Shown one piece after another: positions 1-64,000 of a stretch of 64,000 nt of DNA. How positions within the stretch are numbered: the first letter of the stretch is position 1; each line of letters starts with the position of its first letter. Both the position numbers and the translations under genes were made by a program. Below the pieces are notes generated by a model. That model searched no databases. It saw nothing but the letters and a program-made list of their open reading frames with translations, and had not been told where the DNA came from. The stretch covers positions 484,001 to 548,000 of the forward strand of contig CM049320.1 in the NCBI GenBank assembly GCA_026874595.1, in the 5' to 3' direction. The stretch comes from Sipunculus nudus (Eukaryota; Annelida; Sipuncula; Golfingiida; Sipunculidae).

Positions 1-3000
1 TTGTGCCATTTACAACAGGACTCCAGGCTGGTGCCATTTACAGGAGGACTCCACACATGCTGGTGCCATTCACATGAGGACTCCAGGCATGCTGGTTCCA
101 TTCACAGAAGGTCTCCAGGCACACTGGTGCCATTTACAGTAGGACTTCAGGCATGCTGGTTCCATTCACAGAAGGTCTCCAGGCAGGCTGGTGCCATTAT
201 CAGTAGGTCTTCAGGCATGCTGGTTCCATTCACAGAAGGTCTCCAGGCAGGCTGGTGCCATTTACAGTAGGACTCCAGCCATGCTGTTTCCATTCACAGA
301 AGGTCTCCAGGCAGGCTGGTGCCATTTACAGTAGGACTCCAGGCATGCTGGTTCCATTCACAGAAGGTCTTCAGGCAGGCTGGTGCCATTTACAGTAGGT
401 CTTCAGGCATGCTGGTTCCATTCACAGAAGGTTTCCAGGCAGGCTGGTGCCATTTACAGTAGGACTCCAGGCATGCTGGTTCCATTCACAGAAGGTCTCT
501 AGGCAGGCTGGTGCCATTTACAGTAGGTCTTCAGGCATGCTGGTTCCATTCACAGATGGTCTCCAGGCACGCTGGTGCCATTTACAGTAGGACTTCAGGC
601 ATGCTGGTTCCATTCACAGAAGGTCTCCAGGCAGGCTGGTGCCATTTACAGTAGGTCTTCAGGCATGCTGGTTCCATTCACAGAAGGTCTCCAGGCAGGC
701 TGGTGCCATTTACAGTAGGACTCCAGGCATGCTGGTTCCATTCACAGAAGGTCTCCAGGCAGGCTGGTGCCATTTACAGTAGGTCTTTAGGCATGCTGGT
801 TCCATTCACAGAAGGTCTCCAGGCAGGCTGATGCCATTTACAGTAGGTCTTCAGGCATGCTGGTTCCATTCACAGAAGGTCTCCAGGCAGGCTGGTGCCA
901 TTTACAGTAGGTCTTCAGGTATGCTGGTTCCATTCACATGAGGACTCCAGGCATGCTGGTTCCATTCATAGGACTCCAGGCAGGTGCCATTTACAGTAGG
1001 AATCCAGGCATGCTGGTTCCATTCATAGGACTCCAGGCTGGTGTCATTTACAGTAGGAATCCAGACATGCTTGTGCCATTTACAACAGGACTCCAGGCTG
1101 GTGCCATTTACAGGAGGACTCCACACATGCTGGTGCCATTCACATGAGGACTCCAGGCATGCTGGTTCCATTCACAGAAGGTCTCCAGGCACGCTGGTGC
1201 CATTTACAGTAGGACTTCAGGCATGCTGGTTCCATTCACAGAAGGTCTCCAGGCAGGCTGGTGCCATTTACAGTAGGTCTTCAGGCATGCTGGTTCCATT
1301 CACAGAAGGTCTCCAGGCAGGCTGGTGCCATTTACAGTAGGACTCCAGCCATGCTGTTTCCATTCACAGAAGGTCTCCAGGCAGGCTGGTGCCATTTACA
1401 GTAGGACTCCAGGCATGCTGGTTCCATTCACAGAAGGTCTTCAGGCAGGCTGGTGCCATTTACAGTAGGTCTTCAGGCATGCTGGTTCCATTCACAGAAG
1501 GTCTCCAGGCAGGCTGGTGCCATTTACAGTAGGACTCCAGGCATGCTGGTTCCATTCACAGAAGGTCTCCAGGCAGGCTGGTGCCATTTACAGTAGGACT
1601 CCAGGCATGCTGGTTCCATTCACAGAAGGTCTCCAGGCAGGCTGGTGCCATTTACAGTAGGTCTTCAGGCATGCTGGTTCCATTCATATGAGGACTCCAG
1701 GCATGCTGGATCCATTTATAGGACTCCAGGCTGGTGCCATTTACAATAGGAATCCAGACATGCTTGTGCCATTTACAACAGGACTCCAGGCTGGTGCCAT
1801 TTACAGGAGGACTCCACACATGCTGGTGCCATTCACATGAGGTCTCCAGGCAGGCTGGTGCCATTTACAGTAGGTCTTCAGGCATGCTGGTTACATTCAC
1901 AGAAGGTCTCCAGGCAGGCTGGTGCCATTTACAGTAGGACTCCAGGCATGCTGGTTCCATTCATAGAAGGTCTACAGGCAGGCTGGTGCCATTTACATTA
2001 GGTCTTCAGGCATGCTGGTTCCATTCACATTAGGACTCCAGGCATGCTGGTTCCATTCATAGGACTCCAGGCTGGTGCCATTTACAGTAGGAATCCAGAC
2101 ATGCTTGTGCCATTTACAACAGGACTCCAGGCTGGTGCCATTTACAGGAGGACTCCACACATGCTGGTGCCATTCACATGAGGACTCCAGGCATGCTGGT
2201 TCCATTCACAGAAGGTCTCCAGGCAGGCTGGTGCCATTTACAGTAGGTCTTCAGGCATGCTGGTTCCATTCACAGAAGGTCTCCAGGCAGGCTGGTGCCA
2301 TTTACAGTAGGACTCCAGGCATGCTGGTTCCAATTACAGAAGGTCTCCAGGCAGGCTGGTGCCATTTACAGTAGGTCTTCAGGCATGCTGGTTCCATTCA
2401 CAGAAGGTCTCCAGGCAGGCTGGTGCCATTTACAGTAGGTCTTCAGGCATGCTGGTTCCATTCACAGAAGGTCTCCAGGCAGGCTGGTGCCATTTACAGT
2501 AGGACTCCAGGCATGCTGGTTCCATTCACAGAAGGTCTCCAGGCAGGCTGGTGCCATTTACAGTAGGTCTTCAGGCATGCTGGTTCCATTCACAGAAGGT
2601 CTCCAGGCAGGCTGGTGCCATTTACAGTAGGACTCCAGGCATGCTGGTTCCATTCGCAGAAGGTCTCCAGGCAGGCTGGTGCCATTTACAGTAGGTCTTC
2701 AGGCATGCTGGTTCCATTCACAGAAGGTCTCCAGGCAGGTTGGTGCCATGTACAGTAGGACTCCAGGCATGCTGGTTCCATTCACAGCAGGTCTCCAGGC
2801 AGGCTGGTGCCATTTACAGTAGGACTCCAGGCATGCTGGTTCCATTCACAGAAGGTCTCCAGGCAGGCTGGTGCCATTTACAGTAGGAATCCAGACATGC
2901 TTGTGCCATTTACAACAGGACTCCAGGCTGGTGCCATTTACAGGAGGACTCCACACATGCTGGTGCCATTCACATGAGGACTCCAGGCATGCTGGTTCCA

Positions 3001-6000
3001 TTCACAGAAGGTCTCCAGGCAGGCTGGTGCCATTTACAGTAGGACTTCAGGCATGCTGGTTCCATTCACAGAAGGTCTCCAGGCAGGCTGGTGCCATTTA
3101 CAGTAGGTCTTCAGGCATGCTGGTTCCATTCACAGAAGGTCTCCAGGCAGGCTGGTGCCATTTACAGTAGGACTCCAGCCATGCTGTTTCCATTCACAGA
3201 AGGTCTCCAGGCAGGCTGGTGCCATTTACAGTAGGACTCCAGGCATGCTGGTTCCATTCACAGAAGGTCTTCAGGCAGGCTGGTGCCATTTACAGTAGGT
3301 CTTCAGGCATGCTGGTTCCATTCACAGAAGGTCTCCAGGCAGGCTGGTGCCATTTACAGTAGGACTCCAGGCATGCTGGTTCCATTCACAGAAGGTCTCC
3401 AGGCAGGCTGGTGCCATTTACAGTAGGACTCCAGGCATGCTGGTTCCATTCACAGAAGGTCTCCAGGCAGGCTGGTGCCATTTACAGTAGGTCTTCAGGC
3501 ATGCTGGTTCCATTCATATGAGGACTCCAGGCATGCTGGATCCATTTATAGGACTCCAGGCTGGTGCCATTCACAATAGGAATCCAGACATGCTTGTGCC
3601 ATTTACAACAGGACTCCAGGCTGGTGCCATTTACAGGAGGACTCCACACATGCTGGTGCCATTCACATGAGGTCTCCAGGCAGGCTGGTGCCATTTACAG
3701 TAGGTCTTCAGGCATGCTGGTTACATTCACAGAAGGTCTCCAGGCAGGCTGGTGCCATTTACAGTAGGACTCCAGGCATGCTGGTTCCATTCACAGAAGG
3801 TCTACAGGCAGGCTGGTGCCATTTACATTAGGTCTTCAGGCATGCTGGTTCCATTCACATTAGGACTCCAGGCATGCTGGTTCCATTCATAGGACTCCAG
3901 GCTGGTGCCATTTACAGTAGGAATCCAGACATGCTTGTGCCATTTACAACAGGACTCCAGGCTGGTGCCATTTACAGGAGGACTCCACACATGCTGGTGC
4001 CATTCACATGAGGACTCCAGGCATGCTGGTTCCATTCACAGAAGGTCTCCAGGCAGGCTGGTGCCATTTACAGTAGGTCTTCAGGCATGCTGGTTCCATT
4101 CACAGAAGGTCTCCAGGCAGGCTGGTGCCATTTACAGTAGGACTCCAGGCATGCTGGTTCCAATTACAGAAGGTCTCCAGGCAGGCTGGTGCCATTTACA
4201 GTAGGTCTTCAGGCATGCTGGTTCCATTCACAGAAGGTCTCCAGGCAGGCTGGTGCCATTTACAGTAGGTCTTCAGGCATGCTGGTTCCATTCACAGAAG
4301 GTCTCCAGGCAGGCTGGTGCCATTTACAGTAGGACTCCAGGCATGCTGGTTCCATTCACAGAAGGTCTCCAGGCAGGCTGGTGCCATTTACAGTAGGTCT
4401 TCAGGCATGCTGGTTCCATTCACAGAAGGTCTCCAGGCAGGCTGGTGCCATTTACAGTAGGACTCCAGGCATGCTGGTTCCATTCGCAGAAGGTCTCCAG
4501 GCAGGTTGGTGCCATTTACAGTAGGTCTTCAGGCATGCTGGTTCCATTCACAGAAGGTCTCCAGGCAGGTTGGTGCCATGTACTGTAGGACTCCAGGCAT
4601 GCTGGTTCCATTCACAGCAGGTCTCCAGGCAGGCTGGTGCCATTTACAGTAGGACTCCAGGCATGCTGGTTCCATTCACAGAAGGTCTCCAGGCAGGCTG
4701 GTGCCATTTACAGTAGGAATCCAGACATGCTTGTGCCATTTACAATAGGACTCCAGGCTGGTGCCATTTACAGGAGGACTCCACACATGCTGGTGCCATT
4801 CACATGAGGACTCCAGGCATGCTGGTTCCATTCACAGAAGGTCTCCAGGCAGGCTGGTGCCATTTACAGTAGGTCTTCAGGCATGCTGGTTCCATTCACA
4901 GAAGGTCTCCAGGCAGGCTGGTGCCATTTACAGTAGGACTCCAGGCATGCTGGTTCCATTCACAGAAGGTCTCCAGGCAGGCTGGTGCCATTTACAGTAG
5001 GTCTTAAGGCATGCTGGTTCCATTCACATGAGGACTCCAGGCATGCTGGTTCCATTCATAGGACTCCAGGCTGGTGCCATTTACAGTAGGAATCCAGACA
5101 GGCTTGTGCCAATTACAACAGGACTCAAGGCTGGTGCCATTTACAGGAGGACTCCACACATGCTGGTGCCATTCACAGAAGGTCTCCAGGCAGGCTGGTG
5201 CCATTTACAGTAGGACTCCAGGCATGCTGGTTCCAATTACAGAAGGTCTCCAGGCAGGCTGGTGCCATTTACAGTAGGTCTTCAGGCATGCTGGTTCCAT
5301 TCACAGAAGGTCTCCAGGCAGGCTGGTGCCATTTACAGTAGGTCTTCAGGCATGCTGGTTCCATTCACAGAAGGTCTCCAGGCAGGCTGGTGCCATTTAC
5401 AGTAGGTCTTCAGGCATGCTGGTTCCATTCACATGAGGACTCCAGGCATGCTGGTTCCATTCAAAGGACTCCAGGCTGGTGCCATTTACAGTAGGAATCC
5501 AGACATGCTTGTGCCATTTACAACAGGACAACAGGCTGGTGCCATTTATAGGAGGACTCCACACATGCTGGTGCCATACACATGAGGACTCCAGGCATGC
5601 TGGTTCCAATCATAGGACTCCAGACTGGTGCCATTTACAGTAGGAATCCAGACATGCTTGTGCCATTTACAGGAGGACTCCACACATGCTGGTGCCATTC
5701 ACATGAGGACTCCAGGCATGCTGGTTCCATTCACAGAAGGTCTCCAGGCAGGCTGGAGCCATTTACAGTAGGTCTTCAGGCATGCTGGTTCCATTCACAG
5801 AAGGTCTCCAGGCAGGCTGGTGCCATTTACAGTAGGACTCCAGGCATGCTGGTTCCATTCACAGAAGGTCTCCAGGCAGGCTGGTGCCATTTACAGTAGG
5901 TCTTAAGGCATGCTGGTTCCATTCACATGAGGACTCCAGGCATGCTGGTTCCATTCATAGGACTCCAGGCTGGTGCCATTTACAGTAGGAATCCAGACAG

Positions 6001-6795
6001 GCTTGTGCCAATTACAACAGGACTCAAGGCTGGTGCCATTTACAGGAGGACTCCACACATGCTGGTGCCATTCACATGAGTACTCCAGGCATGCTGGTTC
6101 CATTCACAGAAGGTCTCCAGGCAGGCTGGTGCCATTTACAGTAGGACTTCAGGCATGCTGGTTCCATTCACAGAAGGTCTCCAGGCAGGCTGGTGCCATT
6201 TACAGTAGGACTCCAGGCATGCTGGTTCCATTCACAGAAGGTCTCCAGGCAGGCTGGTGCCATTTACAGTAGGTCTTCAGGCATGCTGGTTCCATTCACA
6301 GAAGGTCTCCAGGCAGGCTGGTGCCATTTACAGTAGGACTCCAGGCATGCTGGTTCCATTCACAGAAGGTCTCCAGGCAAGCTGGTGCCATTTACAGTAT
6401 GACTCCAGGCATGTTGGTTCCATTCACAGAAGGTCTCCAGGCAGGCTGGTGCCATTTACAGTAGGACTCCAGGCATGCTGGTTCCATTCACAGAAGGTCT
6501 CCAGGCAGGCTGGTGCCATTTACAGTAGGTCTTCAGGCATGCTGGTTCCATTCACATGAGGACTCCAGGCATGCTGGTTCAATTCATAGGACTCCAGGCT
6601 GGTGCCATTTACAGGAGGACTCCACACATGCTGGTGCCATTTACATGAGGACTCCAGGCATGCTGGTTCCATTCATAGGACTCCAGGCTGGTGCCATTTA
6701 CAGTAGGAATCCAGACATGCTTGGGCCAATTACAACAGAACTCAAAGCTGGTGCCATTTAGAGGAGGACTCAAAGCAGGCTGGTGCCATTTACAG
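1..6795. repeat. 32/64-bp satellite array with 1830-bp higher-order repeat
   Basis: A 32-bp unit is arranged as 64-bp dimers. One half begins CAGGCATGCTGGTTCCATTC and the other CAGGCAGGCTGGTGCCATTT; each is followed by ACAGAAGG or ACAGTAGG and a short TCTC/ACTC link. Some halves lack 4 bp (28-bp units). A distinctive cluster containing ATCCAGACATGCTTG recurs at 1071, 2901 and 4731, so a higher-order block of 1830 bp is present in near-identical copies. A partial block starts at base 1 (offset 1070). Open frames of up to about 105 codons here come from the repeat lacking stops in some phases and are not genes. The array runs off the left edge. Confidence 0.97.
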
Positions 6796-7960
6796 ACCTG
6801 TCAAATGTAAATGACCAAAAAAAGAGTATGTGGCCTTGAAAAAAAGAGGATACTTCTTTGAATTAAAGAGTGAAAAAAGAGTGTAATTCGCAGCAATTCC
6901 CCTTTTTTTATCACAGACTGAATAAAGAGTTGCTTCACATACTGCAATGTGTTCATATATTGTTCCCAAAGTCAGAAACATACATGGCGCACATCGCACA
7001 TAAGGGCATTTTTCACGTTGTGACACCCATGCTGGACATTTGCACACATAAAAATTTTGAAGTGTCCCATGTTCTAACTTAACTGTTAAAGCAGGAGAGA
7101 AATAGTATATATCGGAATTCTTTAACTAAAAAAAGTGCTAAAAAAGTGAAAACAAAGTAATTAGCATCATATTCAAGAAATCCTTAAAAATGGATCACCA
7201 GTCACAACATTACAATGGACGGCTACAGATATCCACACCTGGAAAGGATTCAGCAACAGCCGGGAAGATATGACTTTACTTGGATACAATATTTGTATAC
7301 ACTCAACTTTGAAAGCACAGCCATATTATAGGCTATGGATCTTGGTTGGCTTTAAGCAGTGATCAGTGTTTATGTTCCCAAAGCTGACATCTAACACAAT
7401 ATGGACCATTAGTGTAAATCCATATATAGATGATGGTGGCCACACAAGACTGATCTCGCATCTCCTCTGTGGCCACGCCACTGATACAGTTCTCGTCTTG
7501 AACTGTAGGGAATGATACAAAAGGTGTCCTAAGGGGGAGGGGGCATTTTCCATATTGTCACCTAAATCATAAGATATTACACTCAATTTTTTCAAGGGGC
7601 AATTGCAGCACCACCTGACGGTAACTACGACTATGGTTAAAGTCAGAGAACAAATTCAAATATCACAAAATGAACAGAACTTCTGAGAGCATAGTTTTAT
7701 TATATTGATATGTATGTAGTAAGTAGGGTTTGAATTATATTTATATTTTTATAAGTTAATCTGTTGCTTATTAATTTACAAACTAGAAAATGTCCAGAGG
7801 ACTGTATCCCCAGCCAGATGGGAATATGAGAAATGTGTATACACACCATCACACACACATCCACCCCCTCACAGTCACAGAACTGACCGAAAACACTTCG
7901 TGCAGACAATCTGAGAACCTGATCTGCTGCCAATATGGAAACTGACTTATAGGGATCCAC
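6796..7960. other. non-coding stretch, no recognised feature
   Basis: AT-rich sequence following the satellite. Short open frames on both strands (up to about 89 codons) show no family motif. I see no tandem repeat, RNA gene or transposon end here. Confidence 0.5.
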
Positions 7961-8517
7961 CTACTATTATAATTAGAAGCAGATCCCAGTAATCCTTTTT
8001 GAGAGAGTGTGGAATGTTAAAATTTTATATAATTCATAAAAAAAAGAATAGCTGATGTGCATAACACGCTTGTGGTGTATCTGGTGACCTCGGACGTCAT
8101 TAAATAAGCGTGAATTTTTATGAGGATGTAATTCAGGTGAGAAACTATTGGTAAATATGTTTATTGAGTCTCATGAAAATCCATAAGATTTTTGGTAAGT
8201 CACCATGGTGCCACCAAATTTGGTGACCTCTGACCTTATGAAATATGCGTTGATTTTGCTGGAAATTGAAATTATGCAAGATATTATATAAATATTTCTG
8301 CCGAGTCTGATCAAAATCCATCGTATTCCTCGTACAACAAAGTAGCCTTGTGACCTTGGTCCTCATTAAATATGCAGGGATTCACCTATAGTCGAACTCG
8401 GGTGAGACAATCTAATGTTAAGTAGTTAATATGGTGAGTTTCATGAAAACCCATCAAAGACCTGGCAAGTTATCATGGCACACTTATAGTTAACAGACTG
8501 AAGGACAGGTAGATGGA
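7961..8517. repeat. left half of a dispersed repeat with about 130-bp internal units
   Basis: Three diverged units begin near 8083, 8221 and 8348, each with a GTGACCT..T-TAAATA/GAAATATGCG block and a later TCATGAAAA/TCAAAATCCAT block. The repeat runs into a GGACAGGTAGATGGACAG tail. It continues on the far side of the retrotransposon at 12708, where GACCAAA..CTAAT..CTCTGGAGACCC occurs twice. The retrotransposon split this repeat. Confidence 0.6.
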
Positions 8518-8536
8518 CAGAGGGACTTTGGGTATT
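8518..8536. repeat. target-site duplication, left copy
   Basis: CAGAGGGACTTTGGGTATT here matches CAGAGGGACTTCGGGTATT at 12689-12707 with one mismatch in 19. The two copies bracket the retrotransposon and join the two halves of the dispersed repeat when the insert is removed. Confidence 0.9.
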
Positions 8537-8673
8537 GATTGATTGATTGATTCTTTATTTCCTCCAATAATGAAGAGTACATAATCACATTATTTCATAA
8601 TACAGAATTTAAATGCAAATAAACAGAATTAGAATACAGATATAATACTACAAGTTTGTACACTCTGTCCCTG

Positions 8674-11600
8674 TTATATATGTCTTATCATATAGTTGCA
8701 TTGTTGAGGCCAAAGTTCTAATATCTCTCTTCGCAGATCATGTAAATATAGTGCTGCATTGTAGAAGAAAAAAACATTATCAGTCGGTGACAATAAAGGT
8801 ACCTCTTTGCCAAAACAGTGAGCTACAAATAATTCGTCTTCTACATTGCGTAGGTAGACACCTGCTTCAATAGGTAATACATTGATTATAAACGACCAAA
8901 ATTCCTCTCTTTGATTATGTGTAAAGTCACAGGAAAGCAAAACATGTGCAATGGGATTCACATACAATGTATCGCAAAATTGACAGAGAGTTTCTACAGA
9001 TAGGCATTCTAAGTGGTCATAATACGCTAGCAGTTGCGCAGAGGTTCTGAATATTTTAAATGAACTGGGAATTAAAGTTGCGTAACTCCATGATACAGAT
9101 GGGTAGAAAATACATTCTTTGACCAGGTTGATCATCCTGAACGAAACACTATCACCTGTCCTTGAGATATATTCTGATTCTTCATATGATATTACAACCT
9201 GTGTGACAATTTGTGACCACTGATTTTTTTAGGGAAAACACGAATCATTCATGACCTTATTTATATAATCAGAAAGATCATATTTTCGAAGTAGGTCGCA
9301 CATATCCGCAACAGTACCGAAACTTTTAACTGTTGCGCGCTCAAGGTGATTCTTTAACCTGGCGTGAAAAATGTTGTATATAATACCGTCTGTATCATGT
9401 CTGCATAGACGACCAAAGAAGAGAAGTTTTTGTCTGTCTACCCACGCCTGAACGCGCGGAAGTCCTAACATGCTCAGAGCTATATCAGAGCGGGTACTGA
9501 CATGAAATCCTTGTATATGTTTTATACAAAAGCGATACATTCTTTCAAGTGATAACATGTTATAATTCGTCAATCTGCTCCAGAGTTCGGCACCATATAA
9601 TGCTTTGGGCAAAATTATAACTTTTAGAGCCTTAACTGAATTTAATGAATTAAGACCATTTGGACCCACTCCAGCACCAAATAAAGACATGAAAATACCT
9701 TTACCCTTACGAGACGCTTCCGATGTACATTCTGTCCATGTCAGTAAAGGATCTATAATTATACCCAGACGTTTATGACTTCTACATTGTCTAATCTCCT
9801 GCTGTCCAAGAAACCACTTTCTCTGTTTACAGAGCCGATTGAACCAACGATGGCTCTCTCCAAAAGTCATTACAACTGTCTTATATGGATTAAATGAAAA
9901 GCGCCACTTTTGAGCATACTTGTTTCATATATCAATCATGTTTTGTAGTCCGTCAGGTGAAAAGGACATTAAAACAATGTCATCAGCCTGCGTCGGGGAA
10001 CCAGAATATAAATGATCAATTCGTGTTCCATATCCGGATTGACGAAGTTCAACTAATAGCTCGTTTATGTACAGCGAATAAAGCCAGGGGGAAAGTACAC
10101 CACCCTGCCTAACAGACTGTCCCACTGAAAACCATTTACTCATTTCACCACCGTAAGAGACCGCACTTTCCATAGCTGTATATGCATTCATTATTACTTT
10201 CCACGTCTTTCTTCGAAATCCAAAATCATACAATTTAATGAACAACCCTGAATGCCAAACCCGGTCGAAAGCCTTGGAACTGTCCAGGAAACAAGAATAA
10301 ACTTTAGATCCTCGCTCATAAGAATAACTAACGGTCTCCTGAAGTATAAACGACGGGTGAATCGCGCTCAAGCCTTTTTGGAATGCGCACTGCATAGGGT
10401 CAGGAAAAACATCCACCTGATCATATGTTAATAAATACAGTTTTATTCTGGACAGAATAATAAACTCTAAAAGCTTATAAAGACAGGGAAGAAGGGTTAT
10501 ACCCCTGTAGTTATCTGGGTTTGAATGACTTTTTGCAGGATTTTTGAGTAAAGTAATAATAACGCCTCTTTTCATACCACGTGGTATTACTTCTTTATGA
10601 AGAATACAGTTAAAAAGCAATGTTAAAAAAAGGACCGATGATGTTTACCCCATATTTGATATGTTCATTTGTCAGGCCATCGTATCCTCCTGCCTTTTCT
10701 GCTTTCAGAGATGTTATTGCTAAATAAACATCTTCCTCTGCAATTTTACTGTCCATTATTGGACAGAAAAATTCGTTGCATTCGGTTCTGCGTTTATACA
10801 GTGCCTCCTCAATTTTCTCTCTGAACATGTTATCAAACAAAGGGGTGTCATTTGGGGAATAAAGCGAATGGAAATAATCTGCCCAAGCATTAGCTGAATC
10901 TACAGGATTCCTATATGTAATATCTCCAAACTTAATAGGGGAAATTAGATCGCGACCTTGTTTGGCACGCCGGGCTCGTCGAATATGCGACCATAATTTA
11001 TCTATGTCAAGATCTGAACCTTGGTCAATGTTTTCATACAGTTCCAAATCCTTAATTAAAAGGTAATGCCGCATTTGTCGCCGAAAAGCCCTGTAAGCAG
11101 ATTTGTATTTTACGTATGAATCATGTTCCATGCCCCTGGGGCGACCTTCACGTATCCAACTATGGCGTGAGTTAGCCATTTCATCATGGTAAGGTTTAAG
11201 AAACTCTGACCATTTTGGCTTGATATGAGGAGAGTAACGTCTGCGTCAAACCACCCCTGTTCCTGCTTTAAGTAACGCTGAAGTTAAATTGTCATAATAT
11301 AAATTAAGATCTGCCTCTGAACAGTTCATTACATCGGGTTTTTCAATACGTTGGAGTCGCGTATTAAGATTATCATTATACTGACATCTGATTGACGGAT
11401 CTGTCAGCTTTTTCCAATCGAACTTGTAAGATCGCCACTTTTTCTTGGGGAGGGGGGTACACATATAATTAGTACACGTTAACACGGGCAAATGATCAGA
11501 GGTGTTAATAGTTTCATCGTCTATAATTTTGCAATTAAATTCATTGACTCTCGACGTTGGAACTATCACGTGATCAATTAATGACCTATTATAGCCATTG

Positions 11601-12117
11601 TCATATGGGTCAAAAGTATAAGTTGGACCGTCACAGTCATGATTAACACACAGAAAAGTTAATTCATTGTCTCTTAGAAACCTTTCAATTAGTTGTGACC
11701 TTGATGTAAAGATTCTTTGATATCTAGGACCACTAAATATAAACCAAACAAAAACAAAGGTAACGATCCCTGTCTGAAAATGGAAACACCTATCACGCGA
11801 TCATCGGATATATCTGTAATCGGAGACACCTGTAAAGAAAGCGATTTTTTCCACAATATTGCAATACCACCCTTTCCTCTCCTGTATGGATCGAGCGGAT
11901 TGAGAGATGCATCTGATACAGCATGAACAGTGTATTTGTCATGATGTAAATTTAAGAAACTAAGATTAGCTGAAAACATCCAGTGCTCGGCAATGAAACA
12001 TATATCTACACTAAATCGGTCAAGTAGGTTACATAGATACATTGAAGACCCAAAAACACCCCTGACATTGAATGACATTATTTTGAAAACAGTGTCAGTG
12101 AATGGTAAATTCTGCAT
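8674..12117 (-). pseudogene. retrotransposon ORF2: endonuclease-reverse transcriptase, inactivated
   Basis: The frame opens at 12117. Endonuclease motifs are MSFNVRG, AEHW, GKGGIAILW and DDRVIGV near the start and SDHLPV near 11500-11480. Reverse transcriptase motifs follow: KAGGYDGLTNEHI (about 10680), YRGITLLP (about 10500), FLDSSKAFDRVWH (about 10270), RQGGVLSPWLY (about 10100) and QADDIVLMS (about 9975). The C-terminal part has C-x2-C-x9-H-x4-C near 9010-8950. Breaks: a frameshift near 11715-11735 inside the endonuclease, a stop near 11246, a frameshift at a T-run near 10620, an in-frame TGA near 9925 and an in-frame TAA near 9229. The active-site box reads QADD rather than the usual Y/F-A-D-D. 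The role would have been nicking and reverse transcription of its own RNA. It is not functional as read. Confidence 0.92.
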
Positions 12118-12150
12118 AGTATTAGAGCACAGGTCCTCAGGATAAACTAA

Positions 12151-12635
12151 TTAATAAGACTGCGATGAACGGTAATAAGTTCTACCACCAGTTGGACCTC
12201 TGACATATGATGCTTGTCTCCAGTTTCGGATGTATACATTGTCCGGCCAAAAGTAAGGGTCCTCCACGATGTGACCTTTTGAATACGGAATTACCAGATG
12301 AGCCCCTAAATGAGGTCCGTTACGGCATGGGAACAACCTAATGCTTACAGGCTGGATTCCCTCATACCTCAAGTAGGATTCAATGTCAGATTTGTCAACA
12401 CCGGGATCTATATTCCCTACATAATATGCTTTATTCACTCTGGAGCCGGTGCTGCGTTCCCTTTTTGTGCCATGTGCACCACGTCCAGTAACAACGCGAA
12501 TGGACGTTGATGGATTTTCCCGGTTACCCCGAGCGAAGTCGTTTCCACTCACATCTTCATCTGTTATTGATGTGACCGAAATGTGAGCTGGACCAGCGCG
12601 TTTGCTGGACTGATCAACTTGTAATCTCGTCTGTC
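12151..12635 (-). pseudogene. retrotransposon ORF1, C-terminal part only
   Basis: About 160 codons of ORF1 end at 12151, 33 bp before ORF2 begins. The last part looks like an RNA-recognition-type fold: AYYVGNIDPGV followed by a charged helix, then HLVIPYS and WPDNVYIRNW. That pattern is common in the ORF1 proteins of CR1/L2-like elements, which bind the element RNA. The N-terminal part is missing because the copy is 5'-truncated. The reading frame happens to run on through the satellite fragment and target-site duplication to 12750; that extension is not part of the element. Confidence 0.75.
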
Positions 12636-12692
12636 CATGCTGGTTCCATTCATAGGACTCCAGGCTGGTGCCATTTACAGTAGGAATCCAGA
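12636..12692. repeat. satellite fragment at the retrotransposon 5' junction
   Basis: 57 bp are identical to satellite positions 2043-2099 (CATGCTGGTTCC ... AATCCAGA). The match overlaps the right target-site duplication by 4 bp (CAGA). It is the only satellite sequence I see outside 1-6795. Confidence 0.9.
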
Positions 12693-12707
12693 GGGACTTC
12701 GGGTATT
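12689..12707. repeat. target-site duplication, right copy
   Basis: CAGAGGGACTTCGGGTATT, 18 of 19 bases shared with 8518-8536. Confidence 0.9.
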
Positions 12708-13060
12708 CCATAATACCTCCCGTCATAGACGGAATCCAAAAATCATTCACGTGTGACCAAACTCTAATAAACTCTGGAGACCCTTAAGATGCACCTGCTA
12801 CTCTAATAAGAAGTAGGTCCTAGTAAAACTTATTGAGAAATAAAAGTCACATATGAAATGCAACAATTTTGTTAAAAAATTCATTCAAGTGTGACCAAAA
12901 CCTAATCAGCTCTGGAGACCCATCAGTTGCACCTCCTGCTATTATTTGAATGTCCTAGTAAAACTTTTCTGTCACGGACAGACAGACGAACGGAGCTGAT
13001 CAGTGATCACTATATTCCCCTCTCCGCTGAGGTGGGGGATAATTATCTTTGGGCATGTTA
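12708..13060. repeat. right half of the dispersed repeat split by the retrotransposon
   Basis: Two units (starting near 12745 and 12884) share TCA(C/A)GTGTGACCAAA, CTCTGGAGACCC and the GTCCTAGTAAAACTT block, followed by a GACAGACAGACGAACGGA tail. The sequence is the continuation of 7961-8517. Confidence 0.6.
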
Positions 13061-13779
13061 TTTCTATGTATTTCTATGGTCTATGCAACAAAATTTTCAC
13101 CCATCACGGGTGTTGTTGCTGTATCTATTGATTTTAAAATAGGTTAGCCAGTCTTTGCTTTATAATAGCGCCAACTGTCGTGTTTGTGATGTAACTAAAC
13201 TGGTGCAAATAATGAACAGTAGGATAAACTAGTTTGTTTATAGGTGGACACTCTTCAACAGAGTCAGCATATTTATCAATGAGAAATAACCTTGATAACA
13301 GTTTACTTATTTACCAATGAGGAAAATTAAAGACCAAGACATATACTGAGGAACAGTAATTTTATTCAAAAGAAATGTAACACCCTTCCCTTGCATAGCT
13401 ATATTAATTACTTGGTTTTATTAATGCATGAAATATCACAATATACCAATCCTACAACCTTCCTAGTCACCACCCAACCAAGCTAATTAATGTAACGATA
13501 ATTAAAACAACATTGGTCCCACTCTGAACGTTAAAGCTGGGTCATGTGACCTATCAATCACTTATCATGATATTTAAAATCAAGCTATAAACACAAATAA
13601 ACAGAATGCCCTGATAATGCAAGGTATTACAGTTTCTTGCATGTACTGACGTACCTATCACATATCAGTATATATGTGTGTATGTGTGCCATGAACTTAT
13701 ATTGAGGTGACACACAGAAAATTATCAATCAAAGTATCAGTACTGGTCAGAAACAGGTATACCATATACAACACATACA
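13061..13779. other. non-coding stretch, no recognised feature
   Basis: AT-rich, with no long open frame, tandem repeat or transposon end that I can support. Confidence 0.5.
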
Positions 13780-13945
13780 TATATATATACATGTCAAAAT
13801 TGTGTGTGTGTGTATATATATAGTTACATATAGAAAAATATATATATACATTCTAACCACATTCACCTGATGATCGGGTCGCATCCCGTGAAACAGTCTG
13901 TTGTGAATTAACAGTGTTGTTTTTCTTCAGAGTTATATACATATA

Positions 13946-13977
<32 letters not shown>

Positions 13978-13992
13978 AATACATAAAAAGAA

Positions 13993-14023
<31 letters not shown>

Positions 14024-14026
14024 AGC
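13780..14026. repeat. (TA)n / (TG)n microsatellite cluster
   Basis: TATATATA runs near 13784, 13813, 13838, 13940-13975 and 13993-14023, and (GT)n near 13801. They surround the hammerhead motif. Shorter TA runs recur near 14451 and 14815. Confidence 0.85.
13861..13908 (+). ncRNA. type I hammerhead ribozyme motif
   Basis: Core CTGATGA is at 13867-13873 and GAAA at 13890-13893. Stem II is CGGG 13875-13878 with CCCG 13885-13888 and a TCGCAT loop. Stem III is CAG 13894-13896 with CTG 13898-13900 and a 1-nt loop. Stem I is ATTCAC 13861-13866 with GTGAAT 13903-13908 (6 bp). Predicted cleavage follows T13902. Order of strands and the tiny stem III match the type I hammerheads known from animal Penelope-like elements and retrozymes. 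Oddities: a T-T mismatch next to the core at 13874/13889, and T rather than C at the cleavage position. Activity is not shown. Confidence 0.78.
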
Positions 14027-15238
14027 TCAATATTTGTCTGTTGACACCTCCATGTTTATCCACTGACAGCTATTTTTTTAACACAGGGCATAACACAACT
14101 GAAGCCTTCTTAAAGTAAACTTTAGAGTGAGCTTTCTGGTATTTGTGATGGGAAAATTAATAACTAAAACTTGATCTGCATAAACAGAATTAGAAACTAT
14201 TCAAAACAATATTTACAAGATGTCATTTTATCAACACTCCAAAGGACAAAGAAGAATAACAAATATTTAAAGCCATTCAAAATCAACAGTTTCACCATTA
14301 TCATCATGCATTTTATCATTATAGCATTATTAATATAAATGTATTATATAACATTTTCCAATTAAAAAATGTAAATGATGGAATGACTAAACTTGCTGAT
14401 GTAAACAATACGAATAAATCCACTGCTGTGCCTGCAATAACAGACCATATGTATATATATATATATGTTGGTGTATATACCATGTCTGTGATGCCCGTGT
14501 TGTGTCAAACAAACAACAACATAATGTCACTGGCCTTGGTTCTCTATGTCATACATATGCATGAGACAAAATTGACCAATGAGCAGACTTCAATGAAAAA
14601 GCTGAAGGAAGCCAATATGAGACATAATTTTCAAACTGACCAACAGAAATGGGTTTAACATTCTCAGGGCATTATCAGGACCAGTTTTTTGTAAATATTC
14701 CTTCACATGCAATTTTTTATTCATATAACATTTATACTCACACTTTTGGGCATTAAAACAAGCTTTCTTCATAAATGAAGGTGATATGTCAAATCTCTAT
14801 CACATGACTTGTAATATATATATATATAGAATAGTTAACGCTTATCAATACACGGTATAATAATGACAGAATAAAACTATGTAATAGCTGAATAGCAAAT
14901 ATAATCTGTATAGTTGTATCTGGTTAGCTGACCATACACACACAGATACACAAATTCTAGTTGTGCAAATGTCCACAGATTACCCAATACATCAACATCT
15001 AAATAATAATAAAAAAAAAACTAGTATCACAACTATTTTTGATGAAATTAAGCTGTCATAGGTATTAAAACCCCGGAATGAATCAACCAGTTATTTCCAT
15101 GTCAACACTGGAATGTGATACAACAGACGAAGTGAAAGGATTTTGGCGCCACCTGTCAAACATAGTTTGTAAATGACTGAAATTCAAACTGGAATGTGCG
15201 TTGTTTGTGTGAACTTAGGTAAACATTTCTTGTGACAT
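14027..15238. other. non-coding stretch, no recognised feature
   Basis: AT-rich, with scattered short TA runs. Short open frames (up to about 91 codons) lack family motifs. Confidence 0.5.
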
Positions 15239-15655
15239 TCGTTGTTTATCAGTTATGGTCTGGTATATTTGTACCAGGGGTATTCATTATTTTGGTGCTA
15301 GGGGTATTTGATCATTGTGACATTTGTTGTTTATCAGTTATGGTCTGGTATATTTGTATCAGGGGTATTCATTATTTTGGTGCTAGGGGTATTTGATCAT
15401 TGTGACATTCATTATCAGTTATGGTCTGGTATAATTGTACCAGGGGTATTCATTATTTTGGTGCTAGGGGTATTTGATCATTGTGACATTCATTATCAGT
15501 TATGGTCTGGTATATTTGCACCAGGGGTATTCATTATTTTGGTGCTAGGGGTATTTGATCATTGTGACATTCATTGTTTATCAGTTATGGTCTGATATAT
15601 TTGTATCAGGGGTATTCATTATTTTGGTTCTAGGGGTATTTGATCATTGAGATTA
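15239..15655. repeat. minisatellite, about 81-bp unit, five copies
   Basis: Each unit holds CAGTTATGGTCTGGTATA, CAGGGGTATTCATTATTTTG and TGCTAGGGGTATTTGATCAT. The unit is 81-84 bp, so one frame stays open for about 95 codons; this is a by-product of the repeat. Confidence 0.9.
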
Positions 15656-17395
15656 TTTTGGTGCTTGGAAATTTGGCTGTTTCTGATTTTATCAAAAGAT
15701 GGAAATTTTATAAAAATCTATGGCCAAATTTATTAATGAAAAAAATAATATGGCATGAATGCATATAAAGGTGAAAAAAATCAGGCATTTGTTCACCTCA
15801 ACTTTTGGTTGACATGACACTGATCATTGTTACACATGCTGTGAACAAACATGGTGTATATAACAGAATTTTTGACTGGGTTTAAGTTTGGTGTTTGAGT
15901 CAGTTGGTTATTAGTTCAGCCAATCACAGCAACATTACATACAGAACAGGCAGAAGAGTCTCCTATAGTGGTTACTAAACTCAGCCAATCAGTGTATGGC
16001 TACCATTTTGGCTGATAAGTGTGACCCGGTCTTGCAGATATTAACCAATCACAGCATGCCTTGCATATAGACAACCTCATGCAGGTCAGTGAGTGACATG
16101 AGCCAATCACTGACTGTGTTTTGTGGTGTCATATCTGTACAATGGTGACACCTTCCCAGTAGGATAACCTCAATTAGAATATGACCTACAGACAGCACTG
16201 TTGTCTAAATGAATATGAAAGTGAAAGAAATGATAACTGATTCATGAATTCAAGTCTTCACTCAGCCTATGTAACAGCAGTAGCCCTTCAGAGCCAGGGG
16301 TTTTGACAATGACGGGTATTTGCAGCAACACACTGTCTGTATGAATAGCATTCATAGATACAAATGATACAAAAAACACAGAAAACAATTAAAAAGCTAA
16401 TGATAACAATCTACCTAGTGTCCTGCTATTTTATAATATGTAAGTATACACCACTTCTAGTAATACACAATAAGTGGAATGGTATTTGACAATTTGGTTT
16501 AATCATAAACACAGTACAATGATGCTGTGCAAAATAAATTTATCATTTTCGACACATCAGTCAATTGACCACATATATCAATACAAGGACTAGTTTATCT
16601 TGTCTATAGTAATGAATTTTAAACTATTACTGAACATGGCTGTGAATTCTATTTTGTCACTGCTTAACATAAAATAATGTGAGGATCAGAAATTATCTAA
16701 TTACATTATAGAATACACAATACTAAAAATGTGTCATCCTGCTTGTTTAAGGATTGCAGACCTTGGGTGTAAACACACCAGGTACCTGTACACATTTAGC
16801 TTTGAATTATGTCATCAAAATCCACTGCCATAAGTATTCTTCAAATGTTCTACATTCAAAGACTGTCCAAATTTTTATCAATACAACATGCTGTGGGCAA
16901 GGTACAAGGTACTGCCACAGTTAGACATGAGTCAGTTTACTCCAGGTCAAGTTAATCCTTAATCAGTGTTCATAAGCTGCAACGTACCACTAATCAAAAT
17001 GTCAAGCCAATGATATAAACATATTATAAGTATTCTGGTCCCATGGTTTCATGTTTTACTACTAACGCAGATCCCGGTATGACCACAAACATTCAGTGCC
17101 CTTACCTCTGATTATACATAACATGGACATATATTACCCTTTGAGCTTAAAACATGTGACCTGTGACCCATGACCTTTGAACCCTGAGGTTTTGTGCATG
17201 AGATAGCTGCATAGAAGCAATCAACATATATGTACTGCATAGCTGACATGACTGGTATCCAGCAAGTAGCTTTATAACCATAGATAAACAATCAGAATCT
17301 TGCTAATTAGCATATTACTTGAAAAAAGTGACCTTAGGTTGGCTGTCTGTGTTTATCACTATCTGCTGCATAAAGATGAAGCTAAAGCCGTGGTG
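15656..17395. other. non-coding stretch with a cluster of CCAATCA motifs
   Basis: No gene seen. Four copies of (A/G)(C/A)CAATCA lie at about 15919, 15983, 16043 and 16100, spaced by about 56-65 bp, three of them inside AGCCAATCA. This resembles either a decayed 60-bp repeat or a CCAAT-box cluster; nothing downstream supports a promoter. Confidence 0.4.
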
Positions 17396-17515
17396 ATTAT
17401 GAGGAGGATTGTGATTATGATGATGATGGTGGTGTTGATGATTATGATAGTGATAAGGATTGTGATGATGATAGTGGTGTTTATAATGATGATAATAAGG
17501 TGCTGCTTGCACATT
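17396..17515. repeat. imperfect (GAT)n microsatellite
   Basis: Runs of GATGATGATGG and GATTATGATAGTGATAAGG. Read on the minus strand it gives a His/Tyr-rich frame, which is simple sequence and not a gene. Confidence 0.8.
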
Positions 17516-17639
17516 CAGAAGGCCCTTAAGAAAAGCAAGCAATCCTATCAATGTACTTTTAATAAAAAGTCCATCCAATATATGTGAAGGCCACCTAGTA
17601 AATGTGTAGGGAATTCCATATATAAACAGGCCACCAGTC

Positions 17640-18900
17640 TGTCAAGACCCATGGCTTAATGTGAGGATTGCTTGCTTATGTGAAGGCCACTGTTCGAATG
17701 TAAAGGTCATTGGCTTAATGTGAAGTGACTGGATTAATGTGAAGCCACTGTCTTAATGTGAAGGCCCCTGGATTAATGTAAAGGCCACAGTCTTAATGTG
17801 AATCCCTGGCTTAATGTGAAGGCCACTGGACAAATGTGAAGGTCACAGTCTTAAGGTGCTTTTCCGTAAGTGCGTAGTCCGTATGTGTAGTCCGCAAAAA
17901 TCGCTTTGTAGACTTTTTTACTGGGCTGTTTCCATTCATCTGCATGTGTAATATGTATGCATAGTCCGTATGTGTAGTCCATATCTGCACGCTGCCGGGA
18001 GCAATTTTTGCGCATTATGCATACCAATCATCATGTCGATTTCAGGTGTAGCATAGTGTTTTCCCATTCAGGCTGTGCTGTATGCACAGTCTCTATGTCC
18101 AATTGGCATGAATGTCATTTCTGACATCTGTTTTCCGGAAACCAAACATATAGGCATTCGGCTAAATTTTGTTTTCCTTTCTTTATCACAGACAACATGG
18201 TTTTAAGCTGATTGAAGCGTAAACATCACTGTCAATTATAAAATATTACTTATTATGATCTTTTAAACATTTTATTATTTTAATTTTGTTTTAACTTTTG
18301 ATGCTAATATATACAAATGTACAATACATATATGGTGAAATGGCTTGCAAAAAGGGAAAACCTCAGCTATCGAGCACCTATCAATACGGAGTACGGACTA
18401 CGCATATACGTACTTATGGAAAACGAACTTTGCAGATACGGACTACGCATACGGACTACGCATGCGGACTGCGGATACGGACTAAGCACTTATGGAAAAC
18501 CACCTTAAATGTGAAGGCCCTGGCTTAATGTGAAGTCTGTTGGAATAATGTGAAGGCCACAGTCTTAATGTGAACACCACTGTTTGAATGTGAAGGCCAT
18601 TGGCTTATTGTGAAGGCCACTGGATTAATGTGAAGGTTAAAGTCTTCATGTGAAGGCCACTGGCTTAATGGAAAGGTCACTGGATTAATGTGAAGTCACT
18701 GGATTAATGTGAAGGCCAGAGTGTTAATGGGAAGGTCACTGGATTAATGTGAAGGCCCCTGGCTTTATGTGAAGGCCACTGGCTTAATGGAAGGTCACTG
18801 CCTTAAAATGAAGGGTGGAGGCCACTGGCTTCATGTGAAAGTCACTGTTTTAATGTGAAGGCTACTGGCTCAATGTAAAGGCCACATGATGAATGTGAAT
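17640..18900. repeat. 20-bp minisatellite, interrupted by a MITE
   Basis: Unit GGCTTAATGTGAAGGCCACT, diverged, at about 17650-17854 and again 18505-18895. The gap is the TTAA-flanked insertion. Confidence 0.9.
17855..18504. mobile_element. 650-bp MITE-like element with TTAA target duplication
   Basis: The left end GGTGCTTTTCCGTAAGTGCG and the reverse complement of the right end, GGTGGTTTTCCATAAGTGCT, form terminal inverted repeats that continue with TAGTCCGTAT. Subterminal repeats of GTAGTCCGTATG lie inside both ends. TTAA is found on each side (17851-17854 and 18505-18508). No transposase is encoded. TTAA duplication is typical of piggyBac-class elements, but the terminal bases are not the classic piggyBac ones. 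Confidence 0.85.
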
Positions 18901-19499
18901 CTATAACTTACTAAATTTGATGACTGAAAGAATTTACTACACATAATCTTCAATAATGCTGCCTGCTCTCTACAAACACCTTAACAAAGGACTAAACCAT
19001 CACAAGTGTATGTTTTACATATAATGATCCAAAAAGGGCAGCATAACAGTCAACTTGTCACTTTATCTGTCACTTAAATAAGTTTGTCCACAGCTGTGAA
19101 GAAAGGCACTTTAACTTGGTGTTTCAAAAGCATTGCCTAATATTTAATGTTTAATATTTAATGGCAGTTTCACCAGACATTCAAAATCACAAGATAATCT
19201 AATGTGCACACAGGGTAAAGGATCCTAAATCATAATCAAAAGATACATAAGAATATCTAATTAAACAAAGCAACAAGACTGCATAGTCAGTCAATAACAG
19301 TCCCTTTGTTACATTTGATTTTATGCCGGATATATTTGTCATGAGAGGTTTGAAAGAACAGTTTAAAAGCATGAATACACACATGCATGCCACATGAAGG
19401 AATAAAGGTGCTACTAATAAAAGAAAGACAAACCTGCATGTCTGTCTTTTTTGTGCCATCTCATGTATATCATTACAGAGCATACTAAGCAAAGCCAAG
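18901..19499. other. non-coding stretch, no recognised feature
   Basis: No family motif or repeat array seen, apart from a short ATATTTAATG duplication near 19140. Confidence 0.5.
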
Positions 19500-20515
19500 A
19501 GAAAAGTAAACCATTCTGAACAGAGAGTACAGCTCTGTCACTCTGAACACAGACTACAGCTCTGTCACTCTGAACAGAGAGTACAGCTCTTGTCATTCTG
19601 AACAGAGAGTACAGCTCTTGTCATTCTGAACAGAGAGTACAGCTCTGTCACTCTGAACAGAGACTACAGCTCTGTCACCCCTGAACAGAGAGTACAGCTC
19701 TTGTCATTCTGAACAGAGAGTACAGCTCTGTCACTCTGAACAGAGACTACAGCTCCGTCACTCTGAACAGAGACTACAGCTCCGTCACTCTGAACAGAGA
19801 ATATAGCTCTGTCACTGTGAACAGAGACTACAGCTCAGTCACTCTGAATAGAGTACAGCTCTTTCACTCTGAACAGACTACAGCTCCGTCACTCTGAACA
19901 GAGACTACAGCTCCGTCACTCTGAACAGAGAGTACAGCTCTGTCACTCTGAACAGAGACTACAGCTCTGTCACTCTGAACAGAGACTACAGCTCTGTCAC
20001 TCTGAACAGAGACTACAGCTCCGTCACTCTGAACAGAGAATATAGCTCTGTCACTCTGAACAGAGACTACAGCTCAGTCACTCTGAATAGAGTACAGCTC
20101 TGTCACTCTGAACAGACTACAGCTCTGTCACTCTGAACAGAGACTACAAGTCCGTCACTCTGAACAGAGAGTACAGCTCTGTCAGTCTGAACAGAGACTA
20201 CAGCTCTGTCACTCTGAACAGAGACTACAGCTCTGTCACTCTGAACAGAGACTACAGCTCTGTCACTCTGAACAGCAACTACAGCTCTGTCACTCTGAAC
20301 AGACTACAGCTCTGTCACTCTGAACAGAGAGTACTGCTCTGTCACTCTGAACAGATAGTACAGGGCTGTCACTCTGAACAGAGAATGGCTCTGTCACTCT
20401 GAACTCACGTCTGTCACTTGTAACAGAGACTACAGGGCTGTCACTCTGAACAGAGTAAAGCTCGTCACTCTGAACAGAGTACAGCTCCATCACTGTGAAG
20501 AAAGTGCAGCTCCGT
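19500..20515. repeat. 27-bp minisatellite
   Basis: Unit near TGAACAGAGACTACAGCTCT plus GTCACTC, with AGAGAGTACAG and deleted variants; roughly 36 units. It lies about 0.7 kb beyond the castor stop codon. Because 27 is a multiple of three, it gives false open frames on the minus strand. Confidence 0.93.
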
Positions 20516-21188
20516 CACATACAGCCATCATACCTTGTCACTATACACATTGAACCCGTCAGATAATCTACATAAAGTGCAGCAATAAAGAATTCCATAA
20601 TATACACAGTAACATAGTGTTATGAGCCCCATATCCACAATATCTGGTGAAACATATAGTAACAGGTGATGGGATAAGCTGCTTGCATTGCTTTGTAGTT
20701 AAGTGCATTGTTTTGTAGTTACGTGCATATTTTAGTGAAGTCTCCACAATATGGTCCTGTTACCATTCAAATCTAAATAAATTACCATACAGAAGAGAGA
20801 GAGAAGAGCACAGTCAGAGGGCGTTCACAGATTAACTGAACACTTAAAAAAATATGTAATGGGACCCAAAACATCTACACTTACACACGCAAAAAGGTCA
20901 GTTTAGAGTCAGACAACAGAGGATACAGCCATGAGTCAGACTGTCCATATGGAATACAAAAATGTGTCAGGCTGTTCAAGCAGGAATGACCAGAGTCCAG
21001 ATAACCTGAGTGACATAGATACAGCCTGTAAGTACTCTAGCCATCTTGAAGCTCAAGAAACAAGTAAAAACATCCACACTCAACAAACACAGCAATACAC
21101 ATTGACACCACTAGAGGTGCAACTTGTTCATCTGTTAACCACCAGATAGCAGTATGTACAGTTCTCTGAGGGCACTGATGGACAAGGA
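20516..21188. other. region just downstream of the castor stop codon
   Basis: Probably 3' untranslated sequence of the minus-strand castor gene. I did not find a convincing AATAAA signal on the minus strand here. A short plus-strand open frame (20931-21149) has no family motif. Confidence 0.4.
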
Positions 21189-23549
21189 TCAGTTTGGATG
21201 CAGATCAGCCGCGTGTTTCTGCTGGTGTATCCCCATCTGGGAGGGACCAAGGACAGCTGCAGTACAGTTAGGGAATATACAATGATAGTGAGTCTGACGC
21301 TTATAATAGTGACACGTGACAACTCCACAATCAGCAGTCCCCCGGAACTTTTTGAATCCCTGAGCTGTTATTTTATCCATTTTGTTGTGCTGCCTACGAT
21401 GTGCCATGACTTTATTAGCATCTGTACAAATATAAGAACAACGTAAACAGTGGAAGTGAGTGGCTTTCTCCGCCTGCTCGCAGTCTGGATGGCCACAGTG
21501 GAGGGTTGTGCGGAACTGCTGAAAGTCATCACCAAGGATACTGTCCATTCTGTCGTGTTTCTGGCTGTGTGTCACAAAACGAAGACGATCAACAAAGCCA
21601 TATCCACAGTCAGGTCGTGTGCAATGAAAATGGGTGGAGCCACCTTTGTATGAGCAGCGTTCTATCCCACAATCCTCGTGATATGGGAATTTTTCAAATC
21701 CCTCTGGCACCACTTCTTCTTTAACAGGTCTGAACCCACTAGTACGTCTCTGTTTAGTAATAACAGCATCACTGTCAATGAAGTCATCGTGGCGTGTAGC
21801 AGTTCTCTTACGACCAGATCTGCGTGCAGCACTAGCTGAAGCTAACTGATTGTCACCTGCTAAATCAGTGTTAATCATGTGATCAGAATCATCAAGAGGA
21901 TTGGTGGAATCCAAATCATCTATTGTGTTCTGGTTGTCATGACTACTGTCCTCACCACTGCAGTCCACATCACCATTGGGGGTGATCTTAGTGCTGGCTG
22001 CCGCTGTGTCGATCAGGAGCATCGGCTCCTTAGGCAGGATGGGCCTGGTAGGTTTTACTGAAGCAAGTGTCTGTTGATGCTGATGAATCAGTGATGTAAA
22101 CATACCTGGTTTCAGGGATAATGAGGCTGAGCCAGGTACGCTGTCCTCCTCAGCATCCTCCTGTACATCCTCATCCTCCTCCACAGGTATCATCTCTGCA
22201 TCTTCATCATCACCAGCATCCTGCTGCTGGACCACGTCCTGCTGATCATCAGACTGAGACAACAGGTTATTAGGTAAGTTCGACAGCGTCCCGCTCTCCA
22301 CGTTCTGTCCTCCGTCCAGTTTCACACCATGTTTAAAAACGTGTATTTTGAGTCTTTCTGGATCTGAGAATGCTTGGCTGCAATCGAAGCAGTGATAGTG
22401 GTCCTTCTTTTTAAGCTTACAAAATGGTCGTCCACAGTTTTCATTGATGGCACAGTGCATCTTCTTAAGTAGGTCAGGCCAGCGTAGAGCCGGGATGGGG
22501 GAACCTTTGACCTGAAGGAGCGGCAGGAGACCAGACGAGATAGACACTGGTGTCCCTGGGGTACTCAAGTTATTGACAGCAGTCAGAGCAATGGGAGAGG
22601 TAATTGTGCCGGCTGAGCTGATGGTGCTCCCCAAGATCCCGACGGGGCTGGTGATGACTGAAGCTGGTGCCACCAGTGTCGGTATACCTGACCCTAACAC
22701 TGGCATCAGGATCGGAGTGTTTGATATAGGGGTAGCGATCACGCCAACAACAGGGGCACCTGCTGGGGTGCCTGTTACCGCACCCTCTACTTGGGGAATG
22801 GTGGACACTGGGAAGTAGGTGCCGCTGGACTTGATGATGTTTTTGCTGTTAGCGTCCTGTTTGGGTAACAGTATTGGCTGCTGTGGACCTACTGTAGTGA
22901 CTGTAGCAGCCTGAGCCAGTTCCTGTGCTCGTTCGAGCTCTGCCTGCTGGTGTTTTTTATCGTGTTGGTGCATGGTGCTGTACCTTACAAATGAGTAATC
23001 ACAACGAGGGCGCGTGCAGTGAAAATGACGGTTATTATGATTATTCTGACAGTGAGCTCTACGGCAACTGACGCTGCGGTCAAAAAATTCAAAATTTTCA
23101 AGGATGTTGATGAAATTATGAAAATCACGGGAGTGCAAATTGAGGACATCAGCTCTGTCTGTGGCATGGTGGCAGCGAGGTCGCACGCAATGAAAGTGAT
23201 CCTTACTGAAATATAGACACTTCATGTCTCGGCACGCCTCGCTTGGTAAGTAATGCTTAAATCCATGGTTCTGTAAAATATCTGCATCCTGTGGTGATAC
23301 CTGTCTCAGACGCTGAGCCTCAGCTAAAATCTCCTCAGTTGTCATAACAATTTTCGGGATAATCGGTATCTCATCTTTGGGGTATTTTGGTGGACGACCG
23401 CGTCGTCGTCTCATGTCAGCGAGTGGCCTTGCTATGCCTGTTCTGGGACTCCGAACAGAGTTCAAATTACGGGAAAACTCATGGATACGATGATGTTCAA
23501 GACGACTAAACACTCCATCACTGGCCCCAACCACAGTCCTACAGCCAGT
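21189..23549 (-). CDS. CASZ1: castor last exon: fingers 6 (end) to 12 and C-terminus
   Basis: Acceptor CTCTACTTTCAG before 23549; stop TGA at 21189. 786 residues, entering in phase 0. Order: end of finger 6; an AT-hook-like RRRRGRPPK at about residues 47-55; finger 7 (CRDMKC ... HFHC) and 8 (CRRAHC ... HFHC); a Thr/Ile/Pro-rich stretch; finger 9 ([16 protein letters not shown]); an acidic Asp/Glu-rich stretch; a basic SGRKR patch; then fingers 10-12 (CGIERC, CGHPDC, CGVVTC), each followed by an HFHC or HYHC block and an H-x3-H end. The last three fingers align in order with the C-terminal fingers of vertebrate CASZ1a. The gene continues upstream in exon 9. Confidence 0.97.
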   Translation of the reverse strand, partial: TGCRTVVGASDGVFSRLEHHRIHEFSRNLNSVRSPRTGIARPLADMRRRRGRPPKYPKDEIPIIPKIVMTTEEILAEAQRLRQVSPQDADILQNHGFKHYLPSEACRDMKCLYFSKDHFHCVRPRCHHATDRADVLNLHSRDFHNFINILENFEFFDRSVSCRRAHCQNNHNNRHFHCTRPRCDYSFVRYSTMHQHDKKHQQAELERAQELAQAATVTTVGPQQPILLPKQDANSKNIIKSSGTYFPVSTIPQVEGAVTGTPAGAPVVGVIATPISNTPILMPVLGSGIPTLVAPASVITSPVGILGSTISSAGTITSPIALTAVNNLSTPGTPVSISSGLLPLLQVKGSPIPALRWPDLLKKMHCAINENCGRPFCKLKKKDHYHCFDCSQAFSDPERLKIHVFKHGVKLDGGQNVESGTLSNLPNNLLSQSDDQQDVVQQQDAGDDEDAEMIPVEEDEDVQEDAEEDSVPGSASLSLKPGMFTSLIHQHQQTLASVKPTRPILPKEPMLLIDTAAASTKITPNGDVDCSGEDSSHDNQNTIDDLDSTNPLDDSDHMINTDLAGDNQLASASAARRSGRKRTATRHDDFIDSDAVITKQRRTSGFRPVKEEVVPEGFEKFPYHEDCGIERCSYKGGSTHFHCTRPDCGYGFVDRLRFVTHSQKHDRMDSILGDDFQQFRTTLHCGHPDCEQAEKATHFHCLRCSYICTDANKVMAHRRQHNKMDKITAQGFKKFRGTADCGVVTCHYYKRQTHYHCIFPNCTAAVLGPSQMGIHQQKHAADLHPN

Positions 23550-26500
23550 CTGAAAGTAGAGAATATCAAAATATTACAAATGAGCAGAGATCCACAAATA
23601 TTTTCACACTGAAACTATGTAACCTTATATCATTACCTGTCTGAGGACCAGATAAAGTTGTTGCTGCTGATTGACTGAGTTAGACAACAGGGATAAGCAT
23701 GTTAAGCAATAAAATAAGAGGTAGACAAAGTGGTAACCATGTGGCCCAGCTGGTCACAAGGTGACATCAAATATCATGTGATCTAACCTACATATCAAAA
23801 CTAGGAAAAACACCCTCTGGACTAGGTGTACAGTTCAACACCCTCTGGACTAGGTGTACAGTTCAACACCCTCTGGACTAGGTGTACAGTTCAACACCCT
23901 CTGGACTAGGCGTACAGTTCAACACCCTCTGGACTAGGCCTACAGTTCAACACCCTCTGGACTAGGCCTACAGTTCAACACCCTCTGGACTAGGTGTACA
24001 GTTCAAAACACTCTGGACTAGGTGTACAGTTCAAAACACTCTGGACTAGGTGTACAGTTCAAAACACTCTGGACTAGGTGTACAGTTCACTGTACACAAA
24101 GTAAATACTATAAAGTTGTCATGAAATTAAACTAGTCATGGCATATGTCTCTTTTTAATCATTCTATGACTTGTAAAAATACTGACCCATGGTCATGCTG
24201 CTCAGGCCACAGGAATAGCCTCAAGAACTGTCTGAATGCTGGATAACATTTTGTTCTATTGCCTACAATACTCAGATGTAACTATACTTGATGTTTTGGG
24301 CCTAGAAGTTGTGAAAATGATTTCATACTGACCTCAATTAAATTTTCATGGAATTATCAGCCTATCAGGTATCTACCTACTAATAAGTAGTATGTATTTA
24401 TGCTGAAAATAAAAATCCAAACAAGTGACTTACAGCTGACGGATCGTTTACATGAGCTGCTCACAGTTGAGTAATTAAGAAAAAGGTGCATAGCTCTGAT
24501 GGCTTCAAAAGTGTTGTCTTAACAGATGACTACGGGAGATGACTGGTTTTAGTATTGGCTTCTTCTATGTTTGATTTACTGAATGACCGAGTGTCTGACA
24601 TCAACATGTCTTTGTAAGGAAGGTGTCTGTGAGGAGAGATTCAGGATCTGACACTAGAAAGATCAGGAATGACCAAACCAAATCTAGCTCACGCCACTAT
24701 TCATCTTGTATTACACTGTACTGGGCCAGGTGACCATTTAAGCTGCTGTAAACTATTGCAATAGACCATTGGTGTCAAGCTTGGTCCAAATCTCACATTT
24801 ACACTCCAGCAGAAACTAAAATTCATGCATGTTGCAACAGTAGCAAGTTGTGCAGGACCACACTAGATCTAGAGTCGGTCGCTCAAGATCTAGCGCATGT
24901 GCTCTAGTTCTAGTTACACACAAAATTCAGAGCGCTCAAACCACAGTCTACTGCATGATAGACTCTACACCCACCTAAAACTACTAATCTAGTTAAGACC
25001 GCTCCAAACCAAAATGATATTGACTGATGACAGAGGTACTTACCCACTGACAGTGGTAGTGTATTGACTGATGACAGAGGTACTTACCTACTGACAGTGG
25101 TAGTGTATTGACTGATGACAGAGGTACTTACCCACTGACAGTGGTAGTGTATTGACTGATGACAGAGGTACTTACCCACTGACAGTGGTAGTGTATTGAC
25201 TGATGACAGAGGTACTTACCCACTGACAGTGGTAGTGTATTGACTGACGACAGAGGTACTTACCCACTGACAGTGGTAGTGTATTGACTGACGACAGAGG
25301 TACTTACCCACTGACAGTGGTAGTGTATTGACTGACGACAGAGGTACTTACCCACTGACAGTGGTAGTGTATTGACTGACGACAGAGGTACTTACCCACT
25401 GACAGTGGTAGTGTATTGACTGACGACAGAGGTACTTACCCACTGACAGTGGTAGTGTATTGACTGACGACAGAGGTACTTACCCACTGACAGTGGTAGT
25501 GTATTGACTGATGACAGAGGTACTTACCCACTGACAGTGGTAGTGTATTGACTGATGACAGAGGTACTTACCCACTGACAGTGGTAGTGTATTGACTGAT
25601 GACAGAGGTACTTACCCACTGACAGTGGTAGTGTATTGACTGATGACAGAGGTACTTACCCACTGACAGTGGTAGTGTATTGACTGATGACAGAGGTACT
25701 TACCCACTGACAGTGGTAGTGTATTGACTGATGACAGAGGTACTTACCCACTGACAGTGGTAGTGTATTGACTGATGACAGAGGTACTTACCCACTGACA
25801 GTGGTAGTGTATTGACTGATGACAGAGGTACTTACCCACTGACAGTGGTAGTGTATTGACTGATGACAGAGGTACTTACCCACTGACAGTGGTAGTGTAT
25901 TGACTGATGACAGAGGTACTTACCCACTGACAGTGGTAGTGTATTGACTGATGACAGAGGTACTTACCCACTGACAGTGGTAGTGTATTGACTGACGACA
26001 GAGGTACTTACCCACTGACAGTGGTAGTGTATTGACTGACGACAGAGGTACTTACCCACTGACAGTGGTAGTGTATTGACTGACGACAGAGGTACTTACC
26101 CACTGACAGTGGTAGTGTATTGACTGACGACAGAGGTACTTACCCACTGACAGTGGTAGTGTATTGACTGACGACAGAGGTACTTACCCACTGACAGTGG
26201 TAGTGTATTGACTGACGACAGAGGTACTTACCCACTGACAGTGGTAGTGTATTGACTGACGACAGAGGTACTTACCCACTGACAGTGGTAGTGTATTGAC
26301 TGACGACAGAGGTACTTACCCACTGACAGTGGTAGTGTATTGACTGACGACAGAGGTACTTACCCACTGACAGTGGTAGTGTATTGACTGATGACAGAGG
26401 TACTTACCCACTGACAGTGGTAGTGTATTGACTGATGACAGAGGTACTTACCCACTGACAGTGGTAGTGTATTGACTGATGACAGAGGTACTTACCCACT

Positions 26501-29500
26501 GACAGTGGTAGTGTATTGACTGATGACAGAGGTACTTACCCACTGACAGTGGTAGTGTATTGACTGATGACAGAGGTACTTACCCACTGACAGTGGTAGT
26601 GTATTGACTGATGACAGAGGTACTTACCCACTGACAGTGGTAGTGTATTGACTGATGACAGAGGTACTTACCCACTGACAGTGGTAGTGTATTGACTGAT
26701 GACAGAGGTACTTACCCACTGACAGTGGTAGTGTATTGACTGATGACAGAGGTACTTACCCACTGACAGTGGTAGTGTATTGACTGATGACAGAGGTACT
26801 TACCCACTGACAGTGGTAGTGTATTGACTGATGACAGAGGTACTTACCCACTGACAGTGGTAGTGTATTGACTGATGACAGAGGTACTTACCCACTGACA
26901 GTGGTAGTGTATTGACTGATGACAGAGGTACTTACCCACTGACAGTGGTAGTGTATTGACTGATGACAGAGGTACTTACCCACTGACAGTGGTAGTGTAT
27001 TGACTGATGACAGAGGTACTTACCCACTGACAGTGGTAGTGTATTGACTGATGACAGAGGTCCTTACCCACTGACAGTGGTAGTGTATTGACTGATGACA
27101 GAGGTCCTTACCCACTGACAGTGGTAGTGTATTGACTGATGACAGAGGTACTTACCCACTGACAGTGGTAGTGTATTGACTGATGACAGAGGTACTTACC
27201 CACTGACAGTGGTAGTGTATTGACTGATGACAGAGGTACTTACCCACTGACAGTGGTAGTGTATTGACTGATGACAGAGGTACTTACCCACTGACAGTGG
27301 TAGTGTATTGACTGATGACAGAGGTACTTACCCACTGACAGTGGTAGTGTATTGACTGATGACAGAGGTACTTACCCACTGACAGTGGTAGTGTATTGAC
27401 TGATGACAGAGGTACTTACCCACTGACAGTGGTAGTGTATTGACTGATGACAGAGGTACTTACCCACTGACAGTGGTAGTGTATTGTTCCAGACTCAGAA
27501 CAATCCGGCTCTGTGCACGTTTCATCAGCGGAGACAGTCTTGTACCAAAGAGAGGTCAGACGGTCCTGCTGCTCATGGAACCTGGTGACGAAAAAAGGTC
27601 ATATAAAACTAAAGTACTTCAAAATACACATGCAATCTGTCATGGAACCTGAAACAAATCAAATGCCAAGAAGCCTTTGTGATCAATATTGGAAGCCGTG
27701 ATATGTACCTAAATCATAATCACTTGGTATAGGGTGCTACATCAGTAAACTTTTCATGATTAAAAATGTGCTCTACACGGGACACCAGTGTTCTTTCAAC
27801 ATAAGATCACCTATGATAAATTTAATAAAACATGAATTAATGGACTATACCTACATAAAATGAATAATGCATTGACCTTATAACATTGAGTTAGCATCCT
27901 TTAACTGTCAGAGAGAACAATTACATGTGTGATCACATTATATATTAGGGCCTCTGGTTCCTCACAGCTACTCTGTTAACTCCACAACTACTCTGAGTGA
28001 AAGTCAGAGCAGACTTCTTGTTCACTAGACTGTCCTCAGCTGGCCATATTTATCCCAGTGTGAAGGAAGGGTTATTGTTTTCATTTGATTTTGTGTTTAT
28101 ATGCAAGATATATGAAGACTGGTTTCAAGGATTTCATTGAATTTTAACATAAAGGTCTATATTGTGAAAATCTCCAGGTGATTAAATGTTGGTGCAAACC
28201 CTAGTATGAGTATTGGGTTTGATAGCATATTTTTACCACTAGGGACAATTATAAAAGTTGAAATTCCTGGGCACCATCTTCATAGCAAAAGATTTGTGTC
28301 CCCACATAGCATGCTTTTATAAAGGGACCTATTGTGAAATCTGACATCTCTTAACTAAAGATAAGCCATTGACTCTTTTATCACAAGGCCTACAGGCCTA
28401 ATGCGAACCTGTGCAATGAGATTACACCAGGTATAATGCTTCAATGCTAGACCATTACTTTTCAAGAACATGTGTAACATGTATATGAACAATGCATGTA
28501 CTAAACACTTAGAACAAGAAACAATTAAACAAACATCACTGCTGAAATTCTAGCATGGGTGCACACAACACAAAAACTAGAATACAGGTAGTAAACAAGC
28601 GACTACTCAGCCAAAATCAGAGTGGGATGGGTGAAGTGAGGCATGGATTGAGTGGCAAGGGGAAACAGAGTGAGGTGTGTTGCATAATAGCCTGGATGTC
28701 TGCAGCCGAAATGTGTATGTAGGTTGCGCCACCTACCACAAAATCCAGAAAGCTGTCCAAGATGTATAAACTTGCAAAATTTTAGGCAGACAAGTCAAAC
28801 CACTACTGAGATATGAGGGATTTTAGCCTACGGCAGACAAACAGATGGACACTGTGCAAAAATGGTGGCAGGTGGCACCACCACTTTTGTGTATGATTAA
28901 GAGCTATGCGAGATCTATACACATGCAAAATTTTAGGGGGATATGTCAAACCAGTCCTGAAATATAAGCCTGAATAGAGACGATGCACAATGCACTGACA
29001 CACGATGAACGATGCAGCAACATTGCATAAGCTCACAGGTTCTCTAAAAATACGATAAGTTTTTAGATGACAAATCTTTTGCAAAACAAGGGACCCATGG
29101 GTCACGGCGCTCAGCTGATCATGTTTGGACTATAAATGTATCACCATTGTTGTACTATATTGAGTAGAAAAAGCTTATGAATATCATGGTCATGTTGGGC
29201 TTTTATAAAGGAATATAATGTAATATGTGAGTAAATGATATATGAAATAATCTGACTGATGGATTAATATGGAGTAAAATATAGTGGTCTATTTTTTATT
29301 TATTTGGGAGGGGTCGAAAAAAACAATTTATTTGAGCAAATATGAATGCAATGACAGTATACTAAGCAGTGGTATAATGATGATAAGGCTATTTGTTGAC
29401 GGATCTATAGTGTATGGAAAACTGCAAGATTTCAGTTTGACAGATACAAGGTTATGATTAACTATGCTGATGAGGGGATTTATGAATTTGTGACTGTATG

Positions 29501-30449
29501 ACATATCTTGACAAGATCGGTCTTGACAAGGTACATTATTTTGATGACCCTCAAGTATACATATTACACAATACTGACATAATTTCTGGCATGTACATAG
29601 GTACCTATGGACAAATTGTCAACAGTACTGAACCACCTAGAAGGTTAAAATATTAAAAATATGATGAAATGTAGATAAAGTTTGAGAGGAAGAGGTAATC
29701 TGGGCCATGGTTGGTTTATATGATTGAAGAAAATGTTGCAAATAATATTTGAGATCTGACCATGCCTTTCCATTGGTTACATTTTTGATAAGCTGTTGAC
29801 AGTTCAACAGTTTACACATTTGTCTGATGAGATCCAATTTATTTGGTTAACCTTTTTCATCAATTTTATGATATGTATACAGTTGCCATAACGTCCCCAC
29901 TCCACAGGTGCAATGACTTGATGGGGGGGGGGGGGGGGTGTTATGATCAGAGTTACAACACCTCTGTCTGTCTGTAGATATTTTCTTTAATTATTAAATT
30001 TTATGCTATAGCCATAGAACTACTGTTCACAGTGCCAAGGAGCAAAGCCTCAGTGGGATGAAGAAGGGGATGGTGAGAGTTACAACACCCTTGCATATAC
30101 ATACAGGATATGAAATTTAATTCAACAGAGCTTATAAAAAAAAAAAGTTTATTCATGAACATTAAATATTTAAAACAGGCAGAAAGATGGAGAAACAAAG
30201 CAAACCATTTTTTTCCCCATTCTAATGAGCCAATGAAAATTAACAATATTTGCATTTATTCCTTTTTTTCATTACATAATTTTTATCCAGGTTTACGAAT
30301 GTTACTATAAATTTACAGTATAACATATATGTGATTGTGAATATTTCAGTTGATTCACATTTCTAAATTGCATCAACATTTATAGCTAATGTATCTAGTT
30401 TATAGTACCTGTCAACAGAATGGGATGGAGGGAGGAAGGGAGGCAATAA

Positions 30450-30492
<43 letters not shown>

Positions 30493-30516
30493 AGATGGCG
30501 AGAGAAAGACAAAAAG

Positions 30517-30552
<36 letters not shown>

Positions 30553-33500
30553 GGACTGCCAGAGAGAGAGAGAGAGAGAGAATAAGACAGAGAAAGATAG
30601 GCTCTCTGGTAATTACTGCCTAACCCAGCCTGACCCAGACACTCACAGTGGCAGTAGGTCAGACCTGAAGATGTTATGTAACTGCCCAGTACACTGCATT
30701 TATACTGACCTGATGTAAACAATGAAGACTTGGTTCCTGAAAACTTGAATAAAATCTACAGTTTTTGATCAATTAGTTTCAAATTTCAGATTTTAACAGA
30801 TGAAATGCTAATGTGTACATGCTGTGAAAATTAAATCCACAGCACTAACAGGAAAAATTTAAATATTTATATTTTTTTAATTGGTATCAGGAAAAGAGAA
30901 AAGTATTCTCAACTATGAAACTACTACATGTGTTAAAATTAATCCAAGGATCAAAACACCCAATATATTATACCAGGAGCAAACTGGAGTTGGGAATGTT
31001 TAATTTTATGAACTGAAATAAAGGATCAGCAATATAAAATTTGATTATTTAGCCAGTATCATGTAACAACTGATACAACCATGAGTTATAAGTCAAACAA
31101 ATTAAAATCTTTAATGAGCACTCTGATGAACATCCACACTTTCATTGCAATACATCACTTTGTGGACACAATTAAATGTGCACTTTAATCATTGTAACCC
31201 TGGTGGTACAATACAAAATCTAAAATGTATCATAGCCAAAAATAAAATAAAATACAGAAAATTATAACATTCATCTGGTTTATGCACCAGCTGGGGGGGG
31301 GGGGGGTGCAGGGCAGAGGGGAAGCCTGCTAGTAGTGGCCAAGCTAAGCCAAGGCAAGCTGCCTGGGGTGGGTTACATAATGCAAGTGAAGACTGTATTA
31401 CTAGGTGGGCCAGATGTAAACAACACTTGACATGGTGTATGAAAACTTGAATAAAAGCTACTATTTTCAAACAATTCCTTTGAAATTTCAGGTTTTAAAA
31501 GATTTAATCCTTATGTATATTTGCTGTGAAAATTAAATCAACAGTGCTTACAGGGAAAAAACGTGCCATTGCCAAAGTTGGACAAAATTTAAGGTATTGA
31601 TTTTTTATTTATGCTAATAACTTAAAAAATTTGCAAAATTCAGATCTAATTTTGGGTAAACAATTGAATCTTGATTAAATAAAGTTATGTTCCTGAAAAA
31701 AAAAGTCTCCAGCATCAGCAATTCTCATGTTAAGTGAGCAAATATATTTCCTGATTTTTAAGAAACTGCATTATATTTGGGCCCATAACTTCAAAATAAT
31801 ACCCAATACTAACCTAATTTTTGGCATGTGCACAGAAAATGTATGGATTAAATATGAATACTAAATATGATCAAAAACAGATCAGTGGTTTTGATATTAG
31901 GCAGCTTTGAAGTGTAACAATGGCTTTTTTATGGAAAACGGAGGTTTTTCCTTAATATCTCGATGGAACAAAGTCCTAATGACCCAATTTTCGGTATGGT
32001 AGGAGATTTTGGGGACACCTATTGGTATGCAGAATTTTGGATTCGTAGGTCCTAAGGTTTTAAAACATGCCCTGTTAACGGCCGGACGGCTGGACGACGG
32101 ACAAAGGACCACGACTATAGCTCAGATGACTTATAGTCAGCTGAGCTAAAAATTGGTGATGCTTGCTCCTGCCCTTTTTGAGATAGCTTTGATGCACAAC
32201 AGATGACAGACAACGCCACACCATTGCATAAGCTCAAAGATTCGCTACAAATGCAAACCAAGTTTTTTCAAACAGCTGAAAGATACAGTTCCAATAATCT
32301 GGGAATTCTGCGTCTAGACATTGTGTCTAGACATCTAGACGCTGTGTCTAGACGTCTAGACACATTGTCTAGACAACCACCAGAGCCAGGTCAGTTGCCA
32401 TGGTGATGTCTGGACCCCACCTGGTTGTACTGAGTGACCTCTTGACTTGGCTGCTGAAACTCAGCATTAGTCAAATCTGTTTTCTAACACAGAAAGCCTT
32501 TTTCAATTGGCTACAATGCTTTTTTAAAGCTGTATTTACCCAATCTATTCTAATAAACTCACAGAACCCTACCATAGAATAATTCTTGTAAAGTTTAAAC
32601 CAATCAGCTTAAGTTTCATCATAAATCAGTGTAAAAGCTAGAAGAGTTTAAAATGACATTTTTGCTTGTAAAAAACAGATCAATGTAGGTGGCGCCACCA
32701 ATACCTCAATTTCAGATATGACATATGTGACAAACATTGGTATAAAATTTGTTGATTATAGCTCTAGCCATTTCTGAGATTTTAATTTTAGTGTGCTTTT
32801 ATGGACAGATGACTAAGTTCAACCTCCTGTAACTCGGCCAAAAATCTCCGAACTGGAACCATTCGAACAAACTTGAGAGAGATTGTTCCAGGGATCATTT
32901 CTGTGAAATATTGGACAATTTGGCTGGACAGTTTCAGAGAAGAAGATTTTTAAAGCTTTTTTTAGCTTTTTCCCTATAAAATCTAAGAAAATGCAGTTAG
33001 GAAAAAATAAACAAAATCCGATAGAAATTTTCAGATGAATGATTATCTACATAAAATTTTGTGATGCTAGCTCCTGCTGTTTTTGAGATAGCATGGTTAA
33101 CATACAGACACACTACACACAACGTACGATGCCGCACCATCGCATGAGCTCACAGGTTCGCTAAAAATAGGCCAGAAAATGCCCATCCCATCCCACACAG
33201 GTTTTCTTATATCCATATGTTTATAACATGTGGGAGGCTAAACAAAATAATCCAAGCACATTCAGAAAGACATCTGGCAGTTTTGCAAAGGATGTTTTAC
33301 AACTTAGGACCTTTGAACTTCAGTACACATGCAACTCACCACCTTGGGTTACATATTTTTTTCCATTTGTCCACACATTTGTGTTTACCACCAGCTTGTA
33401 GACAACAAGCTATTACATTCACCACAGAAACATTATTATAACGTTTCCTATCAGGAATTCATTAATGTTCACAAAATAAGCCAGAAATCACATAAATTCT

Positions 33501-36500
33501 ATAAAAAAGGTAGGTGAATAGCTGGCTTTAAATATGACTAACTTTGCATGCTCTCTGACACCAGACTTACTTAGCATGCTCTCTGACACCAGACTTGCTT
33601 AGCGTGCTCTCTGACACCAGACTTGCTTAGCGTGCTCTCTGACACCAGACTTGCTTAGCGTGCTCTCTGACACCAGACTTGCTTAGCGTGCGCTCTGACA
33701 CCAGACTTGCTTAGCGTGCTCTCTGACACCAGACTTGCTTAGCGTGCTCTCTGACACCAGACTTGCTTAGCGTGCTCTCTGACACCAGACTTGCTTAGCT
33801 TGCTCTCTGACACCAGACTTGCTTAGCGTGCGCTCTGACACCAGACTTGCTTAGCGTGCTCTCTGACACCAGACTTGCTTAGCGTGCGCTCTGACACCAG
33901 ACTTGCTTAGCGTGCCCTCTGACACCAGACTTACTTAGCGTGCTCTCTGACACCAGACTTACTCTGACACCAGACTTACTTAGCGTGCGCTCTGACATCA
34001 GACTTACTTAGCGTGCGCTCTGACATCAGACTTGCTTAGCGTGCTCTCTGACACCAGACTTGCTTAGCGTGCTCTCTGACACCAGACTTGCTTAGCGTGC
34101 TCTCTGACACCAGACTTGCTTAGCGTGCTCTCTGACACCAGACTTGCTCAGCGTGCGCTCTGACACCAGACTTGCTCAGCGTGCTCTCTGACACCAGACT
34201 TGCTTAGCGTGCGCTCTGACACCAGACTTGCTTAGCGTGCCCTCTGACACCAGACTTACTTAGCGTGCTCTCTGACACCAGACTTACTCTGACACCAGAC
34301 TTACTTAGCGTGCGCTCTGACATCAGACTTACTTAGCGTGCGCTCTGACATCAGACTTGCTTAGCGTGCTCTCTGACACCAGACTTGCTTAGCGTGCTCT
34401 CTGACACCAGACTTGCTTAGCGTGCTCTCTGACACCAGACTTGCTTAGCGTGCTCTCTGACACCAGACTTGCTTAGCGTGTTCTCTGACACCAGACTTGC
34501 TTAGCGTGCTCTCTGACACCAGACTTGCTTAGCGTGCTCTCTGACACCAGACTTGCTTAGCGTGCTCTCTGACACCAGACTTGCTTAGCGTGCTCTCTGA
34601 CACCAGACTTGCTTAGCGTGCGCTCTGACACCAGACTTGCTTAGCGTGCGCTCTGACACCAGACTTACTCTGACACCAGACTTACTTAGCGTCCGCTCTG
34701 ACATCAGACTTACATAGCGTGCTCTCTGACACCAGACTTACTTAGCGTGCTCTCTGACACCAGACTTACTTAGCGTGCGCTCTGACACCAGACTTGCTTA
34801 GCGTGCTCTCTGACACCAGACTTGCTTAGCGTGCGCTCTGACACCAGACTTGCTTAGCGTGCGCTCTGACACCAGACTTGCTTAGCGTGCGCTCTGACAC
34901 CAGACTAGCTTAGCGTGCGCTCTGACACCAGACTAGCTTAGCGTGCGCTCTGACACCAGACTTACTTAGCGTGCGCTCTGACACCAGACTAACTTAGGGT
35001 GCGCTCTGACACCAGACTAACTTAGCGTGCGCTCTGACACCAGACTAACTTAGGGTGCGCTCTGACACCAGACTTACTTAGCGTGCGCTCTGACACCAGA
35101 CTTACTTAGCGTGCGCTCTGACACCAGACTTACTTAGCGTGCGCTCTGACACCAGACTTACTTAGCGTGCTCTCTGACACCAGACTTACTTAGCGTGCTC
35201 TCTGACACCAGACTTACTTAGCGTGCTCTCTGACACCAGACTTACTTAGCGTGCGCTCTGACACCAGACTTACTTAGCGTGCGCTCTGACACCAGACTTA
35301 CTTAGCGTGCTCTCTGACACAAGACTTACTTAGCGTGCTCTCTGACACCAGACTTATTTAGCGTGCTCTCTGACACCAGACTTACTTAGCGTGCTCTCTG
35401 ACACCAGACTTACTTAGCGTGCTCTCTGACACCAGACTTACTTAGCGTGCTCTCTGACACCAGACTTACTTAGCATGCTCTCTGACACCATCCTTGGACC
35501 TGAACAGATGGGAACAGCCCTCAATGTTACAGTGATAATGGTCCTTGTACAGCAGTTCACATCGGGAGTGACACGGGTCATTGGCAGTGTATCTGGTCAG
35601 AAAAAAAATAGTTCCATAAGAAATGTATACACGGCCAGTCTACTGTAACTTTTCTTATCACTTCAAATATGTGAAAAGAGACCCATGAGGTCTAATGTTC
35701 ACTCAGTGTCACAATGTCATGAAATTAAAAGACTGAAACTGAAAATATCATTTCAGCAGTTAACTGAATATCTCATTTAGTTTTCACCTGGCCATTAACT
35801 GAATATCTCATTTAGTTTTCACCTAGTCATTAACTGAATATCTCATTTAGTTTTCATCTAGTCATTAACTGAATATCTCATTTAGTTTTCATCTAGTCAT
35901 TAACTGAATATATCATTTAGTTTTCACCTGGCCATTAACTGAATATCTCATTTAGTTTTCACCTGGCCATAAACTGGATATCTCATTTAGTTTTCACCTG
36001 GCCATTAACTGAATATCTCATTTAGTTTTCACCTGACCATTAACTGAATATCTCATTTAGTTTTCATCTAGTCATTAACTGAATATCTCATTTAGTTTTC
36101 ATCTAGTCATTAACTGAATATATCATTTAGTTCTCAGCTGGTGAGGTGTTACATGTCTCATTAGGTTCTTACCTTGTCAGGTATTTCTTCCAAGATTCAT
36201 CTCTCTCTTTCTTGTCCATGATGGCAGGAACATAAGCAGGTTTGGGATTGAATGACTTTGCTACAGGTCCCGGCGAACTTGATGAACTTGTGGCTCCGGG
36301 ACTATCTGGCACGGGTTCCTCTACTTTACAAGAGGTGGCACCACTGGTTCCCTCCTTACCATCAGGTATAGGCAGGTTAAGGGAGTCGTTTAGCTCGTGG
36401 CTGTGTAGTTTAGATGCCAGTTTGGCCAGCGTGGACTGTTGTGGTCGTTGTTGCGACACTTCAACTGGTGGTTCTACAGGATCAGAGACTGAGGAACCGT

Positions 36501-39500
36501 CAGTTTTACCATTTGACACTGTAAAATTAATGATGAATTTATATGGGACGGGTATATATTAATGCATGATAATCACAGAAGTTTATGCTGTTTATATAAG
36601 GTCTCAAAATGAATGGACAAACAACAAGTGACCCAGGGGTCATGACACTCAGCTGTCTAGAAAGACATTCACAAAAAGAATTTTATCATCTGAATGCCAA
36701 AGTTTGTAGGTGGTATCCCAATTCAACTGAAGCATAGGTCAGAGGATATGGGTAACAGAGACCTAATTTCAGGTTTCCAGGGAGAACCAGGACCTCCCTG
36801 AATTTCAAGTTAGAAGATTCCAGGTGCAATGGTCAGGATTTGTGCTCTGTTAATGGGCAACCGCATCTTTGAAGGTCTCAAAAAATAAAAATTTTAAGAA
36901 AATGCGTAAAAAATTGAAACAAGGGACCCATGTTTCAGCTTTTCATTTAAAGAAATACAGTTGACAATAACAAACCATGTATTGCAAAATAATTGGTGAT
37001 GGTGGTGGTGGTGGTGGTGGTGGGGGGGGGGGGGGGTGAATGGTTGGGGGGGGGGGTTGGTGTTAGGGTAGAGCCCATGAGAATAAGTGCATGTTTATTA
37101 CAGCAGGGGTGTTCTGCCAGTGCTGCATCACTAATAAGGTTACCTACGGAAGGCTGTTGTGAGCAAGAGTGGGGTCTTGGATATACAAAATGCAAATACA
37201 TTAGAGCATCTGAAAAACTTCAATAATTAGAATAATTTTAAGCTTTTTCTTTTAAATATCAGAATTCAACAGATTAAATCCACATGTATACCGGCTGTGA
37301 AAAATAATTTAAATATACTTACAAGAAAAAAACATGCCATGGTCAAATTTTGGCAAAATTTAAGGTACAAATTTTATATTTTTGCTAATATTTTAAAAAC
37401 TTTAAAAGATTTTGATCTAATTTTGGGTATATAATTAAATTTTGATTAATTAAAATTATATTACTGAAAATAAGTCCATAGCTTTAACATTTTTTGTGTG
37501 TTAAGTGACCAAATATTTTTCCTGATTTTTTTACAAAATGCAATATGTTTGGGCCCATAACTTTTTTAAATTATACAATACAGACCTAATTTCTGGCATG
37601 TACATAGGAACTATATATAGAGAAATATTCATGGCACATATAAGGAAAAACAGACAAGTGGTTTTGATATTAGGCAGTTCTGAAGTGTGAAAATAGGTTT
37701 TAAATAAAAAACAAGGGACCTATGGGTCACGGCACTCAGCTGTTATATATGATAAAAAATATGATTTAGAAATGAGGCTCATTCTGGTTTTGTGTGGTAA
37801 TAAATATAAGCTGTATTATGAGTTGCTGTTGCTTAGCTTATGTATGATTTTGATAGTACCTTTGGAGACAGGGAAGAGGATTGATTTCATTTATTTTATT
37901 AACAAATGGAGTACTATTGTCACACAGATTTTGACTTGGCCATATAACTTATAAGCAGAACATATAATATAAGAGTTTAACTATTTATTTAAAAAAATTA
38001 CAAATATTGTCCCAAATATAATTTTTATCAAAAATAATAAGAGAATCGTATGATTTTTTAAAATGAAATATAACTGAAATGATTATTAAAATAATATTAT
38101 AGAATAAATTCATGAATGCATTCATGAATACATTTTGAAGGTATCTTCATTGGTATTCAAATACTTTCATTTTTACCTGAATTCCCATTCTTATGCAATA
38201 AAATTTGTTAATGCAGTACATATTAATATTGGTATTTAAATACATTTGCAAAACATTCGCACCATGTCTAGTATTTATTCAGTTTTAGCCAAACAATGAT
38301 GTTGAGAATCCAGAATATACAAAATTCACACATTTAAATAATGATCATAAGTACCTGGTTTTATGGCTTTTATTTATATTAGAAAAAATAAATGTAATAT
38401 ATTCATTTTGGACTAATTTCACATCAATGTACACACTAGACACAGTAGGAATCTAGATTAATATTATCAACTGCATCTTTGTCTATCATTAAGTTCCTTC
38501 ATATGATCCCTAATGATTAGTAATGAATAATATGATTTACTTTTTTATCATTAAAACTGAACTGAAAAATACCATAGGTGACTGCATGGTGTTATTTGGA
38601 ATACGTGACATTCTATCCATTGATACAAGATTCTTATATCATCAGTAACTGCAAGTTAATTTCCTGTTATTATAAACTAACAAATTCCTTTTCGATTTTT
38701 TTTTAATTTGTTTTTAAAAACCAATAAAAATTTATTAATTTATTGATTATTGTTGTGTTATTGGTTAAAACTACTAGATGAGTTGGGTTGGACACCTGGA
38801 TCAACTGTGGCTGGCCATAAGCTGCCTGGCTGCCCCAGTGTATTACTCGCCTCAAGCATGCATAATTTGCTGAAAGTTCAATAAGGTCAGCATACAGGTG
38901 ACTCAAGAGGGGCTGGAGAAAGCCAAGGTATGACATGGTCTCATAAAAACATTAATAAAAGCTACAATTTTTGGCCAATTTCTTTTAGCTTTCTAAACTA
39001 AAAAGTTTAAATCCTTATGTGTGCATGATATGAAAATTATATCAACAGTGCTCACAGGAAACAAACATGCCATGGTCAAAGTTGGGCAAAATTTAAGGTA
39101 CTAATTTTATATTTATACTAATAACTTATAAAATTTGAAAAATTCAGAACTAATTTTGGGTATTCAATTGAATCTTGATTAAATAATGTTACATCCCTGA
39201 CAAAAAAATTTCTAGCTTCAGCAATCCCCTTGTTAAGGGAGTAAATATATTTCTTGATTTTTTACAAAGTGCATTATGTTTGGGCCCATAACTTAAAACT
39301 ATTACAAAATACTGACACCATTTCTGGCATGTGCATAGAGAATGTATAGAAAAATATGTATATTATATATGATTAAAGTCAGATCAGTGGTTTTGATATT
39401 AGGCATTTTTGAAGTGTAACAATGGGTTTTAAATGGAAAAATGAAGTTTTTCGTTAATATCTCGAAGGTATTAAGTCCTGGTGACCAAATTCTTGGCATG

Positions 39501-42500
39501 GTAGGGGATTCTGGAGACATCTAATTGTATACCAAATTTTAGGAACTGAGAGCTGAAGCTGGGGAGCTGAGCTCTTGCAAACTGCATAACACTAGCTTGA
39601 TGAAAACAATATTTTTCATGGTGCTTGAAAACTTGAGTTTGATCTACAAACTACAATTTTTGATCAACTGGTTTCAAATTTTTGGTGTTTACAGACAAAA
39701 TGCAACAAAAACATGCTGTGAAAATTAAATCCACAGTACTCACAGGAAAAAAAACGTGCCATGGTAAAAGTTAGGCAAAATGAAAGGTACCAATTTTTTA
39801 TTTTTGTTAATATTTTAAAAAATTTTAAAGATTTTGATCTAATTTTGGGTATACAATTTAATTTTGATTAATTAAAGTTATATTACTGGAAAAAAGTCCA
39901 TAGCTTTAACAAGTTTTGTGTTAAGTGATCAAATATCTTTCCTGATTTTTTACAAAATGCATTTTGTTTGGGCCCATAACTTTTTAAAATTATATAATAC
40001 AGACATAATTTCTGGCATGTACATAGGAACTATATAGAGGAATATTTATGGTAAATATGAGGAAAAACAGATGAGTGGTTTTGATATTAGGCAGTCCTGA
40101 AGTGTGAAAATAGGTTTTTAATAAAAAATTGAGGTTTTTCCTTAATTTCTCAAAGGAACCAAGTCGCTAAGACCCAGTTTTTGGCTTGGTAGGAGATCTT
40201 GGGGACATCTAACATTATGCCGAATTTTGGATTCCTAGGTCTTACGGTTTCAAAACGTGCCACATCTACGGACAGACGGACTGACGGACAGACGGCAAGA
40301 CGGACAATGGACCACAACTATAGCTCAGATGACTTATAGTCAGCTGAGCTAAAAATTGAGGTTTTTCCTTAATTTCTCAAAGAGACGAAGTCGCAAAGAC
40401 CTCGTTTTCAGCTTGGAAGGAGATCTTGGGGACATCTAACATTATGCTGAATTTTGGATTCCTAGGTCTTAGGGTTCCAAATGTGCCACATCTACGGATG
40501 GATGGACGACGGACAATGGACCATGACTATAGCTCAGATGACTTATAGTCAGCTGAGCTAAAAATCCAGGTGGTGCAACAAGTCTGCAGGAACTGATGAA
40601 ATACTCCATGATGAATGAATCATGGTGATGAATGAATTATATCTTCAGAAACGGGAGATTTTGTAACGAATTTTTAGTTATACTGAGGGGTATTTACAAG
40701 TCCTATAGCTCCATGGATATGGGTAACAGAGATCTAATTTCAGGTTTCCATGAAGATTTTCATAGACCTCCCAGGATGTCAAGTTAGAAGTGTTAAGGTC
40801 AAATGGTTATGATTTGTGCCCTGTTAACAGAAATCCACATCTTTGAAGATTTAAAAAATAGAGAAAAAATTCGAAAAAAATCCAGATGGCACCACCAGTC
40901 TGCAAGAATTGATGGAACACTCCATGATTAATATGCATGTACAGAATCATGGTGATCAATGCATTACTTGTTCAGATACTTGAGCTTTTGTATCAAATTT
41001 TATGTTATTCTAGGGGGTACTTCAGAGCCCAATAGCTCGAAGGATATGGGTAACAGGGACCTTATTTTAGGTTTCCAAGGAGATTTTTCATAGACCTCTC
41101 TGGATGTAAAGTTAGAAGATTCTAGAACCAGTGGTTATGATTTGTGCCCTGTTAAGGGATGGACGGACAGACAGACAGACAGGCGGACAACGGACAAAGA
41201 ATGATCACCATAGCTCAGTTGACTTTCAGTCAGCTGAGCTAACAATAATCTGCTGATTAAGAATTAAGGAAAAACACGCAATAACAAGGGACCCATGGGT
41301 CACGACGCTTAGCTGAAGTTAGCAAATGTTAGCAAATGAAAAATATGCTGATCCCTATTGTAATGTTTTTCATATGTATAAACATATGAGAAGCTAAGAG
41401 GAAATGGCCCTCTTACTTGGTTATAGTAAAGTCCTGAATATATGATTGAAAAACTCATACTCTGACAAGACTGTCATGAAGAAAAACAGTAAAAGTTTTG
41501 AGATGCTGTGATGCATATGAAAAATTTAAAGATGGACAGGCAAATGGACAGAATGGACTGATACCTTTATTTCACTTTCAGGGGAATACTGCATTGAAGT
41601 TTATATTAAACCCTATTTTTTTTTAGCATATCCACTTTTTCCATTAATAGTTTTTATCAGCTTTTTTTTTAAAGGTGCCAATTCACCTTCATTTTGAAAA
41701 GAATTTATGTGATTTATGGCTTCCATTGTATAAATATTAATGATCCAATGGTAATTTTGGTTGTGAAAACTACTTATAACGCCTTCATAAAGGATGTATG
41801 AATTTGTTTATCAACAACATGTTTGTAAACACAGCAATGGTAACAAACAGAAAATACATGTAACCTAAGGTGGTAGGTGGCATATATGCAGAGTTTGAAA
41901 GGTCACTTCTTGCAAACCGCCATTTGTCAAGCTCTGGCTTATCTGACTTGCTGTCAGATACCCATGTTGAATTTGTCTTTATTATTTTGGCGGGCCCCAA
42001 CATATTATAAACACATTGATATAAACAAAACAAGCAGCCCGTGTGCGGTGATATCTACGTTTTCTGTCCTATTTTTATAAAAGCTCCAAGTGATTACCTT
42101 TAGTTTATAAAGGTCAGATAGGTGATTGTGCCCCTTTAATTTACAGGTTTTATAATTTATAATTTATATCTGAAAAAATACAAGTTAAAATATCAGAATT
42201 GTAAGCTGCATCATTATTTATCCAGAATTTAGCTCACATCAGGTCATATTATGCATACACATATTTAATAATTTTTAAATCATCTCAGCTATAATGTATT
42301 ACTCGAATTAATATTCAATTTCACACCTGGTTAAGTTTTTACTCTTCTGGAGATACAATACGAGATCTGAAATGTAGTGAAAGCCTAGAATATGAACAAA
42401 TCAAATACAGAAAATTTTAACATTCACCTAGTTTATGCACCATCCAGGGGAGGGGGGGGGGGGGGGCAGGGCGGAGGTGACGCCTGTCAGTAAGCCAAGC

Positions 42501-45500
42501 TGAGCAAAGGTAAGCTGCCTGAAGTGGGTTACATAACACAGGTGAAGACTGTACTAGGTGGGCTTTATGTAAACAACACTTGACACTGTGTATGAAAACT
42601 CGAATAAAAGCTACTCTTATTAATCAATTCCTTTGAAATTTCAGATTTTCACTGATGAAATGATCATGTAAACATGCTGTGAAAAAAAATCAATAGTGCT
42701 TACAAAAAAAACATGCCATGGTCAAATTTGGGCAAAATTTAAGGTATTGATTTCTTATTTATGCTAATAAAAAAAATTGCAAAATTCAGATCTAATTTTG
42801 GGTATACTATTGAATCTTGGTTAAATAAAATTATATCCCTGAAAAAAGTCTCTAGCTTCAGCAATTCTCATAATAAGTGAGTAAATATATTTCCTGATTT
42901 TTTAATGTGCATAATGTTGTGGCCCATAATTTAAGAGAACTAGAATACGGGTAGTCGACAAGCGACTACGTGTATCCGCCTAAATCAGAGTGGAACGGGT
43001 GAAGTGAGGCATGGATTAAGTGGCAAGGGGAAATAGAGTGAAGTGTTGCATATGAGCATGGATGTCTGCAGCCAAATTGTGTATGAAGGTTGCCCCCCCC
43101 CTACCACAAAATCCAGAAAGCCATCCCAGTTGTATACATATGCAAAATTTAAGGCAGATAAGTCAAACCACTACATGTATATGAGTGATTTTAGCCCATG
43201 GCAGACAATCAGATGGACGCTGAGCAAAAATGGTTGCAGGTGACGGCACAAGTTTTGTGTATGATAAAGAGCTATGTGAGAACTATACACGTGCAAAACT
43301 TTGGCGCAATCGGTCAAACGGTTCCCAAGATATGAGCTTGGATGTCTGCTGCATAAACTAGAATGCAGGTGACTCCACCTGTCATAAAATCAAGAGAGCT
43401 GTCGGGGATGTATAAACCTGCAAAATTTTAGCCAGATATGTCAAACCACTGCCGAGATATGAGTGATTTTATCCTATGGCAGACAAACAGATAGGAGCTG
43501 TGCAAAAATGGCTGTAGGGGGCGCCACCAGTTTTGCGTATGTTATAAAGCTCTCCAAGGGCTACATTTGTGTAAAAAAATTTTCCTGATCGGTCAAATGG
43601 TTCCCGAGATATGAGCTTGGATGTCTGCAGCGTAAACTTGAATGTAGGTGGTGCCACCTGTCATAAAATCAGAAAAGCTATCCAGGATGTATACGCATGC
43701 CGAATTTCAGGTGAATTAGTCAAGTCACTGCAGAGATATGAGTGATTTTAACCCAAGGCAGACAAACAGATGGACACTGTGCAAACATGGTTGCAGGTGG
43801 CGCCACCATTTTTTGTGTATGTTATAAAGCTCTCCAAGGGCTACATTTGTGCAAAAAAAATTTTCCTGATCGGTCAAACGGTTCCCGAGATATGAGCTTG
43901 GATGTCTGCAGTGTAAACGTGAATGTAGGTGGCGCCACCTGTCACAAAATCAGAAAAGCTATCAGGATGTATACTCATGCCAAATTTCAGGTGAATTAGT
44001 CAAGTCACTGCAGAGATATGAGTGATTTTAACCCAAGGCAGACAAACAGATGGACACTGTGCAAACATGGTTGCAGGTGGCGCCACCATTTTTTGTGTAT
44101 GTTATAAAGCTCTCCAAGGGCTACATTTGTGCAAAAAAATTTTCCTGATCGGTCAAACGGTTCCCGAGATATGAGCTTGGATGTCTGCAGTGTAAACGTT
44201 AATGTAGGTGGCGCCACCTGTCACAAAATCAGAAAAGCTATCCAGGATGTATACGCATGCCAAATTTTAGGTGAATTAGTCAAGTCACTGCAGAGATATG
44301 AGTGATTTTAACCCAAGGCAGACAAACAGATGGACACTGTGCAAACATGGTTGCAGGTGGCGCCACCATTTTTTGTGTATGTTATAAAGCTCTCCAAGGG
44401 CTACATTTGTGCAAAAAAATTTTCCTGATCAGTCAAACGGTTCCCGAGATATGAGCTTGGATGTCTGCAGCGTAAACGTGAATGTAGGTGGCGCCACCTG
44501 TCACAAAATCAGAAAAGCTATCCAGGATGTATACGCATGCCAAATTTCAGGTGAATTAGTCAAGACACTGCAGAGATATGAGTGATTTTAACCCAAGGCA
44601 GACAAACAGATGGACACTGTGCAAACATGGTTGCAGGTGGCGCCACCATTTTTTGTGTATGTTATAAAGCTCTCCAAGGGCTACATTTGTGCAAAAAAAT
44701 TTTCCTGATCCGTCAAACGGTTCCCGAGATATGTGGGTTTATGTGTGGAAACAGACGCACAAACGGACGCAGAGCGCAGAGGAAAGGTCAGAGGTCAAAA
44801 CAAAATCGGGGCGCAGCAGTTTACATGTGACCCGAACATAATCCCGGGTTTCGTAAAATTCCGCCCAGCGGTAACGGAGGAGTTCTCCGGAAACCTACGC
44901 GGCGGCGGCGAGCAGCTGAAAACATAGTATCCGCAAAACTCTGTTTTGGCGGATACAATTACATAATACTGACAGAATTTCTTGTATGTATATAAGAAAT
45001 ATATATAGGAACACGTATATGAAATATGATCGAAAACAGATCAGTGGTTTTTATATTAGGCAGCCTTGAGTTGTAAGTGGTTTTTAAATGGAAAATTGAG
45101 GTTTTCCTTAATATCTTGAAGGAATGAAGTCCTAGTGACCCAATTTTCGGTATGGAAGGAGATTTAGGGGGCATCTAACTGTCTGCAAAATTTGGATTTA
45201 TACCTTTAACGGTTTCTAAACATGCCCTGTTAACAGATGGACAGACAGCAGGCAACACGGACGGCCCACGGACAAAGGACCATGACTAAAGCTCAGATGA
45301 TTTATAGTCAGCTGAGCTAACAAAGACTGAGACTGTTTTAACTGTATCATGAGAACTCAAAACGGGTTGTGATGAAAGTATGATAAGTAAAACCTCGCCT
45401 ATCGCCCCCTCGGTTTAGTGACCATGACCACTTTTTCGTGGTCCCAATTCCTTTTTACTCTTTACATTGAACCTTGCTTAGACTACCACCTCAAAAATGC

Positions 45501-48500
45501 CACCACTTTATTAGAGGTCCCCTTGGTGGTGTTTATTTCCAGGTTTCAGGAGAGCAAATTGGGCTACGAAAAAAATTTAAATAGAGCACTCACTGCTATT
45601 ATATCCCAATACCTATCTCTCAAAGAACATTTAATCTTTTTAAATAAACAGCATATTAGATTAGAACAATGGATCAGAACACAGCAATCATACATTTTTT
45701 TCAGTCTGACATTATTTCATCAAAACCACTGCAATTTTACATACATTACTTATCAGGCTACACTCTTTGGGAATTTCATCTTTATTAATTACTGAAGGTG
45801 AAGGTCATGTACATGACAAGATAAGAAACGAACCTGAGCCAGTGGCGCTCAAACTGGACAGCTCTTCCAAATCCACATACTCTGCATGACTGCTGGCAGA
45901 TGGCGCCACTTGCATCTGGTTTGATGAAGCCACCTTTAGTGGCAATCCAGAGGTTATTGTTATTGCAGGGTTCTGAGCAGTTTTATCTTGGCGGAACTTC
46001 CTGTATGCATTTTCAAAATCACGGCGTTCATGTTTTCGCTTGTGTGAGTAAAGCTGTCCAGTTGAGTGCAGGACATAATTACAACCTTCAACAAAGTAAC
46101 ACAATTACAAGATATAATTACAACCTATAAAAAAACAATTACAAGATATAATTACAACATACTACAAAATCACACAATTACAAGCTACAATAAGATAACA
46201 AATCTACAAGACATAAATACAACCTGAGTGGGAAAACAATTACAAAACAATTACACCCTGAAAATGTTTAATACAAGAAACACTGACAACCATCACTAGA
46301 TAACACAATTACAGGCCTAACCAGAACATCAGCAGAAGCTGACAAAAGCCCTCAGCCAAAAGATCAGTGTGTACAGGGGTTAACAGCAACAAGTATAGAA
46401 CATCTGTACTTATATAGATGTATATTTGTACATATGTCTCTGGTTCAAGATCTAAACTTGAACAAGAGATGCATGTTGTACAGTGACCATTGCAAGTCTC
46501 ATAAATGAAGTGACATACATGTAGATCAATATGATGATAAACGCTCTATAGGGGATTACCAGGAAAACAAAGATGTCCTCCAAGTAGAGGCTAAAATGTG
46601 AAATGGAGCTGCAGTTTTTGCAAAGTGAAAGAATATATTTCTTGGTGGCAGTTGTAGTATGTCTCCTGGTTCTCTACCCTATGACCTTGAAAAGTAGGTC
46701 AAGGTTACCCATTTTCAAACTTTACCAAGGTTTTTTCAGTATACATGTGTCCTGAAGAAATGAAGCACCCAAAGTTTAATTCTTTTTGAGATATCCTGCT
46801 CACAAGTCATATAAGACAAGCAAAATTTGTAAACATTAAGGCAAAAAAAAAATAAAAGGTATGGTTCTCAGGCACCGCCCTCATCAATTTTAAACCACCG
46901 CATCAAAAATTTTTATTTTGATTTTTAATTGAAACTTACCAATTTTGAGCTGCAGCCGCTCGGACATTTCTTTCAAGAAGATAAAAATCATACAATTTCC
47001 TTTGTTATATAGTGCTTTTACTTGTTTAGCAAAATAAATCTGATTTTATCATGCTTTTCCCTTATCATTTGAAATTTTTATTGAAACATACCAAAAAAAT
47101 AAAAACAAAAAACCTCCCGCCTGCATTGATTTCTGAAAAAAGTGCCTGAGAACCATGCCTTTTTTTTATTTTGGCCTAAGATATTGTAGGTGGCGCCACC
47201 AAACTGCTGTGGCAATTACAGATCACCAGGGTCAAAGAGCCCTACATATTTCATAACAATCTATTGTGTGGTTCCTGAGAAATATGCTCACAAGATTGTT
47301 TCTGTATACAGTTCTGTGACCTTGAAAAGTAGGTCAAGGTGACCCATCTTTGAACTTGACCAAGAGATTTTTTTAAGCAACTGCTATGAAGAAATGAAGC
47401 AGACATTTTTATGGTTTGCATGTAATCCTGATTATACCAAAATAGTAACTTTAGCCAGGAAGTAGTTTGTTATATGTCCACACTGCAGTTCACTTTATTA
47501 AAGCCAAAATCAGTTTATTTAACACCATGTTAGTTTGCTGTCTGCACTTTGTTTGTAATCCACTTTACTGTGCTGCAACTACACAGGAATATCCAGCAAA
47601 ATGCATGGCAGCTTCCATTGTCCTAAACTGATAACAGTTGAAAACTAGCCTCAGTGTTTGTACTTCATGAATTTCTTAATGTCACGTACCTGGCCTTATA
47701 CAGTGGATGTGGTTGGCCACCTTGGAATAACGACAATTTTTGAAGGTACAGTGTTCGTACTTCATGAATTTCTTAAAGCCGTCCCGGCCCAGGATCTCGT
47801 CTTTCTGATGATACGCTTTGTGTTTTTCTGTAAAAGTAAGAAAATCAAAGTGTCTATATGTTTATAAAGCAGTCACATACCAAGTGTCTATGTGTTTGAA
47901 AGCAGACAAATAACATTTGTCTATGTGTTTATAAAGCCAAGAAATATACAAAATGTCTATCTTAAAAGCTGTAAATATCAAGTGGCTCAGTGTTAATAAA
48001 GCAGACAAATACTAAATGGCTGTATGTTAATGAAGTAAACACAAATTGAGTGTCTATATGTTTATTATGCAGACCAATAAAACTACCAGGCAGTCAGTGA
48101 TCTGCCAAGGAAAATGTATCATTATGAGGGCTAGATTAGCATATATACACCATGATACTAGTATGAGGGACTTATAAAGGTGAATGTATCATTTACAGGT
48201 TTAAGTATTATCAACTGCAGAAATTACATATCATTACTTTGACATTCTTGGCCAAAGAATGTTGAACATATCACTCATTATGGTAATATTTTAGATTCTC
48301 TTTCACAGAGCCATTATTTACCCATGTCAGCCTTGTTCTTGAATGTGAAGCTGCATCCGTTACGACGACAGTGAAAGTGTGTTGTTCTCTGGCCATAAAA
48401 CGCACAGGCTGGTGTTCCACAATCCTCTGTAGCCCGGAACCGCTGAAAGCCTTCCTGGATGATGGCCGAGTCTTTGCGGTGGTAGTTAGCGTGCATCTGA

Positions 48501-51500
48501 ACATCTGACGTACTGATGTAGACCTTGTTACAACCGGGCTGTAAATGACAGACAAATAACATCATCAACCTCACACCTAGTGTCTTATCACAGACAAATA
48601 GCATCATGAACCTCACACCTAGTGTTTTATCACAGACAAATAACATCATCAACCTCACACCTAGTGTCTTATCACAGACAAATACATCATCAACCTAACA
48701 CCTAGTGTCTTATCACAGACGAATAGCATCATCACCACACACCTAGTGTTTTATCACAGACAAATAACATCATCAACCTCACACCTAGTGTCTTATCACA
48801 GACAAATAGCATCATTAACCTCACACCAAGTGTTTTATCAGAGACAAATAACATCATCAATCTCACACCTAGTGTCTTATCACAGACAAATAACATCATC
48901 ACCTCACACCTAGTGTCTTATCACAGACAAATAGCATCATGAACCTCACACCTAGTGTTTTATCACAGACAAATAACATCATCAACCTCACACCTAGTGT
49001 CTTATCACAGACAAATAACATCATCAACCTCACACCTAGTGTCTTATCACAGACAAATAGCATCATGAACCTCACACCTAGTGTTTTATCACAGACAAAT
49101 AACATCATCAACCTCACACCTAGTGTCTTATCACAAACAAATAGCATCATCAACCTCACACCAAGTTTTTTATCACAGACAAATAACATCATCAATCTCA
49201 CAACTAGTGTCTTATCACAGACAAATAACATCATCACCTCACACCTAGTGTCTTATCACAGACAAATAACATCATCAACCTCACACCTAGTTTCTTATCA
49301 CAGACAAAAAACATCATCAATCTCACACCTAGTGTCTATTACAGACAAATAACATCATCAACCTCACACCTAGAGTCTTATCACAGACAAAAAACATCAT
49401 CAATCTCACACCTAGTGTCTTATCACAGACAAATACATCATGAGCCTCACACCTAGTGTCTTATCGCAGACAAATAACATCATCAACCTCACACCTAGTG
49501 TTATGAGTACTTCCTGCTTTACCTGTAAGCAGTGATAATGCGTCTGCTTCCCGTTATGGGTACAAGGACCAAACTTTGGCAGACAATCGTCCATCGGGCT
49601 GTAACGCATGAAGCCGTGCTGCAGAGACTCGTCTCGCTTCTTGTGCCATTTAAAATGGCGGATCATCTCTTCTTTCTTGACAAAGATCTGTAAGCAACAA
49701 TCATTAATATTTTTATTCAACTTCACTAATACATTAAGCACCCACACTTCCTGTTAAGTTATGAGACCTTATAATACTGGTGAATTAACCTGTGATATGA
49801 CAAATGGCAAAATGTAGCTCAGTAACAATTCAAGTTATTCTCCTGTCTCTGTATATCACACACCTGATATTGTTAAGAAGGGTTTCTAAAGTCTGCAGAA
49901 GGATAAAGATGGTGTTAGGTCACTCTAGCTTAGAAAGTTTTCACCTATCAGCCCCAAAATTAAGGAGACATTTAGAAGACAGAGTTTCTGTAAAGTAGTA
50001 ATGTTCAATACAGACCCTGTAATAAGTCCACACTGTGGTAATGTCCAATACTGACTACGTAATAACAGTCTACATAGAGGTTATGTTCAATACTGACCCT
50101 GTAATTACAGTCCACATAGAGGTAATGTTCAATACTGATCCTGTAATTATAGTGATAATGGTCAATACTGACCCTGTAATTACAGACCACACAGTGGTAA
50201 TGTTAAATACTGACCCAGTAATTACAGTCCATGCAGTGGTAATGTTCAATACTGACCTTGTATTAACAGTCAACACAGTGGAAAAGTTAAATACGGACCC
50301 TGTAATTAGCCCATACAATGGTAATGTTCAATACGGATCATGTAATTCAGGTCCACACTGTAATGTTCAATAATGACCACGTAATCATAGTCCACACAGT
50401 GGTAATGTTCAATACTGACCACATAATTACAGTCCACACAGTATTTATGTTCAATACTGACCACATAATTAGTCCATGCAGTGGTAATGTTCAATACAGA
50501 CCCTGTAATTATAGTCCACACAGTGGTTATGTTCAATACTGACCCTGTAATTACAGTCCACACAGTGGTAATGTTCAATACTGACCCTGTAATTACAGTG
50601 GTAATGGTCAATACTGACCCTGTAATTACAGACCACACAGTGGTAATGTTCGATACTGACTCTGTAATTACAGTCAACACAGTAATAATGTTCAATACTG
50701 ACCACCTAATTAGTCCACACAGTGGTTATGTTCAATACTGACCACATAATTACAGTCCATACAGCGGTAATGTTCAATACTGACCACATAATTAGTCCAC
50801 ACAGTGGTAATGTTCAATACTGACCCTGTAATTACAGTCCATGCAGTGGTAATGTTAAATACTGACCCTGTAATTACAGTCCATGCAGTGGTAATGCTCC
50901 TTGTAGTTCAGGTCTTGACAGTGTTTGTTCTGGCAGGCTTCATGGGATTCAAACCTGAAATTATAATAAAATGTTTTCACAATTATAACATTACAGCATT
51001 TTAACATTATATCATTGTAACTTACAGTATTTGAACAGTATAGCATTTTAACATTATATCATTGTAACTTACAGTATTTGAACAGTATAGCATTTTAACA
51101 TAGTAGCATTCTCAGATTAATAGATTCTAGCTACAAACCTAACTGCAGGGAACAGCTCGTCACCATCAAAACAAAATCTGCTGTTCAGTTAGATCAATTG
51201 AGTGGTCAACAGTTACACTTTATGCATTAACAACTGTTAACAGTTTTGTGTTCCATCTGAATTTGTAAATATTTTAGGTGAAGTGACAAACTCAGACCTA
51301 TCCTGTTAAATACACTTAGCATACAACTCTTGCAATAACCCTTTGTCTATGGGTCTCATGTCAAAGGTCATCAATCTGGTACAGTCTGAGTTCCAATGGT
51401 TAACAGAGTTGGGTTTAAGCCAAACTCTTAACTAAAGTAAGGTTACAGCAGAGTTAAAATTCACAAGGAACAACCAGCGTAGAAAAATTTTCTGACTTTA

Positions 51501-52062
51501 AGAAGATTTTCTTTTCCACACAGGATTTAAACATTTTTTCCACTGATGTACAATGAGACCTCAAGATACTCTGCATCAGTGTGCAGGAGGATTCACATTT
51601 TATTGCCAAATAAATAAAACAATAAAGGTCTTTTCTAGATGTGCACATTTTGATTTTTATATTTTAAACATTTTACAGGACAGCAAGCCCAGAGACTTGA
51701 ACAGTTTGAAATCTCATGCTTCTGAGTTCTTCCAACTTAGCATCTCTTAGTAAATAATTTCTTTTGACTTGAAAACTAGAAACTGTCTTGTAAATAGATC
51801 ACAGAATGTGAAACTTACAGTTAAAATATTTCTGACTGTAATTTATAAACAACACTACACATACATCACAGCAAATATGTACAGCTCTCCTTCCAATGAT
51901 ATGATTAGTGTCACCTTTTGAGATATTTGGTGTAATCTGGTAGTAGAATTTTGCCTCCAGTTGTAGAGATGGTAGCTCCTTTAGGTCCACTTCCTGGACT
52001 GAAACATGCACGGATGTACTCAGAGCTGGTCGTGAACTTGTCCAGCGCTGTCTTGCTGCGAC
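21189..52062 (-). CDS. CASZ1: castor zinc-finger transcription factor (CASZ1 homologue), ten 3' exons, 5' end outside window
   Basis: Castor proteins are nuclear DNA-binding regulators of neural and mesodermal differentiation. The ten exons (51915-52062, 50867-50954, 49523-49687, 48322-48538, 47690-47827, 45834-46085, 36173-36518, 35470-35592, 27464-27581, 21189-23549) join with matching phases at every junction to give about 1317 residues ending in TGA. They carry twelve castor-type fingers of the form C-x(3-6)-C ... H-[FYI]-H-C-x(2-4)-C ... H-x(3-4)-H. Distinctive runs shared with vertebrate CASZ1 include [32 protein letters not shown] and SHKRKHERR. Fingers 1-6 are each split by an intron. 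The first exon here starts in phase 1, so more coding sequence lies upstream of 64 kb. Introns are loaded with minisatellites, several of them copies of the splice junctions. Confidence 0.95.
23807..24088. repeat. 28-bp minisatellite in intron 9
   Basis: Ten copies of CAACACCCTCTGGACTAGGT then GTACAGTT, with AAACA and GCC variants. It does not match exon sequence. Confidence 0.95.
24089..25017. other. intron 9, unique part
   Basis: Intronic. I see no exon or transposon end; a patch rich in CTAGATCT/CTAGTTCTAG lies near 24865-24910. Confidence 0.5.
25018..27486 (-). repeat. 44-bp minisatellite seeded from the exon 9 / intron 9 junction
   Basis: Minus-strand unit GTAAGTACCTCTGTCATCAG then TCAATACACTACCACTGTCAGTGG. 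The last 23 nt equal the end of exon 9 (codons for I-H-Y-H-C-Q-W) and the rest is intron with a consensus donor. About 56 copies, nearly identical; two read GTAAGG. A T/C variant (GATGAC/GACGAC) comes in contiguous blocks (about 25237-25500 and 25990-26380), which suggests block duplication inside the array. 27464-27486 is the exonic parent. Confidence 0.97.
27464..27581 (-). CDS. CASZ1: castor exon 9 of window: end of finger 5, first half of finger 6
   Basis: Acceptor TTTTTCGTCACCAG before 27581; donor GTCAGTGG/GTAAGT at 27464. 118 bp, in phase 2, out phase 0. It encodes (K)[18 protein letters not shown], then [19 protein letters not shown] and QW. Finger 6 is completed in exon 10 (TGCRTVV ... 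RLEHHRIHE). Confidence 0.93.
27582..29085. repeat. intron 8: dispersed repeats
   Basis: Intronic. 28383-28560 matches 57156-57330 (CAAGGCCTACAGGCCTAATG then CGAACCTGTGCA ...). 28575-28990 is a relative of the element at 42944-44956 (ACTAGAATAC-GGTAGT, GCGCCACCT, GGATGTCTGCAGC). The tail near 29000-29060 (GCATAAGCTCACAGGTTC) recurs near 32220 and 33145. Confidence 0.6.
29086..32147 (+). mobile_element. copy 1 of the 2.6-kb hairpin-ended repeat family
   Basis: It starts ACAAGGGACCCATGGGTCAC-GGCGCTCAGCTG and ends with the hairpin AGCTCAGATGAC-TTATA-GTCAGCTGAGCT (32119-32147). It is longer than other copies and holds low-complexity tracts: poly-G at 29924-29938, (GA)n at 30453-30587, and poly-G at 31292-31306. 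No protein is encoded. The terminal hairpin and lack of long inverted ends suggest a non-autonomous Helitron-like element, which is an inference. Confidence 0.5.
30453..30587. repeat. (GA)n microsatellite
   Basis: Three GAGAGA tracts separated by short unique pieces. The Ser-Leu and Arg-Glu open frames on either strand are simple sequence. Confidence 0.95.
32148..33540. repeat. intron 8: dispersed repeat fragments
   Basis: GGTGATGCTTGCTCCTGC and GATGCTAGCTCCTGC segments, GTAGGTGGCGCCACC at 32686 and GCATAAGCTCA/GCATGAGCTCA tails at 32223 and 33143 belong to families seen at 58850 and 63920. A TCTAGAC cluster lies at 32311-32375. Confidence 0.5.
33541..35489 (-). repeat. 28-bp minisatellite seeded from the exon 8 / intron 8 junction
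   Basis: Minus-strand unit GTAAGTCTGGTGTCAGAGAG then CACGCTAA: the last 20 nt of exon 8 plus the first 8 nt of the intron. About 69 units. Near the exon most units keep GTAAGT; in the distal half (about 33580-34640) most read GCAAGT. Subarrays with a shortened TTACTCTGACACC unit recur about 324 bp apart (33959, 34283). 35470-35489 is the exonic parent. Confidence 0.95.
35470..35592 (-). CDS. CASZ1: castor exon 8 of window: finger 5
   Basis: Acceptor TTTTTCTGACCAG before 35592; donor GCTAA/GTAAGT at 35470. 123 bp, phase 2 in and out. It encodes [20 protein letters not shown] and [20 protein letters not shown]; the last His of finger 5 (KFH) is in exon 9. The match AA+G = Lys gives HAKFH, parallel to HANFH in vertebrate CASZ1, and confirms that the first donor is the right one. 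Confidence 0.95.
35757..36179 (-). repeat. 35-bp minisatellite related to the exon 7 donor
   Basis: Minus-strand unit GACCAGGTGAAAACTAAATG then AGATATTCAGTTAAT, about 11 copies. Aligned to the exon 7 junction (GACAAG/GTAAGAACCTAATG then AGACAT), 20 of 26 bases agree. Some units keep CAG/GTGAAA; others have TAG/ATGAAA and would not work as donors. Confidence 0.75.
36173..36518 (-). CDS. CASZ1: castor exon 7 of window: disordered linker
   Basis: Acceptor TAATTTTACAG before 36518; donor TGACAAG/GTAAGA at 36173. 346 bp, in phase 1, out phase 2. It encodes a Ser/Pro-rich linker ([14 protein letters not shown] ... [13 protein letters not shown]) ending [14 protein letters not shown], which leads into the next finger in the way vertebrate CASZ1 uses WKVYLRR. 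The end of the exon and its donor resemble the unit of the next intron's minisatellite. Confidence 0.9.
36519..37710. repeat. intron 6: fragments of hairpin-family relatives
   Basis: Family-like starts occur at 36624 (ACAAGTGACCCAGGGGTCAT) and 36919 (ACAAGGGACCCATGTTTC). A (GGT)n and poly-G tract is at 36990-37055. 37280-37690 matches the core of the 2.6-kb family. Confidence 0.55.
37711..40350 (+). mobile_element. copy 2 of the 2.6-kb hairpin-ended family
   Basis: It starts ACAAGGGACCTATGGGTCAC and ends with the 12-bp-stem hairpin at 40322-40350. Its first 900 bp match 52667-53500 (GGAGACAGGGAAGAGGATTG, TTTTGACTTGGCCATA). The core carries GTGGTTTTGATATTAGGCA and GGGCCCATAACTT blocks shared with all copies. 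No open frame of note. Confidence 0.65.
40351..41240 (+). repeat. two partial hairpin-family copies
   Basis: 40351-40559 repeats the last 210 bp of the family and ends in the same hairpin (40531-40559). 40565-41240 has two related units with GATATGGGTAACAG and GACCTC, ending in a variant hairpin at 41212-41240. Confidence 0.65.
41284..45318 (+). mobile_element. copy 3 of the hairpin-ended family, with a nested element
   Basis: It starts ACAAGGGACCCATGGGTCAC and ends with the hairpin at 45290-45318. The family sequence breaks off at CCCATAATTTAAGAG (42943) and resumes with AATTACATAATACTGAC at about 44957, as in uninterrupted copies. Poly-G at 42452-42466. Confidence 0.6.
42944..44956 (+). 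mobile_element. nested element with five 280-bp units and a terminal hairpin
   Basis: It begins near AACTAGAATACGGGTAGTCG and GTATCCGCCTAAATCAGAG. Units of 280 bp (marker GATATGAGCTTGGATGTCTG at about 43330, 43608, 43889, 44168, 44448) contain the palindrome GTGGCGCCAC. The end is a hairpin, GTATCCGC-AAAAC pairing with GTTTT-GGCGGATAC (about 44927-44956). The start and end share GTATCCGCC. It is probably non-autonomous and Helitron-like; no protein is encoded. Confidence 0.6.
45391..45560 (+). repeat. possible pogo/Tigger-like transposon remnant
   Basis: AAAACCTCGCCTATCGCCCC followed by TCGGTTTAGTGACCA and repeats of GACCA/ACCTC resembles the ends of pogo-class DNA transposons. The overlapping open frame of 125 codons (45418-45795) shows no transposase motif. 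Confidence 0.3.
45834..46085 (-). CDS. CASZ1: castor exon 6 of window: end of finger 4 and linker
   Basis: Acceptor TTACTTTGTTGAAG before 46085; donor GCTCAG/GTTCGT at 45834. 252 bp, phase 1 in and out. It encodes [22 protein letters not shown], ending finger 4, then a polar linker ([12 protein letters not shown] ... [16 protein letters not shown]). The acceptor is weak in pyrimidines; a better-looking one 39 bp upstream would bring a stop codon. Confidence 0.9.
46071..46270 (-). repeat. degenerate 34-40-bp repeat spanning the exon 6 acceptor
   Basis: The exon 6 start (plus strand GACATAATTACAACC) is echoed as GATATAATTACAACC at 46111-46125, GATATAATTACAACA at 46145-46159 and ACATAAATACAACC near 46214. 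Each is joined to CAATTACAA. The copies lie in the intron upstream of the exon, so here the 3' splice site rather than the donor was duplicated. Confidence 0.8.
46640..47480. repeat. dispersed repeat with GACCTTGAAAAGTAGGTCAAGG units
   Basis: Two diverged halves (near 46680-46820 and 47310-47420) share CTTGAAAAGTAGGTCAAGGT, GACCAAG/TACCAAG and GAAGAAATGAAGCA. The MITE at 46840-47176 lies within it. Confidence 0.6.
46840..47176. mobile_element. 337-bp MITE with TAA target duplication
   Basis: The left end GGCAAAAAAAAAATAAAAGG continues TATGGTTCTCAGGCAC. The right end read in reverse, GGCCAAAATAAAAAAAAGGC, continues ATGGTTCTCAGGCAC. TAA is on both sides (46837-46839, 47177-47179). A 3-bp TWA duplication suggests a PIF/Harbinger-type non-autonomous element. 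No protein is encoded. Confidence 0.85.
47660..47776 (-). repeat. single 97-bp-offset duplication across the exon 5 donor
   Basis: GTACTTCATGAATTTCTTAA (plus strand) occurs in the exon at 47757-47776 and again in the intron at 47660-47679, next to the donor. The flanking bases (GTTTGTAC/GTTCGTAC; CACTGAGG/CACTGTAC on the minus strand) also match, so an exon-to-intron segment appears duplicated once. Confidence 0.85.
47690..47827 (-). CDS. CASZ1: castor exon 5 of window: end of finger 3, most of finger 4
   Basis: Acceptor CTTACTTTTACAG before 47827; donor GGCCAG/GTACGT at 47690. 138 bp, in phase 1, out phase 1. It encodes [20 protein letters not shown], then [20 protein letters not shown] and HCIRP. 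Finger 4 is completed by exon 6. A 20-bp run from mid-exon reappears 97 bp away in the intron just past the donor. Confidence 0.94.
48322..48538 (-). CDS. CASZ1: castor exon 4 of window: end of finger 2, most of finger 3
   Basis: Acceptor TGTCATTTACAG before 48538; donor ACATGG/GTAAAT at 48322. 217 bp, in phase 0, out phase 1. It encodes [20 protein letters not shown] (finger 2 end), then [17 protein letters not shown] and [19 protein letters not shown] of finger 3. The split codon G/AA gives Glu, restoring the expected -EKHKAYH end of the finger in exon 5. Confidence 0.95.
48539..49522 (-). repeat. intron 3: almost entirely a 42-bp minisatellite
   Basis: The 984-bp intron is about 23 units of a 42-bp repeat (plus strand ACCTCACACCTAGTGTCTTA, then TCACAGACAAATAACATCATCA), leaving about 20 nt after the donor and about 10 nt before the acceptor. 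The array runs into the polypyrimidine tract TTATTTGTCTGTCATTTACAG of the exon 4 acceptor. The minus-strand frame repeating [14 protein letters not shown] is a by-product. Confidence 0.93.
49523..49687 (-). CDS. CASZ1: castor exon 3 of window: end of finger 1, start of finger 2
   Basis: Acceptor AAGCAACAATCATTA-side reads TTGCTTACAG before 49687; donor CTTACAG/GTAAAG at 49523. 165 bp, phase 0 on both sides, 55 codons. It begins [17 protein letters not shown], completing finger 1, then [18 protein letters not shown] and the first C-C pair and HYHC of finger 2. These runs are almost the same in vertebrate CASZ1 and were the clearest identification. Confidence 0.95.
49990..50899 (-). repeat. 42-bp minisatellite seeded from the exon 2 / intron 2 junction
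   Basis: On the minus strand each unit reads GTCAGTATTGAACATTACCA then CTG(TG/CA)TGGACTGTAATTACAGG. That is the last 33 nt of exon 2 plus 9 nt of intron, donor included. About 20 units, including several with in-frame indels or substitutions. 42 is 14 codons, so readable frames repeat [14 protein letters not shown]. The first intronic unit has TAA in the normal frame, so reading through exon 2 would stop there. 50867-50899 is the exonic parent unit. Confidence 0.93.
50867..50954 (-). CDS. CASZ1: castor exon 2 of window: first half of finger 1
   Basis: Acceptor ATAATTTCAG before 50954; donor TACAGG/GTCAGT at 50867. 88 bp encode [13 protein letters not shown] ... [11 protein letters not shown]: the C-C pair and HYHC of finger 1. 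The finger is completed by exon 3 ([15 protein letters not shown]). The last 33 bases, with the donor, are repeated about 20 times in the following intron. The non-consensus donor GTCAGT was chosen because it is the only one giving phase 0, which exon 3 needs. Confidence 0.85.
50985..51110. repeat. 55-bp tandem duplication near the exon 2 acceptor
   Basis: CATTTTAACATTATATCATT with GTAACTTACAGTATTTGAAC occurs as two and a half copies, starting about 30 bp upstream of exon 2 on the minus strand. On the minus strand it reads ACTGTAAGTTAC, a donor-like string, but it does not match exon sequence. Confidence 0.8.
51111..51914. other. rest of intron 1 of the window
   Basis: Intronic, AT-rich. No repeat array or exon was recognised. 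Confidence 0.5.
51915..52062 (-). CDS. CASZ1: castor exon 1 of window
   Basis: Acceptor TTTTGTTACAG before 52062; donor CAAAAG/GTGACA at 51915. 148 bp enter in phase 1 (two bases finish a codon) and leave in phase 2, splitting an Arg codon shared with exon 2. It encodes a pre-finger segment ([16 protein letters not shown] ... DYTKYLK) that leads into finger 1. The Lys-Tyr-Leu-Lys-Arg linker before a finger matches the WKKYLTR linker at the end of exon 7. No exon could be found in the 12 kb upstream. Confidence 0.88.
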
Positions 52063-52666
52063 CTGTAACAAAATTAAAAAAAAAAACATTAGGTAATCTG
52101 AGTAACTTGTGTACAGTTACAGTCTCTAATGATAAAACAAAAGTATTGTTTCTTTCTGAAACCACAAAAAATAAAGAATCATCTGGGATGATGATAGATT
52201 TACATCTATTAGTGAACCTCACAGAAAGAATATCTCAATTTGAAAACTATAGGAACAAAATAATAGAATCAATAAAGCTCAGACACATAATAGTAAAGAA
52301 TCAGAAAATTACATCTATGAATGTGGGCAGTGATAGGAGCAACTGTTGTAATGACCAAGACCACAATCTGTGAGCCTCATACAGGTGGAGACACCTAGTG
52401 GAAACTTTGGGAACAACAAAGTCCTAAATTATACATGGCAATATTTGAGTACACAAGATGTGGTGAGGTCTGTTTCACAGCACAACAAGCTGCTCTGTCA
52501 TTCAGAATCAACAATCAGGAATTTAAAAAAAATATGTATGCAGATTAATTTGAGTTATTGAATACTTTAAATTACATTCCCTGAATAAATCAAGTATAAC
52601 AACCAACTATTTACCAGGACAAGGAATTATCTAAATGGTCTTGTAGCACCTCCAATTTTTACTAAA
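52063..52666. other. intron upstream of castor exon 1 of window
   Basis: AT-rich intron sequence beginning with a pyrimidine-rich tract before the acceptor. Nothing else recognised. Confidence 0.5.
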
Positions 52667-54852
52667 ACAAGGGACCCATGGGTCACGGCGCTCAGCTGTT
52701 AAATATGATCACAAAATATGATTTGGAAGAGGAGGTAGGCAAAGGTTTGTTTTATGAGGTAATATAAGCTCTATTATGAGTTGATGGTAACTCAAGTTAT
52801 GTAAGATTTTGATAATATCCTTGGAGACAGGGAAGAGGATTGATGTCACTAATATTATTTACAGTTGGACATGGTGTGCTATAATCATACAGGTTTTGAC
52901 TTGGCCATAACACTTTCCCTACATTGCAGCAGAATTATTTGAAAAGTTAAAACTTTTTTATTAAAATTAAGAACAAATATTGTGTCAAGTAAAATTTAAA
53001 TTAAAAATAATAACAGTATCAACTTTTTTTTTATCAAAGATTTTTTAATAATATTATCAAAATAAATGATTATTAAAATAATATTATAGAATATATTCAT
53101 GAATGCATTTGTATTCAAATACTTTCATTTTTACCTGTATTCCTATCCTTAAACATGAAATAATGGAGTACATATTCATATTTGCATTCATATACATTTG
53201 CAAAGTACTGCACCATGTCTGGTATTTATTCAGTTTCAGCCAAACAAAGTTCTTGAGAATCCAGAATAAACAAATATCACAAATTTAAATAATGATCATG
53301 AGCACCTGGTTTTATGAATTTTATTTATATTAAAAAAATAAAACTATATAATATTCACTTTGGACTACCTTCACATTAATTTATGCACTAGACATAGCAA
53401 GAGTCTTATGACAATTATTAACATTACAGAAATCATAATTAATGAGAAATTGTCTAAGTTCTGATTTTTTTATCATATTCAATTTTTTTAATTTAAAAAA
53501 TGTATCAGAAAAAAATTTGAAGTATCTCAGCTATGAAATCATTATATGTGTAAAATATAACCCAAGGATAAGAATACCCTATAAATTATACAAGGAGAAA
53601 ATTAGAGATTGGCAAGTTTAATTTTATTAACTGAAATATAGGAACCAGTAATATATATACTTTTGATTATTTACATAGTCTTGTGACAGCTGTTACAGCC
53701 ACGTGTCTAAATGTCATAAGTGAAACATATTGGCATCTTTAATCAGTACCTGTCTGAGTAAAATTTAAAAATTTTGACATTTTAACTTTTTTTAAATTTT
53801 GAAATAAATATAAATTAACAAGCTGAAACACTTAAAAAGACCTGGAAATTTAGATTTATATTATCAACTACATCCTTGTCAATCATTAATTTCCTTCATT
53901 TAATCCCTAATAGTATAGAACAATATAATTTAAATATTTTTTTTTCATTATTAAAATTGAAGAGAAAAATACCATAGGTGACTCAATCGTGTTACTTGGA
54001 ATACATTTTCACCAATCCATACAAAATCCATAAAACATCAGTAACTGCAAGGTAATTCGCTGTTAATCATCAACTGTCAAATTCCTTTTCTATTGATTAT
54101 TTTTAAAGTTGTTATTATAGACCTATAAAAATTTATTTATTCATTGTTAATTGTTATGCTGATGGTCTAAACAACTAATAGATGAGCTGGGTTGGACACC
54201 TGGATCAGCTGTGGCCAGCAATAAGCTGCCCAGCTGCAAGTATACGCTCCACGTCAAGCGTGCATGATTGACCTGAAAGGTCAAGTAGAGGACATACAGG
54301 TGACTGAAGAGGGGCTGGGTAGAGCCTGGGTCTGACATGTTCTCATATGAAACTTTAATAAAAGCTACAGTTTTTGGCCAGTTTCTTTGAACTTTCAAAA
54401 CTAACAAGTTGAAATCCTTATTTCTGCATGATATGAAAATTAAATCAACAGTGCTTACAGGAAACAGACATGCCATGATCAAATTTAGGCAAAATTTAAG
54501 GTACTGATTTTATATTTATACTAATAACTTATAAAATTTTAAAAATTCAGAACTAATTTTGGGTATACAATTGAATCTTGATAAAATAATGTTATATCCC
54601 TGACCAAAAAAAAGAAATCTCTAGCTTCAGCAATTTTCATGTTATGGGAGTAAATATATTTCTTGATTACAAAGTGCATTATGTTCGGGCCCATTCGCAA
54701 TACTCACATCAATACTGGCATGTGCATAGAGTATAAATAGAAGAACATGTATATTTTATATGATCAAAGTCAGATAAGATAAGATAAGATAAGATAAGAT
54801 AACATTTATTAGCCTTCAGTTCCAGGAATTTGTTGTTGACTTGCAATTCATT

Positions 54853-54887
<35 letters not shown>

Positions 54888-55930
54888 AATAAGTAAATAG
54901 ATAGATAAATACATAAAAATAATACAAAAATACATAAAAATCACACATAACATATTGATGCATGTAAAATTAAGCATGTAAAAATGATAAAACAGATAAT
55001 TCTGCAGGTAAAACACATAATTCAAAACATTAAAATTTCTAAGAGGGTTGTGAGTTAAAGTGTTTAATACTGTGTGGTACGAGAGATTTTTTAAAACGAG
55101 TTGTTCTGCAGAATATTGTATCTAGGCGTTTACCTGAAGGTAAAAAACGGAACTCTGAATATAGGGGATGTGTTTTGTCATTCATGACCTTAGATATGAA
55201 GGCCATTGTTTTGGTTTCACAGATTTCCTGGTGTGTGGCAAGAGAAGTACCAGTTATTCTACTACTTCTCTTCCTGGTATTATTCAACTGTTTCTTTAAC
55301 TTATCAGATATATTTGTAAACCAGCACTCCAGTGAATAAGTAAGGACACTGGAAATTACTGAATTGATCAGTGGTCACAGCAGATCAGATCAGTGGTTTT
55401 GATATTAGGCAGTCATGAAGAGGTATGGTATTAACTGCAGACAGCCTGATCAAGCTCAACTCAGTGGAGAGAGGGCTTGCCCTAGTGATGGGATTGCATA
55501 ACATAATGCCAACAGCCTGAGGGAGCGTAAAGAGCTGCAAACAATGACCTACAGTGACCAGAGTGGACTGCTTGACAAAGTAAGGGAATAAACTTTCAAT
55601 AAAATTCAATAACTAGCCTAATTTTGCAGCTTTTATTTTCAAATTTCAGATTTTAACAGATTAAATCCTTATGTGCACATGCTGTGAAAATTAAATCCAC
55701 GATACTTACAGGAAAAAAACGTGCCGTGGCCAAAGTATGGCAAAATTCAAGGTACCAATTTTTTATTTTTGCTAATATTTTAAAAAATTTAAAAGATTTT
55801 GCCGAATTTAGGATTCCTAGGTCTTACGGTTTCAAAACGTGCCACATCTACATTGTACGGACGGACAGACGGACGGACGACAGACAATGGCCCATGACTA
55901 TAGCTCAGATGACTTATAGTCAGCTGAGCT
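52667..55930 (+). mobile_element. copy 4 of the hairpin-ended family, with a nested retrotransposon fragment
   Basis: It starts ACAAGGGACCCATGGGTCAC and ends with the hairpin at 55902-55930. Subtracting the nested 54776-55384 fragment leaves about 2.65 kb, the same as copy 2 (2.64 kb). Confidence 0.65.
54776..55384 (-). mobile_element. 3' fragment of a second non-LTR retrotransposon
   Basis: On the minus strand it ends in (TTATC)n next to the left junction. The 3' part encodes the end of a reverse-transcriptase polyprotein (HPLYSEFRFLPSGKRLDTIF then CRTTRFKKS ... P), the signature HPLY-EF-LLPSG-R found at the C-terminus of several animal LINEs. The coding end is at 55039. A 30-bp poly-A (plus strand) lies at about 54857-54886. 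CAGAT repeats at both junctions suit a short target duplication. Confidence 0.8.
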
Positions 55931-56930
55931 AAAAATCAGAGAACTTATTATCCTTGAACTTGCAGCATTTAGAATATTGTAACAATCATTTAAAAAAATG
56001 GGTCCAGTGACCTTGACCTCTGACCAGGTAACCTCAAAATCTACATATTTCCTCACTTTGGGCAAGTAAGCCATGTGTGAAAGATGGAAAGTTTTGGATG
56101 AAAAGTTTGATTCACAATGCATCCACAATCTTTTAAATGAAGTGGCTCCTGTGACCTTCCACTTTAACCTCTGGACCTTGAAAATCAAAATGTTTCTTAC
56201 TTAAGTGGTTGGTCATAAATAAATCAAGTTTAAACCCAATCTGTCTATCCAAAGCAGAATATTATCCATAAACAAATTTGTGAATGGATTGGCCCTGTGA
56301 CCTTGAAATTTGACCCTATGACCCCAAAATCGAAAAGAATCTTCCCCTATTGGTAGATGAGCAATATTTTGAAAATGGAAGGTTTGTGATGAAAAGTTTG
56401 GCTTGGAATGCATACACATTCTCTTTAAAGAAATGGGTCCTGTGGCCTTGACCTTTGACCTTAGGACCCCAAAATCAACAGGGTTCTTACTTTAGTGGTG
56501 ATCCATACATAAATTTGAAACCCATAAGTCAAAATAAACTGGATTTATCATATGGAAACTAATTTGCGAACAGATGGCCCCTGTGACCTTGACCTTGTGA
56601 CCCCAAATTCATTTTTGCTCTCCCCATACTGGCAAGTCAGCTAAATGTGCAAGATGGTAAGTTTGGGATGAAACACTTGGTTTAAAATGCAGCCATAATC
56701 TTTTTTTAAATAAGTGAGTCCTGTGACCTTGACCTTTGACCTCATGACCCAAAAATCATATAGGTTCTTGCTTTAGTGGTAGGCCATGTGAGTCAAGTTT
56801 GAAACCCATATGTCAATCCAACCTGGAGTTATCATCTGAAAACAAATTTGTATGGATGGACAGATGGATGGACAGACAAACAGGCAGACAGCTAAACAGA
56901 CAGGATGATTACTATAGGGCATCCACTTGT
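55931..56930. repeat. dispersed repeat with GTGACCTTGACCTTTGACC units
   Basis: About five units of 150-220 bp, each with CCTGTGACCTTGACC, a GACCCCAAAATC block and GATGAAAAGTTTG. The tail has GACAGATGGATGGACAGAC and GATTACTATAGGGC. Confidence 0.75.
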
Positions 56931-58460
56931 AATCAATGAACACAACAGGTTTTGGGACAATAGATGGAATCACAGCTGAGAAACTGACATGATTGTAGTC
57001 ATTTTATAGTAAAAAAAAAAAGAAAAATATTTGTAAAAATAAACAAGTGGCCCATGGGCCATGATGCTCAGCTAATTTAGACTGGGTGCTCATTTTTTTT
57101 TATTAATGTTATATATTGTCTGTGAGAATAGCCTATGGCTAAAGTTATGGTGTTGAAACAAGGCCTACAGGCCTAATGCGAACCTGTGCATTGGGAAATA
57201 CACCAGGTATAATGCTTCAATGCTGGACCATTACTTTTCATGTATATGAACAATGCAAGTACTAAACATTTTGAATATGAAACAATTACACAAACATCAC
57301 TGCTGAAATTCTGGCATGGGTGCACACAGCACAAAAATGATTGTAGCTGGCACCACCAGTCTTGTAGACAACAAAGCTATCAGAGATATATACATATGCC
57401 CAATTTCAGACTGATATATCAAACCCCTCCTGAGGAAAACGCAGGGACACACTGTGCAAAAGTCATTGTAGGTTGCAACACCTGTCTCGTGAGCCAGAAA
57501 GTCATCAAAGACACATAGGTCAAAATACTAGACCAATACATCAAACTTACCTAGCATGGGGCTGACCAGGCTTAGGTGAGAAAGGCAGTTGCCCCGAGTC
57601 AACTGTGACAAATTGCTTGCTCAGGCTACTGCACTGAGTGAACTCATGACCTGCACCTGGCAAGACTGAGTGAACTTTTGACCTGTACCTGGCTGCACTG
57701 AGTGAACTCTTGATCTGTTGCATAATCTGACATACTTGGCAGTCTGCGAAAGCTATAAATAGATCCAGGCTGAACTTTGGTGCCAAATCTGATGCAGTGG
57801 GCAGTCTGCCAATGCTATAAATAGAATGCAGCTACTGCACTGAGTAAACTCCTGACCTATACCTGGCTGCACTGAGTGAACTCTTGACATGTTGCCTAAT
57901 CTGATACAGTTATCAGTCAGACAATACCATAAATAGATCCAGACAGACCTTTGGCCTGTTGCCAAATCTGAAATAGTAGCCACACCTATGCATAAGCTCT
58001 CAGACTGGCTCCGCATGCAGCCCTGAGGGTCATGACACACATGAGGTGATCACATGATATTCATGAGTTGATCACATGCTACCTATGAGTTGATCACATA
58101 GTGCCCATGAGGTGTTCACATGTCATCCATGAGGTGATCACATGCCTTGTGCTTGGCTGCACTGATTGAACTCTTGACCTATATCTGGCTGCACTGAATG
58201 AACTCTTGATCTGTTGAGGTGATCACATGGTGCCCATGAGGTGTTCACATGTCACCCATGAGGGGATCACATGCCTTGTGCTTGGCTGCACTGACTGAAC
58301 TCTTGACCTATATCTGGCTGCACTGAATGAACTCTTGATCTATTGCCAAAACTGAAACAGTTGGCAGTTTCTTAACCTATGTAAATATACAGACACAATC
58401 TTGGTCAGTTGGCAAATCTGTTTACACATACTGAAAGACTTTGGCTAAAATGCATTTTTT
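56931..58460. repeat. dispersed repeat fragments and a 125-bp duplication
   Basis: 57043 begins a variant hairpin-family start. 57156-57330 pairs with 28383-28560. From 57600 on, GGCTGCACTGAGTGAACTCT recurs. 58130-58254 and 58255-58380 are a tandem pair with GGTGATCACATGCCTTGTGC. Confidence 0.65.
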
Positions 58461-59145
58461 TCAAGCTTAAATATTCATAAACTTTTTATCAAAATATCTA
58501 GAAAAATAAAAGATTCAGTTCTTTCATTGTTAAAGGTCCAATAATTCTGCCAAAAATCATTTAAGTAAACTTGAACAAAGGCCACCTAAGAATAATTTTT
58601 GTGCCATGTATAAGAAGTTATAACTGAAACAATAATTTTGTAGAAGAACAGTTTTGCAGTCCTCAGTTTGAGTTAGACATAATAATGGCCATAAGACCAA
58701 CTTAAGTTTTTCTGATATTATTGAAAGAACCATGTCCTCCAATAATTGTTTTGAAAAATTGAACGATTCAACTTGACAGTTTCATCATAAACATTTTAAG
58801 CTGAAAGAGGCTAAAATTATGAGTTTTTTGCCCATAAAAAACAGGTCAATGTAGGTGGCACATCAAAATCTGCAACTTCAAATATGAGTCATGTGACCAA
58901 CATTTGCACAATACTTGGTAATGCTAGCTTCTGTCATTTCTGAGATAACTATATCAGTATGCTTACTTGGCCAAATGACCGTTCAAATGCAAACCATTTG
59001 AACAAACTTGAGAGTGCTTGCCTCTGGGATCATTTCTGTAAAATATTGAACAATTTGGCTGGACCGTTTACAAGAAGACTTTTAAAGGTTTTTCAGCTTT
59101 TCCCCTATAAAATCTACGTAAATGCAGATAGCAACTAGATGTGTC
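58461..59145. other. non-coding stretch, repeat-derived
   Basis: The second half (58780-59130) resembles 32640-33010 (CAATGTAGGTGGC, TGGCTGGAC-GTTT, AGCTTTT-CCCTATAAAATCT). No gene seen. Confidence 0.5.
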
Positions 59146-59149
59146 GGAA

Positions 59150-60860
59150 CGACACGAATGCCCCCACCTTGGGCAAATTAGAAACATTTGTAAAATTTGG
59201 AAAATTTTTCAAGCTCAGGAGGTGTCGTATGGTCAAAAGTAGGTCAACAAGGGCAAAATGCAAACTCGATCTGTAACGGGTCATTATCAAGCAACACACC
59301 AAAAATCATGCCAGTATATGCAGGCATTGTGAAAAAAAGTCCATACATGTGCATTTTCCATAAAAATTTCTGTCTTTCATGAAATTTTCTATGTTTAGGA
59401 GCCATAAAACAATCAAAAGTAGGTCAACCGGGATGAAATGCAAACTCGATCTGTAACTGTCATTATCTGCCCACACAAAAAAAATCAGGGTGGTATCTGC
59501 AGGCATTGAGGAAAAAAGTCAGTACATATGCATTTGTTATGAAAATTTATATTTTTCATGAAACTTTCTATGTTCAGGAGCAGTCAAATGGTCAAAGGTA
59601 GGTCAACTGAGACAAAACAAGAACTCTGTAACTGGTCATTATCTGCCTACCCACCAAAAATCAGGCCTGTATCTGCAGGCACTGCGAAAAAAAGTCCAGA
59701 CATGTGCACCTTTTTATGAAATTTTCTATGTTAGAGCACCGTCAAACGGTCAAAAATAGGTCAACTGGGACAAAACGTGAATTTGATCTGTAACTCGTCA
59801 TTATCTGCCCACACACCAAAACTCAGGCCAATATCTGCAGGTACTGTGAAGAAAAGTCTGTACAAGTGTATTTGTCATGAAAATATATATTTTACATGAA
59901 ATTTTCTATGTTCAGGAGCCGTAAAACAGTCAAAAGTAGGTCAACCGGGACGAAATGCGAACTCCATCTGAAACTGGTCAATATCTGCCGACACACCAAA
60001 AATCAGGCCAATATCTGCAGGCATTGCGAAAAAAAGTCTGTACATGTGTATTTGTCATGAAATTTCATATTTTTCATGAAATTTTCTATGTTCAGGAGCC
60101 GTAAAACGGTCAAAAGTTGGTCAACTTGGAAGAAACGCGAACTCGATCTGTAACTGGTCTATATCTGCCCACACACCAAAAATTAGGCCAATATCTGCAG
60201 GCATTGCGAAAAAAAGTCCGTACATGTGTATCTGTCATGAATATTTCTATTTTTCATGAAAATTTCTAAGTTTAGGAGCCGTAAAACGGTCAAAAGTGGG
60301 TCAACCGAGACAAAACGCAAACTCGATCTGTAACTGGTCTATATCTGTCCACACACCAAAAATCAAGCCAATATCTGCAGGCACTGCGAAAAAAAGTCCG
60401 TACATGTGTATTTGTCATGAAATTTCATATTTTTCATGTAATTTTCTATGTTCAGGAGCTCTAAAATGGTCAAAAGTAGGTCAACCAGGACGAAACGCAA
60501 ACTCCATCTGTAACTGGTCTATATCTGCTCACACACCAAAAATCAGGCCAATATCTGCAGGCATTGTGAAAAAAAGTCCGTACATGTGTATCTGTCATTG
60601 AATATTTCTATTTTTCATGAAATTTTCTAAGTTTAGGAGCCGTAAAACGGTCAAAAGTAGGTCAACCAGGACGAAACGCGAACTCAATCTGTAACTGGTC
60701 TATATCTGCAGACACACCAAAAATCAGGCCAATATCTGCAGGCATTGCGAAAAAAAGTCCGTACAATTGTTTGATTTCGGAATGACGGAAGAACGGAAGG
60801 ACGGAATGACGGACATGGGTAAAACTATATGCCCCGGCCACTTTGTGGCGGGGGCATAAA
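59150..60860 (+). mobile_element. element with about nine 180-bp units
   Basis: It starts with GTGTCG-GAA-CGACAC, a small hairpin, then AATGCCCCC. It ends GCCCCGGCCACTTTGTGGCG-GGGGCATAAAA, also hairpin-forming. Between are units of about 180 bp (AGGAGCCGTAAAACGGTCAA, ATATCTGCAGGCATTGCGAA) at about 59214, 59396, 59575, 59735, 59914, 60093, 60275, 60455 and 60637. No protein. The layout (terminal hairpins with a central tandem array) fits non-autonomous Helitron-like elements of bivalves, by inference. Confidence 0.65.
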
Positions 60861-60950
60861 AAACATAAGCTGAATCCCACAACATTTGATATGTGACAGA
60901 TAACTGCATAAAATCTGGGGATGGTAGCTCCTGCAATACCTGCGAAATTA

Positions 60951-63869
60951 TCCCTTACAAAAATGGAAAGTACTCACATATATGTGCCTTATAATTCCCT
61001 TATAAGGGCCTTATATGTCCCTTATAAGGGACATATATTTCCCATATAAATGCTATGTATTTGAGTTATATGTATATTGCAGCTCTATGTTTAGTCAGGC
61101 ATTGTTATATGTGAGTTATAAGGGAGTTGTATGTTTGTTATATGTCAGTTATAAGGGAGTTGCACATGAGGCCATTCTGTACATTTCATCTATATGTGAC
61201 TTGCATGGGAGATATAAGGGAGGTGAACGTGAAGGGGTTCTGTATATGTCAGTTATATGTGAGTTATAAGTTTATATACTGTGAGCTCACTGTTCTACAA
61301 GATAGGACTTGGACATTTTCCAAGGGAACACAAATGCTGCAAAAACTTCTAAGCTCCATTATGGTTTTAAGAAAATGAATTATAATTGAATATTAAATAC
61401 TGAAGAAGTATGTTAAAATGGGTATCAAAATAACCAGCTTCCTCAGAACTTTATGTATATTAGAAAAGTAATACTTCAAATAATTTTTTTTCATCTGATT
61501 TATACATTAAGATGTGTAAACTATAGTAATCATGCATGCAGTAAAACATCATTTACTCAAAACACAATACAAAAAAATAATTTGACTATATTTCACATTG
61601 GTTATAATTTGTGCCCTTGATAAATATAAGAAAAAATAATTCTTTTGGAATGTAGTGTATATACATGTACTTCAGCATTTAATTGCAATGGATAACTACT
61701 ACATAAATAAAGGACAAAGGGTATTGATGTAGTGTGCCACTGACCAATTGTGGGAATACATAGGCATTAACCTAATATCATATTGGTTTAAGAAACAGCT
61801 CAACATCCACACATTCCAGCTGTAAAATATTGCCATTGAAAATCAACAGCATTGATTAAAGCATAGGTACTTAAAAAAATAAGTATCTGCTTTCTTATTG
61901 TGACAATAACCAGCATTCTAATAAGTAAATTTCACAAGGATATGTAACAAACCCCCCCCCCCCCCCAGCAGACAAGTTTGCTGTACAAGCACTCTCTACA
62001 ATAGACCTTTGACCTTACTGTACCATGCCCTGGAATAGTGGTGACGTCACATGAATACTGTACAGGCTGTGCACAACAAAGGCATGCAGAGTCAGCTTAC
62101 ATCTGAATGATAACAGAATGGTAACCGTTAAGGGAGTACACACTTTGAAGAGAAGTCCTTTGTCAAGCTGCTCAAGCAGAATGGGAATGTATGGCTGAGA
62201 AATGTCTCATTGGTAAGTAATGTTGCATTATTTAAGTTATTTTTGCATAGTAAACCAGTGATTGCATAAAGATGACTTCACCTATCTTGGTTTGCCCTAC
62301 AAAAACCAAATTTGAGTGTTTCAAGATAACATTTCCTATAAATTTTGGTGGCCCATTTTTACAAAATACCACATTTTTGACAAAAAGCTGATGCTGTTGC
62401 CCCTATATAGTGACAATGTGCATGTTCTATGCACCAACAGGAAGTTAAGAACATATCTTTTTCAGTGGTGCTATTTGCAATAGGGTGTGGAAAAATCAAG
62501 AGTCAGCAGCAGGCCCAAAAGTTACATATTGATGTAATTTCTGAATGTCCCCTACCTGTGAAGGGATGATCAGTTAACCTACATAAAGCTTAATCACCAC
62601 ACAAATGCTATGAGTACCACATACTACCATTTTATTTGTTGAACCTGTGGCTATTGACCATGTTATTATTTAGCTGAACTTTGGGTCATGAAAAGAAAAA
62701 GCTGCTACAAGGTAATGATGTTCATTTTCATTTTCCAAATTGACTTGAATTTTTCTGTCTTGCTAGAGTGCCCAAAAGTTATAATATGGTTAAAAATTGT
62801 TAATTAAACAATGTTCATAAGTTTTTCTTTCAGGCAAAGTAAACATTAAACACTGTTGATCATTGCTGAATTTACAGCCACTGTCTCAATTTTGGTGAAT
62901 GCTTTGTTTTATAAAATTGAAGAGAGGTTTGTTGTACTCAACCAAAACATTTCAACTAATCAAATATTTTTTTACTATTGGAGTCTATCACACAAAAGCT
63001 CCTAAATTAAGCTTTAATTTGGTTATATGACTATATGTGTATACTTAGACTGGTAAAATTTGTTTTTGCAGGTCAAACAGGAGGGGACAGAAAAGGATTT
63101 AGAGTGTGGCAAGGGTCTATATTTCCTTCCAGCCTTCAATCCCTAAAATGACAACACTCAAATCTGACTGAACCAGGGAGTTTTAAAAATCTTATGAAAA
63201 TATTATTTTCAGTTTACAAATGTGTAAATAAACATTAATTTTGGCTGTTGTATTTTCTTACTTTTATATTTCATGTGTTTGCGTCCATTTGACTGTATGA
63301 AGTTGATGACCCCCAGTGTGACTGCAGGCCAGCATTGATTTCCAGGAATTGCACAGTGCAGTAAGCTCACCACACACACACAAACCTTAATTATTATCAT
63401 CTACCAAAATTCTTGTGAAATAGAGAAAAGAGTAAACACCTTTCAAAACAAAACATACAACAGACAGCAACTGAGCTATTGACAAACAGCACAGAAGGTG
63501 CATACACTGGACTTATGAGTTACATGTCATTTATAAGGGACATATATGGCACTAATAAGTCCCATATATGTCACATATATGGGAGTTATAGGGCACATAT
63601 ATGTGAGTTATAAGGCACATATATGGGACATATATGGGAGCTATAAGGGACCTATATGTGGAAGCCTTATAGGTGACATATAAGGCCCATATATGTGACA
63701 TATAAGGCTCCTACCTAATTTGCATATAAAATCCATATACCAGACATATATGTGACATATATGGGAGTTATAAGGTTGGATATAAGGGACATATATGGCA
63801 CATATATGTGCCTTATATGTGCCATATAACTTTCACATATATGGCACTTATAAAAATTTTCGGTAAGGG
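60951..63869. mobile_element. 2.9-kb inverted-repeat element with CATATATG/CCTTATAAGG subterminal arrays
   Basis: The left edge TCCCTTACAAAAAT and the reverse complement of the right edge, TCCCTTACCGAAAATTTTTA, are similar. Inside both ends are arrays of short motifs such as GACATATATGG and TTATAAGGGA (60985-61270 and 63510-63850). The 2.2-kb interior has no long open frame. No clear target duplication was found, so edges are tentative. Confidence 0.5.
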
Positions 63870-64000
63870 ATGGGTTGATATTCTGATGACCAATGACCCC
63901 CGTACAAAAAATGGTCAATGCAGGTGGCGCCACCAATACCTGAATTTCATATATGACTCATGTGACCAACACTGGCATAAAATTTGGTGATGATAGCTCT
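63870..64000. repeat. dispersed repeat fragment at right edge
   Basis: GTCAATGCAGGTGGCGCCAC and the following ATGACTCATGTGACCAACA match the family at 32680 and 58850. It runs off the window. Confidence 0.5.

Follow-up and report, generated by a model that had tools for sequence, protein, structure and literature searches.

Probable mirage-type minisatellites at exon ends of a castor-like gene and of other genes in Sipunculus nudus

The window analysed here, a 64,000-nucleotide stretch of the sipunculan Sipunculus nudus (C15:484001-548000 of the 1.43 Gb genome), contains a zinc-finger gene on the minus strand, running from about 52062 to 21191, which we take to be castor-like, as the first-pass annotation did. 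Ten exons were placed from GT/AG sites and the reading frame; exon 1 is the first exon seen, and exons farther upstream are not part of the gene model. The exons, in window coordinates and with a slash at the splice junction, are as follows.

51915-52062, minus strand: exon 1, first exon seen in this model
50867-50954, minus strand: exon 2, donor AGG/GTCAGT, first intron base 50866
49523-49687, minus strand: exon 3
48322-48538, minus strand: exon 4
47690-47827, minus strand: exon 5
45834-46085, minus strand: exon 6, acceptor AAG/GTTGTAATTATG
36173-36518, minus strand: exon 7, donor AAG/GTAAGAA, first intron base 36172
35470-35592, minus strand: exon 8, donor CTAA/GTAAGT, first intron base 35469
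27464-27581, minus strand: exon 9, donor TGG/GTAAGT, first intron base 27463
21191-23549, minus strand: exon 10, terminal, with a 794-aa open frame

Zinc-finger units of exon 10 match exon 4 with E values down to 9.2e-7, and a genome search with exon 4 at E 0.001 returned only exon 4 itself and these exon 10 units, which ties the two exons together and suggests a single gene. Exon 10 gave no PDB relative at E 0.01 and no Pfam match. Downstream of the gene lies the largest array in the window, a 32-bp × 215 minisatellite of 6.8 kb (27-6795), and positions 8674-12150 of the minus strand hold a broken retroelement of non-LTR look, in which RVT_1 (Pfam, 1.9e-19) and Exo_endo_phos (6.1e-7) occupy separate frames and three more frames are without a match.

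Tandem arrays are found in the gene at the following positions.

50982-51110, minus strand: 16/47-bp array, 28 bp upstream of the exon 2 acceptor
49994-50896, minus strand: 42-bp × 22 array, starting about 30 bp within exon 2 and spanning its donor; unit in frame
48548-49501, minus strand: 42-bp × 23 array in intron 3
47848-48079, minus strand: 34-bp × 7 degenerate array, about 20 bp upstream of the exon 5 acceptor
46073-46255, minus strand: degenerate array spanning the exon 6 acceptor
43050-44733, minus strand: 280-bp × 6 tandem repeat in intron 6, of a dispersed family and not junction-derived
35760-36141, minus strand: 35-bp × 11 array, starting about 31 bp into intron 7, with marginal resemblance to the donor
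33536-35490, minus strand: 28-bp × 71 array, starting about 21 bp within exon 8 and spanning its donor
25018-27486, minus strand: 44-bp × 56 array, starting 23 bp within exon 9 and spanning its donor
23809-24089, minus strand: 28-bp × 10 array in intron 9, away from junctions

The units of the three donor-spanning arrays join sequence from both sides of the splice site: the 44-bp unit of exon 9 is composed of about 23 exon-derived and 21 intron-derived bp, the 42-bp unit of exon 2 of about 33 and 9, and the 28-bp unit of exon 8 of about 21 and 7 by eye (27 and 1 by script). As had been claimed from the first reading, intron 3 (48539-49522) is nearly pure minisatellite, its array filling 954 of 984 bp (97%) and entering neither flanking exon. 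The units of exons 2, 8 and 9 and of intron 3, the four tested, match this window alone among all fetched sequence; since unit lengths also differ, the earlier view that the arrays are separate events is reasonable.

To assess the junctions individually, we aligned a 50-mer across each of them to 600 bp of adjoining intron and compared the score with those of 200 dinucleotide shuffles. No shuffle (0/200) reached the scores of donor 9 (48), donor 8 (44), donor 2 (40) or acceptor 6 (28), and the exon 4 acceptor matches the intron 3 array, again with 0/200. The exon 7 donor is marginal (2/200 shuffles reach its score), the acceptors of exon 9 (2/200) and exon 5 (14/200) are weak, and the exon 5 donor, which has no array, is not significant (13/200). 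A 28-bp segment of exon 5 does recur in the intron past the donor, with 27/28 identities (0/300 shuffles), but only once, and is therefore a single duplication. In the same 50-mer test, donors 1, 3, 4 and 6 and acceptors 2, 3, 7, 8 and 10 show no junction resemblance. The first-pass annotation had proposed junction-spanning duplications at donors 2, 5, 7, 8 and 9 and acceptor 6; the shuffled controls bear this out for donors 2, 8 and 9 and acceptor 6, leave donor 7 marginal, and reduce donor 5 to its single 28-bp copy. An origin of the three strong donor arrays (exons 2, 8 and 9) as duplications across the donor is thus supported by the sequence of their units.

We also examined where arrays fall along the gene. 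Four of the 11 arrays in the set (period of at least 15, about three copies or more) contain a junction, where 0.42 would be expected at random placement (P = 0.00055), and in eight an edge lies no more than 35 bp from a junction, where 0.74 would be expected (0 of 20000 placements); some exon ends in this test are 1-2 bp off those of the shuffle test. In this gene, then, junction arrays do exceed chance.

Mirage-type arrays occur at many genes of this genome. A pattern of three CAGGTAAGT motifs spaced 10-40 bp gave 303 matches, against 132 for the reversed motif; among the matches listed (100 of 303), the pattern represents 17 arrays between C1 and C7:75 Mb and its reverse four. As single motifs, CAGGTAAGT has 15,332 matches genome-wide and its reverse 12,946. 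We fetched 26 other donor-motif arrays (17 with CAGGTAAGT, three, whatever their period, taken from the list of single motifs, and six with a second donor motif, AAGGTAAGT), 25 of which had their 5' edge in reach. By eye, 17 of these 25 start within a coding exon end or directly at it (14/17 for CAGGTAAGT, 1/3 for any period and, more weakly, 2/5 for AAGGTAAGT), and in a myosin gene chosen regardless of repeats an 82-bp array, one of four arrays in 67 kb of myosin genes, spans an acceptor (L058); the pattern, first read as the property of one gene, is therefore not confined to it. Compared with the PDB, one myosin exon has as its best entries what are presumably squid and scallop myosins, but Myosin-6 follows within about one bit, so that a molluscan affinity would be no more than a guess. 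A Pfam scan of 10 of the 17 exons gave clear matches to ABC_membrane (4.5e-6) and Thioredoxin (8.2e-11), weak ones to PH (0.02) and Xan_ur_permease (0.011), one at 0.16, and none for the other five. At C1:2461600-2463100 (L061), an exon, presumably tetratricopeptide-like, is flanked 5' by a 40-bp × 27 array and 3' by a 62-bp donor-motif array.

An automatic exon rule, with its threshold set at 5% of random intronic points and detecting 27 of 35 myosin exon ends, placed 14/25 donor-motif arrays at exon ends against 9/37 single motifs (P = 0.012), a comparison that favours arrays, which offer several donor positions each where a single motif offers one. The single motifs were the first 37 unclustered among 100 listed. 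An earlier version of the rule, with wrong donor positions in several arrays, gave 4/16 arrays and 5/37 single motifs. Eye and rule disagree on five arrays, the eye adding L001, L005, L018 and L106 and dropping L102. Control arrays (21 listed, nine of TGAATGGAC and 12 of GATGACAGT; 18 fetched, with 30 of 36 edges in reach) had 4/30 edges at exon ends by the automatic rule, against the 14/25 of donor-motif arrays (P = 0.0009). Not among the controls fetched are the arrays at C1:5.58 Mb (copied at 5.60 Mb), at C2:10.25 Mb and at C1:11.28 Mb, the last being donor array L001. Two of the controls, at C3:48.59 Mb and C10:38.69 Mb, start some 10 bp beyond a clear donor. Array counts per motif were rejected as proof of donor enrichment: on C1-C3, among the matches listed, they are 12 for GATGACAGT (for which the list stops at C3:91 Mb), 10 for CAGGTAAGT and two for TGAATGGAC.

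For the acceptor motif TTTTACAGG there were 313 matches, compared with 61 for its reverse. Seven arrays with this motif were listed and six fetched, and in the five whose 3' edge was reached no obvious exon stands there; in L110 the sequence past the last motif is still repeat. The exon-end share is accordingly 17/25 for donor-motif and 0/5 for acceptor-motif arrays (P = 0.009), the acceptor motif being the less specific of the two. Roughly 1% of CAGGTAAGT donors would carry junction arrays, from about 30 such arrays genome-wide and about 2,900 real donors, both estimated.

Arrays of this anatomy have precedents, and the earlier statement that no such system was known does not hold. In the parts of the literature drawn on here, mirages are described from a few amphioxus genes and proposed as a route to intron gain: the amphioxus mirage minisatellites of Adh3, TnC and the globins BflGb6/BflGb9, whose splicing is reported to be regular and whose length unstable, and from which a model of intron gain is drawn (PMC3087553), and two exons of PGBD5 at which a second group found repeats that span splice sites (PMC3902484). 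In human IFI6 (6-16), two downstream units of a minisatellite are described as serving as donors, yielding three mRNAs (Turri 1995, as cited in PMC4526556). Here, likewise, arrays span exon-intron boundaries with units of exon plus intron sequence (donors 2, 8 and 9; acceptor 6), AG/GT splice signals recur in many units (exon 9 and exon 8 arrays), and 5' and 3' boundaries are both affected (the castor donors and exon 6 acceptor; the myosin acceptor in L058). Because the anatomy reported for amphioxus matches and IFI6 offers a precedent, the arrays, judged by their sequence, belong to the known mirage kind. They differ from the amphioxus cases in copy number (as many as 71), in the four solid junctions of a single gene, and in a recurrence across genes that was counted; transcripts and length polymorphism are among what the amphioxus report describes, whereas the present arrays come from one genome assembly alone. 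The genomes also differ in size, 1.43 Gb here against about 0.5 Gb in amphioxus.

Like IFI6, as that source presents it, the castor-like gene has minisatellite units offering donor sites beside an exon; unlike IFI6, its copies are known from sequence alone, and use of a decoy donor in exons 8 or 9 would break the frame through a shift or a stop. Decoy use in exon 2 would add 14 in-frame residues per unit. In human segmental-duplication genes, internal tandem repeats are found at exon-intron boundaries; they are said to vary between recent paralogues and to be able to create introns (PMC2812944). They appear similar in having minisatellite-length units at such boundaries, whereas the arrays here are seen in, and at the edges of, existing introns of the gene model. 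Intron gain through tandem duplication, as outlined in PMC2891723 and PMC4974935, has in common with these arrays a duplication that crosses a splice or proto-splice site, but in the present gene model the duplicates enlarge an existing intron. The portions consulted of a report on an abalone intron with a 27-bp minisatellite mention no junction (PMC6905558), and no closer case was found in those of PMC6905558, PMC12783039, PMC4039745, PMC3039753 and PMC10809524; among the matches listed in the open-licence literature there was no mollusc case of splice-junction minisatellites. A genome with mirages at many genes would allow a direct test of the intron-gain proposal and of why duplications settle on donors, and arrays of good donors beside exons can mislead gene prediction.

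Building on unit anatomy, placement and recurrence at other genes, we consider it likely that these are mirage-type minisatellites in which an exon end and its donor were duplicated, the first donor is still used, the intronic copies have expanded, and an end effect explains their pile-up in this gene. Slippage, the first step that we infer, would duplicate some 30-50 bp in tandem, with the end of the exon and its donor included. The exon 9 array (CAATA) and the exon 2 array (CATTACYACT) each have a short match between their two ends, which fits slippage between direct repeats straddling the donor. Since the duplicate would lie downstream of the original, splicing at the first donor would be unchanged, the exon-proximal donor would presumably stay functional, and the change would be tolerated. 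The intronic copies may then expand and be homogenised via slippage or unequal exchange. A duplicated acceptor would fall upstream and be met first, so that donors would be favoured, as is seen. Neutrality alone leaves the preference for junctions over intron interiors unexplained.

Such a preference would follow if 5' splice sites were mutational hotspots at which transcription or co-transcriptional splicing (R-loops, breaks or U1-bound donors) starts duplications with a downstream breakpoint just past the donor. The junction preference in castor and the arrays at donors elsewhere agree with this, as does the short intronic part of the units (17 arrays, median 13 nt, mean 15.9; P = 0.005 versus uniform breakpoints), measured on 14 of the 17 exon-end arrays and three castor arrays, with L001, L014/L018 and L106 excluded. 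This P value is fragile, however, becoming 0.008 with the exon 8 unit taken by eye and 0.022 or 0.055 if exon parts are overestimated by 1 or 2 nt; the bias towards donors, seen in that 5/5 acceptor-motif arrays reached are without an exon at their 3' edge, would also be yielded by selection alone. We regard a hotspot as unlikely, and we judge it equally improbable that duplications arise throughout introns and those at exon ends last, the selection-kept exon copy re-seeding the array by conversion. The exon-derived side is indeed the less variable in 10 of 18 arrays, with four ties (means 0.051 exon, 0.074 intron), but the difference is not significant (Wilcoxon P = 0.21), and four of the 18 go in the opposite direction, including castor exon 8 and L106, the array with most units (89).

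The high retention of GTAAGT in the exon 9 array (54 of 56 units) might suggest that the copies are functional, the extra donors binding U1 and regulating splicing or keeping long introns from being polyadenylated too early. Almost no part of that array varies, however, and the donor thus shows no special conservation, while in the exon 8 array the second base of the donor is among the two most variable columns (33 GCAAGT against 24 GTAAGT in 70 units); we therefore find a function for the copies very hard to credit. Chance in a region rich in repeats and examined post hoc is a similarly far-fetched explanation: arrays make up 30% of the gene span, and rough arithmetic (about 1% of CAGGTAAGT donors, 25,000 genes assumed) permits a couple of genes with three of nine donors hit, but junction-containing arrays number four against the 0.42 of random placement, and unit sequences match exons. 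Going beyond the tolerated donor duplications that we favour, one might tentatively, and with considerable doubt, see in 5' splice sites recurrent genome-wide birthplaces of minisatellites in this lineage, with donor-linked duplication, its downstream breakpoint just past the U1 site, supplying spare donors and exon ends for gained or moved introns.

The many junction arrays of the castor-like gene are probably owed, we infer, to its place in a minisatellite-dense region roughly 0.5 Mb from the end of a contig, and probably of a chromosome, minisatellites being about sevenfold denser there in a small sample; this would be simpler than the R-loops, transcription-linked breaks or splicing control first suggested. 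The sample consists of eight 6-kb stretches, contig starts being assumed to be chromosome ends: the four lying 0.5 Mb from the starts of four other contigs hold seven arrays, four of them in one stretch, and the four at 50 Mb, in the interiors of these contigs, hold one. This gives 2.92 arrays per 10 kb near the contig starts and 0.42 in the interiors; the corresponding density is 0.59 for the myosin genes, 3.28 for the window and 3.56 for the castor-like gene. A gene with three of nine donors hit would be rare, yet in a genome with tens of thousands of genes it would be no great surprise, the less so close to an end.

Two further observations concern the introns of this gene. The arrays before the exon 5 and exon 4 acceptors (47848-48079 and 48548-49501) have a common block (4/1000 shuffles reach the score), possibly copied between introns. 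The 280-bp repeat of intron 6 has family copies in the fetched loci L004, L060, L080 and L115, and its units contain a GGTGGCGCCACC palindrome.
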